A DNA stretch of 64,000 nt from Apostichopus japonicus (taxonomy: Eukaryota; Echinodermata; Holothuroidea; Aspidochirotida; Stichopodidae). A program made the translations under genes and the position numbers. Below are positions 1-64,000 of the stretch, piece after piece. The stretch covers positions 28,002,111 through 28,066,110 of the forward strand of contig NC_092576.1 in assembly GCF_037975245.1 (NCBI RefSeq), in the 5' to 3' direction. How positions within the stretch are numbered: position 1 is the first letter of the stretch; every line of letters begins with the position of its first letter. Below the pieces are notes generated by a model. The model did no database searches. It saw nothing but the letters and a program-made list of their open reading frames with translations, and was not told the origin of the DNA.

Positions 1-1140
1 TATTGCTATCATGTTAATATATTATACTGATATCATGTTGATATATTATATTATATAGTGTTGATATATTAGATTATATAGTGCTGGTATATTATATTAT
101 ATAGTGTTGATCTATTTTATTGCATAGTGTTGATATAATATATTTTATAGTGTTGATATATTATATGATATAGTGTTGATATATTATATTGCAATCATGT
201 TGATATATTACATTGATATGATAATGATATATTATATTATATAGTGTTGATATTATATATTATATAGTGACGATATGGTCTATAGTATTGTGTTGATATA
301 TTATGTTGTAAAGTGCTGCTATTTTATATTGTATAGTGTTGATAATTTATATTGTTGATATATTATATTGATACCATGTTGATATATTATATTATATAGT
401 GTTTATATTATATATGATATAGTGTTGATATGTTCTATTGTATAGTGTTGATATATGATATGATATAGTGTTGATATATAGTAGTTTGTTATAGTATTGA
501 TATGTAGTAGCTTGTTATAGTGTTGATATATCATATTGTATAGTGTTGATATATTATATTATATAGTGTTGATACTTAATATTGCATATATATTATATTA
601 TATTGATATCATGTTGATATATCATATTGATATCACGTTGATATATTATATTATATAATGTTTTAATAATATATTATACAGTGTTGAAATAATATATTAT
701 ACAGTGTTGATATGTTCTATTGTATAGTGTTGATATATTATGTTGTATAGTGTTGCTATATAATATTGTTATAGTGTTGATATAGTTAAGTGTTATAGTG
801 CTGATTTATTATATTATAATTTGTTGATATATGATATGATATAGTGTTGATATATTGTGTTATATAGTGTTGATATATTATACTGTTATAGTGTTGATAT
901 ATTATATTGTTATAGTGTTGATATATTATATTATATAGTGTTGATATATTGTATGATATAGTGTTGATATATTGTATCATATAGTGTTGATACATCATAT
1001 TGTTATAGTGTTGATATATTATATTATATAGTGTTGATATATTATATTGTATAGTGTGGATACTTTATATTGTATAGTGCTGATATGTTATGTTGAATAG
1101 TGTTGATATATGATATTGTATAGTGCTGTTATATAATATT
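1..1140 (-). repeat. AT-rich minisatellite, inverted copy (ATAGTGTTGATATAT-type units)
   Basis: The stretch consists of degenerate units of roughly 20-23 bases built around the core ATAGTGTTGATATATTATAT. The same repeat in the opposite orientation (core TATATCAACACTAT) lies next to the 3' end of every LRR gene in the window. Units vary in length and sequence, so this is an old, drifting tandem array. Open frames here are repeat translations rich in Tyr, Ile, Asn and His and are not genes. Because the array normally abuts an LRR gene, another LRR gene on the plus strand may end just left of position 1. Confidence 0.9.
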
Positions 1141-1490
1141 ATTATTGACCCATAGGAGAGAGTGATTGATTTTTCTACAGGACAATTTCATGATATCTGT
1201 AATACAATTCACATGAACGTCTTACATGATACATAAAGGTATTTCAAATGATTGTAATACGTTTCCATGATAACTTTGACTCTATAAGCATAGTGTATGT
1301 TAGTCTCAGACACCGTAACACACATAGATTATTTCATGTCTTGTTACTACAGCACCACAATTAGTCGTTTTTTTACTCAGGGCGATGAGTACAATAGTCT
1401 GGGGGTAGTACTCGGTAACATTGTATCGTGCGTTAGGTTGTTTATTTCGTGAACGAATCTAGCAACAACGGAGTGAGTGATGTCATCAGT
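1141..1490 (-). repeat. Module spacer, inverted copy of the segment at 8046-8400
   Basis: This is single-copy-looking sequence that is the reverse complement, with scattered differences, of 8046-8400, 19484-19838, 38408-38762 and 49884-50233. In every copy it joins the AT minisatellite to the GAATT-type satellite, so it is part of a duplicated module. No coding potential, RNA gene or regulatory motif was recognised in it. Confidence 0.8.
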
Positions 1491-1525
1491 TCAATTCAGT
1501 TCAGTTCAATTCAATTCAATTACAT
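1491..1525. repeat. Short AATTC/AGTTC satellite tract
   Basis: About seven 5-bp units (TTCAA, TTCAG) form the reverse-strand counterpart of the long GAATT/GAACT/GGATT tracts at 7913-8047 and 19140-19483. It sits at the same place in the module order, between the spacer and the SLC22-derived relic, and is much shorter here. Confidence 0.8.
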
Positions 1526-2147
1526 TTCTACATACGGTAGTAATGGTGCAAATAATGACAAATACAATATATCTATCTATATATATATATATATATATAT
1601 ATATAATGGAACTTAGACAACCTACGCAGCCGTTTTGTGTAACAGTCTAACTTTGATGAAGGTATAACCGTAAGCGCTTCACCCTATCATTTGGTTTCAT
1701 ATTCCAATAAAAAAGCATAGCATGAATTTAGTATGCGAACAGTTGATTATATGTAACACTGGTTTCACTTACACCACTAAACAAAGCAATGTTGGTACTT
1801 CATCCGCTCTATTCAATTTGATTACCACCCAAGAAGTTTACACTTGAACGGAACCTTGAAATTCACGAGTCGTGACCTTCGTCGAGAATATAACATAAAT
1901 GAAACCCAACATTGAAGCTCAGTACTTAATTTATAGACTTCATTGTTAAACTATTTCATTGCAAAATATACTGTCGTATATAGTTCATGATCTCACATAT
2001 TCGGATACATATTTACATAAATACAAAGTATAGATCACTTTAATACTGCTTTAACTTTCTCTCGTTTACAGCATTAGGACCAGTCCGAGCAACTTTTGCT
2101 ACGATTGCAAAGTTTGCAATCGCAGCCTCTTTTTCTAATATCTATTG
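1526..2147 (+). pseudogene. SLC22 3'-region relic, inverted copy, with truncated exon
   Basis: This segment is the reverse complement of the intron and exon region at about 62810-63390 and matches the relics at 17641, 29396 and 48017. A TA microsatellite (about 1579-1605) lies at the same place as in the other copies. At 2072 an acceptor (polypyrimidine stretch ending ...TTTACAG) precedes sequence reading LGPVRATFATIAKFAIAASFSNIY. That is the SLC22 segment around transmembrane helix 10, and the family's IGK has become IAK. Homology stops at about 2147, before the end of the exon, so the donor and the downstream exon are missing. It is a broken fragment and not a functional gene. Confidence 0.75.
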
Positions 2148-2594
2148 TAACGGTCGTGGCAAGACGAAAATTAGGACGGTTTCGTACAAAAGTTGAAGTC
2201 ACCGCAATTTATTTACTCCGCAGTCGCACATAGACTCCATGACTCCGTAAAACTATCGAAATACAAAAATAGAAAACTTACAGTACTAAATACAACATTT
2301 TTATAGTTTGTTTTTTGGCACAAATAAAACTACACAAATTTTTACTATTGCACAAACGTGAACCAGCAAACACACACGAAGAAAGCATTTAGCTTATAAT
2401 ATATAAACACCAAAATACCTCTTTAGCCCTTTAACATCGAGAACATCAAGAAACCACTGGTCCCTATTACGAACAGCATTATATTACGAGGCATTACTTT
2501 CTAACCATTTCGCAAGTAATATCAGATATGTAAAATTATGTATCCTGGCTAGACGCAACCAACGCCAATAGTCCCTTTTCCGTGTGCGCCCAAC

Positions 2595-2595
<1 letters not shown>
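2148..2595. other. Unassigned region between the inverted SLC22 relic and the TA tract
   Basis: No open frame, RNA gene or recognisable repeat was found here. The sequence is AT-rich and has no visible counterpart elsewhere in the window, unlike most of the locus. It is therefore the outer flank of the 30-kb duplication on the left side. Confidence 0.5.

Positions 2596-2651
<56 letters not shown>
2596..2651. repeat. (TA)n microsatellite at the left edge of the 30-kb duplication
   Basis: This is a nearly pure TA repeat. Sequence to its right (AGACATGTCTGTTGG...) is repeated at 33002, while sequence to its left is not. The left boundary of duplicate copy 1 therefore falls within this tract. 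Confidence 0.9.
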
Positions 2652-2655
<4 letters not shown>

Positions 2656-3640
2656 TGTCTGTTGGCGTGTGTTGGAAAGTAAGATATATCCACAAGAAAA
2701 AAATGGAAAAAAATGATACTTTCATTTCCAACCTTATTACTTAGAACGTTAAATTGGTTACAAAATATTTCGAGCGTTAACACGGCTCTTCTTTAGTAGT
2801 AACGAAATGGAAGAAACTAGACCTTATTGGTATTTAGCTTAGCATGTATGCTCATAAAAGAGAGATCTCTGTTGAGCCCATTGTTGTGTGTGTGTTGAGG
2901 CGTAAGATAGTTTTTAGTTCCCGGTTGCTTCTTTCATGAGCGGTTTGAAGAAGCCGTAGAGAATGACAAATTTATGGTCAGATAAGTTGTGATTGGGGAG
3001 ATTAAATTGTTCAGCAACAGGAAAACCTGGGTTATTTTTGCGGATACTTAGTTTGTGATTATTGAAGCGGAGTCTGAACTTTGTGCTGGTTTCGCCAATA
3101 TAGGTGACCTGGGGCCACTTGCAACAATACAGCAGGTAGATGACATTGGCTGAGTCGCAACCAAATCTACCAGGTCTCAGAGTAGTGCCTGAGGCCCGGT
3201 GGAGGAAAGCGGGGGGGGGGGGGGTTCGAGGTGTGTGCACACCAAGCATCTAGGTTTGTTACAGGGGATGTTACCACTGTCAGGTTCATTACTGGGTGGG
3301 GCGAGATTAGTGCGAACCAGCACTGAGCGGATGTTACGTGGTTGTCTATAGGCTATGACAGGGGGGCTTTGATAGGCTATGACAGGGGGGCTTTGAAGAG
3401 TTCAGCTATTCTGGGGTCCGAACCTAGGGTGCCCCAACTTGTCTCAGACTCCTTGTTTCTGGCTCCTTCGGTAGAGCGTGTGTTGAGCATCTTGTTGAGG
3501 TGAATATATTTGTCAGGTGTTGAGGAGGCGGTGTTGTTTCTGATGAGTTTATTAAGGATGGGAGAACGGCGGATTAGGGATCCCGGTTTCTCGTTCTTCC
3601 GTTTGAGACTTTTGTTAAGTTCGATATGAAGGGACTTACT
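2652..3640 (-). mobile_element. Penelope-like element A, inverted partial copy (GIY-YIG end), copy 1
   Basis: Minus-strand sequence encodes the C-terminal GIY-YIG endonuclease region of a Penelope-like element (IYLLYCCKWPQVTYIGET, then a basic RLRFNNHK). It is followed toward lower coordinates by the 3' untranslated end, which holds a hammerhead-like motif. About 740 bases (roughly 2685-3430) are an inverted repeat of the plus-strand element's 3' part at about 5974-6695. From about 3430 to 3640 the minus frame reads a basic peptide beginning SKSLHIELNKSLKRKN, fused to the SWGTLGSDP block of the C-terminal region. The piece therefore looks like an internally deleted PLE joined head to head with the plus-strand PLE. 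A poly-G run at about 3211-3224 interrupts the frame. Confidence 0.8.
2768..2796 (-). ncRNA. Hammerhead-like ribozyme motif in PLE-A inverted arm, core mutated
   Basis: The minus strand has CTAAAGA, a GAGC/GCTC stem with a 9-base loop, then GAAA. The canonical box is CUGANGA, so the third base has changed from G to A. The equivalent position in duplicate copy 2 (33119-33147) still reads CTGAAGA. Hammerhead motifs in Penelope-like elements are established. Here one extra A precedes the stem, so activity is unproven. Confidence 0.45.
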
Positions 3641-3754
3641 CAAATGAGACTTCCCTGGTTGTCAATCTTTTTTGCCATGAACTCACGACAGGCGCATGTG
3701 TTGGAACTAGGGCTTTCATACTGCCCTACAGCTCAGGTGGACCCCGTGGAACTG

Positions 3755-6566
3755 ACCAATGATTTTAACCAATTCACCGGAAAGTTCGCCTACGAGAATG
3801 GGCAGACAGCAAAGAACCGTCTAACCGCCCACTTATCGTACAACGCAACATAGCCAAGAAGACCTGGACACCACCTGACAACCGTAACGCATTTATAGAC
3901 AGCTTTGTTAATACAGCCAACTCGCATCTTAGTTCATTTCTCTCGTCCATTTGCACCAAAACACCAGCACCCAGCAACTTTGACAGATCAGACCACAAAG
4001 CCCTAAACGAACTCCGTCGCAACTCAGATATAATTATCAAACCAGCAGACAAAGGAGTTGCTATTGTGGTTATGGACACCACCAACTATGTCGCAGAGGC
4101 GCAAAAGCAACTTTCTGACGTCCGTTTCTACGAACTACTGGACAACGATCCCACCTCTCAATACCACAGACACCTAATTTCTTTGGTAAATTCGTTTAAC
4201 GTTAAGGTAAGAGAAGAGGTTGTAAAGCTCATACCCTCCGCCCCCACACCCGCACCCTTCTACACACTCCCCAAAATACATAAACTGAAAGGCCTTGTCA
4301 GCAATAAACATAAGAATGCTGATAAACTGTCAGACCACGAGGTGTTCGAAATCGCTCGTAAACAACATATATTCGCTCCCGGTAGGCCTATTGTGTCTGG
4401 TATTGGTACCCTTACAGAAGACATTTCCGCCTAATATGTTGACTGTAACGGTTGATTCACAATTTCTATGCGTAAAATATATTCATTGATATTTAAACCT
4501 GTTCGTATTTATAATTTGTAAGCTCGGCAGCAATCTCGTGCAATCCTGCATGGCAAATATTCCCAGATGCGGAATTCTTCACATTACAGTACCGCACAAT
4601 GGTAAGTTTAAATTGTTTTGTGTAAGAGGCCGAGACGTCTCTCACTGGGCATTATTCCTCACAGACTGCACAGTCTTTGTGCAGACCGGGCCGACCATGC
4701 ATGTCGCTTAGACACGATTTACTTTCTTTGACACACCTTATTCATGTGAAGTGAATGTCCTCATATGCTGAAGGAATAGCTGTAACTTAAGACCGCCTTA
4801 ACTGAGCCGATATTTGCAAGAGTCCAAGAGGTACGTTAATTTATGTTATGGTTTAGATGTAAGTTTACCCCGGACCTAAAGGCTTCTTCCTGTCCAGTTG
4901 TATATGTATTCGATCGAATGTGCACTTTGTAGTTGTTTGTATAAATATTATTTGTATTTGTAGTTTTCACGAAGGTAAACAAAGAAACGAAGACGAATAA
5001 ATAAAGAGCAACCTTCCGAAGAAGACTCGGTCTTTCTTTGACGGCTACAGTTACATTGACCGTTTTTTTACAACCTCTTCTCCCCAACATACCCAGCTAT
5101 ATTCAAGATAGCACCCACTTTCTTAACAGACTTAAGGAAGTCCCGCCCCTCACTGAAGGCGCCATTCTGGTAACCATGGATGTTTCTGCCCTGTACACCA
5201 ATATCCCCCATAGCGAAGGTGTCCTGGCTTGTAATAAGATGATGGCGTCTAATGATGTCAACCAACATGGTGAGATCTCGCAGCTCATTAAGTTTATACT
5301 TGAGCATAATAACGTTACCTTCAATGGTCGCCATTATCTGCAAACCAAAGGCACAGCCATGGGTACCCGAATGGCCCCCTCATATGCTAATATTTTTTAT
5401 GTATTACCTGGAACAAGAATTACTTTCTTCATCCTCTTACAAACCATGTCTCTGTGTACGTTATATTGATGATATTTTTATGTTATGGGATAAGGGGCGA
5501 ACAAGAACTTGACAACTTTTTCACGTTTGCCAATGATTTTCACGATTCCATAAAGTTTACCACCGAACGGTCCACTAAGCAAATCCCATTCCTCGATGTA
5601 CTCGTCATGATCGAAGATCACAAAATAGAGACATCGGTGTATGCCAAACCCACTGATAGGCACTCTTATTTCCACTTTAATAGTTTTCATCCCCGCCACA
5701 CCCAAAAATTCCATTGTTTACAGCCAGTTACTCAGATACCGGCGTATCTGCTCACATGACCAACCTTTTTTTTAATAAGGCCATTGAACTGTTTGATTTC
5801 TTCCTTCAAAGGGGATACCCGTACCGAATACTTAACTTTCACCTCAAACGGGTTCTGTCTCTACAACGATGTAGTCTCCTAACCTATCGTAAAAAATCTG
5901 TTTCTGATAGACTACCCCTCGTTGTCACCTACCACCCCTCCCTTCGCCCCCTTTTCAATGAAATCAAACAATCTTGGGGGACCCTAGGTTCGGACCCCAC
6001 AATAGCTGAACTCTTCAAAGCCCCCCTGTCATAGCCTGTAGACAACCACGTAACATCCGCTCAGTGCTGGTTCGCACTAATCTCGCCCCACCCAGTAATG
6101 AACCTGACAGTGGTAACATCCCCTGTAACAAACCTAGATGCTTGGTGTGCACACACCTCGAACCCCCCCCCCCCGCTTTCCTCCACCGGGCCTCAGGCAC
6201 TACTCTGAGACCTGGTAGATTTGGATGCGACTCAGCCAATGTCATCGACCTGCTGTATTGTTGCAAGTGGCCCCAGGTCACCTATATTGGCGAAACCAGC
6301 ACAAAGTTCAGACTCCGCTTCAATAATCACAAACTAAGTATCAGCAAAAATAACCCAGGTTTCCCTGTTGCCGAACATTTAATCTCCCCAATCACAACTT
6401 ATCTGACCTCAAATTTGTCATTCTCTACGGCTTCTTCAAAACCGCTCATGAAAGAAGCAACCGGGAACTAAAAACTATCTTACGCCTCAACACACACAAC
6501 AATGGGCTCAACAGGGATCTCTCTTTTATGAGCATACATGCTAAGCTAAATACCAATAAGGTCTAG
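3755..6566 (+). pseudogene. PLE-A reverse transcriptase/GIY-YIG endonuclease, broken, copy 1
   Basis: The product would copy element RNA at a nick made by its GIY-YIG nuclease domain. Visible blocks are SDIIIKPADKG (about 4020-4052), FYTLPKIHK, RPIVSGIGT, then after the insertion TMDVSALYTNIPH, GTAMGTRMAPSYAN and RYIDDIFMLW (the catalytic YIDD, about 5455-5490). FLDVLV, YAKPTDRHSY and finally YIGETSTKFRLRFNNHK follow. Frame changes occur near 3815, near 5393, near 5500 and near 5710. A further break falls at the poly-C run near 6165 and another near 6385. The LTR-like insertion separates the ISAY and FLQPLLP parts of one reading frame. The RT catalytic residues themselves are intact, but no continuous protein can be made. 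Confidence 0.88.
4437..5055 (+). mobile_element. Solo-LTR-like insertion inside PLE-A RT, copy 1
   Basis: The 619-bp segment interrupts the RT reading frame: the codons before 4434 and after 5055 belong to one PLE protein. It begins TGTTGACTGTAACGG and ends GGCTACAGTTACA, so it has TG...CA termini with an imperfect inverted relation (ACTGTAACGG versus CTACAGTTACA). A TATAAATATT motif lies near 4938 and an AATAAA at 4996-5001. These are features of a solo LTR. A clean target-site duplication is not visible, so a different insertion type cannot be excluded. Confidence 0.6.
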
Positions 6567-6589
6567 TTTCCACCATTTCATTAGTACAA

Positions 6590-6618
6590 CTGAAGAAGAG
6601 CCGTGTTAACGCTCGAAA
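6590..6618 (+). ncRNA. Hammerhead-like ribozyme motif in PLE-A 3' UTR, copy 1
   Basis: CTGAAGA is followed by a GAGC/GCTC stem with loop CGTGTTAAC and then GAAA. This matches the CUGANGA...stem II...GAAA core of the hammerhead motifs known from Penelope-like elements. One extra A sits between the first box and the stem, so the fold may be a degenerate version. It lies between the GIY-YIG coding end and the TA tail. Confidence 0.5.
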
Positions 6619-6694
6619 TATTTTATAACCTATTTAACGTTCTAATTAATAAAGTTGGAAATGAAAGTATCATTTTTTTCCTTTTTTTTCTTGT

Positions 6695-6695
<1 letters not shown>

Positions 6696-6788
<93 letters not shown>
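6696..6788. repeat. (TA)n microsatellite at PLE-A 3' end
   Basis: This is an imperfect TA tract with short interruptions (TGTATA, ATAAATATA) following the PLE 3' UTR. It is about 14 bases longer here than in the duplicate copy at 37053-37130. Confidence 0.9.
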
Positions 6789-7912
6789 TGGAAAAATGTC
6801 CTACTGTTATTTAGAAAGAACCTTTTCTTGCAAACTGTAGCGATTTGGAAGTTAAAAGTCTTATCTTGCTGAAGCATTCAAACAGAAATGTAATAAAAAC
6901 GTGTCTTTTTGTTTGAAAACATGAACACTGACATTTGTCGTACGAAATGAAGAGATAATACAGAAAGTTGTTCTTAAAGGGGCGTGGTCGTCATGAAATA
7001 TCGACAGCAATCTATTTTTCAATTTTCTCATTGGTTTTAGGTTTGTTGCCAAACAGCATTGTTCATTGTGATGTAAGAGCTTTTAACAGGGGATAAAAAT
7101 TAATTCGTTTTCAGTATTTCTATGTCAAGCTTTTAAAGTTTTTAAATATATATACTACCATATTATAAATTATTACAGTATGCGCTAAGATCGGAAGTGA
7201 CTGATTAGATGGATTCTACTTTAAATTAGAGAAAAGTATAAATGGTATCTGACCACTATTTTCCAAGATGTCTGCCGAACACATGTGTGCAAAACACAGG
7301 CGTTGTTGCCACAGCGGCAGTATGAAGTGCATGCGCTACATATGTACAGTCCTCATCGCACAGTGGTTTTAAGGATTAGTACTATATACAGTACATCGAC
7401 AGAATGATGAATAAATGAATATTGGGAACAGAATCTCTTGGTCTTCACTTATTTTAAGAACATAAACTGCGTTAAAAGGAATCTGTGTATGCTACTTTTG
7501 TTGAAGGAATATTCCGTTGGCTGGCAATGTGAAATTTGTATGTGTAAAGAAATATATTACACATTGTTACTTGAAAACCCCATCTCAGTGTCTGGTCCCT
7601 GTTATTGGTTGGATGGAACAAATTTGGACAAACTAGACCATCTATCTACGAGTCCATTGGAATCATGGGGTCCAAGTTTAAAGGTGCTCTGTATTATTCA
7701 TAACGGCAAATGTTATCCCAAAAGCTTAAATTTTCTATAATTATCTTCTTGTTGCTTAATCTTTAAACCTGCATGGATACACATGGAATGTTTGTTTACC
7801 TGTCCAGGTCCTTCTGTGTGAAGAATTTTATCTCCTTTTATTTTTTTTTGGCGATGAATTATTTTTGAACCTCTGGAAAGAAGTGAGTTAAATATTGTAA
7901 AGAACAATGAAA
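6789..7912. other. Unassigned host sequence, copy 1
   Basis: This kilobase lies between PLE-A and the GAATT satellite and is repeated only in the 30-kb duplicate (37131-38254). A 100-codon frame at 7438-7740 has no ATG start, no splice-site support and no recognisable domain, so it is not called as a gene. No RNA gene was seen. Confidence 0.5.
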
Positions 7913-8047
7913 ATTGAACTGAATTGAATTGAATTGGATTGAATTGAATTGAATTGGATTGGATTGGATTGAATTGAATTGAATTGAATTGAATTGAATT
8001 GAATTGAATTGAATTGAATTGAACTGAACTGAACTGAATTGAACTGA
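7913..8047 (-). repeat. (GAATT)n satellite with GAACT and GGATT variants, copy 1a
   Basis: It consists of about 27 tandem 5-bp units, mostly GAATT with blocks of GGATT in the middle and GAACT at both ends. The minus strand reads as endless FNSIQ/SNPIQ codons, which explains the long apparent frames. It separates the module spacer from unrelated sequence. The duplicate tract (38255-38409) is about 20 bases longer. Confidence 0.95.
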
Positions 8048-8400
8048 TGACATCATTCACTCCGTTGTTGCTAGATTCGTTCACGAAATAAACAACCTAA
8101 CGCACGATACAATGTTACCGAGTACTACCTCCAGACTATTGTACTCATCGCCCTGAGTACAAAACGACTAGCTGTGGTGCTGTAGTAACAGGACATGTAA
8201 TAATCCATGTAAAATACGGTGTCTTGGACTAACATACACTATACTTAAAGAGTCAAAGTTATCATGGAAACGTATAACAATAATTTGAAATACCTTTATG
8301 TATCATGTAAGACGTTCATGTGAATTGTATTACAGATATTCTGAAGTCGCCCTGTAGACAAATCAATCACTCTCTCCTATGGGTCAATAATAATATCATT
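8048..8400. repeat. Module spacer between satellite and minisatellite, copy 1a
   Basis: This 350-bp segment occurs at the same place in every module (inverted at 1141-1490; direct at 19484, 38408 and 49884). It contains no frame of note and no motif that could be assigned. Its conservation across modules only reflects shared duplication history as far as can be seen. Confidence 0.75.
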
Positions 8401-9570
8401 AAACAACACTATACAATATCATATATCAACATTATACAACATAACATATCAACACTATACAATATAAAGTATCAACACTTTACAATTTGATATATCAACA
8501 CTATATAATATAATATATCAACACTATAACAATATAATATATCTATATGATACAATATATCAACACTATATAATACAATATATCAAGACTATATAATATA
8601 ATATATCAACAGTATAACAATATACTATATCAACACTATAACAATATGATATATCATCACTATATGACACAATATATCAACACTATATCATATCATATAT
8701 CAACACTTTATAATATAATATGTCAACACTATATAATGTAATATATCAACATGATATCAATATAATACATCAACACTATAAAATATAATATACCAACACT
8801 ATAAAATATAATATATCAACAATATACAATATAATATATCAACACCATATTATATAATATATCAACACTTTATAATATAATATATTAACACTATATAATA
8901 TAATATATCAACACTACATAATATAATATATCAAAATTATAACAATATAATATATCAACACTATATAATACAATATATCAACACTTTATAATATAATATA
9001 TTAACACTATAACAATATAATATATCAACACTATACAATATAATATATCAATAAAATATAATATATCAACACTATAACAATATAATATATCAACACTTTA
9101 TAATAATATATCAGCACTATATACTATTATATACCAACACTAATCAATACAATATATCAACACTATAACAATATACTTTATCAACACTATAGCAATATAA
9201 TATATCAACACTATATCATATAATATATAAATACTATGTAATACAATATATCAACACTAACAATTTACTATATCAACACTATAACAATATAATATATCAA
9301 CACTATATAATGTAATATATATATACACTATAACAATATACTATATCAACACTATAACAATATAATATATCAACACAATATGATATACAATATATAAACA
9401 CTATGTAATACAATATATCAACACTACAATGTACTATATCAACACAATAGCAATACAATACATCAACACTATATTATATAATATATCAACACTATATAAT
9501 ACAATATATCACCACTAACAATATATATATCAGCACTATAATAATATAATATATCAACACTATAACATAG
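8401..9570 (+). repeat. TATATCAACACTAT minisatellite, copy 1a
   Basis: Roughly 55-60 degenerate units of about 20 bases share the core TATATCAACACTATA(A)CAATATAA. It ends about 50 bases from the stop codon of the LRR pseudogene. The same array lies downstream of each LRR gene. Lack of unique spacers and the drift between units exclude a CRISPR array. Confidence 0.95.
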
Positions 9571-9621
9571 GATTGTATAATATATGTAAAACTAACACAA
9601 GCTTAAGACGTTTCTTCTTTT

Positions 9622-11055
9622 TCAGTGTTTAATACAATACAAGACAATACTAGCAATGACACTAACAACAACAACACACAACATTAGTATTCCAACTATT
9701 GTTGTTATATGAAAGTCTAGGATGTGGGAATGTTCAGCAAACGACTGAGTCGTCAAGACTACGGGTGTGACCAGAACTGTAGTGCTTGCACAGTGGCTAG
9801 AAGGCCAGTTCATGAAATCGGTACCTCGATATTCGATTGGGTCATAACATAACATCTCGTATGTAAAATACCCGGTATTCGTTAACCATTTATATATGAA
9901 TATTAACTTGCAATCACAATACCAAGGATTATTTCTCAAGTCAATACCAAAATCACTCAATGAATCCAGAATTCCGTCAGGTAATGATGTCAAGTTATTT
10001 TTCGATATGTCGAGAAAATTCAAACGGTTTAATCCATGGAGTGACGAGACATCCAACCATCTGATCAAATTATCGAACAGGTGAATCGCAGTCAATTCGT
10101 TATTGTTGATGAAAGCATTGGCAGGGATATGGCTAATTTTGTTTTTAAACAACTTCAAAATATGTAGCTTCGGCAGTTGTTTGAATCATTCCACAGGAAT
10201 TTGACGTAATTCATTGTTAGCTAAATTCAAATATTCTAGATTATGAGTTTCGTTCCCAAATATGAAACCATCAACCTGATTTATGCCGTTATTTGGCAGA
10301 ATTAGATCTTGTAGATTCTTCAGACTACAGAAAGAATGATTTTGTAAACGTTTAAGTCTATTTGAGCTCAACGATACCAGCTCTAGGAGACTGGGAAAGG
10401 TACAATCGTTTGGTACTATTAACTCCGATAAGAAATTGCCGTCCAGATACACTTTGCGGTTATTAACAAGTTCCAACAGAGCAAAACGCTCCAGTAGATT
10501 ATTATTTAGATCTATTGAGGTTAAATGTTTTAATCCTATGAACGCACCGGGTGAGATGGTGTGTATTTGATTGTCGACTAAGTACAAGTCGGATAGGTTT
10601 CGGTTGTTCTGGAAAGATGATGATGGCACGGAATCGATTTGGTTCCTATTTAAGAAGACAGTCTCAAGGTAGGACAGAGTTTGCAGTAATTCGATTGGAA
10701 TCCTCGTTAGGTTGTTGCCTGCCAGTTTCAGATACGTAATGAATGAATTGTTTCCAACCAGCGATTCAGTTACAGTCAGTATTTGGTTGTCACTCAGTTC
10801 CAAATAGTACAAGTTAGGGCAGAAAGGAAGGACAATTTGTCCGGTCTGCAAACGTGGAAGGTCGGTGTTTGTGACTATAATCGCCGCCAGCCATGAGATA
10901 GACTGTTGTATCGGAAAGCTAGGCACTGTACCACTGTCACCGTCACAGATGACGGCACTGTAACCGCAATTGCAATATTGCGGACAATTATTGCTTGCCT
11001 GCACAATCACCAGGTTGATGCAAATCATACAAAACCAAGTCAAATTGACATACAT
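9622..11055 (-). pseudogene. LRR receptor paralogue with premature TGA, copy 1a
   Basis: This is a paralogue of the intact 474-aa LRR gene at 24256-25680. Reading starts at the ATG of MYVNLTWFCMI (the frame is open further upstream but without an ATG). It gives a signal peptide, an LRRNT with CPQYCNCG, and LRRs up to ...LRQIPVE. A TGA at 10186-10188 then replaces the Leu codon TTA found in the intact paralogue. The frame resumes at once (FKQLPKLHIL...) and runs without further breaks through the remaining LRRs, the LRRCT (NPWYCDC...SSHC) and a C-terminal hydrophobic segment ending LYCIKH. One base change is thus the only lesion. The upstream part could still make a truncated, secreted, roughly 289-residue LRR protein. 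The same TGA is in copy 2. Confidence 0.88.
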
Positions 11056-12035
11056 TGTAATAATTACTGTCTCAGTCTTGTATTTCAAAAGGATGATATC
11101 CAGTTTTTGAAGAATTCTGCCGAAACAATATCAAAAAATGGATTATAAACGTTAGACTATTCAATGGGTGACATAAGTTAAAATACACGGGAACGGCGGA
11201 ACCCGTATTGAGTTAGGGATGGGCGGGTTAGGGGAGGAGCGGGGATGGGGGGCGGGGGGGGTGAGAACAAGATTTCTCAAGCTTTGTCTCCTGAGAAATC
11301 AAAAGTAAACCTGAGTCCCAATGGTAGTGGGGTAGGTAGGAAGCTATCAAAATGTGTGATAGGGGAGGGGACGGAAGGGAGAAAGAAACCGATGCGGGCC
11401 AGTTTGGTTATCCCCCCCCCCAAAAAAAAATTACCTTTCTTGATGTAATATCGGAATTTCTCTTTTATTTCTCGAATATGTGAAATTTATTCTCGACATT
11501 TCAAACTGGCGACATATTTTAATTTTCAAACTTTCCTCGTTTATCATCCAACTTTCGACTTTTTATTCTGGAGATTTCGACTATACTTTATTTGAAAGTT
11601 TCAACTCGTTCCTCAATATTAAGAAAAATTCTTGATAACACTATCGACATTTTGCTCAAGTTATTGGTATCTTACATGTTAACATTTTTACCTCAAAATA
11701 TGTCTATTATAACTTCCATTATTATGATGCAGATATTTCGACTTTACCTTGCAATTGAATCGTTTAACCCAATAGTTCGACTATTTAATTTCTAAATAGT
11801 AACAACTTTTCTCAGAAATGGCGACGAAATGTCGAAATTATTGCAGCATGGTTATATGAATCACATAGATTGATCATTTTAGGGTTGATTAATATATACG
11901 TATACGGGAGTTGAAGTAGGACGCCACATTTCTTTTCAAGGCGGTACCGAGGTGCGATGCAACCATGTTTGTTGTGTACGGATGGACCTGACGACATTTA
12001 TAAATGAATATCGCCAGTTATTATTTTAGTTTATT
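11056..12035. other. LRR upstream region with G-rich and TTCGAC-rich stretches, copy 1a
   Basis: This region lies upstream of the minus-strand LRR pseudogene. About 160-210 bases from its ATG is a G-tract cluster (11218-11263), with a C-run at about 11410-11420. Then comes several hundred bases of degenerate sequence rich in TTTCGAC and TTCTCGAC motifs. The first 600 bases are shared with the region upstream of the intact LRR gene (25681-26325). No promoter element could be assigned with confidence. Confidence 0.55.
11218..11263 (+). other. G-tract cluster upstream of LRR pseudogene (potential G-quadruplex), copy 1a
   Basis: Several runs of three to eight G are separated by short loops (GGGATGGGCGGG, GGGG, GGGGG). 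It is repeated upstream of all four LRR copies, and run lengths differ between copies. It could form a G-quadruplex; a regulatory role is inference only. Confidence 0.5.
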
Positions 12036-12062
12036 AAAATGATTCTAAAAAATAAAATAAAA

Positions 12063-12105
12063 CTGTTAGCAAACTGCTTATCCACTAGAGAGCCTGTGTA
12101 ATAGA
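12063..12105. repeat. 43-bp inverted-repeat arm at PLE-B 5' end (pairs with 12261-12303), copy 1
   Basis: Its reverse complement occurs without mismatch at 12261-12303. The two arms bracket the element's 5' terminal repeat and its hammerhead-like motif. Such flanking inverted arms at the 5' end are a known oddity of Penelope-like insertions. Confidence 0.85.
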
Positions 12106-12111
12106 AATCGT

Positions 12112-12260
12112 TTTCATCTATCTCATTGTGATTACCGTGCTCATTAACCTGTCTGTATTCTGTGCGTGTTTTTGTCCCCTCTGTTACTGTAACTTGTCAT
12201 TTAGCCTCTGAAGAAGATCCTGCTAGGATCGAAACGTCAGGCCAACTTACTTTTACACAT
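12112..12260 (+). repeat. PLE-B 5' terminal direct repeat (pseudo-LTR), copy 1
   Basis: This 149-bp segment is repeated in direct orientation at 15277-15425 with only a few differences. Terminal repeats flanking a PLE frame are the pseudo-LTRs typical of the Penelope group. It carries a hammerhead-like core at 12208-12234. Confidence 0.85.
12208..12234 (+). ncRNA. Hammerhead-like ribozyme motif in PLE-B 5' repeat, copy 1
   Basis: CTGAAGA is followed by a perfect GATCC/GGATC stem with loop TGCTA and then GAAAC. The boxes and stem fit the hammerhead core reported for Penelope-like elements, again with one extra A before the stem. The 3' repeat has CTGTAGA at the same place, so only the 5' copy keeps the full first box. 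Confidence 0.5.
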
Positions 12261-12745
12261 TCTATTACACAGGCTCTCTAGTGGATAAGCAGTTTGCTAA
12301 CAGATTTATTTTATTTTGATTTTCAGCTGCTCTGTTACTGTAACCCTTCGGGTGATCCTCCTTATTTACTTTGTACTTTGTATTTGTATTCTTGTGTTTC
12401 AGTTTTTCATTTCATTTTTATCATTTACTCATCCCGCTGCTTTCACCATGTCTCACCATTTTCTTTTGTTTCAGAAGCTCAGAAAATTGATGCAAAAATC
12501 CCAGCGCTATTCTTTCTATCTTTGCAACTACAGGTTCTACTCTCTCTCCCGCATTATTCCCTCAGGTCTATAGGTTACACACCAACCAGCACTAGGGACA
12601 CTCCCTCCAGGACTCCAGAGAGATTGGAACCGAGTCTTACACAGCACCTCCATCCGTCTCATCAACATCCTCACCAAACACTGCCGATCGTCCTTAGATA
12701 GTGTCTCAGCAGAACATTGAACTCACAGAAAGAAGAAATAAGAAA

Positions 12746-15043
12746 ATGACTGACCTTCAGAAAAGACGAAAACGTACCGCTTGCAACCGTTTTAAAAGGC
12801 CCCAGACTCCACCTGAGTCTGAACCACCATCCTCAACTGCAGTTGTTAACTTATCTTCTTCTACTCTTACCAGTGCAGACCTTAGGCTTCTCTCCAAAGG
12901 ACTCAACTTCTGTCCTACTCCTCCATCATTTGACCAAGCGGAACTGAGCCAAGATCTTACTCATTTCTTTCGCAGAATTCGCCTTCGTGAGTTTTTCCTA
13001 GATGATCCTCCAACTGAACGGGAACCCTTTTGCAAGAAAAGTTCTTGGATGCCTCCTAAGAACAGAGTCCCTGTTTTAGAAGTCTACACACAGGTCGTCA
13101 GCTCTGAGACTAACCAGTCGAACTCTCCTCTCCGCAGAACACACAACAACCACCTTCCAAACGATGAGCGTACAACACTCTGCTCACTGATGTCTCGCAG
13201 TGACAATATCATTAAGCCAGCCGACAAAGGTTCTGCAGTTGTCATCCAGGATCGACAGGATTACATCAAGGAAGCCATGCGTCATCTCTCCAACAGTGAT
13301 ATTTTAACTCTTCTTGATTCTGTCTCCCACAGTTATTTTCTCCAAGCAGATAAAAAACAGACCATCACTGATATGTACCAGCGGAACCAGATCTCTAAGA
13401 AGGCTGTTTCTTTCCTTTCTCTCACAGACTGTAAGGCAGCCAGGTTTTATCTCCTGCCCAACATTCACAAGCCTGGTAACCCTGGTAGGCCTATCATCTC
13501 AGGCAATGGGTCTCCCACCGAGAAGATATCCTTGTTTGTGGACCACTTCATCAACCCTCTTGTTCCTCAGATTAATTCTTATATCCATGACACTCCAGAT
13601 TTCCTCAGGAAACTTGAAGATATCAAGAACCAAATCCCCAGTACAGCCATCATCGGTACTTTCGACGTCACTTCTCTTTACACTAATATCCCTCATGCTG
13701 AAGGTATCGCAGCCACGTGTGCAGCCCTGTCTAAGAAGGTCCACCCTTGTCCACCCATCTCTGATATCAAAGCTCTCATGCAACAGGTTCTCACCAAAAA
13801 CAACTTCACGTTCATGGACAAGCATTACCTTCAAAGACACGGGACTGCCATGGGAACCAGGATGGCTCCTTCCTTTGCATGCCTGTTTATGTCTAGCCTT
13901 GAAGAACGCATGCTCAGTACGGCTCCCTGCCGTCCCCTTATCTGGTGGCGCTACATTGATGACATCTTCTTCGTTTGGACCAGTGATGAGGATAGCCTGC
14001 TCACCTTCATCAATCACAATCAATTCTTTCCACAGCACCATCAAATCACCTCTGATTACTCTCACCAACAGGTTAGCTTTCTCGATGTGACTGTTCGCAA
14101 GGAACACGGTTCTCTCTCTACAGACTTATACACCAAGCCCACAGACACACACCAGTATCTCCATTCTTCAAGCTGCCTTTCCCCGTCACTGCAAGTCTGG
14201 AATTGCCTACAGACAAGTACTTCGTCTTCGTCGCATTTGCTCTAACAATTCCTCTTTCATTCGCCATACAGATGCTTTAGAAAAACACCTTACTGCCAGG
14301 GGCCATAGTGCCAGGGTGCGTGAAGCCATTCAGAGAGTCCGCTCCCTTTCCAGATCATCTACTTTGGCAGTGAAGTACGAAAAGGGACGAGATTGCGACA
14401 ACAAGCTGCCCCTGGTTGTTACTTTCCACCCAAATCTTCCTCCTCTTCAGAAAATCACCTCTAACAACCACAACATTCTCCTCACTTCAGATAGACTCCA
14501 ACGAGCCGTTCCTGCAAAACCCATCATCGCCTACAGACGACCACGCAACCTACGAGACCTTCTTGTGCTGCTGTTCCACCTCTAACTTCTTATCCTACAC
14601 CCATTCAGCATGGTACTTTCAAATGTGATCGTACTTCGAGATGCATCGTCTGCAGCCACCACATTGTTGAATCCAATTCAATCACCAGCCACAGCATGCA
14701 ACTCACACACAAGACTAAGGGTCACATCACTTGCACTACCACCAATGTCATCTATCTGATCTCTTGTAGAGTTTGCGACATCCAGTATGTTGGCGAAACC
14801 AAAATCACCCTCAGGAAGCGATTCTATGGTCACAGATCCACAGTCAACACCATGAAGACGGAGACCCCAGTTGGAGAACATTTTAACCTTCCCAACCATA
14901 CCATTAACGACATGTCCCTAAAGGGGACTGAATCCTTAGGTAGCCGTCCTGACCTAGTACGAATCAGCAGAGAGAGGCTCTGGATGCAACGCCTTCGTAC
15001 CATTCAACCTCATGGGCTGAACATTCAAGAAGGACATGACTAA
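12746..15043 (+). pseudogene. PLE-B reverse transcriptase with C-terminal GIY-YIG endonuclease, two frameshifts, copy 1
   Basis: This is a Penelope-type RT fused to a GIY-YIG nuclease, the enzyme for target-primed copying of the element. The long frame is open from a GTG at 12701; the first ATG is at 12746 (MTDLQKRRKR, basic). Blocks in order: SDNIIKPADKGSAVVI, FYLLPNIHKPG, RPIISGNGSPTEK, TFDVTSLYTNIPHAEG, GTAMGTRMAPSFA and WWRYIDDIFFVW (catalytic YIDD). SFLDVTV, YTKPTDTHQYLH and LPLVVTFHPNLP follow. The nuclease has VIYLISCRVCDIQYVGET and LRKRFYGHR. An extra base near 14180 and a base loss or gain near 14566 each change the frame; apart from these no stop was seen. Both lesions are shared with copy 2. 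The catalytic residues look intact. Confidence 0.92.
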
Positions 15044-15276
15044 CTTTTCCTCTGTTCCACATTCCTTCTCCCCTTTCTCCCTCGCCCCTTTCACTCATCT
15101 TCTCACAGCTCTCTTCCCCTCCTTTTTTTCTCCACACCTTTCTGTCTTTGTCCCTCTCCAGTTTATTCCCTACCCTGTGCCTTTAATCCTCTCTTTGTCC
15201 CTCCACTGTTTATCTCCTACCTCTCCTCTTCCCCTGTTACTTTCTTCTCACCATCCCTTGTCTACTTTTAATCCCC

Positions 15277-15425
15277 TTTCATCTATCTCATTGTGTTCAC
15301 CGTGCTCATTAACCTGTCTGTATTCTGTGCGTGTTTTTGTCCCCTCTGTTACTGTAACTTGTCATTTAGCCTCTGTAGAAGATCCTGCTAGGATCGAAAC
15401 GTCAGGGCAACTTACTTTTACACAT
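15277..15425 (+). repeat. PLE-B 3' terminal direct repeat (pseudo-LTR), copy 1
   Basis: This is the direct repeat of 12112-12260. The hammerhead-like first box at 15373-15379 reads CTGTAGA, with the invariant A changed to T, while the stem and GAAA are kept. Confidence 0.85.
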
Positions 15426-15436
15426 AAAATCATTCT

Positions 15437-15960
15437 TGTTATAGTGTTTATTTTCAACAACAAAAAAACATCTTTTAAGGTGGACAAAAGCCTCCCCTAC
15501 CACCCACCCACCCCGGCTCCGCCGTAAAACAATGAATCGCCGCAACGGAGATATAATTTGGTTTAGCCTATCTGTTCAGAAGCCAAACACGATGACATAT
15601 GTTCGCGGGTCGCGCGCGTAGCTCTCGGAGTGAACACTCGCTCGATGACTATACTTACGAGTAAGATATGTCAACCTTAGTAGAAAGAACCTACAAAGAT
15701 TTCCATCTATACAATTATATCGCTATATTTTGTAAGCTATTTTTAATAGAGGGTGTAAATATTAATACATTGTAGAGACAGGGAGATTTCTATAGGTACT
15801 TAACTTGATGTAGGTAGAAGGAACATTACAATATAAGCAACTCAACTATTTATAATATCCTATAAAGAATTTATATTCAGAGCCGTAGAATATGTGAAAC
15901 TTTATCAAAATTAGATGTATCTATGTATCGAATCACTGTTCAATGTAATGTATCAGGCGT
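15437..15960. other. Unassigned host sequence right of PLE-B, copy 1
   Basis: No gene was recognised here. A short CpG-rich spot lies near 15605-15640. The end of the stretch (AAAATTAGATGTATCTATG, about 15909-15927) is also found at the edge of the RT fragment near 27744, so it is part of the older module duplication. Confidence 0.5.
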
Positions 15961-15996
15961 ATACACACGCACACATATATATACATATACACACAA

Positions 15997-16033
<37 letters not shown>

Positions 16034-16060
16034 TATATATATATTTATTTATTAATTTAT
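15961..16060. repeat. CA/TA microsatellite, copy 1
   Basis: This is a compound repeat of ACAC, then TATA, then ATTT units. It adjoins the 3' end of the RT fragment that follows and may have grown from its tail. It is 14 bases longer in copy 2. Confidence 0.9.
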
Positions 16061-17640
16061 TTTACAAAATTTCTATAGCGCCTTATCCAATCAGAAATTG
16101 CTCTAAGGCGCTTTACAGTAAAATACAAACAAACACGATATACAAATATATAAATCGTTAATGTAAGGTATAGAAAGGGTAGAAAATTTGTTATATACCA
16201 TCTGACAATAAATTGTATAAAAACTGCAAATGGGAAATCGAAAATTATACATACAAATTCTTAAAATTTAAAATATATAATTATGCGTAAAATTAAAATT
16301 TTAAAAGCACCATAAATGCAAAATGGAAAATGCGTTGTAATAATGTGACAATATAAATAGTATAGAAAGCACGGTTAATGGAATGCAGATCTAAATAGAA
16401 AGGTTTTGACTAGGTTTTGAAATTCATCTATATATTTGGCACACTTAGCTTCCTCCAATAAACTGTTCCATAATGTCGCAGATGAGTAGTCGAAGCGCCT
16501 GTTTCCGTATGTAGAAGTTTTAAAAACAGGTTTGGTAAGTAAAGACTTGGATTCTGAGCGTAGAGATCGAGTAGGCTTGTATTTATGTATTAATTCAGAG
16601 AGGTAGATAGGGGCTAAACCATTAAGTGACTTATTTGTATATAACAGAATCTTATAATTGAACCTGCAATGAATAGGCAACCAATGTAAGTCACGTAATA
16701 TAGGTGTAATATGCTCATGTCTACGAGTGCGACTTACAAGCCGTGCAGCGCGTTTCTGAACTCGCTGAAGGCGATCGGTCAGTTTGTGAGGCAGGCCGTA
16801 TAGCAGAGCATTGCAGTAATCCAGTTTTGATATCAAAATGGATGGATTAAAGTCAGACACGCATCATCTGAGATATACCTTCTAATTTTGCCAATATTTT
16901 GGATCTGCCAATAAAATAAATCAAGTAACAGGACCAGATAATGGTGCGGTTTTCCGCTGAAACATGTCAGAGAGATAAGCCGGGCTGCATGATTCATACG
17001 TTTATACACATAAAGACATAATTTAAAATGGATTCTTTCACGGATAAGTAACCAATGCAGAGCACGTAGAAGAGGTTTTGGGCTATCTAACCTAGCTGCC
17101 GAGAAAATAAATTTAGCACAACAATTTTGAAGGGATTGAAGGCGATTCAGGTCTTTTGATGTAGCACCATATAAAAGGGCAATGCCATAGTCAAAAAGTG
17201 AGAGGAGAACTGCGCGGACAGCAGAATAGCGAGTTTCTTTATCAAGATAACGGTCAATACGAAATAAATTCCTGAGATGATAATTACATGATGAAACTAA
17301 GCTGTTAATCTGTTTTGTCATTTTAAAATCTGAATCAAAAATGATCCCGAGATTACGAACTTCACTGGAGGGGTTCATATGGCAGTTTCCAACTTCCAAC
17401 TGAAGTGGAGGTAGATTTTGGAGACTTTGTTTTGTACCAGCTATGAAAAACTCAGTGTTGTCATTGTTTAATTTAAGCTTATTCAAATTCATCCAAATCA
17501 TAATGTCAGAGATACAGTTTTGTAATTTCTTTAATGCCAGTTCTGCTTCACCAGGTATGTTAGGGTTGAGTGATACATAAGGCTGAGTGTCATCAGCATA
17601 GTAGTGAAAATTAATTTTATGGTTACACATGATAAAACCC
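16061..17640 (-). pseudogene. Chimeric L2/CR1-like non-LTR retrotransposon fragment (RT-1), copy 1
   Basis: The minus strand encodes the second half of a non-LTR reverse transcriptase: YYADDTQPY (catalytic YADD), LNKLKLNNDNTEFFI, then a thumb region ending at HWLLIRERIHFKLCLYVYKRMNHAAR. Right after this the frame goes into a second, related thumb (FYWQIQNIGKIRRYI, DYCNALLYGLP, LHWLPIHCRFNYKIL, TLWNSLLEEAK) and on to a C-terminus. Two equivalent thumb modules in a row mean that two different elements are joined near 16980. The 3' end has a small hairpin (GCGCCTTA...TAAGGCGC-like, about 16078-16115), typical of this group. Both 5' ends are truncated. It is inactive. Confidence 0.82.
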
Positions 17641-19136
17641 AGAACATCAGAACAACTAAGCAGTTTTTGTTGTTGAAAAACTGGCGTGACTGCCGAATTG
17701 ATTTACTTGATTAATGCTATCCACTTTCATTAACGTAATGCAATGTTACTATCAATTAAGATTAGATTATGAGAAAATAATGCAAACCTGTCAATTCCGA
17801 AACCATTTCTGAGCCTATCTACCACCATAATAACCAAAACTAAAGACGACAAGAATAATTAATGTATAGAACTTAAGAAATACTTACTTTATAAAGAAAA
17901 TCTTCCCGAGATGGGCTTTAAGGATAACCCTCTAGATCTTATGATCGAAAGCTTGAGGCGAATATAGCCTTATTATAATTGAACCTTTAAACTGTACTTT
18001 AATTAACCAGATAGTGCCAAGACTGTCTAAGGCAGAATTTTGAACTGACAAAGAAATATCATTTGGTATGGTACAACCAACAATATAATGACATAACCAA
18101 CTTACTTTTTCGCACAATTAGAATATCCAATATCGCCTAGTTTGTTAATTTATGTGTATCTCTGCCAGCTGCTCTATGTATCACGGGAAGAAATTATATA
18201 TAATAGTGACACGGCTGATATCCTCACAGCCAGGAAGCATTGACAATATTTCTGTTTGAAGTGATTTGCTTTGCGGTGAACTTCCCTCGAGCGATTCGTC
18301 TCAAATGAGTTCTCTTGGTAGGCTATGAAACCGTGTTACTAAATTGCAAACTGCTAAAAGCTATTTTTACTTGCTAAATAGTTGAGAAAGAAGTAGCAGG
18401 GATATTAGTTAATCCTCTCTCGTTTAAGTCATGCAACTGACAGGAAGTTTCCGTTGCCATCAGAATGGTTATAATTTAGAGAACGGGGACTTAAAGTCTC
18501 AAAGAAAGGAACTAAGCGATGTAAGTGTAAGATGTAAGTGTCGGGAATATTTCAGCTGTGTAAACATAGATATTAGAGAAGGAGGCTGCGATTGCAAACT
18601 TTCCAATCATAGCAAAAGTTGCCCGGACTGGTCCTAATGCTGTAGACGAGAGAAAGTTAAAGCAGTATTAAAGTGATCTATACTTTGTATTTATGTAAAT
18701 ATGTATCCGAAAATGTGAGATCATGAACTATATACGACAGTATGTTTTCCATGAAATAGTTGAACAATGAAGTCTATAAATTAAGTACTGAGCTTTAATC
18801 TTGGGTTTCATTTATGTTATATTCTCGATGAAGGTCACGACTCGTGAATTTCAAGGTGCCGTTCAAGTGTAAATTTCTTACCAACATTGCTCTGTTTAGT
18901 GGTGTAAGTGAACCAATGTTAGATACAATCAACTGTTCGCATACTAAATTCATGCTATGCTTTTTTTATTGGAATATGACACCAAATGTTAGGGTGAATT
19001 GCGCTTACGGTTATACCTTCATCAAAGTTAGACTTTTACACAAAACGACTGGGTAGATTGTCTAAGTTCTACTATATATATATATTGTATTTGTCATTGT
19101 TTGCAACATTACTACCGTATGTAGAAATGTTATTGA
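17641..19136 (-). pseudogene. SLC22 3'-region relic lacking the terminal exon, copy 1a
   Basis: The sequence is collinear with 61028-61748 plus 62613-63390, that is the 3' flank, middle exon and intron of the SLC22 gene at the right end. The block holding the last exon (61749-62612) is absent, and the join reads GAGAAAGAAGTAGC at about 18388. The middle exon at 18541-18639 has lost its donor. A recurrent small frame at 17932-18117 is part of the shared 3' flank and is not called as a gene. Confidence 0.78.
18541..18639 (-). pseudogene. SLC22 middle-exon relic, donor lost, copy 1a
   Basis: On the minus strand, after the acceptor CGTCTACAG, the frame reads LGPVRATFAMIGKFAIAASF and then SNIYVYTAEIFPT. 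That is the conserved SLC22 segment around helix 10. The last codons and the donor GTATGT found at 62756-62761 are replaced by a short duplicated TAAGTGTAAGATG stretch (plus-strand reading), so correct splicing is lost. Confidence 0.82.
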
Positions 19137-19139
19137 ATT

Positions 19140-19483
19140 AAATTAATTAAACTGAACTGAATTGAATTAAATTGGATTGGGTTGGATTTGATTTGATTGG
19201 ATTGGATTGGATTGGATTGGATTGGATTGAACTGAACTGAACTGGATTGGATTGGGTTGGATTGGATTGAATTGGATTGGGTTGGATTGTATTGTATTGT
19301 ATTGTATTGGATTGAATTGAATTGAATTGAACTGAACTGGACTGGATTGGTTTGGGTTGGATTGGATTGAATTGAATTGGGTTGGATTGGATTGTATTGT
19401 ATTGGATTGGATTGGATTGAATTGAATTGAATTGAACTGAACTTGAACTGAACTGAATTGGATTGAATTGAACTAAGTTGAAC
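19140..19483 (-). repeat. GAATT/GGATT/GAACT satellite, copy 1b
   Basis: About 70 five-base units occur in blocks: GAATT, GGATT, GTATT, GAACT and GGGTT. The blocky higher-order pattern differs from the tract at 7913. The minus strand gives a spurious 121-codon frame of repeated NPIQ/NSIQ. Confidence 0.95.
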
Positions 19484-19838
19484 TGATGAGATCATTCACT
19501 CCGTTGTCGCTAGATTCGTTCACGAAATAAACAACCTAACGCACGATACAATGTTACCGAGTACCACCTCTAGACTGTTGTACTCATCGCCCTGAGTAAA
19601 ATAAAAACGACTAATTGTGGTGCTGTAGTAACAAGACATGTAATAATCTATGTAAGTTACGGTGTCTTGGACTAACATACACTATACTTAAAGAGTCAAA
19701 GTTATCATGGAAACGTATTACAATAATTTGAAATACCTTCATGTATCATGTAAGACGTTCATGTGAATTGTATTACAGATATTATGAAATTGTCCTGTAG
19801 AAAAATCAATCACTCTCTCCTATGGGTCATTTATAATA
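19484..19838. repeat. Module spacer, copy 1b
   Basis: This matches 8048-8400 with scattered substitutions and joins the satellite to the minisatellite. No gene was seen. Confidence 0.75.
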
Positions 19839-19909
19839 TTATATAACAACACTATACAATATCATATATCAACACTATACAACATAACATATCAACACTA
19901 TACAATATA
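19839..19909 (+). repeat. TATATCAACACTAT minisatellite, left part, copy 1b
   Basis: This is the first 70 bases of the array, cut off by the CR1-like insertion that starts at about 19910. The array resumes at 22550. Confidence 0.9.
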
Positions 19910-22549
19910 ATATTGGTGGGGGAGTTTTACTGTATGTTAGGGATGACATTGTAAGTGTAGAGAAATCTCAGTTGCAAGGGTCTTTTGTAAATTCTGTCTG
20001 GTGCGAGTTTTCCACAGACAACTCCAGAGGTCCAGTGATGTTATCGTTGTTGGTGTTGTTTACCGTTCTCCTAACAGCAGCGATGACAATGATGTCTTGC
20101 TGTTTGATACAATTTGAATAATTAATTTTCCTGACATTAATTGGATAGATGGATCCAGTAGTAGGAAGGGTAGTTACTTTCTAGATGTTGTGTAAGATTG
20201 CTTTTTACATCAACATGTTACTTTCCCTGCTAGGGGGGATAACATCCTGGATCATGTTTTGAGTTCTGATCCAAGCAACGTTGTTGATTTGACGTGTCTA
20301 GGAAAACTAGGATCTAGTGATCATGATATACTAGCTTTTGATGTTGTTTGCAAAGTCGTAAATTCTGTTAGCAAGGAAAAAGTCCCTGATTTTGCGAGAT
20401 CAGATACAGAGGCAATTGAAACTTTACTAAAGGGTACAGATTGGATTAATTTGTTTAGAGATATGAGTGCTTCTCAGTCTTGGATTTGTTTAGCTGATAA
20501 ATTAAAGGTCATTATGAAAAATCATGTTCCGTGGAAGAATCGTCGTCGTAAAAGCAGTATGCCTCACTGGATGAATAAGTAAGTTAGATGTGCAATTAGG
20601 CAAGAACGAAGAATGTGGAAGTTGTTAAGGAGGACTAAATCTGAATCTCTTTTGGCCAAGTTTAAAATTCATCAGCTGAAGATAGATTGCTTAGTCTCTG
20701 ATGCAAAATTGAATTTCGAAAATAGCATTGCCCTAAAAATTAAGGATAACCCAAAGGCCTTCTTTTCTTATGTCAGGTCAAAGCAGAAAGTTAAAGATGC
20801 AATTGTTTCTCTTCGGGCACCACAGGCTGATAATACACTTACTGATAGTCAGGATCTTGCAGATCTTTTGAACAACTATTTTGTGTTGGTTTTTACAAGG
20901 GAAGATATGAGTAGTATTCCAGATTTTCAGGGGGCAGTGATAGGCCTAAACTGGATACGGTCTTATTTTCGAATGAGGTTGTCTTAAAGGAGCTGCTTCG
21001 TCTAAAGCTTCTGGACCGGATGCAATCCATCTATATTTGTTGAAGACTTTTGCACACCATTTCTGTTTTCCACTCTCATTGGCTTTTAGTAAATTTATGA
21101 ATGAAGGTTATGTTCCTAAGGACTGGAGATGTGCTAATATTACCCCAATTTTCAAGAAGGGTGATAAGTCTAAGCCCTGTAATTATAGGCCTGTTAGTCT
21201 CACTAGTGTTGTTTGTAAGGTCATGGAGTCTATTGTTAAAAAGTCTATGGTCTGTCACTTCAGCAGTCAGTCTTTGATCAGAGAGTCTCAGCATGGTTTT
21301 TGTCAAAAAAGGTCTTGACTCACTAATATCCTTGAGTTTATGGGAGATGTAACAAGCTCACTAAATAGGCAGAAGTATGTAGATGTTGTGTTCCTGGATT
21401 TCCAGAAGGCCTTTGATAAAGTTCCCCACCGGCGTCTTTTACGTAGGCTGAAGAGTATGGGTGTCAATGGGAATTTACTGTCTTGGATCGAGAATTGGCT
21501 TGGTAATATGAAACAGAGGGTGGTAATTAAAGGCTGTGCTTCTTCTTGGCAGGACGTTACTAGTGGGGTTCCACAAGGGTCTGTATTAGGTCCCTTGTTG
21601 TTTGTTGCCGATATAAATGACAGCGACGGAGATATTTTGTGTACAGCTAAGAAGTTTGCTGATGACACCAAATTGTATTCTGAGGTCTCTTCGAAAAGCG
21701 ATTCTGAGAAGTTTCAAACGGATTTGGACAAGGTTTTTTCCTGGTCTCAGGGGTGGCAAATGCTTTTTAATATTAATAAATGCAAGGTAATGCACATTGG
21801 TAGTAGTAACTAAAAGTTTACATACAATCTTAATGGTTACAGGAGGTCTCTGTTGAAAGAGATCTAGGTATCTACATTGACTCATCTCTGAAACCTTCTA
21901 AACATTGTCTTGAAGCTGCTAGAAGAGGTAATAGGGTTTTAGGTATGATCAAGAGGAACTTCAGTTTTCTGAAAGATGACATCGTAGTTAGGGTTTATAA
22001 GCAGTTGGTTAGGCCTCATCTGGAGTATGCTGTGCAGGCTTGGAACCCATAAGCCAAGGATAAGGAAGTACTTGAAAAGGTCCAGAGGAGGGCTACTAGG
22101 ATGATTAGTTCCTTAAAGAGTGTTCCTTATAATAGGCGGTTACAACTGTTGAATCTCACCACACTGGAGCTTAGGAGGTTACGTGGAGGTTTGATCCAGG
22201 TTTTCAAGATTGTGTATGGTTTCGACAATTTATCCTTTACCGACTTTTTCATGTTTGCTAACAGTAGTTGTACTAGAGGTCATTGTCTTAAACTCCAAAA
22301 GTCACATAGTAGGATTAATATTCGGCATAACTTTTTTCTAATAGGGGTGTGAATGAGTGTAATGGTTTGCCTGAGAAAGATGTGCTTGCAAGTAGTGTCA
22401 ATGGGTTTAAGAATGCTTTGCACAAGCACTTTAAGCATTGTAATTGGGTCTGAGTGTTTGTGTCTTCAGTTTTTTCTCTTTCTATAGGGTCCTTGATGGG
22501 GACTTAAGTGTCCCTCCTGATCCTTCTTTTCTACCAAACTAGACTAAAC
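19910..22549 (+). pseudogene. CR1-like non-LTR retrotransposon, 5'-truncated and broken, copy 1
   Basis: The plus strand encodes the end of an APE-type endonuclease (GGGVLLYVRDD, VGVVYRSPNS, FPDINW, GSSDHDILAFDV) and then an RT. RT blocks are WRCANITPIFKKGDK, NYRPVSLTSVVCKVMES, FLDFQKAFDKVPH, SGVPQGSVLGPLLF and KFADDTKLY (catalytic FADD), followed by a thumb and C-terminus to about 22450. In-frame stops lie near 20190 and 20582 and at 21316-21318 (a KRS*LTN site), and frames change near 20985 and 21815. Its 3' tail (ACTAGACTAAACTA) adjoins the minisatellite, so it landed inside that array. The lesions are shared with copy 2. Confidence 0.88.
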
Positions 22550-24215
22550 TAATATATCAACACTATATAATATATCAACACTATAACAATATGATGCATC
22601 AACACTATATAGTACAATATATCAACACTTTAACAATATGTTATATGAACACTGTAACAATATAATATATCAACACTATATAACACAATATATCAACACT
22701 ATATCATATCATATATAAACACTTTATAATATAATATATCAAAACTATAACGATATAATATAGCAGCACTATACAACATAATATATCAACACTATTAAAT
22801 AGAACATATCAACACTGTATAATATATAATATAAACACTATATAATATAATATATCAAAATTATATCAATGTGATATATCAACATGATAGTAATATAATA
22901 TATCAACACTATATCACTTTACTATATCAACAATAAAACAATATAATATAGCAGCACTTTACAACATAATATATCAACACTATACAATAGAACATATCAA
23001 CACTATATAATATATAATATCAACACCATATAATATAATATATTAACATAGTATCAGTATAATATATTAACATGATAGCAATATAATATATCAACACTAT
23101 AAAATATAATATACCAACACTATATAATATAATATATTAACAGTTAATAATATAATATATCAACACTATCCAATATAATATATCAACAATATACCATATA
23201 TCAACATTATAACAATATAATATATCAACACTATATAATAAATTATATCAACACTACATAATATACTATACCAACACTAATCAATACAATATATCAACAC
23301 TATCCAATATAATATATCAACAATATACCATATATCAACATTATAACAATAATATATCAACACTATATAATAAATTATATCAACACTACATAATATACTA
23401 TACCAACACTAATCAATACAATATATCAACACTATAGCAATATACACTATTAACACTATAATAATATAATATATCAAAACTATATCATCTAACATATCAA
23501 CACTATGTAATATAATATATCAAAAATTATAATATAAAATATCAACACTATAACACTATACTATATTAACACTACAATAATATTATATATCAACACTATA
23601 CAAAATAATATATCAACAATATAAAATATAGTATATCAGCACTACATAATATAATATATCAACATATTATCAATAAAATATATCAAAACTCTACAATATA
23701 TCAACACTATATCGATATAATATATCAACACTATAACGATATGATATATCAACACTATATAATATAATATAAATACACTATAACAATATACTCTATCAAC
23801 ACTATAACAATATAATATATCAACACGATATCATATAATATATAAACACTATGTAATGAAATATATCAACACTTACAATGTACTATATCAACACAATAAC
23901 AATTCAATATGTCAACACTATATAATATAATATATCAACACAATATAATACAATATATCAACACTAACAATATGTTATATCAACACTATAACGATGTAAT
24001 ATATCAACACGATATCATATAATATATAAACACTATGTAATACAATATATCAACACTAAAAATGTACTATATTAACACAATAACAATACAATATATCATC
24101 ACTATATAATATAATATATCATCATTATATAATACAATATGTCAACACTAACAATATATTATATCTACACTATAACAATATCATATATCAACACTCTACC
24201 ATAGGATTGAATAAT
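22550..24215 (+). repeat. TATATCAACACTAT minisatellite, right part, copy 1b
   Basis: About 80 degenerate units of about 20 bases end 40 bases from the LRR stop codon. Larger internal duplications are visible; for example, a block of about 130 bases from about 23160 recurs from about 23290. Confidence 0.95.
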
Positions 24216-24255
24216 AAATGTAATAATAACACAAGTTTAAGAGATATTTTCTTTT

Positions 24256-25680
24256 TCACTGTGTAATACAATGCAAGACAGTAATAGCAATGACACTAAC
24301 AACAAAACACAACATTAGTGTTGTTATTATTTGAAAGTCTAGGATGTGGGAATGTTCGGCAAACGTCTGAGTCGTCAAGACTACGGGTGTGACCAGAACT
24401 GTAGTGCTTGCACAGTGGCTAGAAGGCCAGTCCATGAAATCAGTACCTCGATATTCGATTGGGTCATAACATAACATTCCGTATGTAAAATACCCGGTAT
24501 TCGTTAACCATTTATTAAGGAATATTAACTCGCAATCACAATACCAAGGATTATATCTCAAGTCAATACCAAAATCACTCAATGAATCCAGAATTCCGTC
24601 AGGTAATGATGTCAAGTTATTTGTCGATATGTCGAGAAAATCCAAACGGTTTAATCCATGGAGTGACGAGACATCCAACCATCTGATCAAATTATCGGAC
24701 AGGTGAATCGCAGTCAATTCGTTATTGTTGATGAAAGCATTGGCAGGGATATGGCTAATTTTGTTTTTAAACAACTTCAAAACATGTAGCTTCGGCAGTT
24801 GCTTGAATAATTCCACAGGAATTTGACGTAATTCATTGTTAGCTAAATTCAAATATTCTAGATTATGAGTTTCGTTCCCAAATATGAAACCATCAACCTG
24901 ATTTATGCCGTTATTTGACAGAATTAGATCTTGTAGATTCTTCAGACTACAGAGAGAATAATTTTGTAAACGTTTAAGTCTATTTGAGCTCAACGATACC
25001 AACTCTAGGAGACTGGGAAAGGTACAATCGTTGTGTACTATTAACTTCGATAAGAAATTGCCGTCCAGATGCACTTTGCGGTAATTAACAAGTTCCAACA
25101 GAGCAAAACGCTCCAGACGATTATTATTTAGATCTATTGAGGCTAAATGTTGTAATCCTATGAACGCACCGGGTGAGATGGTGTGTATTTGGTTGTCGAA
25201 TAAGTACAAGTCGGATAGGTTTCGGTTGTTCTGAAAAGATGATGATGGCACGGAATCGATTTGGTTCCTATTTAAGACAACAGTCTCAAGGTAGGACAGA
25301 GTTTGCAGTAATTCGATTGGAATCCTCGTTAGGTTGTTGCCTGCCAGTTTCAGATACGTAATGTATGAATTGTTTCCAACCAACGATTCAGTTACAGTCA
25401 GTATTTGGTTGTCACTCAGGTCCAAATGGTACAAGTTAGGGCAAAAAGGAAGGACAATTTGTCCGGTCTGCAAACGTGGAAGGTCGGTGTTCGTAAATTT
25501 AATCGCCGTCAGCCATGAGATAGAATGTTGTATCGGAAAGTTAGGCACTGTACCACTGTCACCGTCACAGATGACGGCAGTGTAACCGCAATTGCAATAT
25601 TGCGGACAATTATTGCTTGCCTGCACAATCACCAGGTTGATGCAAATCATATAATACCAAGTCAAATTGACATTATACAT
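24256..25680 (-). CDS. VLR-like leucine-rich-repeat surface receptor, 474 aa, copy 1b
   Basis: This is a complete single-exon frame starting at ATG (MYNVNLTWYY). Residues 1-21 form a signal peptide ending near IVQA. An LRRNT with CPQYCNCG (about 24-50) follows, then about 13 LRRs of 23-25 residues (LxxLxLxxNxL pattern, for example YLKLAGNNLTRIP). The LRRCT runs from NPWYCDC to SSHC (about 388-435). A Thr-rich stem and a hydrophobic segment (about 448-469) leave only about five residues. There is no TIR, kinase or other signalling domain. It would sit at the cell surface as a transmembrane or GPI-linked recognition protein. The layout recalls VLR-like proteins and LRR-only receptors of invertebrates. 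Its ligand and any immune role are inference. The paralogue at 9622-11055 has a stop codon; the duplicate at 54654-56078 appears identical. Confidence 0.9.
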   Translation of the reverse strand: MYNVNLTWYYMICINLVIVQASNNCPQYCNCGYTAVICDGDSGTVPNFPIQHSISWLTAIKFTNTDLPRLQTGQIVLPFCPNLYHLDLSDNQILTVTESLVGNNSYITYLKLAGNNLTRIPIELLQTLSYLETVVLNRNQIDSVPSSSFQNNRNLSDLYLFDNQIHTISPGAFIGLQHLASIDLNNNRLERFALLELVNYRKVHLDGNFLSKLIVHNDCTFPSLLELVSLSSNRLKRLQNYSLCSLKNLQDLILSNNGINQVDGFIFGNETHNLEYLNLANNELRQIPVELFKQLPKLHVLKLFKNKISHIPANAFINNNELTAIHLSDNLIRWLDVSSLHGLNRLDFLDISTNNLTSLPDGILDSLSDFGIDLRYNPWYCDCELIFLNKWLTNTGYFTYGMLCYDPIEYRGTDFMDWPSSHCASTTVLVTPVVLTTQTFAEHSHILDFQIITTLMLCFVVSVIAITVLHCITQ

Positions 25681-26344
25681 TGTAATAATTAACTGTCTTA
25701 GTCTTGTATTTCAAAAGGATGATTTCCAGTTTTTGAAGAATTCTGCCGAAACAATATATAAAAAAAAATGGATTATAAACGTTTGAAGACTATTCAATGG
25801 GTGGCATATGTTAGTTAAAATATTTAACACGGGAAACGGCGGAACACATATTGAGTTAGGGATGGGCGGGTTAGGGGAGGGTGGGGCTGGGGGGGGGGAG
25901 GGTAGGTGGGGTGAGAACAAGATTTCTCGAACTTTGTCCTCTGAGAAATCAAAAGCGAACTTGAGTCCTAATGACAGTGGGCTAGGTAGGAAGCTATCAA
26001 AATGTGTGATAGGGGAGGGGACGGAAGGGAGAAAGAAACCGATGCGGGCCAGTTTGGTTATCTCCCCCCCCCCCCCACCAATTTTTTTAAACTTTTCCCT
26101 TTTTCCCTTTTATTTCTCGAAAATGTGACATTTATTCTCGACATTTCAAACTGTCGACTATTTTATTTTTCAAACTTTCCTCGTTCATCATCCAACTTTC
26201 GACTTTTTATTCTGAAGATTTCGACGATACTTTATTGAAAGATTCAACTCGTTACTCAATATTAAGAAAATTGTTCATAAAACTATCGACATTTTGCTCA
26301 AGTTATTGGTATCTTACATATTAACAGAGTGTAATATGTGAAAT
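25681..26344. other. LRR upstream region, copy 1b
   Basis: This is homologous to 11056-11685 upstream of the LRR pseudogene, then jumps to sequence matching 15885 onward, so several hundred bases are missing by comparison. It holds a G-tract cluster at 25859-25912, a C-run at about 26065-26078 and TTCTCGAC/TTTCGAC-rich DNA. No core promoter could be assigned. Confidence 0.5.
25859..25912 (+). other. G-tract cluster upstream of intact LRR gene (potential G-quadruplex), copy 1b
   Basis: Runs of three to nine G occur about 180-230 bases upstream of the LRR ATG. The equivalent cluster in copy 2 has a longer G run. Secondary structure is possible; function is not shown. Confidence 0.5.
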
Positions 26345-26603
26345 GTTATCAAAATTAATAATAATAATAATAAATAAGTTCTTAATATATCACCAAATAC
26401 CAAAATGCCTCTAGGCGCTTTACAAACCTAAAACAAATAGAAACAAAAAGACAGAGAAATCAAAGGAATAAAAAGTCTAGAAAACACATAAACGAAAATT
26501 AAACAGTATGTTAAATACGAACACAAAAATCTTAAAACACGAGAAGACTATAGAACGGACCAAAACCTATAAAAAACAAAACAAAGGATAAGCACATAAA
26601 ATA

Positions 26604-26628
26604 GATTTATATAAATTTTATATAAATC
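26604..26628. repeat. Short palindrome (11-base arms), copy 1
   Basis: GATTTATATAA and TTATATAAATC are separated by ATT. It directly precedes a much longer perfect palindrome, so two hairpins lie side by side near the 3' end of RT-3. Confidence 0.85.
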
Positions 26629-26680
26629 GTGGTTTTATCTAGACTGTTACTTTTAAAGTAACAGTCTAGATAAAACCACG
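26628..26680. repeat. Perfect 53-bp palindrome (26-base arms, 1-base spacer), copy 1
   Basis: The left arm starts CGTGGTTTTATCTAGACTG and the right arm is its exact reverse complement, with a single T between. It lies in the 3' untranslated part of the RT-3 element and is conserved without change in copy 2 (57027-57079). It may be an inverted duplication formed on insertion or a structured 3' RNA element. Confidence 0.95.
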
Positions 26681-27779
26681 AGTATATAAAAGTGACAAAA
26701 TCACGTAGAGAAACTAAAAAGATGTGTTTTTAAAATTTTCTTAAATATGGCGAGATTTGGCAGTCTTTATATCGTGTGGTAGGTCGTTCCAAAGCTTCGG
26801 TGCAGCGACCGAAAAAGCGCGATCTCCGTAGTTCTTGGTTGAGACGGTTTTCGGGACCACGAGGAGTGCCTGCGATGCTGAACTGAGCGAGCGTCCCGGG
26901 GTGTAAGCAGCGAGAAGATCTCTGATGTAACCAGGAGAAAGACCGTTGAGTGACTTGTAAGTAAGCATTAGAAATTTAAACACAATGCGGTCCTTCACTG
27001 GAAGCCAATGGAACTCGTTCTTTCTCAAGGCATTTATGTTAACATCCCTACCACTTACACCCAGGACAACTCGAGCGGCACTATTCTGCACGCGTTGTAG
27101 CTTGACAATGGCAGAATTTGGTAGGCCACAGAGAAGACTGTTATAGGCATCGAGATGAGATGTTACGAAGGCGTGTACAAGTCGTTCAGCAGTCGGCCGA
27201 TCTATATATTTCCTTAAACGACCATTCTTTCATATCCCAAGACTTGCAGAGAGACACACTTTGTTTACATGCGATTGAAGCGAAATGTGTCGGTCCATCA
27301 ACGCACCGAGATTCCGTGCTTCCAGAGCAACATCAACTTTCGTGTCACCAACTTGAATAGTGGAGATATGAGACGGATTCTTTATAAAACGCGAGGAAAA
27401 GTGAAGAACCTACGTCTTGGTGTCGTTCAGCATTAACTTGATGTCTTCATGTCGATGAAGTTGATCCCCTCGAGCCTCAGCAGGATTAAGCACAAGGTAC
27501 AGTTGGGTATCTTCTGCATACATCATTGTCTGAACGCCGCGAGCCTCCATCAGATCCTCGAGTGGTGATACATAGACAGTGAACATGAAAGGTCCTGCAA
27601 CGGAACCTTGGGGCACAGAGCAATCCATGAGATATGTTTCTGATACACTGTTACCAATGGCAACCATTTGCCGACGACCGCAGAGATAACTCTCACACCA
27701 CGACAGAGCGTCGGCACGTAGTCCGTAGCGATCCAAAAATTAGATATATCTATGTATCGAATCACTGTTCAATGTAATG

Positions 27780-27791
27780 TATCAGGCGTAT

Positions 27792-27844
<53 letters not shown>

Positions 27845-27872
27845 CATACACATGTATATATATATATATAAT
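27780..27872. repeat. CA/TA microsatellite, copy 1
   Basis: This is a compound ACAC then TATA tract between RT-3 and RT-2. Composition and flank match the tract at 15961. Confidence 0.9.
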
Positions 27873-29384
27873 AATTAGATATGCATTTATATAGCGCTAA
27901 TTTTGTACAAAACATTCAAAAGCGTTCAACAAGGAAAAAGCCAACCAGTCGGGTCAATCAAAATAAGCAAGCCTAAACAGCTACGTTTTTATCTTTATCT
28001 TGAAAGCATCCAGGGTCAAGGAGTCAATACACATCAATTCCACTGAAGTGAATTCCACAACCGAGGTCCTTTGTAGGCAAAAGCCCTATTGCCTAACGTA
28101 TTATGATTGATACGAGGAACATGCAGGGTGATTTGAGAATGTGAGCGCAAAGAGTAAGAACTAGACTTCACCAAGATCATATCACATAAATACTTAGGTG
28201 CATGACCTTTAAAACATTTAAATACTTGCAAGATTAGTTTAAATTCAATGCGTTGCTGTACAGGTAACCAATGAAGAGATTGTAAAGTAAAAGTAATGTG
28301 ACAAAATTTAGGAAGAGCGTAAATCAACCGAGCCGCTCCATTAAGTACCATTTGAACTCTTCGAAGCTTATAATGGCAGGTAAACCAATCATGAGTGCAT
28401 TACAATAGTCAATATGACTAATTACAAAAGCATTAATAAGAGTTTTAGTGCAATCATTATCTAGGAATTTTCTGATATGACGAATATTATAGAGTCCATG
28501 GTATGCCCTATAGCAAACTTTTCCAATATGAATGTCCATTGACATGTTGCTGTCAAGATGAACCCCAAGATTTTTGCACTGTTACATGGCTTAATATCCA
28601 CGTTACTTACTTTTATCATCTGAACCCGAGTCTTAGCAACTTGTTGACGAGTACCAATTAAAAGAAATTCAGTCTTGGAATCATTGATCATTAGCCTATT
28701 GCTGATCATCCAATGTCTTATTTCGAATATAAGTGATTGCATTGTCAGAACAGCCCGTTCCTCAGATAACAGAGAACCAGCATTGAAAGATCAATATAAC
28801 TGTGTATCATCAGCATAACTATGTGCGTTAGGAAGGTGTTTAGAGACAATGGCAAACAACTGAGAAACATAACAAAGAAAAAGAATAGGACCGAGACAGC
28901 TGACCTGGGGTACACCACAATTCAAAGAAAAATCTTTCGATGAGATATTTTCTATAGATACATGCTGTTTTCTGAAAGACAGATAATTGCCAATCCATTT
29001 TTATGCATTATTAACAATATCAAATTGGATACGCAACATGTTCACATGAATATCATGGTTAACAGTATCGAACGCTGCACTCAAATCCAACAGGATTAAA
29101 AGAGTGCATTGTTGTTGGTCCATATTCATTAATATATCACTATGTATTTTCATAAGAGCAGTTTCTGTAGAGAAATGTTGCCTGTATGCAGATTGACAAT
29201 CAGGAAAAGGAGCATGTAATGAACAATGTGAGACAAACTCATTAACTACAGCTCGTTCAACTAACTTGGAAGCATAGCTCAAATTACTAATTGGTCTATT
29301 ACTAGAATAGATAGGGTCCAAACCTGCTTTCTTTAACAATGACTAACGGTAGCAATCTTCCATTTATCAGGAACATTACCAACA
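27873..29384 (-). pseudogene. L2/CR1-like non-LTR retrotransposon fragment (RT-2), copy 1
   Basis: The minus strand encodes RT blocks RPISNLSYASKLVERAVV, SAYRQHFSTETALMKI and LLDLSAAFDTVNHD. Then come PQVSCLGPILF, SYADDTQLY and a thumb with SLHWLPVQQRIEFKLIL, ending RLWNSLQWN. The PQG of the family is PQV here but PQG in copy 2. Two extra bases near 28372 and a lost base near 28570 break the thumb frame, which is open in copy 2. The upstream end stops at about 29384, where about 1.2 kb present in copy 2 is missing. The 3' end holds the hairpin-forming TATAGCGC...AGCG sequence typical of this group. Confidence 0.85.
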
Positions 29385-29395
29385 CATTAGTAACA

Positions 29396-30759
29396 CATGA
29401 TAAATCCCAGAACATCAGAACAGTTAAGCATTTTTTGTTGTTGAAAAACTGGCGTGACTGCCGAATTGATTTACTTGATTAATGCGATCCACTTTAATTA
29501 ACGTAATGCAATATTACTAACAATTAAGATTAGATTATGAGAAAATAATGCAAACCTGTCATTTCCGAAACCACTCCTGAGCCTATCTATCACCATAACA
29601 ACGAAAACTAAAGACGACAAGAATAATAACAACATCAAGCATAGAAGTATAAAACTTAAGAAATACTTACTTTATAAAGAAAATCTTCTCGAGATAGGCT
29701 TTAAGGATAACCCTCTAGATCCATTGATCGGAAGCTTGAGGCGAATATAGTACATATACCTTATTATTTCTAAGCCTTTCAACTGTACTTTAATTAACCA
29801 GATAGTGCCAAGACTGTCTAAGGCAGAATTTTGAACTGACAAAGAAATATCATTTGGTATAGTACAACCAACAACAAAATGACATAACCAACTTATTTTT
29901 TCGCACAATTAGAATGTCCAATATCACCTAGTTTGTTAATTTATTTGTATCTCTGCCAGCTGCTCTATGTATCACGGGAAGAAATTATATATAATAGTGA
30001 CACGGCTGATATGCTCACAGTCAGGAAGCATTGACAATATTTCTGTTTGAAGTGATTTGCTTTGCGTTGAACTTCCCTCGAGCGATTCGTCTCAAATGAG
30101 TTCTCTTCATAGGCTATGAAACCGTGTTACTAAATTGCAAACTGCTAAAAAGCTATTTTGACTTGCTAAATAGTTGAGAAAGAAGTAGCAGGGATATTAG
30201 TTAATCCTCTCTCGTTTTAGTCATGCAACTGACAGGAAGTTTCCGTTGCCATTAGAACGGTTATAATTTAGAGAACGGGGACTTAAAGTCTCAAAGAAAG
30301 GAACTAAGCGATATAAGTGGCTAAACATACCTTAAAGGTGTCGGGAATATTTCAGCTGTGTGAACATAGATATTAGAAAAGGAGGCTGCTATTGCAAACT
30401 TTCCAATCATAGCAAAAGTTGCCCGGACTGGTCCAAATGCTGTATGTAGACGAGAGAAAGTTAAAGCAGTATTAAAGTGATCTATACTTTGTATTTATGT
30501 AAATATGTATCCGAATATGTGAGATCATGAACTATATACGACAGTATGTTTTTCCATGAAATAGTTTAACAATGAAGTCTATAAATTAAGGACTGAGCTT
30601 CAATGTTGGGTTTTATTTATTTTATATTCTCGACGAAGGTCACGACTCGTGAATTTCAAGGTTCCGTTCAAGTGTAAATTTCTTGGGTGGTAATCAAATT
30701 GAGTAGAGCGGATGAAGTACCAACTTTGCTTTGTTTAGTGGTGTAAGTGAAACCAGTGT
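29396..30759 (-). pseudogene. SLC22 3'-region relic lacking the terminal exon, copy 1 right end
   Basis: This is collinear with the SLC22 3' flank and middle-exon region at 60985-61748 and 62613-63175. The terminal-exon block is absent, and the join GAGAAAGAAGTAGC is at about 30180. It ends in a TA tract at 30757-30783, which is the right edge of duplicate copy 1. Unlike the relic at 17641, its middle exon is intact (30331-30439). Confidence 0.8.
30331..30439 (-). pseudogene. SLC22 middle exon, intact with splice sites, in relic
   Basis: This is a 109-bp minus-strand exon with acceptor ...CATACAG and donor GTATGT, the same phases as the exon at 62762-62870 and no stop. It reads FGPVRATFAMIGKFAIAASF and then SNIYVHTAEIFPTPL. 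No other SLC22 exon lies beside it in the expected positions, so it is an orphan exon, although it keeps everything needed to be spliced. Confidence 0.8.
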
Positions 30760-30783
30760 ATATATATATATATATATATATAT

Positions 30784-31627
30784 TGTAATGCTCGGGCCGA
30801 CCTCTGGCCAAGGTCGTGCGGAGCGTATGGGGAGCAGTGGCGGAGCCCTGCGGAGCGGCTCTCCGGGTTAATCCCTTGGCTTAGGTATTCCCTTTGTTAC
30901 TGTAGTAATAGTAGGATTAGCCGCGCGCTGCATAGACCATTGTTTGCCGCTATGCGGATGATCCGCCATCACAAACGTTATGGTTATATTCATTACGTAG
31001 CAGTATGTCGTACGATCGTAAAATTCATTCATGTGGGATGGGTGCAGATGTTTTTAGCTAATGTTCTATTAAGGGTTTAAAATGTATTTCGTTTTCGGGG
31101 GGATTATCAGACCTTAGGAAAGCTGCACTCTTTTATCAACCATTCTTAGTCAAAGAGACCCATTGTAAGTTTATGTAAATTAGATCCCGTATATAAGGAT
31201 GTTTTCGAAGGAATTAGGGGACACCTTAATCGAGTTCTTCAACAGCAAGGTCTATAGCGTTGTTTGGTATCTTGGCAGGTTTACGCCCTGAAGCCAATAC
31301 CATTTAGAGCAGGCCTCTGAAGCTGTATTTCATCGTTTTTCTTTTACTTCTCGCCGTATTTATCTGTTACTTCTTAGAGCATTTGAGAGCTGATTTATTT
31401 ATCCTTGTTTAGGACGAAGAAGTCCATTTACATTTATTTTAATAGTCAGTTGCGGAAATAAACCGTTTTATACTTACCTGGATTGTTTGGATAATTTCTA
31501 CTTGTGTTTGACTCCACGCTATTTCGCCGACTTTGTGGCCAATCAAAATACAACACCATCGGCCAAGGATCCTAACCTGCCGGCCTAACGCTACCCAATC
31601 TCAACCCCCACCCCCCAAATCGTTACA
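30784..31627 (+). mobile_element. Putative solo LTR (844 bp)
   Basis: The segment starts TGTAATGCTCGG and ends ATCGTTACA, so TG...CA termini with a short inverted repeat (TGTAA/TTACA) are present. It is flanked by ATAT on both sides within a TA tract. A TATA box (TATATAAGG, 31190-31198) and an AATAAA (31457-31462) are spaced about 260 bases apart, as in an LTR promoter and poly(A) region. No internal gag or pol frame is present. Orientation is plus, based on these signals. It is more GC-rich than its surroundings and occurs once in the window. Confidence 0.75.
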
Positions 31628-31653
31628 ATATATATATATATTATATATATATA

Positions 31654-32919
31654 CACTGTAAACAATTACCCGTAAATTTTACAGTAAATTACTGGCAGCA
31701 GAGTTGCCAGTAATTTACTGTAAATTTTACGGTAAAACACCTCTTGCTGTAAAATATATCTCCAGTACTATACTGTAAAATGTTACAGTAAAAAATCAAT
31801 TACTGTAGATCAATTATTGTAGAAAACAGTACATTACTGTAAAATAATACAGTAATAAAATCAATTACTGTAAATCGATTATTGTAGGAAACAGTATTTT
31901 ACTGTAAATGAAAAATATAAAATTGTTTGCTACTGTAAACTATATGGGGAAACAGTAGTTCTCTGCTATTATTACTATCACTTTTCAACCGATACAAGTT
32001 TTCCATGAAGAAAGTACCAATTCAATCAAACCCTTACAGGAAAAATTCCCATCTGCAGCTGAGAGCTATTAATACGCAATTTCTTGCCTTTCAAACAAGG
32101 TTGCTTACAACATGTGTGTTATTAAGAAAACAAAAACTTACTCAAAAAAAGATAAGAAAAAAAGAGACAAAAACTTCTAAAAGTTGATTTCACATATTAC
32201 CTTTATTGTAATGTTTGTCTTCACGCAAAACAGCTTCTAACACAGTATAAGGTATTGAAATAAAAAAAATGGTATTTATACAAACTGGGCTATAGGCTAA
32301 TAACTTATCAAAAAAGCTAGTATCATAGAATCGATCCGAGTACCATAACAAAGGCATAGGGCCAGCGCATAGGCCTACTTGTGACTAACTTCCAAGTTCT
32401 ACCACGGTGTACGCGTAAGCCTAGCGTTGTCTGTATTAGGCCTAGCCTACGTTAGTTCCTTTGTCATGTAGACCTACCGAGCAACCGCCGTTATGAACCA
32501 TATATTTTGAGAATTACAGATAATGCCAGTCAATTTATTTTTCATATTAACGATCCTTTCAACTGTTAACATTCAATGATCACCAACAATGTCGTAGGTA
32601 GGTCTGAGGCGCGTTAACAAACTGCAACAAGCAAATTATTCAGCTGAACTTCTCCCCTTACTGCATGACCACCAGCACACTGTTAGTGTAGAGATCAGTG
32701 CACCAGCACAGTATCAGATGCCATGCAATGCATTGTGGGAGTCAAGTCGAGTCCAAAATACAGTAATGATGTAGGCCTACTGTAGGTTTCTGAATATATT
32801 CCTGATATTTCATAAAGTTTCAAGAAACGACAGTAAATTACTGTAAACTCAACTTACAGTACGCTGCTGTAGAAAAGCACGGTAAAATACCGTCAAATTT
32901 ACGGTCGTTTCTTACAGTG
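31654..32919. mobile_element. Non-autonomous TIR DNA transposon (about 1.27 kb)
   Basis: The ends are CACTGTAA at 31654 and TTACAGTG ending at 32919. Inverted similarity continues imperfectly for about 40-60 bases (ACCCGTAAATTTTACAG versus ACCGTAAATTTGACGG). A TA dinucleotide flanks both sides. Subterminal CTGTAAA/TTTACAG repeats are dense in the first 300 and last 100 bases. The only frame (32005-32187) is short, so no transposase is encoded. The superfamily cannot be fixed from the termini alone. Confidence 0.8.
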
Positions 32920-32957
32920 TATATATATATATATCTATATATATATATATCTATATA

Positions 32958-33001
<44 letters not shown>
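32920..33001. repeat. TA microsatellite at the start of duplicate copy 2
   Basis: This is a TA repeat with a few TCTA interruptions. To its right begins the sequence also found at 2652. The junction between the two 30-kb copies therefore lies in TA repeats, into which the solo LTR and the TIR element are inserted. Confidence 0.9.
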
Positions 33002-33005
<4 letters not shown>

Positions 33006-33992
33006 TGTCTGTTGGCGTGTGTTGGAAAGTAAGATATATCCACAAGAAAAAAATGGGAAAAAATGATACTTTCATTTTCCAACCTTATTACTTAGAACGT
33101 TAAATTGGTTACAAAATATTTCGAGCGTTAACACGGCTCTTCTTCAGTAGTAATGAAATGGAAGAAACTAGACCTTATTGGTATTTAGCTTAGCATGTAT
33201 GCTCATAAAAGAGAGATCTCTGTTGAGCCCATTGTTGTGTGTGTGTTGAGGCGTAAGATAGTTTTTAGTTCCCGGTTGCTTCTTTCATGAGCGGTTTTGA
33301 AGAAGCCGTAGAGAATGACAAATTTATGGTCAGATAAGTTGCGATTGGGGAGATTAAATTGTTCAGCAACAGGGAAACCTGGGTTATTTTTGCTGATACT
33401 TAGTTTGTGATTATTGAAGCGGAGTCTGAACTTTGTGCTGGTTTCTCCAATATAGGTGACCTGGGGGCACTTGCAACAATACAGCAGGTAGATGACATTG
33501 GCTGAGTCGCAACCAAACCTACCAGGTCTCAGAGTAGTGCCTGAGGCCCGGTGGAGGAAAGCGGGGGGGGGGGGGGGTTCGAGGTGTGTGCACACCAAGC
33601 ATCTAGGTTTGTTACAGGGGATGTTACCACTGTCAGGTTCATTACTGGGTGGGGCGAGATTAGTGCGAACCAGCACTGAGCGGATGATACGTGGTTGTCT
33701 ATAGGCTATGACAGGGGGGCTTTGATAGGCTATGACAGGGGGCTTTGAAGAGTTCAGCTATTGTGGGGTCCGAACCTAGGGTGCCCCAAGAAGTCTCAGA
33801 CTCCTTGTTTCTGGCTCCTTCGGTAGAGCGTGTGTTGAGCATCTTGTTGAGGTGAATATATTTGTCAGGTGTTGAGGAGGCGGTGTTGTTTCTGATGAGT
33901 TTATTAAGGATGGGAGAACGGCGGATTAGGGATCCCGGTTTCTCGTTCTTCCGTTTGAGACTTTTGTTAAGTTCGATATGAAGGGACTTACT
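33002..33992 (-). mobile_element. Penelope-like element A, inverted partial copy, copy 2
   Basis: This is the duplicate of 2652-3640. Here the GIY-YIG frame is continuous for 157 codons (about 33203-33676) because the poly-G run length restores the frame. It includes NIPCNKPRCLVCTH, IYLLYCCKCPQVTYIGET and RLRFNNHK, and runs on through HKFVILYGFFKTAHERSNREL. That makes it the best-preserved nuclease region of the PLE-A family in the window. Confidence 0.82.
33119..33147 (-). ncRNA. Hammerhead-like ribozyme motif in PLE-A inverted arm, copy 2
   Basis: CTGAAGA, the GAGC/GCTC stem and GAAA are all present on the minus strand. The first box is intact here, in contrast to 2768-2796. Confidence 0.5.
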
Positions 33993-34106
33993 CAAATGAG
34001 ACTTCCCTGGTTGTCAATCTTTCTTGCCATGAACTCACGACAGGCGCATGTGTTGGAACTAGGGCTTTCATACTGCCCTACAGCTCAGGTGGACCCCGTG
34101 GAACTG

Positions 34107-36922
34107 ACCAATGATTTTTACCAATTCACCGGAAAGTTCGCCTACGAGAATGGGCAGACAGCAAAGAACCGTCTAACCGCCCACTTATCGTACAACGCAA
34201 CATAGCCAAGAAGACCTGGACACCACCTGACAACCGTAACGCATTTATAGACAGCTTTGTTAATACAGCCAACTCGCATCTTAGTTCATTTCTCTCGTCC
34301 ATTTGCACCAAAACACCAGCACCCAGCAACTTTGACAGATCCGACCACAAAGCCCTAAACGAACTCCGTCGCAACTCAGATATAATTATCAAACCAGCAG
34401 ACAAAGGAGGAGCTATTGTGGTTATGGACACCACCAACTATGTCGCAGAGGCGCAAAAGCAACTTTCTGACGTCCGTTTCTACGAACTACTGGACACCGA
34501 TCCCACCTCTCAATACCACAGACACCTAATTTCTTTGGTAAATTCGTTTAACGTTAAGGTAAGAGAAGAGGTTGTAAAGCTCATACCCTCCGCCCCCACA
34601 CCCGCACCCTTCTACACACTCCCCAAAATACATAAACTGAAAGGCCTTGTCAGCAATAAACATAAGAATGCCGATAAACTGTCAGACCACGAGGTGTTCG
34701 AAATCGCTCGTAAACAACATATATTCGCTCCCGGTAGGCCTATTGTGTCTGGTATTGGTACCCTTACAGAAGACATTTCCGCCTAATATGTTGACTGTAA
34801 CGGTTGATTCACAATTTCTATGCGTAAAATATATTCATTGATATTTAAACCTGTTCGTATTTATAATTTGTAAGCTCGGCAGCAATCTCGTGCAATCCTG
34901 CATGGCAAATATTCCCAGATGCGGAATTCTTCACATTACAGTACCGCACAATGGTAAGTTTAAATTGTTTTGTGTAAGAGGCCGAGACGTCTCTCACTGG
35001 GCATTATTCCTCACAGACTGCACAGTCTTTGTGCAGACCGGGCCGACCATGCATGTCGCTTAGACACGATTTACTTTCTTTGACACACCTTATTCATGTG
35101 AAGTGAATGTCCTCATATGCTGAAGGAATAGCTGTAACTTAAGACCGCCTTAACTGAGCCGATATTTGCAAGAGTCCAAGAGGTACGTTAATTTATGTTA
35201 TGGTTTAGATGTAAGTTTACCCCGGACCTAAAGGCTTCTTCCTGTCCAGTTGTATATGTATTCGATCGAATGTGCACTTTGTAGTTGTTTGTATAAATAT
35301 TATTTGTATTTGTAGTTTTCACGAAGGTAAACAAAGAAACGAAGACGAATAAATAAAGAGCAACCTTCCGAAGAAGACTCGGTCTTTCTTTGACGGCTAC
35401 AGTTACATTGACCGTTTTTTTACAACCTCTTCTCCCCAACATACCCAGCTATATTCAAGATAGCACCCACTTTCTTAACAGACTTAAGGAAGTCCCGCCC
35501 CTCACTGAAGGCGCCATTCTGGTAACCATGGATGTTTCTGCCCTGTACACCAATATCCCCCATAGCGAAGGTGTCCTGGCTTGTAATAAGATGATGGCGT
35601 CTAATGATGTCAACCAACATGGTGAGATCTCGCAGCTCATTAAGTTTATACTTGAGCATAATAACGTTACCTTCAATGGTCGCCATTATCTGCAAACCAA
35701 AGGCACAGCCATGGGTACCCGAATGGCCCCCTCATATGCTAATATTTTTTATGTATTACCTGGAACAAGAATTACTTTCTTCATCCTCTTACAAACCATG
35801 TCTCTGTGTACGTTATATTGATGATATTTTTATGTTATGGGATAAGGGGCGAACAAGAACTTGACAACTTTTTCACGTTTGCCAATGATTTTCACGATTC
35901 CATAAAGTTTACCACCGAACGGTCCACTAAGCAAATCCCATTCCTCGATGTACTCGTCATGATCGAAGATCACAAAATAGAGACATCGGTGTATGCCAAA
36001 CCAACTGATAGGCACTCTTATCTCCACTTTAATAGTTTTCATCCCCGCCACACCCAAAAATTCCATTGTTTACAGCCAGTTACTCAGATACCGGCGTATC
36101 TGCTCACATGACCAACCTTTTTTTTAATAAGGCCATTGAACTGTTTGATTTCTTCCTTCAAAGGGGATACCCGTACCGAATACTTAACTTTCACCTCAAA
36201 CGGGTTCTGTCTCTACAACGATGTAGTCTCCTAACCTATCGTAAAAAATCTGTTTCTGATAGACTACCCCTCGTTGTCACCTACCACCCCTCCCTTCGCC
36301 CCCTTTTCAATGAAATCAAACAATCTTGGGGGACCCTAGGTTCGGACCCCACAATAGCTGAACTCTTCAAAGCCCCCCTGTCATAGCCTGTAGACAACCA
36401 CGTAACATCCGCTCAGTGCTGGTTCGCACTAATCTCGCCCCACCCAGTAATGAACCTGACAGTGGTAACATCCCCTGTAACAAACCTAGATGCTTGGTGT
36501 GCACACACCTCGAACCCCCCCCCCCCCCCCCGCTTTCCTCCACCGGGCCTCAGGCACTACTCTGAGACCTGGTAGATTTGGATGCGACTCAGCCAATGTC
36601 ATCTACCTGCTGTATTGTTGCAAGTGGCCCCAGGTCACCTATATTGGCGAAACCAGCACAAAGTTCAGACTCCGCTTCAATAATCACAAACTAAGTATCA
36701 GCAAAAATAACCCAGGTTTCCCTGTTGCCGAACATTTAATCTCCCCAATCACAACTTATCTGACCTCAAATTTGTCATTCTCTACGGCTTCTTCAAAACC
36801 GCTCATGAAAGAAGCAACCGGGAACTAAAAACTTCTTACGCCTCAACACACACAACAATGGGCTCAACAGGGATCTCTCTTTTATGAGCATACATGCTAA
36901 GCTAAATACCAATAAGGTCTAG
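34107..36922 (+). pseudogene. PLE-A reverse transcriptase/GIY-YIG endonuclease, broken, copy 2
   Basis: The blocks are those of copy 1: IIKPADKG (here KGGAIVV, where copy 1 has KGVAIVV), LPKIHK, TMDVSALYTN, GTAMGTRMAPS, YIDDIFM, YAKPTDRHSY and YIGETSTKF. The frame is lost at the same places. The nuclease part from 36490 is in one frame up to the HLISP shift. It is inactive. Confidence 0.87.
34789..35407 (+). mobile_element. Solo-LTR-like insertion inside PLE-A RT, copy 2
   Basis: This is the duplicate of 4437-5055 with the same TG...CA ends and the same position in the RT frame. It was therefore in place before the 30-kb duplication. Confidence 0.6.
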
Positions 36923-36945
36923 TTTCCACCATTTCATTAGTACAA

Positions 36946-36974
36946 CTGAAGAAGAGCCGTGTTAACGCTCGAAA
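36946..36974 (+). ncRNA. Hammerhead-like ribozyme motif in PLE-A 3' UTR, copy 2
   Basis: It is the same as 6590-6618: CTGAAGA, GAGC/GCTC stem, GAAA. Confidence 0.5.
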
Positions 36975-37052
36975 TATTTTATAACCTATTTAACGTTCTA
37001 ATTAATAAAGTTGGAAATGAAAGTATCATTTTTTTCCTTTTTTTTCTTGTGG

Positions 37053-37130
<78 letters not shown>
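37053..37130. repeat. (TA)n microsatellite at PLE-A 3' end, copy 2
   Basis: This is a TA tract with ATAAATA and TGTATA interruptions, shorter than its counterpart at 6696. Confidence 0.9.
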
Positions 37131-38254
37131 TGGAAAAATGTCCTACTGTTATTTAGAAAGAACCTTTTCTTGCAAACTGTAGCGATTTGGAAGTTAAAAG
37201 TCTTATCTTGCTGAAGCATTCAAACAGAAATGTAATAAAAACGTGTCTTTTTGTTTGAAAACATGAACACTGACATTTGTCGTACGAAATGAAGAGATAA
37301 TACAGAAAGTTGTTCTTAAAGGGGCGTGGTCGTCATGAAATATCGACAGCAATCTATTTTTCAATTTTCTCATTGGTTTTAGGTTTGTTGCCAAACAGCA
37401 TTGTTCATTGTGATGTAAGAGCTTTTAACAGGGGATAAAAATTAATTCGTTTTCAGTATTTCTATGTCAAGCTTTTAAAGTTTTTAAATATATATACTAC
37501 CATATTATAAATTATTACAGTATGCGCTAAGATCGGAAGTGACTGATTAGATGGATTCTACTTTAAATTAGAGAAAAGTATAAATGGTATCTGACCACTA
37601 TTTTCCAAGATGTCTGCCGAACACATGTGTGCAAAACACAGGCGTTGTTGCCACAGCGGCAGTATGAAGTGCATGCGCTACATATGTACAGTCCTCATCG
37701 CACAGTGGTTTTAAGGATTAGTACTATATACAGTACATCGACAGAATGATGAATAAATGAATATTGGGAACAGAATCTCTTGGTCTTCACTTATTTTAAG
37801 AACATAAACTGCGTTAAAAGGAATCTGTGTATGCTACTTTTGTTGAAGGAATATTCCGTTGGCTGGCAATGTGAAATTTGTATGTGTAAAGAAATATATT
37901 ACACATTGTTACTTGAAAACCCCATCTCAGTGTCTGGTCCCTGTTATTGGTTGGATGGAACAAATTTGGACAAACTAGACCATCTATCTACGAGTCCATT
38001 GGAATCATGGGGTCCAAGTTTAAAGGTGCTCTGTATTATTCATAACGGCAAATGTTATCCCAAAAGCTTAAATTTTCTATAATTATCTTCTTGTTGCTTA
38101 ATCTTTAAACCTGCATGGATACACATGGAATGTTTGTTTACCTGTCCAGGTCCTTCTGTGTGAAGAATTTTATCTCCTTTTATTTTTTTTTGGCGATGAA
38201 TTATTTTTGAACCTCTGGAAAGAAGTGAGTTAAATATTGTAAAGAACAATGAAA
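37131..38254. other. Unassigned host sequence, copy 2
   Basis: This is the duplicate of 6789-7912 and is nearly unchanged. No gene was recognised. Confidence 0.5.
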
Positions 38255-38409
38255 ATTGAACTGAATTGAATTGAATTGGATTGAATTGAATTGAATTGGA
38301 TTGGATTGGATTGAATTGAATTGAATTGAATTGAATTGAATTGAATTGAATTGAATTGAATTGAATTGAATTGAATTGAACTGAACTGAACTGAACTGAA
38401 TTGAACTGA
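38255..38409 (-). repeat. (GAATT)n satellite, copy 2a
   Basis: It has the same layout as 7913-8047 with about four extra 5-bp units, showing array length change since the duplication. Confidence 0.95.
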
Positions 38410-38762
38410 TGACATCATTCACTCCGTTGTTGCTAGATTCGTTCACGAAATAAACAACCTAACGCACGATACAATGTTACCGAGTACTACCTCCAGACTA
38501 TTGTACTCATCGCCCTGAGTACAAAACGACTAGCTGTGGTGCTGTAGTAACAGGACATGTAATAATCCATGTAAAATACGGTGTCTTGGACTAACATACA
38601 CTATACTTAAAGAGTCAAAGTTATCATGGAAACGTATAACAATAATTTGAAATACCTTTATGTATCATGTAAGACGTTCATGTGAATTGTATTACAGATA
38701 TTCTGAAGTCGCCCTGTAGACAAATCAATCACTCTCTCCTATGGGTCAATAATAATATCATT
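38410..38762. repeat. Module spacer, copy 2a
   Basis: This is the duplicate of 8048-8400. No gene was seen. Confidence 0.75.
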
Positions 38763-39932
38763 AAACAACACTATACAATATCATATATCAACATTATACA
38801 ACATAACATATCAACACTATACAATATAAAGTATCAACACTTTACAATTTGATATATCAACACTATATAATATAATATATCAACACTATAACAATATAAT
38901 ATATCTATATGATACAATATATCAACACTATATAATACAATATATCAAGACTATATAATATAATATATCAACAGTATAACAATATACTATATCAACACTA
39001 TAACAATATGATATATCAACACTATATGACACAATATATCAACACTATATCATATCATATATCAACACTTTATAATATAATATGTCAACACTATATAATG
39101 TAATATATCAACATGATATCAATATAATACATCAACACTATAAAATATAATATACCAACACTATAAAATATAATATATCAACAATATACAATATAATATA
39201 TCAACACCATATTATATAATATATCAACACTTTATAATATAATATATTAACACTATATAATATAATATATCAACACTACATAATATAATATATCAAAATT
39301 ATAACAATATAATATATCAACACTATATAATACAATATATCAACACTTTATAATATAATATATTAACACTATAACAATATAATATATCAACACTATACAA
39401 TATAATATATCAATAAAATATAATATATCAACACTATAACAATATAATATATCAACACTTTATAATAATATATCAGCACTATATACTATTATATACCAAC
39501 ACTAATCAATACAATATATCAACACTATAACAATATACTTTATCAACACTATAGCAATATAATATATCAACACTATATCATATAATATATAAATACTATG
39601 TAATACAATATATCAACACTAACAATTTACTATATCAACACTATAACAATATAATATATCAACACTATATAATGTAATATATATATACACTATAACAATA
39701 TACTATATCAACACTATAACAATATAATATATCAACACAATATGATATACAATATATAAACACTATGTAATACAATATATCAACACTACAATGTACTATA
39801 TCAACACAATAGCAATACAATACATCAACACTATATTATATAATATATCAACACTATATAATACAATATATCACCACTAACAATATATATATCAGCACTA
39901 TAATAATATAATATATCAACACTATAACATAG
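38763..39932 (+). repeat. TATATCAACACTAT minisatellite, copy 2a
   Basis: This is the duplicate of 8401-9570, with the same unit order and no visible length change. Confidence 0.95.
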
Positions 39933-39983
39933 GATTGTATAATATATGTAAAACTAACACAAGCTTAAGACGTTTCTTCTTTT

Positions 39984-41417
39984 TCAGTGTTTAATACAAT
40001 ACAAGACAATACTAGCAATGACACTAACAACAACAACACACAACATTAGTATTCCAACTATTGTTGTTATATGAAAGTCTAGGATGTGGGAATGTTCAGC
40101 AAACGACTGAGTCGTCAAGACTACGGGTGTGACCAGAACTGTAGTGCTTGCACAGTGGCTAGAAGGCCAGTTCATGAAATCGGTACCTCGATATTCGATT
40201 GGGTCATAACATAACATCTCGTATGTAAAATACCCGGTATTCGTTAACCATTTATATATGAATATTAACTTGCAATCACAATACCAAGGATTATTTCTCA
40301 AGTCAATACCAAAATCACTCAATGAATCCAGAATTCCGTCAGGTAATGATGTCAAGTTATTTTTCGATATGTCGAGAAAATTCAAACGGTTTAATCCATG
40401 GAGTGACGAGACATCCAACCATCTGATCAAATTATCGAACAGGTGAATCGCAGTCAATTCGTTATTGTTGATGAAAGCATTGGCAGGGATATGGCTAATT
40501 TTGTTTTTAAACAACTTCAAAATATGTAGCTTCGGCAGTTGTTTGAATCATTCCACAGGAATTTGACGTAATTCATTGTTAGCTAAATTCAAATATTCTA
40601 GATTATGAGTTTCGTTCCCAAATATGAAACCATCAACCTGATTTATGCCGTTATTTGGCAGAATTAGATCTTGTAGATTCTTCAGACTACAGAAAGAATG
40701 ATTTTGTAAACGTTTAAGTCTATTTGAGCTCAACGATACCAGCTCTAGGAGACTGGGAAAGGTACAATCGTTTGGTACTATTAACTCCGATAAGAAATTG
40801 CCGTCCAGATACACTTTGCGGTTATTAACAAGTTCCAACAGAGCAAAACGCTCCAGTAGATTATTATTTAGATCTATTGAGGTTAAATGTTTTAATCCTA
40901 TGAACGCACCGGGTGAGATGGTGTGTATTTGATTGTCGACTAAGTACAAGTCGGATAGGTTTCGGTTGTTCTGGAAAGATGATGATGGCACGGAATCGAT
41001 TTGGTTCCTATTTAAGAAGACAGTCTCAAGGTAGGACAGAGTTTGCAGTAATTCGATTGGAATCCTCGTTAGGTTGTTGCCTGCCAGTTTCAGATACGTA
41101 ATGAATGAATTGTTTCCAACCAGCGATTCAGTTACAGTCAGTATTTGGTTGTCACTCAGTTCCAAATAGTACAAGTTAGGGCAGAAAGGAAGGACAATTT
41201 GTCCGGTCTGCAAACGTGGAAGGTCGGTGTTTGTGACTATAATCGCCGCCAGCCATGAGATAGACTGTTGTATCGGAAAGCTAGGCACTGTACCACTGTC
41301 ACCGTCACAGATGACGGCACTGTAACCGCAATTGCAATATTGCGGACAATTATTGCTTGCCTGCACAATCACCAGGTTGATGCAAATCATACAAAACCAA
41401 GTCAAATTGACATACAT
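39984..41417 (-). pseudogene. LRR receptor paralogue with premature TGA, copy 2a
   Basis: This is the duplicate of 9622-11055. The predicted protein segments before and after the TGA (40548-40550) are the same as in copy 1. The nonsense change therefore predates the 30-kb duplication and has been kept in both copies without any second lesion. Confidence 0.88.
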
Positions 41418-42397
41418 TGTAATAATTACTGTCTCAGTCTTGTATTTCAAAAGGATGATATCCAGTTTTTGAAGAATTCTGCCGAAACAATATCAAAAAA
41501 TGGATTATAAACGTTAGACTATTCAATGGGTGACATAAGTTAAAATACACGGGAACGGCGGAACCCGTATTGAGTTAGGGATGGGCGGGTTAGGGGAGGA
41601 GCGGGGATGGGGGGCGGGGGGGGGTGAGAACAAGATTTCTCAAGCTTTGTCTCCTGAGAAATCAAAAGTAAACCTGAGTCCCAATGGTAGTGGGGTAGGT
41701 AGGAAGCTATCAAAATGTGTGATAGGGGAGGGGACGGAAGGGAGAAAGAAACCGATGCGGGCCAGTTTGGTTATCCCCCCCCCCAAAAAAAATTACCTTT
41801 CTTGATGTAATATCGGAATTTCTCTTTTATTTCTCGAATATGTGAAATTTATTCTCGACATTTCAAACTGGCGACATATTTTAATTTTCAAACTTTCCTC
41901 GTTTATCATCCAACTTTCGACTTTTTATTCTGGAGATTTCGACTATACTTTATTTGAAAGTTTCAACTCGTTCCTCAATATTAAGAAAAATTCTTGATAA
42001 CACTATCGACATTTTGCTCAAGTTATTGGTATCTTACATGTTAACATTTTTACCTCAAAATATGTCTATTATAACTTCCATTATTATGATGCAGATATTT
42101 CGACTTTACCTTGCAATTGAATCGTTTAACCCAATAGTTCGACTATTTAATTTCTAAATAGTAACAACTTTTCTCAGAAATGGCGACGAAATGTCGAAAT
42201 TATTGCAGCATGGTTATATGAATCACATAGATTGATCATTTTAGGGTTGATTAATATATACGTATACGGGAGTTGAAGTAGGACGCCACATTTCTTTTCA
42301 AGGCGGTACCGAGGTGCGATGCAACCATGTTTGTTGTGTACGGATGGACCTGACGACATTTATAAATGAATATCGCCAGTTATTATTTTAGTTTATT
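41418..42397. other. LRR upstream region, copy 2a
   Basis: This is the duplicate of 11056-12035. The G-run at about 41615 is one base longer and the A-run near 41785 shorter than in copy 1. No promoter was assigned. Confidence 0.5.
41580..41626 (+). other. G-tract cluster upstream of LRR pseudogene (potential G-quadruplex), copy 2a
   Basis: It has the same G-run pattern as 11218-11263, with one additional G in the longest run. Confidence 0.5.
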
Positions 42398-42569
42398 AAA
42401 ATGATTCTAAAAAATAAAATAAAACTGTTAGCAAACTGCTTATCCACTAGAGAGCCTGTGTAATAGAAATCGTTTTCATCTATCTCATTGTGATTACCGT
42501 GCTCATTAACCTGTCTGTATTCTGTGCGTGTTTTTGTCCCCTCTGTTACTGTAACTTGTCATTTAGCCT

Positions 42570-42596
42570 CTGAAGAAGATCCTGCTAGGATCGAAA
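42570..42596 (+). ncRNA. Hammerhead-like ribozyme motif in PLE-B 5' repeat, copy 2
   Basis: It has the same boxes and GATCC/GGATC stem as 12208-12234. The 3' repeat version (45735-45761) carries CTGTAGA. Confidence 0.5.
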
Positions 42597-43107
42597 CGTC
42601 AGGCCAACTTACTTTTACACATTCTATTACACAGGCTCTCTAGTGGATAAGCAGTTTGCTAACAGATTTATTTTATTTTGATTTTCAGCTGCTCTGTTAC
42701 TGTATCCCTTCGGGTGATCCTCCTTATTTACTTTGTACTTTGTATTTGTATTCTTGTGTTTCAGTTTTTCATTTCATTTTTATCATTTACTCATCCCGCT
42801 GCTTTCACCATGTCTCACCATTTTCTTTTGTTTCAGAAGCTCAGAAAATTGATGCAAAAATCCCAGCGCTATTCTTTCTATCTTTGCAACTACAGGTTCT
42901 ACTCTCTCTCCCGCATTATTCCCTCAGGTCTATAGGTTACACACCAACCAGCACTAGGGACACTCCCTCCAGGACTCCAGAGAGATTGGAACCGAGTCTT
43001 ACACAGCACCTCCATCCGTCTCATCAACATCCTCACCAAACACTGCCGATCGTCCTTAGATAGTGTCTCAGCAGAACATTGAACTCACAGAAAGAAGAAA
43101 TAAGAAA

Positions 43108-45405
43108 ATGACTGACCTTCAGAAAAGACGAAAACGTACCGCTTGCAACCGTTTTAAAAGGCCCCAGACTCCACCTGAGTCTGAACCACCATCCTCAACT
43201 GCAGTTGTTAACTTATCTTCTTCTACTCTTACCAGTGCAGACCTTAGGCTTCTCTCCAAAGGACTCAACTTCTGTCCTACTCCTCCATCATTTGACCAAG
43301 CGGAACTGAGCCAAGATCTTACTCATTTCTTTCGCAGAATTCGCCTTCGTGAGTTTTTCCTAGATGATCCTCCAACTGAACGGGAACCCTTTTGCAAGAA
43401 AAGTTCTTGGATGCCTCCTAAGAACAGAGTCCCTGTTTTAGAAGTCTACACACAGGTCGTCAGCTCTGAGACTAACCAGTCGAACTCTCCTCTCCGCAGA
43501 ACACACAACAACCACCTTCCAAACGATGAGCGTACAACACTCTGCTCACTGATGTCTCGCAGTGACAATATCATTAAGCCAGCCGACAAAGGTTCTGCAG
43601 TTGTCATCCAGGATCGACAGGATTACATCAAGGAAGCCATGCGTCATCTCTCCAACAGTGATATTTTAACTCTTCTTGATTCTGTCTCCCACAGTTATTT
43701 TCTCCAAGCAGATAAAAAACAGACCATCACTGATATGTACCAGCGGAACCAGATCTCTAAGAAGGCTGTTTCTTTCCTTTCTCTCACAGACTGTAAGGCA
43801 GCCAGGTTTTATCTCCTGCCCAACATTCACAAGCCTGGTAACCCTGGTAGGCCTATCATCTCAGGCAATGGGTCTCCCACCGAGAAGATATCCTTGTTTG
43901 TGGACCACTTCATCAACCCTCTTGTTCCTCAGATTAATTCTTATATCCATGACACTCCAGATTTCCTCAGGAAACTTGAAGATATCAAGAACCAAATCCC
44001 CAGTACAGCCATCATCGGTACTTTCGACGTCACTTCTCTTTACACTAATATCCCTCATGCTGAAGGTATCGCAGCCACGTGTGCAGCCCTGTCTAAGAAG
44101 GTCCACCCTTGTCCACCCATCTCTGATATCAAAGCTCTCATGCAACAGGTTCTCACCAAAAACAACTTCACGTTCATGGACAAGCATTACCTTCAAAGAC
44201 ACGGGACTGCCATGGGAACCAGGATGGCTCCTTCCTTTGCATGCCTGTTTATGTCTAGCCTTGAAGAACGCATGCTCAGTACGGCTCCCTGCCGTCCCCT
44301 TATCTGGTGGCGCTACATTGATGACATCTTCTTCGTTTGGACCAGTGATGAGGATAGCCTGCTCACCTTCATCAATCACAATCAATTCTTTCCACAGCAC
44401 CATCAAATCACCTCTGATTACTCTCACCAACAGGTTAGCTTTCTCGATGTGACTGTTCGCAAGGAACACGGTTCTCTCTCTACAGACTTATACACCAAGC
44501 CCACAGACACACACCAGTATCTCCATTCTTCAAGCTGCCTTTCCCCGTCACTGCAAGTCTGGAATTGCCTACAGACAAGTACTTCGTCTTCGTCGCATTT
44601 GCTCTAACAATTCCTCTTTCATTCGCCATACAGATGCTTTAGAAAAACACCTTACTGCCAGGGGCCATAGTGCCAGGGTGCGTGAAGCCATTCAGAGAGT
44701 CCGCTCCCTTTCCAGATCATCTACTTTGGCAGTGAAGTACGAAAAGGGACGAGATTGCGACAACAAGCTGCCCCTGGTTGTTACTTTCCACCCAAATCTT
44801 CCTCCTCTTCAGAAAATCACCTCTAACAACCACAACATTCTCCTCACTTCAGATAGACTCCAACGAGCCGTTCCTGCAAAACCCATCATCGCCTACAGAC
44901 GACCACGCAACCTACGAGACCTTCTTGTGCTGCTGTTCCACCTCTAACTTCTTATCCTACACCCATTCAGCATGGTACTTTCAAATGTGATCGTACTTCG
45001 AGATGCATCGTCTGCAGCCACCACATTGTTGAATCCAATTCAATCACCAGCCACAGCATGCAACTCACACACAAGACTAAGGGTCACATCACTTGCACTA
45101 CCACCAATGTCATCTATCTGATCTCTTGTAGAGTTTGCGACATCCAGTATGTTGGCGAAACCAAAATCACCCTCAGGAAGCGATTCTATGGTCACAGATC
45201 CACAGTCAACACCATGAAGACGGAGACCCCAGTTGGAGAACATTTTAACCTTCCCAACCATACCATTAACGACATGTCCCTAAAGGGGACTGAATCCTTA
45301 GGTAGCCGTCCTGACCTAGTACGAATCAGCAGAGAGAGGCTCTGGATGCAACGCCTTCGTACCATTCAACCTCATGGGCTGAACATTCAAGAAGGACATG
45401 ACTAA
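43108..45405 (+). pseudogene. PLE-B reverse transcriptase with GIY-YIG endonuclease, two frameshifts, copy 2
   Basis: The translated segments match copy 1 throughout, including YIDD and YVGET. The same two frame changes occur near 44542 and 44928. Identical lesions in both copies show they arose before the duplication. Confidence 0.92.
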
Positions 45406-45798
45406 CTTTTCCTCTGTTCCACATTCCTTCTCCCCTTTCTCCCTCGCCCCTTTCACTCATCTTCTCACAGCTCTCTTCCCCTCCTTTTTTTCTCCACACC
45501 TTTCTGTCTTTGTCCCTCTCCAGTTTATTCCCTACCCTGTGCCTTTAATCCTCTCTTTGTCCCTCCACTGTTTATCTCCTACCTCTCCTCTTCCCCTGTT
45601 ACTTTCTTCTCACCATCCCTTGTCTACTTTTAATCCCCTTTCATCTATCTCATTGTGTTCACCGTGCTCATTAACCTGTCTGTATTCTGTGCGTGTTTTT
45701 GTCCCCTCTGTTACTGTAACTTGTCATTTAGCCTCTGTAGAAGATCCTGCTAGGATCGAAACGTCAGGGCAACTTACTTTTACACATAAAATCATTCT

Positions 45799-46324
45799 TG
45801 TTATAGTGTTTATTTTCAACAACAAAAAAACATCTTTTAAGGTGGACAAAAGCCTCCCCTACCACCCACCCACCCCGGCTCCGCCGTAAAACAATGAATC
45901 GCCGCAACGGAGATATAATTTGGTTTAGCCTATCTGTTCAGAAGCCAAACACGATGACATATGTTCGCGGGTCGCGCGCGTAGCTCTCGGAGTGAACACT
46001 CGCTCGATGACTATACTTACGAGTAAGATATGTCAACCTTAGTAGAAAGAACCTACAAAGATTTCCATCTATACAATTATATCGCTATATTTTGTAAGCT
46101 ATTTTTAATAGAGGGTGTAAATATTAATACATTGTAGAGACAGGGAGATTTCTATAGGTACTTAACTTGATGTAGGTAGAAGGAACATTACAATATAAGC
46201 AACTCAACTATTTATAATATCCTATAAAGAATTTATATTCAGAGCCGTAGAATATGTGAAACTTTATCAAAATTAGATGTATCTATGTATCGAATCACTG
46301 TTCAATGTAATGTATCAGGCGTAT
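45799..46324. other. Unassigned host sequence right of PLE-B, copy 2
   Basis: This is the duplicate of 15437-15960. No gene was seen. Confidence 0.5.
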
Positions 46325-46358
46325 ACACACGCACACATATATATACATATACACACAA

Positions 46359-46409
<51 letters not shown>

Positions 46410-46436
46410 TATATATATATTTATTTATTAATTTAT
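46325..46436. repeat. CA/TA microsatellite, copy 2
   Basis: This is the same compound tract as 15961-16060, extended by about seven TA units. Confidence 0.9.
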
Positions 46437-48016
46437 TTTACAAAATTTCTATAGCGCCTTATCCAATCAGAAATTGCTCTAAGGCGCTTTACAGTAAAAT
46501 ACAAACAAACACGATATACAAATATATAAATCGTTAATGTAAGGTATAGAAAGGGTAGAAAATTTGTTATATACCATCTGACAATAAATTGTATAAAAAC
46601 TGCAAATGGGAAATCGAAAATTATACATACAAATTCTTAAAATTTAAAATATATAATTATGCGTAAAATTAAAATTTTAAAAGCACCATAAATGCAAAAT
46701 GGAAAATGCGTTGTAATAATGTGACAATATAAATAGTATAGAAAGCACGGTTAATGGAATGCAGATCTAAATAGAAAGGTTTTGACTAGGTTTTGAAATT
46801 CATCTATATATTTGGCACACTTAGCTTCCTCCAATAAACTGTTCCATAATGTCGCAGATGAGTAGTCGAAGCGCCTGTTTCCGTATGTAGAAGTTTTAAA
46901 AACAGGTTTGGTAAGTAAAGACTTGGATTCTGAGCGTAGAGATCGAGTAGGCTTGTATTTATGTATTAATTCAGAGAGGTAGATAGGGGCTAAACCATTA
47001 AGTGACTTATTTGTATATAACAGAATCTTATAATTGAACCTGCAATGAATAGGCAACCAATGTAAGTCACGTAATATAGGTGTAATATGCTCATGTCTAC
47101 GAGTGCGACTTACAAGCCGTGCAGCGCGTTTCTGAACTCGCTGAAGGCGATCGGTCAGTTTGTGAGGCAGGCCGTATAGCAGAGCATTGCAGTAATCCAG
47201 TTTTGATATCAAAATGGATGGATTAAAGTCAGACACGCATCATCTGAGATATACCTTCTAATTTTGCCAATATTTTGGATCTGCCAATAAAATAAATCAA
47301 GTAACAGGACCAGATAATGGTGCGGTTTTCCGCTGAAACATGTCAGAGAGATAAGCCGGGCTGCATGATTCATACGTTTATACACATAAAGACATAATTT
47401 AAAATGGATTCTTTCACGGATAAGTAACCAATGCAGAGCACGTAGAAGAGGTTTTGGGCTATCTAACCTAGCTGCCGAGAAAATAAATTTAGCACAACAA
47501 TTTTGAAGGGATTGAAGGCGATTCAGGTCTTTTGATGTAGCACCATATAAAAGGGCAATGCCATAGTCAAAAAGTGAGAGGAGAACTGCGCGGACAGCAG
47601 AATAGCGAGTTTCTTTATCAAGATAACGGTCAATACGAAATAAATTCCTGAGATGATAATTACATGATGAAACTAAGCTGTTAATCTGTTTTGTCATTTT
47701 AAAATCTGAATCAAAAATGATCCCGAGATTACGAACTTCACTGGAGGGGTTCATATGGCAGTTTCCAACTTCCAACTGAAGTGGAGGTAGATTTTGGAGA
47801 CTTTGTTTTGTACCAGCTATGAAAAACTCAGTGTTGTCATTGTTTAATTTAAGCTTATTCAAATTCATCCAAATCATAATGTCAGAGATACAGTTTTGTA
47901 ATTTCTTTAATGCCAGTTCTGCTTCACCAGGTATGTTAGGGTTGAGTGATACATAAGGCTGAGTGTCATCAGCATAGTAGTGAAAATTAATTTTATGGTT
48001 ACACATGATAAAACCC
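46437..48016 (-). pseudogene. Chimeric L2/CR1-like RT fragment (RT-1), copy 2
   Basis: This is the duplicate of 16061-17640 with the same YADD motif and the same join of two thumb regions near 47356. No added lesion was noticed. Confidence 0.82.
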
Positions 48017-49506
48017 AGAACATCAGAACAACTAAGCAGTTTTTGTTGTTGAAAAACTGGCGTGACTGCCGAATTGATTTACTTGATTAATGCTATCCAC
48101 TTTCATTAACGTAATGCAATGTTACTATCAATTAAGATTAGATTATGAGAAAATAATGCAAACCTGTCAATTCCGAAACCATTTCTGAGCCTATCTACCA
48201 CCATAACAACCAAAACTAAAGACGACAAGAATAATTAATGTATAGAACTTAAGAAATACTTACTTTATAAAGAAAATCTTCCCGAGATGGGCTTTAAGGA
48301 TAACCCTCTAGATCTTATGATCGAAAGCTTGAGGCGAATATAGCCTTATTATAATTGAACCTTTAAACTGTACTTTAATTAACCAGATAGTGCCAAGACT
48401 GTCTAAGGCAGAATTTTGAACTGACAAAGAAATATCATTTGGTATGGTACAACCAACAATATAATGACATAACCAACTTACTTTTTCGCACAATTAGAAT
48501 ATCCAATATCGCCTAGTTTGTTAATTTATGTGTATCTCTGCCAGCTGCTCTATGTATCACGGGAAGAAATTATATATAATAGTGACACGGCTGATATCCT
48601 CACAGCCAGGAAGCATTGACAATATTTCTGTTTGAAGTGATTTGCTTTGCGGTGAACTTCCCTCGAGCGATTCGTCTCAAATGAGTTCTCTTGGTAGGCT
48701 ATGAAACCGTGTTACTAAATTGCAAACTGCTAAAAGCTATTTTTACTTGCTAAATAGTTGAGAAAGAAGTAGCAGGGATATTAGTTAATCCTCTCTCGTT
48801 TAAGTCATGCAACTGACAGGAAGTTTCCGTTGCCATCAGAATGGTTATAATTTAGAGAACGGGGACTTAAAGTCTCAAAGAAAGGAACTAAGCGATGTAA
48901 GTGTAAGATGTAAGTGTCGGGAATATTTCAGCTGTGTAAACATAGATATTAGAGAAGGAGGCTGCGATTGCAAACTTTCCAATCATAGCAAAAGTTGCCC
49001 GGACTGGTCCTAATGCTGTAGACGAGAGAAAGTTAAAGCAGTATTAAAGTGATCTATACTTTGTATTTATGTAAATATGTATCCGAAAATGTGAGATCAT
49101 GAACTATATACGACAGTATGTTTTCCATGAAATAGTTGAACAATGAAGTCTATAAATTAAGTACTGAGCTTTAATCTTGGGTTTCATTTATGTTATATTC
49201 TCGATGAAGGTCACGACTCGTGAATTTCAAGGTGCCGTTCAAGTGTAAATTTCTTACCAACATTGCTCTGTTTAGTGGTGTAAGTGAACCAATGTTAGAT
49301 ACAATCAACTGTTCGCATACTAAATTCATGCTATGCTTTTTTTATTGGAATATGACACCAAATGTTAGGGTGAATTGCGCTTACGGTTATACCTTCATCA
49401 AAGTTAGACTTTTACACAAAACGACTGGGTAGATTGTCTAAGTTCTACTATATATATATATTGTATTTGTCATTGTTTGCAACATTACTACCGTATGTAG
49501 AAATGT
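48017..49506 (-). pseudogene. SLC22 3'-region relic lacking the terminal exon, copy 2a
   Basis: This is the duplicate of 17641-19136, with the same deletion join and the same damaged exon. Confidence 0.78.
48917..49015 (-). pseudogene. SLC22 middle-exon relic, donor lost, copy 2a
   Basis: It has the same sequence as 18541-18639: the acceptor is present and the donor replaced. Confidence 0.82.
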
Positions 49507-49509
49507 TAT

Positions 49510-49883
49510 TGAATTAAATTAATTAAACTGAACTGAATTGAATTAAATTGGATTGGGTTGGATTTGATTTGATTGGATTGGATTGGATTGGATTGGATTG
49601 GATTGAACTGAACTGAACTGGATTGGATTGGGTTGGATTGGATTGAATTGGATTGGGTTGGATTGTATTGTATTGTATTGGATTGAATTGAATTGAATTG
49701 AATTGAACTGAACTGGACTGGATTGGATTGGTTTGGGTTGGATTGGATTGAATTGAATTGGGTTGGATTGGATTGTATTGTATTGGATTGGATTGGATTG
49801 AATTGAATTGAATTGAACTGAACTTGAACTGAACTGAATTGGATTGAATTGAATTGAATTGAATTGAACTAAGTTGAACTGAT
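49510..49883 (-). repeat. GAATT/GGATT/GAACT satellite, copy 2b
   Basis: It matches 19140-19483, with extra units in two places (near 49690 and near 49850) and a net gain of about 20-25 bases. Confidence 0.95.
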
Positions 49884-50233
49884 GAGATCATTCACTCCGT
49901 TGTCGCTAGATTCGTTCACGAAATAAACAACCTAACGCACGATACAATGTTACCGAGTACCACCTCTAGACTGTTGTACTCATCGCCCTGAGTAAAATAA
50001 AAACGACTAATTGTGGTGCTGTAGTAACAAGACATGTAATAATCTATGTAAGTTACGGTGTCTTGGACTAACATACACTATACTTAAAGAGTCAAAGTTA
50101 TCATGGAAACGTATTACAATAATTTGAAATACCTTCATGTATCATGTAAGACGTTCATGTGAATTGTATTACAGATATTATGAAATTGTCCTGTAGAAAA
50201 ATCAATCACTCTCTCCTATGGGTCATTTATAAT
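49884..50233. repeat. Module spacer, copy 2b
   Basis: This is the duplicate of 19484-19838. No gene was seen. Confidence 0.75.
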
Positions 50234-50305
50234 ATTATATAACAACACTATACAATATCATATATCAACACTATACAACATAACATATCAACACTATACA
50301 ATATA

Positions 50306-52945
50306 ATATTGGTGGGGGAGTTTTACTGTATGTTAGGGATGACATTGTAAGTGTAGAGAAATCTCAGTTGCAAGGGTCTTTTGTAAATTCTGTCTGGTGC
50401 GAGTTTTCCACAGACAACTCCAGAGGTCCAGTGATGTTATCGTTGTTGGTGTTGTTTACCGTTCTCCTAACAGCAGCGATGACAATGATGTCTTGCTGTT
50501 TGATACAATTTGAATAATTAATTTTCCTGACATTAATTGGATAGATGGATCCAGTAGTAGGAAGGGAAGTTACTTTCTAGATGTTGTGTAAGATTGCTTT
50601 TTACATCAACATGTTACTTTCCCTGCTAGGGGGGATAACATCCTGGATCATGTTTTGAGTTCTGATCCAAGCAACGTTGTTGATTTGACGTGTCTAGGAA
50701 AACTAGGATCTAGTGATCATGATATACTAGCTTTTGATGTTGTTTGCAAAGTCGTAAATTCTGTTAGCAAGGAAAAAGTCCCTGATTTTGCGAGATCAGA
50801 TACAGAGGCAATTGAAACTTTACTAAAGGGTACAGATTGGATTAATTTGTTTAGAGATATGAGTGCTTCTCAGTCTTGGATTTGTTTAGCTGATAAATTA
50901 AAGGTCATTATGAAAAATCATGTTCCGTGGAAGAATCGTCGTCGTAAAAGCAGTATGCCTCACTGGATGAATAAGTAAGTTAGATGTGCAATTAGGCAAG
51001 AACGAAGAATGTGGAAGTTGTTAAGGAGGACTAAATCTGAATCTCTTTTGGCCAAGTTTAAAATTCATCAGCTGAAGATAGATTGCTTAGTCTCTGATGC
51101 AAAATTGAATTTCGAAAATAGCATTGCCCTAAAAATTAAGGATAACCCAAAGGCCTTCTTTTCTTATGTCAGGTCAAAGCAGAAAGTTAAAGATGCAATT
51201 GTTTCTCTTCGGGCACCACAGGCTGATAATACACTTACTGATAGTCAGGATCTTGCAGATCTTTTGAACAACTATTTTGTGTTGGTTTTTACAAGGGAAG
51301 ATATGAGTAGTATTCCAGATTTTCAGGGGGCAGTGATAGGCCTAAACTGGATACGGTCTTATTTTCGAATGAGGTTGTCTTAAAGGAGCTGCTTCGTCTA
51401 AAGCTTCTGGACCGGATGCAATCCATCTATATTTGTTGAAGACTTTTGCACACCATTTCTGTTTTCCACTCTCATTGGCTTTTAGTAAATTTATGAATGA
51501 AGGTTATGTTCCTAAGGACTGGAGATGTGCTAATATTACCCCAATTTTCAAGAAGGGTGATAAGTCTAAGCCCTGTAATTATAGGCCTGTTAGTCTCACT
51601 AGTGTTGTTTGTAAGGTCATGGAGTCTATTGTTAAAAAGTCTATGGTCTGTCACTTCAGCAGTCAGTCTTTGATCAGAGAGTCTCAGCATGGTTTTTGTC
51701 AAAAAAGGTCTTGACTCACTAATATCCTTGAGTTTATGGGAGATGTAACAAGCTCACTAAATAGGCAGAAGTATGTAGATGTTGTGTTCCTGGATTTCCA
51801 GAAGGCCTTTGATAAAGTTCCCCACCGGCGTCTTTTACGTAGGCTGAAGAGTATGGGTGTCAATGGGAATTTACTGTCTTGGATCGAGAATTGGCTTGGT
51901 AATATGAAACAGAGGGTGGTAATTAAAGGCTGTGCTTCTTCTTGGCAGGACGTTACTAGTGGGGTTCCACAAGGGTCTGTATTAGGTCCCTTGTTGTTTG
52001 TTGCCGATATAAATGACAGCGACGGAGATATTTTGTGTACAGCTAAGAAGTTTGCTGATGACACCAAATTGTATTCTGAGGTCTCTTCGAAAAGCGATTC
52101 TGAGAAGTTTCAAACGGATTTGGACAAGGTTTTTTCCTGGTCTCAGGGGTGGCAAATGCTTTTTAATATTAATAAATGCAAGGTAATGCACATTGGTAGT
52201 AGTAACTAAAAGTTTACATACAATCTTAATGGTTACAGGAGGTCTCTGTTGAAAGAGATCTAGGTATCTACATTGACTCATCTCTGAAACCTTCTAAACA
52301 TTGTCTTGAAGCTGCTAGAAGAGGTAATAGGGTTTTAGGTATGATCAAGAGGAACTTCAGTTTTCTGAAAGATGACATCGTAGTTAGGGTTTATAAGCAG
52401 TTGGTTAGGCCTCATCTGGAGTATGCTGTGCAGGCTTGGAACCCATAAGCCAAGGATAAGGAAGTACTTGAAAAGGTCCAGAGGAGGGCTACTAGGATGA
52501 TTAGTTCCTTAAAGAGTGTTCCTTATAATAGGCGGTTACAACTGTTGAATCTCACCACACTGGAGCTTAGGAGGTTACGTGGAGGTTTGATCCAGGTTTT
52601 CAAGATTGTGTATGGTTTCGACAATTTATCCTTTACCGACTTTTTCATGTTTGCTAACAGTAGTTGTACTAGAGGTCATTGTCTTAAACTCCAAAAGTCA
52701 CATAGTAGGATTAATATTCGGCATAACTTTTTTCTAATAGGGGTGTGAATGAGTGTAATGGTTTGCCTGAGAAAGATGTGCTTGCAAGTAGTGTCAATGG
52801 GTTTAAGAATGCTTTGCACAAGCACTTTAAGCATTGTAATTGGGTCTGAGTGTTTGTGTCTTCAGTTTTTTCTCTTTCTATAGGGTCCTTGATGGGGACT
52901 TAAGTGTCCCTCCTGATCCTTCTTTTCTACCAAACTAGACTAAAC
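50306..52945 (+). pseudogene. CR1-like non-LTR retrotransposon, broken, copy 2
   Basis: This is the duplicate of 19910-22549 in the same minisatellite position. It has the same in-frame stops (for example the KRS*LTN site at 51712-51714) and the same FADD catalytic motif. It is flanked by minisatellite at 50234-50305 and from 52946. Confidence 0.88.
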
Positions 52946-54613
52946 TAATATATCAACACTATATAATATATCAACACTATAACAATATGATGCATCAACA
53001 CTATATAGTACAATATATCAACACTTTAACAATATGTTATATGAACACTGTAACAATATAATATATCAACACTATATAACACAATATATCAACACTATAT
53101 CATATCATATATAAACACTTTATAATATAATATATCAAAACTATAACGATATAATATAGCAGCACTATACAACATAATATATCAACACTATTAAATAGAA
53201 CATATCAACACTGTATAATATATAATATAAACACTATATAATATAATATATCAAAATTATATCAATGTGATATATCAACATGATAGTAATATAATATATC
53301 AACACTATATCACTTTACTATATCAACAATAAAACAATATAATATAGCAGCACTTTACAACATAATATATCAACACTATACAATAGAACATATCAACACT
53401 ATATAATATATAATATCAACACCATATAATATAATATATTAACATAGTATCAGTATAATATATTAACATGATAGCAATATAATATATCAACACTATAAAA
53501 TATAATATACCAACACTATATAATATAATATATTAACAGTTAATAATATAATATATCAACACTATCCAATATAATATATCAACAATATACCATATATCAA
53601 CATTATAACAATATAATATATCAACACTATATAATAAATTATATCAACACTACATAATATACTATACCAACACTAATCAATACAATATATCAACACTATC
53701 CAATATAATATATCAACAATATACCATATATCAACATTATAACAATATAATATATCAACACTATATAATAAATTATATCAACACTACATAATATACTATA
53801 CCAACACTAATCAATACAATATATCAACACTATAGCAATATACACTATTAACACTATAATAATATAATATATCAAAACTATATCATCTAACATATCAACA
53901 CTATGTAATATAATATATCAAAAATTATAATATAAAATATCAACACTATAACACTATACTATATTAACACTACAATAATATTATATATGAACACTATACA
54001 AAATAATATATCAACAATATAAAATATAGTATATCAGCACTACATAATATAATATATCAACATATTATCAATAAAATATATCAAAACTCTACAATATATC
54101 AACACTATATCGATATAATATATCAACACTATAACGATATGATATATCAACACTATATAATATAATATAAATACACTATAACAATATACTCTATCAACAC
54201 TATAACAATATAATATATCAACACGATATCATATAATATATAAACACTATGTAATGAAATATATCAACACTTACAATGTACTATATCAACACAATAACAA
54301 TTCAATATGTCAACACTATATAATATAATATATCAACACAATATAATACAATATATCAACACTAACAATATGTTATATCAACACTATAACGATGTAATAT
54401 ATCAACACGATATCATATAATATATAAACACTATGTAATACAATATATCAACACTAAAAATGTACTATATTAACACAATAACAATACAATATATCATCAC
54501 TATATAATATAATATATCATCATTATATAATACAATATGTCAACACTAACAATATATTATATCTACACTATAACAATATCATATATCAACACTCTACCAT
54601 AGGATTGAATAAT
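52946..54613 (+). repeat. TATATCAACACTAT minisatellite, right part, copy 2b
   Basis: This is the duplicate of 22550-24215, with a net difference of two bases and a few substitutions. Confidence 0.95.
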
Positions 54614-54653
54614 AAATGTAATAATAACACAAGTTTAAGAGATATTTTCTTTT

Positions 54654-56078
54654 TCACTGTGTAATACAATGCAAGACAGTAATAGCAATGACACTAACAA
54701 CAAAACACAACATTAGTGTTGTTATTATTTGAAAGTCTAGGATGTGGGAATGTTCGGCAAACGTCTGAGTCGTCAAGACTACGGGTGTGACCAGAACTGT
54801 AGTGCTTGCACAGTGGCTAGAAGGCCAGTCCATGAAATCAGTACCTCGATATTCGATTGGGTCATAACATAACATTCCGTATGTAAAATACCCGGTATTC
54901 GTTAACCATTTATTAAGGAATATTAACTCGCAATCACAATACCAAGGATTATATCTCAAGTCAATACCAAAATCACTCAATGAATCCAGAATTCCGTCAG
55001 GTAATGATGTCAAGTTATTTGTCGATATGTCGAGAAAATCCAAACGGTTTAATCCATGGAGTGACGAGACATCCAACCATCTGATCAAATTATCGGACAG
55101 GTGAATCGCAGTCAATTCGTTATTGTTGATGAAAGCATTGGCAGGGATATGGCTAATTTTGTTTTTAAACAACTTCAAAACATGTAGCTTCGGCAGTTGC
55201 TTGAATAATTCCACAGGAATTTGACGTAATTCATTGTTAGCTAAATTCAAATATTCTAGATTATGAGTTTCGTTCCCAAATATGAAACCATCAACCTGAT
55301 TTATGCCGTTATTTGACAGAATTAGATCTTGTAGATTCTTCAGACTACAGAGAGAATAATTTTGTAAACGTTTAAGTCTATTTGAGCTCAACGATACCAA
55401 CTCTAGGAGACTGGGAAAGGTACAATCGTTGTGTACTATTAACTTCGATAAGAAATTGCCGTCCAGATGCACTTTGCGGTAATTAACAAGTTCCAACAGA
55501 GCAAAACGCTCCAGACGATTATTATTTAGATCTATTGAGGCTAAATGTTGTAATCCTATGAACGCACCGGGTGAGATGGTGTGTATTTGGTTGTCGAATA
55601 AGTACAAGTCGGATAGGTTTCGGTTGTTCTGAAAAGATGATGATGGCACGGAATCGATTTGGTTCCTATTTAAGACAACAGTCTCAAGGTAGGACAGAGT
55701 TTGCAGTAATTCGATTGGAATCCTCGTTAGGTTGTTGCCTGCCAGTTTCAGATACGTAATGTATGAATTGTTTCCAACCAACGATTCAGTTACAGTCAGT
55801 ATTTGGTTGTCACTCAGGTCCAAATGGTACAAGTTAGGGCAAAAAGGAAGGACAATTTGTCCGGTCTGCAAACGTGGAAGGTCGGTGTTCGTAAATTTAA
55901 TCGCCGTCAGCCATGAGATAGAATGTTGTATCGGAAAGTTAGGCACTGTACCACTGTCACCGTCACAGATGACGGCAGTGTAACCGCAATTGCAATATTG
56001 CGGACAATTATTGCTTGCCTGCACAATCACCAGGTTGATGCAAATCATATAATACCAAGTCAAATTGACATTATACAT
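54654..56078 (-). CDS. VLR-like leucine-rich-repeat surface receptor, 474 aa, copy 2b
   Basis: The protein appears identical to that of 24256-25680: signal peptide, LRRNT, about 13 LRRs, LRRCT and a C-terminal hydrophobic segment ending HCITQ. The frame is complete from ATG to stop. If the 30-kb duplication is real, the locus carries two identical functional genes; if it is an assembly artefact, this is the second allele. Confidence 0.9.
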   Translation of the reverse strand: MYNVNLTWYYMICINLVIVQASNNCPQYCNCGYTAVICDGDSGTVPNFPIQHSISWLTAIKFTNTDLPRLQTGQIVLPFCPNLYHLDLSDNQILTVTESLVGNNSYITYLKLAGNNLTRIPIELLQTLSYLETVVLNRNQIDSVPSSSFQNNRNLSDLYLFDNQIHTISPGAFIGLQHLASIDLNNNRLERFALLELVNYRKVHLDGNFLSKLIVHNDCTFPSLLELVSLSSNRLKRLQNYSLCSLKNLQDLILSNNGINQVDGFIFGNETHNLEYLNLANNELRQIPVELFKQLPKLHVLKLFKNKISHIPANAFINNNELTAIHLSDNLIRWLDVSSLHGLNRLDFLDISTNNLTSLPDGILDSLSDFGIDLRYNPWYCDCELIFLNKWLTNTGYFTYGMLCYDPIEYRGTDFMDWPSSHCASTTVLVTPVVLTTQTFAEHSHILDFQIITTLMLCFVVSVIAITVLHCITQ

Positions 56079-56746
56079 TGTAATAATTAACTGTCTTAGT
56101 CTTGTATTTCAAAAGGATGATTTCCAGTTTTTGAAGAATTCTGCCGAAACAATATATAAAAAAAAATGGATTATAAACGTTTGAAGACTATTCAATGGGT
56201 GGCATATGTTAGTTAAAATATTTAACACGGGAAACGGCGGAACACATATTGAGTTAGGGATGGGCGGGTTAGGGGAGGGTGGGGCTGGGGGGGGGGGGGA
56301 GGGTAGGTGGGGTGAGAACAAGATTTCTCGAACTTTGTCCTCTGAGAAATCAAAAGCGAACTTGAGTCCTAATGACAGTGGGCTAGGTAGGAAGCTATCA
56401 AAATGTGTGATAGGGGAGGGGACGGAAGGGAGAAAGAAACCGATGCGGGCCAGTTTGGTTATCTCCCCCCCCCCCACCAATTTTTTTAAACTTTTCCCTT
56501 TTTCCCTTTTATTTCTCGAAAATGTGACATTTATTCTCGACATTTCAAACTGTCGACTATTTTATTTTTCAAACTTTCCTCGTTCATCATCCAACTTTCG
56601 ACTTTTTATTCTGAAGATTTCGACGATACTTTATTGAAAGATTCAACTCGTTACTCAATATTAAGAAAATTGTTCATAAAACTATCGACATTTTGCTCAA
56701 GTTATTGGTATCTTACATATTAACAGAGTGTAATATGTGAAATGTT
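56079..56746. other. LRR upstream region, copy 2b
   Basis: This is the duplicate of 25681-26344. G-run and C-run lengths differ from copy 1 (G-cluster 56257-56311). Confidence 0.5.
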
Positions 56747-58173
56747 ATCAAAATTAATAATAATAATAATAAATAAGTTCTTAATATATCACCAAATACC
56801 AAAAGGCCTCTAGGCGCTTTACAAACCTAAAACAAATAGAAACAAAAAGACAGAGATATCAAAGGAATAAAAAGTCTAGAAAACACATAAACGAAAATTA
56901 AACAGTATGTTAAATACGAACACAAAAATCTTAAAACACGAGAAGACTATAGAACAGACCAAAACCTATAAAAAACAAAACAAAGGATAAGCACATAAAA
57001 TAGATTTATATAAATTTTATATAAATCGTGGTTTTATCTAGACTGTTACTTTTAAAGTAACAGTCTAGATAAAACCACGAGTATATAAAAGTGACAAAAT
57101 CACGCAGAGAAACTAAAAAGATGTGTTTTTAAAATTTTCTTAAATATGGCGAGATTTGGCAGTCTTTATGTCGTGTGGTAGGTCGTTCCAAAGCTTCGGT
57201 GCAGCGACCGAGAAAGCGCGATCTCCGTAGTTCTTGGTTGAGACGGTTTTCGGGACCACGAGGAGTGCCTGCGATGCTGAACGGAGCGAGCGTCCCGGGG
57301 TGTAAGCAGCGAGAAGATCTCTGATGTAAGCAGGAGAAAGAACGTTGAGTGACTTGTAAGTAAGCATTAGAAATTTAAACACAATGCGGTCCTTCACTGG
57401 AAGCCAATGGAACTCGTTCTTTCGCAAGGCATTTAAGTTAACATCCCTACCAAATACACCCAGGACAACTCGAGCGGCACTATTCTGCACGCGTTGTAGC
57501 TTGACAATGGCAGAATTTGGTAGGCCACAGAGAAGACTTATTGGCATCGAGATGAGATGTTACGAAGGCGTGTACAAGTCGTTCAGCAGTCGGCCGATCT
57601 ATATATTTCCTTAAACGACCAATCTTTGATATCCCAAGACTTGCAGAGCGACACACTTTGCTCACATGCGATTGAAGCGAAATGTGTCGGTCCATCAACG
57701 CACCGAGATTCCGTGCTTCCGGAGCAACATCAACTTTCGTGTCACCAACTTGAATAGTGGAGATATGAGACGGATTCTTTATAAAACGCGAGGAAAAGTG
57801 AAGAACCTCCGTCTTGGTGTCGTTCAGCATTAACTTGATGGCAGTGGTCCACGCTTTCACGCTGCCAATACAGTCTTCAAGTCGCTGAAGTTGATCCCCT
57901 CAAGCCTCAGCAGGATTAAGCACAAGGCACAGTTGGGTATCGTCTGCATACATCATTGTCTGAACGCCGCGAGCCTCCATCAGATCCTCGAGTGGTGATA
58001 CATAGACAGTGAACATGAAAGGTCCTGCAACGGAACCTTGGGGCACAGAGCAATCCATGAGATATGTTTCTGATACACTGTTACCAATGGCAACCATTTG
58101 CCGACGACCGCAGAGATAACTCTCACACCACGACAGAGCGTCGGCACGTAGTCCGTAGCGATCCAAAAATTAG
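56747..58173 (-). pseudogene. L2/CR1-like non-LTR retrotransposon fragment (RT-3), copy 2
   Basis: This is the duplicate of 26345-27743. The catalytic motif is YADD (YADDTQLC) where copy 1 has YAED, and the 30-base stretch near 57845-57880 lost in copy 1 is present. A stop just after NPAEA (57900-57902) and a frame change near 57540 keep it inactive. Confidence 0.85.
57027..57079. repeat. Perfect 53-bp palindrome, copy 2
   Basis: It is identical to 26628-26680, again preceded by the small palindrome at 57003-57027. Confidence 0.95.
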
Positions 58174-58224
58174 ATGTATCTATGTATCGAATCACTGTTC
58201 AATGTAATGTATCAGGCGTATACA

Positions 58225-58250
58225 CACACATATATATATATATATACATT

Positions 58251-58292
<42 letters not shown>
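58225..58292. repeat. TA microsatellite, copy 2
   Basis: This is the counterpart of 27780-27872 with fewer CA and more TA units. Confidence 0.9.
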
Positions 58293-58295
<3 letters not shown>

Positions 58296-59990
58296 ATATA
58301 TGCATTTATATAGCGCTAATTTTGTACAAAACATTCAAAAGCGCTCAACAAGGAAAAAGCCAACCAGTCGGGTCAATCAAAATAAGCAAGCCTAAACAGA
58401 TACGTTTTTATCTTTATCTTGAAAGCATCCAGGGTCAAGGAGTCAATACACATCAATTCCACTGAAGTGAATTCCACAACCGAGGTCCTTTGTAGGCAAA
58501 CGCCCTATTGCCTAAAGTATTATGATTGATACGAGGAACATGCAGGGTGATTTGAGAATGTGAGCGCAAAGAGTAAGAACTAGACTTCACCAAGATCATA
58601 TCACATAAATACTTAGGTGCATGACCTTTCAAACATTTAAATACTTGCAAGATTAGTTTAAATTCAATGCGTTGCTGTACAGGTAACCAATGAAGAGATT
58701 GTAAAGTAAAAGTAATGTGACAAAATTTAGGAAGAGCGTTAATCAACCGAGCCGCTCCATTAAGTACCATTTGAACTCTTCGAAGCTTATAATCAGGTAA
58801 ACCAATCATGAGTGCATTACAATAGTCAATATGACTAATTACAAAAGCATTAATAAGAGTTTTAGTACAATCCTTATCTAGGAATTTTCTGATCTGACGA
58901 ATATTATAGAGTCCATGGTATGCCCTATAGCAAACTTTTCCAATATGAATGTCCATTGACATGTTGCTGTCAAGATTAACCCCAAGATTTTTTGCACTAT
59001 TACATGGCTTAATATCCACGTTACCTACTTTTATCATCTGAACCCGAGTCTTAGCAACTTGTTGACGAGTACCAATTAAAAGAAACTCAGTGTTGGAATC
59101 ATTGATCATTAGCCTATTGCTGATCATCCAATGTCTTATTTCGAATATAAGTGATTGCATTGTCAGAACAGCCCGTTCCTCAGATAACAGAGAACCAGCA
59201 TTGAAAGATCAATATAACTGTGTATCATCAGCATAACTATGTGCGTTAGGAAGGTGTTTAGAGACAATGGCAAACAACTGAGAAACATAACAAAGATAAA
59301 GAATAGGACCGAGACAGCTGCCCTGGGGTACACCACAATTCAAAGAAAAATCTTTCGATGAGATATTTTCTATAGATACATGCTGTTTTCTGAAAGACAG
59401 ATAATTGCCAATCCATTTTTATGCATTATTAACAATATCAAATTGGATACGCAACATGTTCACATGAATATCATGGTTAACAGTATCGAACGCTGCACTC
59501 AAATCCAACAGGATTAAAAGAGTGCATTGTTGTTGGTCCATATTCATCAATATATCACTATGTATTTTCATAAGAGCAGTTTCTGTAGAGTAATTTTGCC
59601 TGTATGCAGATTGACAATCAGGAAAAGGAGCATGTAATGAACAATGTGAGACAAACTCATTAACTACAGCTCGTTCAACTAACTTGGAAGCATAGCTCAA
59701 ATTACTAATTGGTCTATTACTAGAATAGAAAGAGTCCAAACCTGCTTTCTTTAACAATGACTAACGGTAGCAATCTTCCATTTGTCAGGAACATTACCAT
59801 CTTTTAGTGAAAGATTTATCATGGTAATCGATACAGGCAAAAGGGGATCAAGACACTTTCTAAGTAACCAAGTGGGAATAGGGTCAAGATTGCAGGTAGC
59901 CGTGTTGGAGGATTTCATAATTGTGAGAACTTCATCATTAGAAAGTGGCTTGAACCCAGTGAACTTCGATGGGAAATGCTGTCGAACATT
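58293..59990 (-). pseudogene. L2/CR1-like non-LTR retrotransposon fragment (RT-2), fuller copy 2
   Basis: The thumb and C-terminal part is open for 235 codons (58453-59160). Upstream come SYADDTQLY with a stop directly after it, PQGSCLGPILF, LLDLSAAFDTVNHD and SAYRQNYSTETALMKI. Farther upstream is TCNLDPIPTWLLRKCLD, then MINLSLKDGNVPDKWKIATV (about 59770-59975), a part missing in copy 1. A TAA near 59760 and the stop after YADDTQLY block translation. It is the best-preserved of the minus-strand RT fragments. Confidence 0.86.
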
Positions 59991-61015
59991 TATATATATA
60001 ACAGAATCTTATAATTGAACCTGTAATGAATAGGCAACCAATGTAAGTCACGTAATATAGGTGTAATATGCTCATGTCTACGAGTGCGACTTACAAGCCG
60101 TGCGGCGCGTTTCTGAACTCGCTGAAGGCGATCGGTCAGCTTGTGAGGCAGGCCATATAGCAGGGCATTGCAGTAATCCAGTTTTGATGTCACAAGGGCA
60201 TGGATTAAAGTCTTACACGCATCATCTGAGATATACCTTCTAATTTTGCCAATATTTCGGATCTGCCAATAAAATAAATCAAGTAACAGGACCAGATAAT
60301 GGTGCGGTTTTCCGCTGAAACAAGTCAGAGAAATAAGCCGGGGCTGCATGATTCATACATTTATACACATAAAGACATAATTTAAAATGGATTCTTTCAC
60401 GGATAAGTATCCAATGCAGGTCACGTAGAAGAGGTTTTGGGCTATCTAACCTAGCTGCCGAGAAAATAAATTTAGCACAACCGCAACGATTTTGAAGAGA
60501 TTGAAGGCGATTCAGGTCTTTTGATGTAGCACCATATAAAAGGGCATTGCCATAGTCAAACGAGAGAGGAGAACTGCGCGGACAACAGAATGGCGAGTTT
60601 CTTTATCAAGATAACGGCCAATACGAAATAAATTCCTGAGATGATAATTACATGATGAAACTAAGCTGTTAATCTGTTTTGTCATTTTAAAATCTGAATC
60701 AAAAATGATCCCGAGATTACGAACTTCACTGGAGGGGGTCATATGGCAGTTTCCAACTTCCAACTGAAGTGGAGGTAGGTTTTGGAGACATTGTTTTGTA
60801 CCAGCTATGAAAAACTCAGGTTTGTCATTGTTTAATTTAATCTTATTCAAATTCATCCAAATCATAATATCAGAGATACAGTTTTGTAATATCTTTAATA
60901 CCAGTTTTGCTTCACCAGGTATGTTAGTGTTGAGTGATACATAAAGCTGAGTGGCATCAGCATAAGAGTGAAAATTAACTTCATGGTTACACATGATAAA
61001 TCCCAGAACATCAGA
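59991..61015 (-). pseudogene. Second chimeric RT-1-type fragment next to SLC22
   Basis: The minus strand encodes SYADATQLYVSLN (catalytic YADD altered to YADA), LNKIKLNNDKPEFFI and LVSSCNYHLRNLFRIGRYL. It then goes through a frame change near 60550 to the second thumb, IGKIRRYISDDACKTLIHAL and DYCNALLYGLPHKL, up to FNYKILLY. It has the same two-element chimera as 16061-17640, so that join was made once and then duplicated with the SLC22 module. Its 3' end is cut off by RT-2 at 59990. It is absent from duplicate copy 1 (about 29385-29396). Confidence 0.82.
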
Positions 61016-61027
61016 ACAACTAAGCAA

Positions 61028-62213
61028 AACTGGCGTGACTGCCGAATTGATTTACTTGATTAATGCTATCCACTTTAATTAACTTTATGCAATGTTACTA
61101 ACAATTAAGATTAGATTATGAGAAAATAATGCAAACCTGTCATTTTCGAAACCATTCCTGAGCCTATCTATTACCATAACAACCAAAACTAAAGACGACA
61201 AGAATAATAACAACATCAAGCATAGAAGTATAAAACTGAAGAAATACTTACTTTATAAAGAAAATCTTCCCAAGATGGGCTTTAAGGGAAACCCTCTTGA
61301 TCCATCGATCGGAAACTTGAGGCGAATATAGTACATATACCTTATTATTTCTAAGCCTTTCAACTGTACTTTAATTAACCAGATAGTGACAAGACTGTCT
61401 AAGGCAGAATTTTGCACTGAAAAAGAAATATCAGTTGGTATGGTACAACCAACAATATAATGACATAACCAACTTACTTTTTTGCACAATTAGAATGTCC
61501 AATATCGCCTAGTTTGTTAATTTATGTGTATCTATGTATCACGGGAAGAAATTATATATAATAGTGACACTGCTGATATCCTCACAGCCAAGAAGCATTG
61601 ACAATATTTCTGTTTGAAGTGATTTGCTTTGCGGTGAACTCCCCTCGAGCGATTCGTCTCAAATGAGTTCTCTTGGTAGGCTTTGAAACCGTGTTACTAA
61701 ATTGCTAATTGCTAAAAGCTCATTTGACTTGCTAAATAGTTGAGAAAGATTGTCCTTTTATTCTCGATATTGAAGATAAAAACCATGGCCTTTAAATTAC
61801 AGATTGGAGAAGATGATTGCTGATTCTTATCTTTTTATATCTTTAACGTTTTATTTTACTTTTCTACCTTTGGTTTCTTTAAGTGGTTAAGGTAAAGAGG
61901 ACATGGAAACTATAATGATGCCTTATGTATTTGTTGTTAAATATGCTAAGCGAAAACTGTTATCGAGATGTTAGGCTATAACTAGCACATGTAACCCAAA
62001 TATCAATAATTGGCAAAAGAGGTTTATAAACAGTTTAGACTGAACTACATAAAAGGCTGCCTGTGAAATCAAAATGACCTTTGCGACTATATCTTTAAAG
62101 CTCAGCCACTAAGAGTTACACGCCACTGCGTCGCATGATGTTTCACATATAATGGGCGAAAGTTCCACCAGAGCATTCGATCACCGTAATATAGCAAAAG
62201 ACTGTAATTTTTA
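61028..62213 (-). other. SLC22 3' flank / probable 3' UTR region
   Basis: This lies downstream of the SLC22 stop codon on the minus strand. Positions 61028-61748 are shared with all SLC22 relics, while 61749-62213 are not. A small frame at 61253-61489 recurs in the relics but matches no known domain. A GTAAGT donor-like motif on the minus strand lies at 61246-61251. Confidence 0.5.
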
Positions 62214-62460
62214 TCAAGCATCTTGGATAGAAGACGGATGCTTCATTGGTGTCTTCAATGCCAACGTATCCGCGATTGTATCTGGCATTGCCTTCCCTCT
62301 TGTCTCTGGGAGCAAAAATATCAGGACACCAGCCAGAACTGATGAAGAGGCAAACAGAACGAGAGGCAGTGGTCCCCAGATGTTCTCTAAGACTAAGACG
62401 AGAGGGGCCATGATTCCTCCCACTCGAGCTGCAATCGAACAGGAACCAACACCGAGTGTT
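62214..62460 (-). CDS. SLC22-family transporter, terminal exon (helices 11-12, C-terminus)
   Basis: The acceptor ...CTCATACAG precedes 62460. The frame (phase: one base, then codons) reads TLGVGSCSIAARVGGIMAPL, an NIWGPLP loop, a second hydrophobic helix with LLPETRGKAMPDTIAD, and stops at 62214 after SSIQDA. The GVGS...ARVGG and PETxGKxxPDTI patterns are signatures of organic cation/anion transporters of the SLC22 group (major facilitator superfamily, plasma membrane). The segment gives 81 residues. The preceding exon ends with AG, giving an Arg codon at the join (PLR-TLGVG), as in the family. This exon is missing from all relic copies. Confidence 0.9.
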
Positions 62461-62761
62461 CTGTATGAGAAATGAAATGTGTAAAATACTTTTGTTTAAC
62501 GGTTAGTAGGATTGTCCAACTGTTTTCAAAGTAAGTTCATTTACTTTTGTGTAACCAGGGACGTGTTACAGATAAAGAAACAGATCTCTCGCCAGAGGTA
62601 GTCTTCATTAAAGAAGTAGCAGGGGTATTGGTTAATTATCTCTCGTTTAAGTCATGCAACTGACAGGAAGTTTCCGTTGCCATTGGAATGGTTATAATTT
62701 AGAGAACGGGGACTTAAAGTCTCATAGAAAGGAACTAAGCGATGTAAGTGGCAATACATAC

Positions 62762-62870
62762 CTTAAAGGTGTCGGTAATATTTCAGCTGTGTGAACATAG
62801 ATATTAGAGAAGGAGGCTGCGATCGCAAACTTTCCAATCATAGCAAAAGTTGCCCGGACTGGTCCTAATG
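62762..62870 (-). CDS. SLC22-family transporter, middle exon (helix 10)
   Basis: This is a 109-bp exon with acceptor CGTCTACAG and donor GTATGT. It reads LGPVRATFAMIGKFAIAASF then SNIYVHTAEILPTPL. IGKFxIxxxFxxxYVxTAExxPT is the family's helix-10 signature. Phases match the exon upstream (C|CA, Pro) and downstream (AG|A, Arg). Damaged or orphan copies of this exon occur at 2072-2147, 18541-18639, 30331-30439 and 48917-49015. Confidence 0.9.
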
Positions 62871-63555
62871 CTGTAGACGAGAGAAAGTTAAAGCAGTATT
62901 AAAGTGATCTATACTTTGTATTTATGTAAATATGTATCCGAATATGTGAGATCATGAACTATATACGACAGTATATTTTGCAATGAAATAGTTTAACAAT
63001 GAAGTCTATAAATTAAGTACTGAGCTTCAATGTTGGGTTTCATTTATGTTATATTCTCGATGAAGTTCACGACTCGTGAATTTCAAGGTTCCGTTCAAGT
63101 GTAAACTTCTTGGGTGGTAATCAAATTGAATAGAGCGGATGAAGTACCAACATTGCTTTGTTTAGTGGTGTAAGTGAAACCAGTGTTACATATAATCAAC
63201 TGTTCGCATACTAAATTCATGCTATGCTTTTTTTTGGAATATGAAACCAAATGATAGGGTGAAGCGCTTACGGTTATACCTTTATTAAAGTAAGACTGTT
63301 ACACAAAACGACTGCGTAGGTAGTCTAAGTTCCATTATATATATATATTGCATTTGTCATTATTTGCACCATTACTACCGTATGTAAAAATGTACCTTAG
63401 TCTTGTTATATATGTTGCAGTGGTTGAAATAAAGTTGAAGTAAATATGAATGTAAACATTAAAAAGGAAATTGTAATAAGCTGATAGTTTCCTGACGGAC
63501 TGACATTTCTCTAACAATAAAGAACCGGTGTCTTTTCGTATGCTGAGCTACTTAC
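62871..63555. other. SLC22 intron, shared with relics up to about 63390
   Basis: This intron lies between the helix-10 exon and the helix 7-9 exon. The part up to about 63390 is the same sequence found in all relics. A short TA tract lies at 63337-63350. At about 63391 the relics switch to GAATT-type satellite, whereas here the intron continues. Confidence 0.7.
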
Positions 63556-63765
63556 GTGCTGGAATGGTAGCAAAGCACGACAAACCCGCTAGAATCATCA
63601 GAATTCCCGATGATAGCTTTCGTCCAAGATACTTCATGGTAAATATACTAGTTACGTAAGACGGTATCTCCACAGCACCAGATATGCAAAATGCAACGTA
63701 GATGTTCACGCCGAGGTTGGAAGTACCAAGGGAGAGGCCATAGTATACAAAACTTTGAACGAACC
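63556..63765 (-). CDS. SLC22-family transporter, helices 7-9 exon, with one-base frame disruption
   Basis: The acceptor ...ATTAAAG precedes 63765 and the donor GTAAGT lies at 63550-63555. The translation starts FVQSFVYYGLSLGTS, then an extra base at about 63719-63721 (GGG where the frame needs GG) shifts it. In the other frame it continues NLGVNIYVAFCISGAVEIPS, with KYLGRKLSSG and ILAGLSCFATIPA to the donor. Without the extra base the exon would be 209 bp with correct phases. Either the gene is a pseudogene or the extra base is an assembly error in a short G-run. Further upstream exons lie beyond the window. Confidence 0.85.
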
Positions 63766-63940
63766 TTTAATCAACGAAACGACAAATAGACACGAATTGA
63801 TTTGAAAGCAAAGTTGAATGGTGTGTCTGGTAACCAAAAACGGTTTATTTATTGGTTTGTTGATACCAATATAAATTTAACAGCTATATACCATGGCCGA
63901 AAGTTTCTGAAACAGTAACATTATTATTGATTGTTGATGT
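63766..63940. other. SLC22 upstream intron, partial
   Basis: This is the intron upstream of the helix 7-9 exon on the minus strand. No further exon was recognised before the window ends. Confidence 0.55.
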
Positions 63941-63943
63941 ATA

Positions 63944-64000
63944 TGATAGACAGATAGACAGATAGACAGATAGACAGATAGACAGATAGACAGATAGACA
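63944..64000. repeat. (GATAGACA)n microsatellite at window end
   Basis: About seven units of GATAGACA run to the window edge. The true length is unknown. Confidence 0.95.

Follow-up and report, generated by a model that had tools for sequence, protein, structure and literature searches.

A 30 kb direct repeat with a near-identical core between diverged edges at an LRR receptor-like locus of Apostichopus japonicus

The stretch of Apostichopus japonicus DNA analysed here (64,000 bases, hereafter the window) holds two direct copies of a unit of about 30 kb. This raises the question whether the locus was truly duplicated, and if so whether recently, or whether two haplotypes of one locus were joined by the assembler. 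Comparison of the window with itself by megablast gave a direct match in two pieces, one of 24,917 columns with 99.4% identity (2595-27443 versus 32945-57840) and one with 97.3% identity (27443-29381 versus 57873-59799), which bears out the continuous diagonal (2595-29381 versus 32945-59799) implied by the original prediction. Self-comparison and an anchored global alignment placed the second copy of 2652-29381 at 33002-59799 on the forward strand, with 26,686 aligned bases, 83 substitutions and 25 indels, and the copies agreed in order and orientation over this range. No N letters were found in the 64,000 bases and there was no gap between the copies. Chance is excluded as the source of a repeat of 27 to 30 kb because of its length and identity, and as adjacent copies in the same orientation, longer than 1 kb and more than 90% identical, the repeat has the size, identity and arrangement of a tandem segmental duplication. 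The two stretches described earlier as present only in copy 2 are real (1186 bp at 59800-60985, and 865 bp at 61745-62609 or 61750-62614), and the right end, previously put at about 63175, lies within 20 bases of that position (63185-63194). A tRNA scan and an Rfam scan gave no result; the Pfam scan covered ten frames.

Divergence between the copies was distributed very unevenly. Likelihood-best breakpoints at 4320 and 26406 divided copy 1 (forward strand) into a left edge at 2652-4320, containing an inverted 3' fragment and the start of a first Penelope-like element and differing from copy 2 by 1.2%, a near-identical core at 4321-26405 (0.05%), and a right edge at 26406-29381 (1.7%). With the global alignment cut at 4400 and 26400, differences were counted at 21 of 1747 aligned bases in the left edge, 51 of 2957 in the right edge, and 11 of 21,982 in the core of ~22 kb, which also contained 13 indels. 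The terminal modules beyond the right edge (29390-30768 versus 60986-63194) differed at 73 of 1352 positions, or 5.4%. Three segments reached a log-likelihood of -465.9 compared to -562.3 for one rate, a gain of 96 log units obtained with breakpoints fitted to the same data. Fisher p values between neighbouring segments were 8e-17, 5e-37 and 2e-10 (core versus either edge below 1e-16), and the odds of a difference were 24 and 35 times higher in the edges than in the core. Left and right edge were no different from each other (p 0.18). The original prediction of a near-identical direct repeat of ~30 kb thus held for continuity, direction and order, but identity is uneven, and a "very recent" origin fits the core only and not the whole unit, since edges and ends differ by 1.2 to 5.4%.

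Five of the 11 core substitutions fell in repeats of TA, pentamer or satellite type (6748, 8657, 19305, 19310, 23591) and six elsewhere, while seven of the 13 core indels were located within TA, pentamer or satellite arrays and six were themselves single-letter strings. Sequencing error was considered an unlikely source of the edge differences because 72 of these are substitutions. Concerted evolution predicts an inner tract that far exceeds the flanks on either side in similarity and has abrupt limits, and such a tract is seen here; alleles would give the same pattern. By counts only, transitions made up 28 of the 72 substitutions in the edges 2652-4320 and 26406-29381 (28:44 transversions), compared to about 1:1 in the module comparisons described below.

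The core carries two LRR genes. LRR1 (9622-11130, reverse strand) is an LRR receptor-like frame with an in-frame TGA, and LRR2 (24256-25710, reverse strand) is an open LRR frame of 484 codons (Pfam LRR_8, E 6e-37) whose relatives in PDB, among the 60 of 313 matches listed, included IGFALS, LRRC15, LGR4/5 and TLR3. Both frames, including the TGA of LRR1, were letter-identical between copy 1 and copy 2, in agreement with the shared stop reported before. The TGA is found at 10186-10188 and in the second copy, and LRR2 has TTA at this place. Between the two genes and their upstream flanks 121 of 2043 positions differed (satellite excluded), with dS 0.053, dN 0.033 and dN/dS 0.62 over 429 codons with the stop codon skipped. 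As LRR1 and LRR2 occur together in one copy they are not alleles of each other, unless the inside of the copies was misassembled as well. Both genes are followed, immediately past their 3' ends, by a 23-bp AT-rich satellite (8404-9564 and 22565-24195, and their copies), which recurs in inverted form in the left flank (12-1142). Clusters of intronless LRR-transmembrane receptor genes occur in animals, and the locus resembles them in its single-frame LRR genes, its repeated cassettes and, by reading, a hydrophobic C-terminal stretch; it is unlike them in that one of the two paralogues in each unit has a stop.

The LRR genes are accompanied by modules with fragments of an SLC22-like transporter gene, all on the reverse strand where placed. 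Module M1a (16638-19130) consists of a probable non-LTR reverse-transcriptase fragment together with SLC22 intron and exon sequence without the last exon. M1b (29390-30768) is truncated at both ends and begins ~8 bp past 29381 in copy 1. In copy 2, ~195 bp follow 59799 before M2b starts at 59995 and runs to 63394, so that the 1186 bp specific to copy 2 are made up of these ~195 bp and the start of M2b. M2b further includes the 865 bp, with AAAGA at either end, which are missing from M1a, M2a and M1b. When the copy ends were compared with the outer flanks, M1b was a 5.4% counterpart of M2b lacking the 1186 and 865 bp. The last coding exon (62217-62459, reverse strand) lies within the 865 bp and showed homology to OCT2 in PDB (E 7e-13) and to other SLC22 members; Pfam gave no family above threshold for this exon alone. 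By tblastn, a middle exon (62761-62871, reverse strand) was seen to be retained in M1b (37 of 37 residues aligned), in M1a and M2a (34 of 37 each) and in the inverted left flank (27 of 37). By tblastn the last exon and a probable upstream exon (63557-63751, reverse strand) each had one strong match in the window. It was the last exon that gave the assignment to the SLC22 family; the middle and upstream exons were placed by their order and by reading. Since the last and upstream exons have one strong match each and the middle exon occurs in every module, the right end of the window probably represents the parent SLC22-like gene and the modules partial copies of its 3' region from which the last exon is missing. 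The window stops inside an octamer array of GATAGACA with seven perfect copies (63945-64000).

The modules and the left flank point to older duplications at the locus. M1b and M2b were about as distant from each other as either was from the module inside the unit (M1a-M1b 72 of 1308, M1a-M2b 99 of 1515, column 1240 onward), and M2b differed from the inverted left-flank piece at 26 of 619 positions (column 1240 onward). Where two of the modules M1a, M1b and M2b agreed and the third differed, the pair was M1b with M2b at 38 sites, M1a with M1b at 36 and M1a with M2b at 32, which describes a star, and the divergence between LRR1 and LRR2 was about equal to that among the modules. The left flank (1-2146, reverse strand) is an inverted partial cassette of 23-bp satellite, pentamer run and module end (1521-2145): positions 17-1528 matched 9509-8006 in inverted orientation with 85% identity, positions 1521-2145 matched 63394-62797 with 93%, and all 12 matches listed for 1-2594 were inverted. 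The unit is composed of older cassettes of LRR gene and SLC22 fragment, with a further, inverted one in the left flank; the cassettes differ by ~4 to 6.5%. The locus had very probably been duplicated earlier, whatever the 30 kb repeat is, and it looks prone to duplication independently of the 30 kb event, as the modules are star-like and as diverged as LRR1 and LRR2.

A sister relationship of M1b and M2b, dating from the same time as the neighbouring right edge, was also considered, but this was rejected because M1b and M2b differ more than that edge does (73 of 1352 versus 51 of 2957, p 2e-10). With the sister reading dropped, the allelic-like position of M1b is left to older duplication or ectopic exchange. 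In 200 columns around the site of the 865 bp, M1a and M1b agreed at 11 of 15 informative sites, compared to 25 of 91 elsewhere (p 0.001, an optimistic value for a stretch chosen after inspection of the module comparison), which hints at a short exchange between modules around this site.

TA tracts stood at the left boundary of both copies and at the right breakpoint of copy 1. Homology stopped abruptly on the left side at (TA)n tracts, located at 2595-2651 for copy 1 and, with a length of 82 bp, at 32920-33001 for copy 2. Copy 1 ends with AACCAGTG followed by a (TA)n tract (30759-30783), and M2b reads AACCAGTGTTACATATAATC at that place without a TA tract. The joint at 30759 accordingly brings together unlike sequences without long overlap. 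The spacer between the copies (30759-33001) contains two elements. An LTR-like element at 30784-31627, classed from its ends only, has TG..CA ends and ATAT on either side, and it had no other match in the window (E 1e-8, low-complexity masking). It is followed by a TA tract and by a TA-flanked element of 1266 bp (31654-32919), classed from its ends and flanks, with imperfect terminal inverted repeats CACTGTAA..TTACAGTG, which matched only itself in the window (same settings); the 82-bp TA tract and copy 2 come next. Neither element had a counterpart in the left flank at E 1e-8. If both elements are subtracted, the joint reads SLC22 intron, TA tract, unit.

Taken together, we think it rather probable that a real, older tandem duplication underlies the repeat and that unequal exchange or long conversion recently homogenised its core. 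In our judgement the balance is tipped in this direction by the diverged edges, by the spacer and by the signs of earlier duplication within the unit. That two haplotypes of one locus were joined by the assembler, with the core sharing recent common ancestry and the edges heterozygous, appears possible, though we doubt it. A drop in divergence from 1-5% to 0.05%, followed by a return to the higher level, would be natural between the alleles of an outbred animal, and two haplotypes with a core identical by descent would be expected to give the same mosaic; this counts against the homogenisation reading, as does the fact that M1b occupies the allelic position of M2b, with the same location and orientation relative to the unit. 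According to a study on false duplications, places where homozygous stretches border on heterozygous ones are liable to such errors, and of the 24.1 Mb falsely duplicated in its new zebra finch assembly 22.2 Mb lay on the same scaffold, compared to 7 to 24% in older assemblies (PMC9516828). The study describes false duplications as separated mostly by gaps and at times joined by unsupported sequence (PMC9516828), whereas neither gap nor N was found between the present copies. An allelic contig start would further be expected to run into allelic sequence, whereas neither of the two spacer elements is represented in the left flank. The joint of unlike sequences at the (TA)n tract would require either a real molecule or a chimeric read. 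M1b also resembles M2b no more than it does M1a, and the 865 bp are missing from both M1b and M1a. We judge that the absence of a gap, the spacer elements and the joint favour a real duplication, although they do not settle the matter.

Two simpler histories of a real duplication found little room in these data. A very recent tandem duplication with the whole 30 kb of one age would agree with the mere 11 differences in 21,982 core bases, but the odds of a difference at the edges and the poor fit of a single rate contradict it unless the edges were overwritten from elsewhere, and we rejected it as very improbable. Such overwriting of the edges alone, by ectopic conversion from other family members after a recent duplication, seems if anything still less credible. 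The greater similarity of M1b to M1a around the site of the 865 bp indicates that short ectopic exchange may occur here, but an internal outgroup exists for ten of the 21 differing left-edge sites, and these were divided 6 to 4 between the copies, as under independent mutation, and showed no clear run from a single donor.

For an older duplication with a homogenised core, the repeat, its mosaic, the joint and the older cassettes allow an order of events to be proposed. Cassettes of an LRR gene and an SLC22 3' piece would have multiplied first, giving the copies now ~4 to 6.5% apart with one inverted, which is a well supported step. The 30 kb unit would then have been copied head to tail, with a new joint connecting SLC22 intron sequence (AACCAGTGT) to the (TA)n tract beside the Penelope-like fragment, and the two mobile elements might have inserted into the TA tract of this joint later. 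As the mosaic suggests, a pair of unequal exchanges, or a single long event of conversion or break-induced replication, could recently have removed almost all differences between the copies over the 22 kb core while the edges stayed diverged. Duplication at the TA tract, followed much later by such exchange or conversion of the core, would account for the diverged edges, the near-identical core, its abrupt limits and the joint. Conversion tracts in experiments are mostly hundreds of bases long (PMC3924818), so that 22 kb would need exchange or break-induced replication. Putative conversion events in human segmental duplications had a mean length of 6.26 kb, and the longest 10% exceeded 14.4 kb (PMC10172114); a tract of 22 kb is therefore long but not unheard of. 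Only tentatively do we propose that one exchange or break-induced replication event of ~22 kb recently copied the block of two LRR genes onto its tandem neighbour, the block lying between older diverged edges and a joint made of (TA)n and transposons. If this is true, concerted evolution of this receptor cluster would have worked on units of tens of kilobases and not on single genes.

Either way the event is of an already known kind. The adjacent copies, diverged edges, near-identical core and multigene-family genes inside resemble tandem segmental duplications with interlocus gene conversion or concerted evolution, with a core longer than typical experimental conversion tracts and within the range given for human segmental duplications (PMC10172114). 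Adjacent copies whose identity changes from near-homozygous to heterozygous levels are likewise features of false heterotype duplication, a VGP term (PMC9516828), from which the locus differs in having no assembly gap and in spacer mobile elements without counterpart in the outer flanks. If real, the locus would represent a clear nested duplication, of cassette and then of 30 kb unit, with a recently homogenised block of receptor genes, and the identity of the core would date the last exchange and not the duplication. If false, the LRR gene count of the assembly is doubled at this place and one copy should be purged.

Some observations concerned the mobile elements inside the unit. The second Penelope-like element (12698-15043, forward strand) has frameshifted reverse-transcriptase and GIY-YIG-like frames, for which Pfam gave RVT_1 above cutoff (E 1.6e-8) and GIY-YIG just below it (E 1.5e-4, 22.5 bits, cutoff 22.6). 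No substitution and no indel separated the copies within 12344-16000, and the frameshifts in this region are therefore shared by identity, as had been claimed. Pfam found no family for the frames at 3769-4434, 16833-17702 and 58453-59208, so the labels of these elements, including "Penelope-like" for the first element and reverse transcriptase for M1a, were given by reading. Next to the first Penelope-like element lies an inverted duplicate of its 3' end (2595-3372 and 6015-6788, 93.75% identity). Three apparent Penelope-like 3' ends adjoin (TA)n tracts (2595-2651, 6697-6788 and 15975-16052, and their copies), so that the target or the tail of these elements may be rich in TA.
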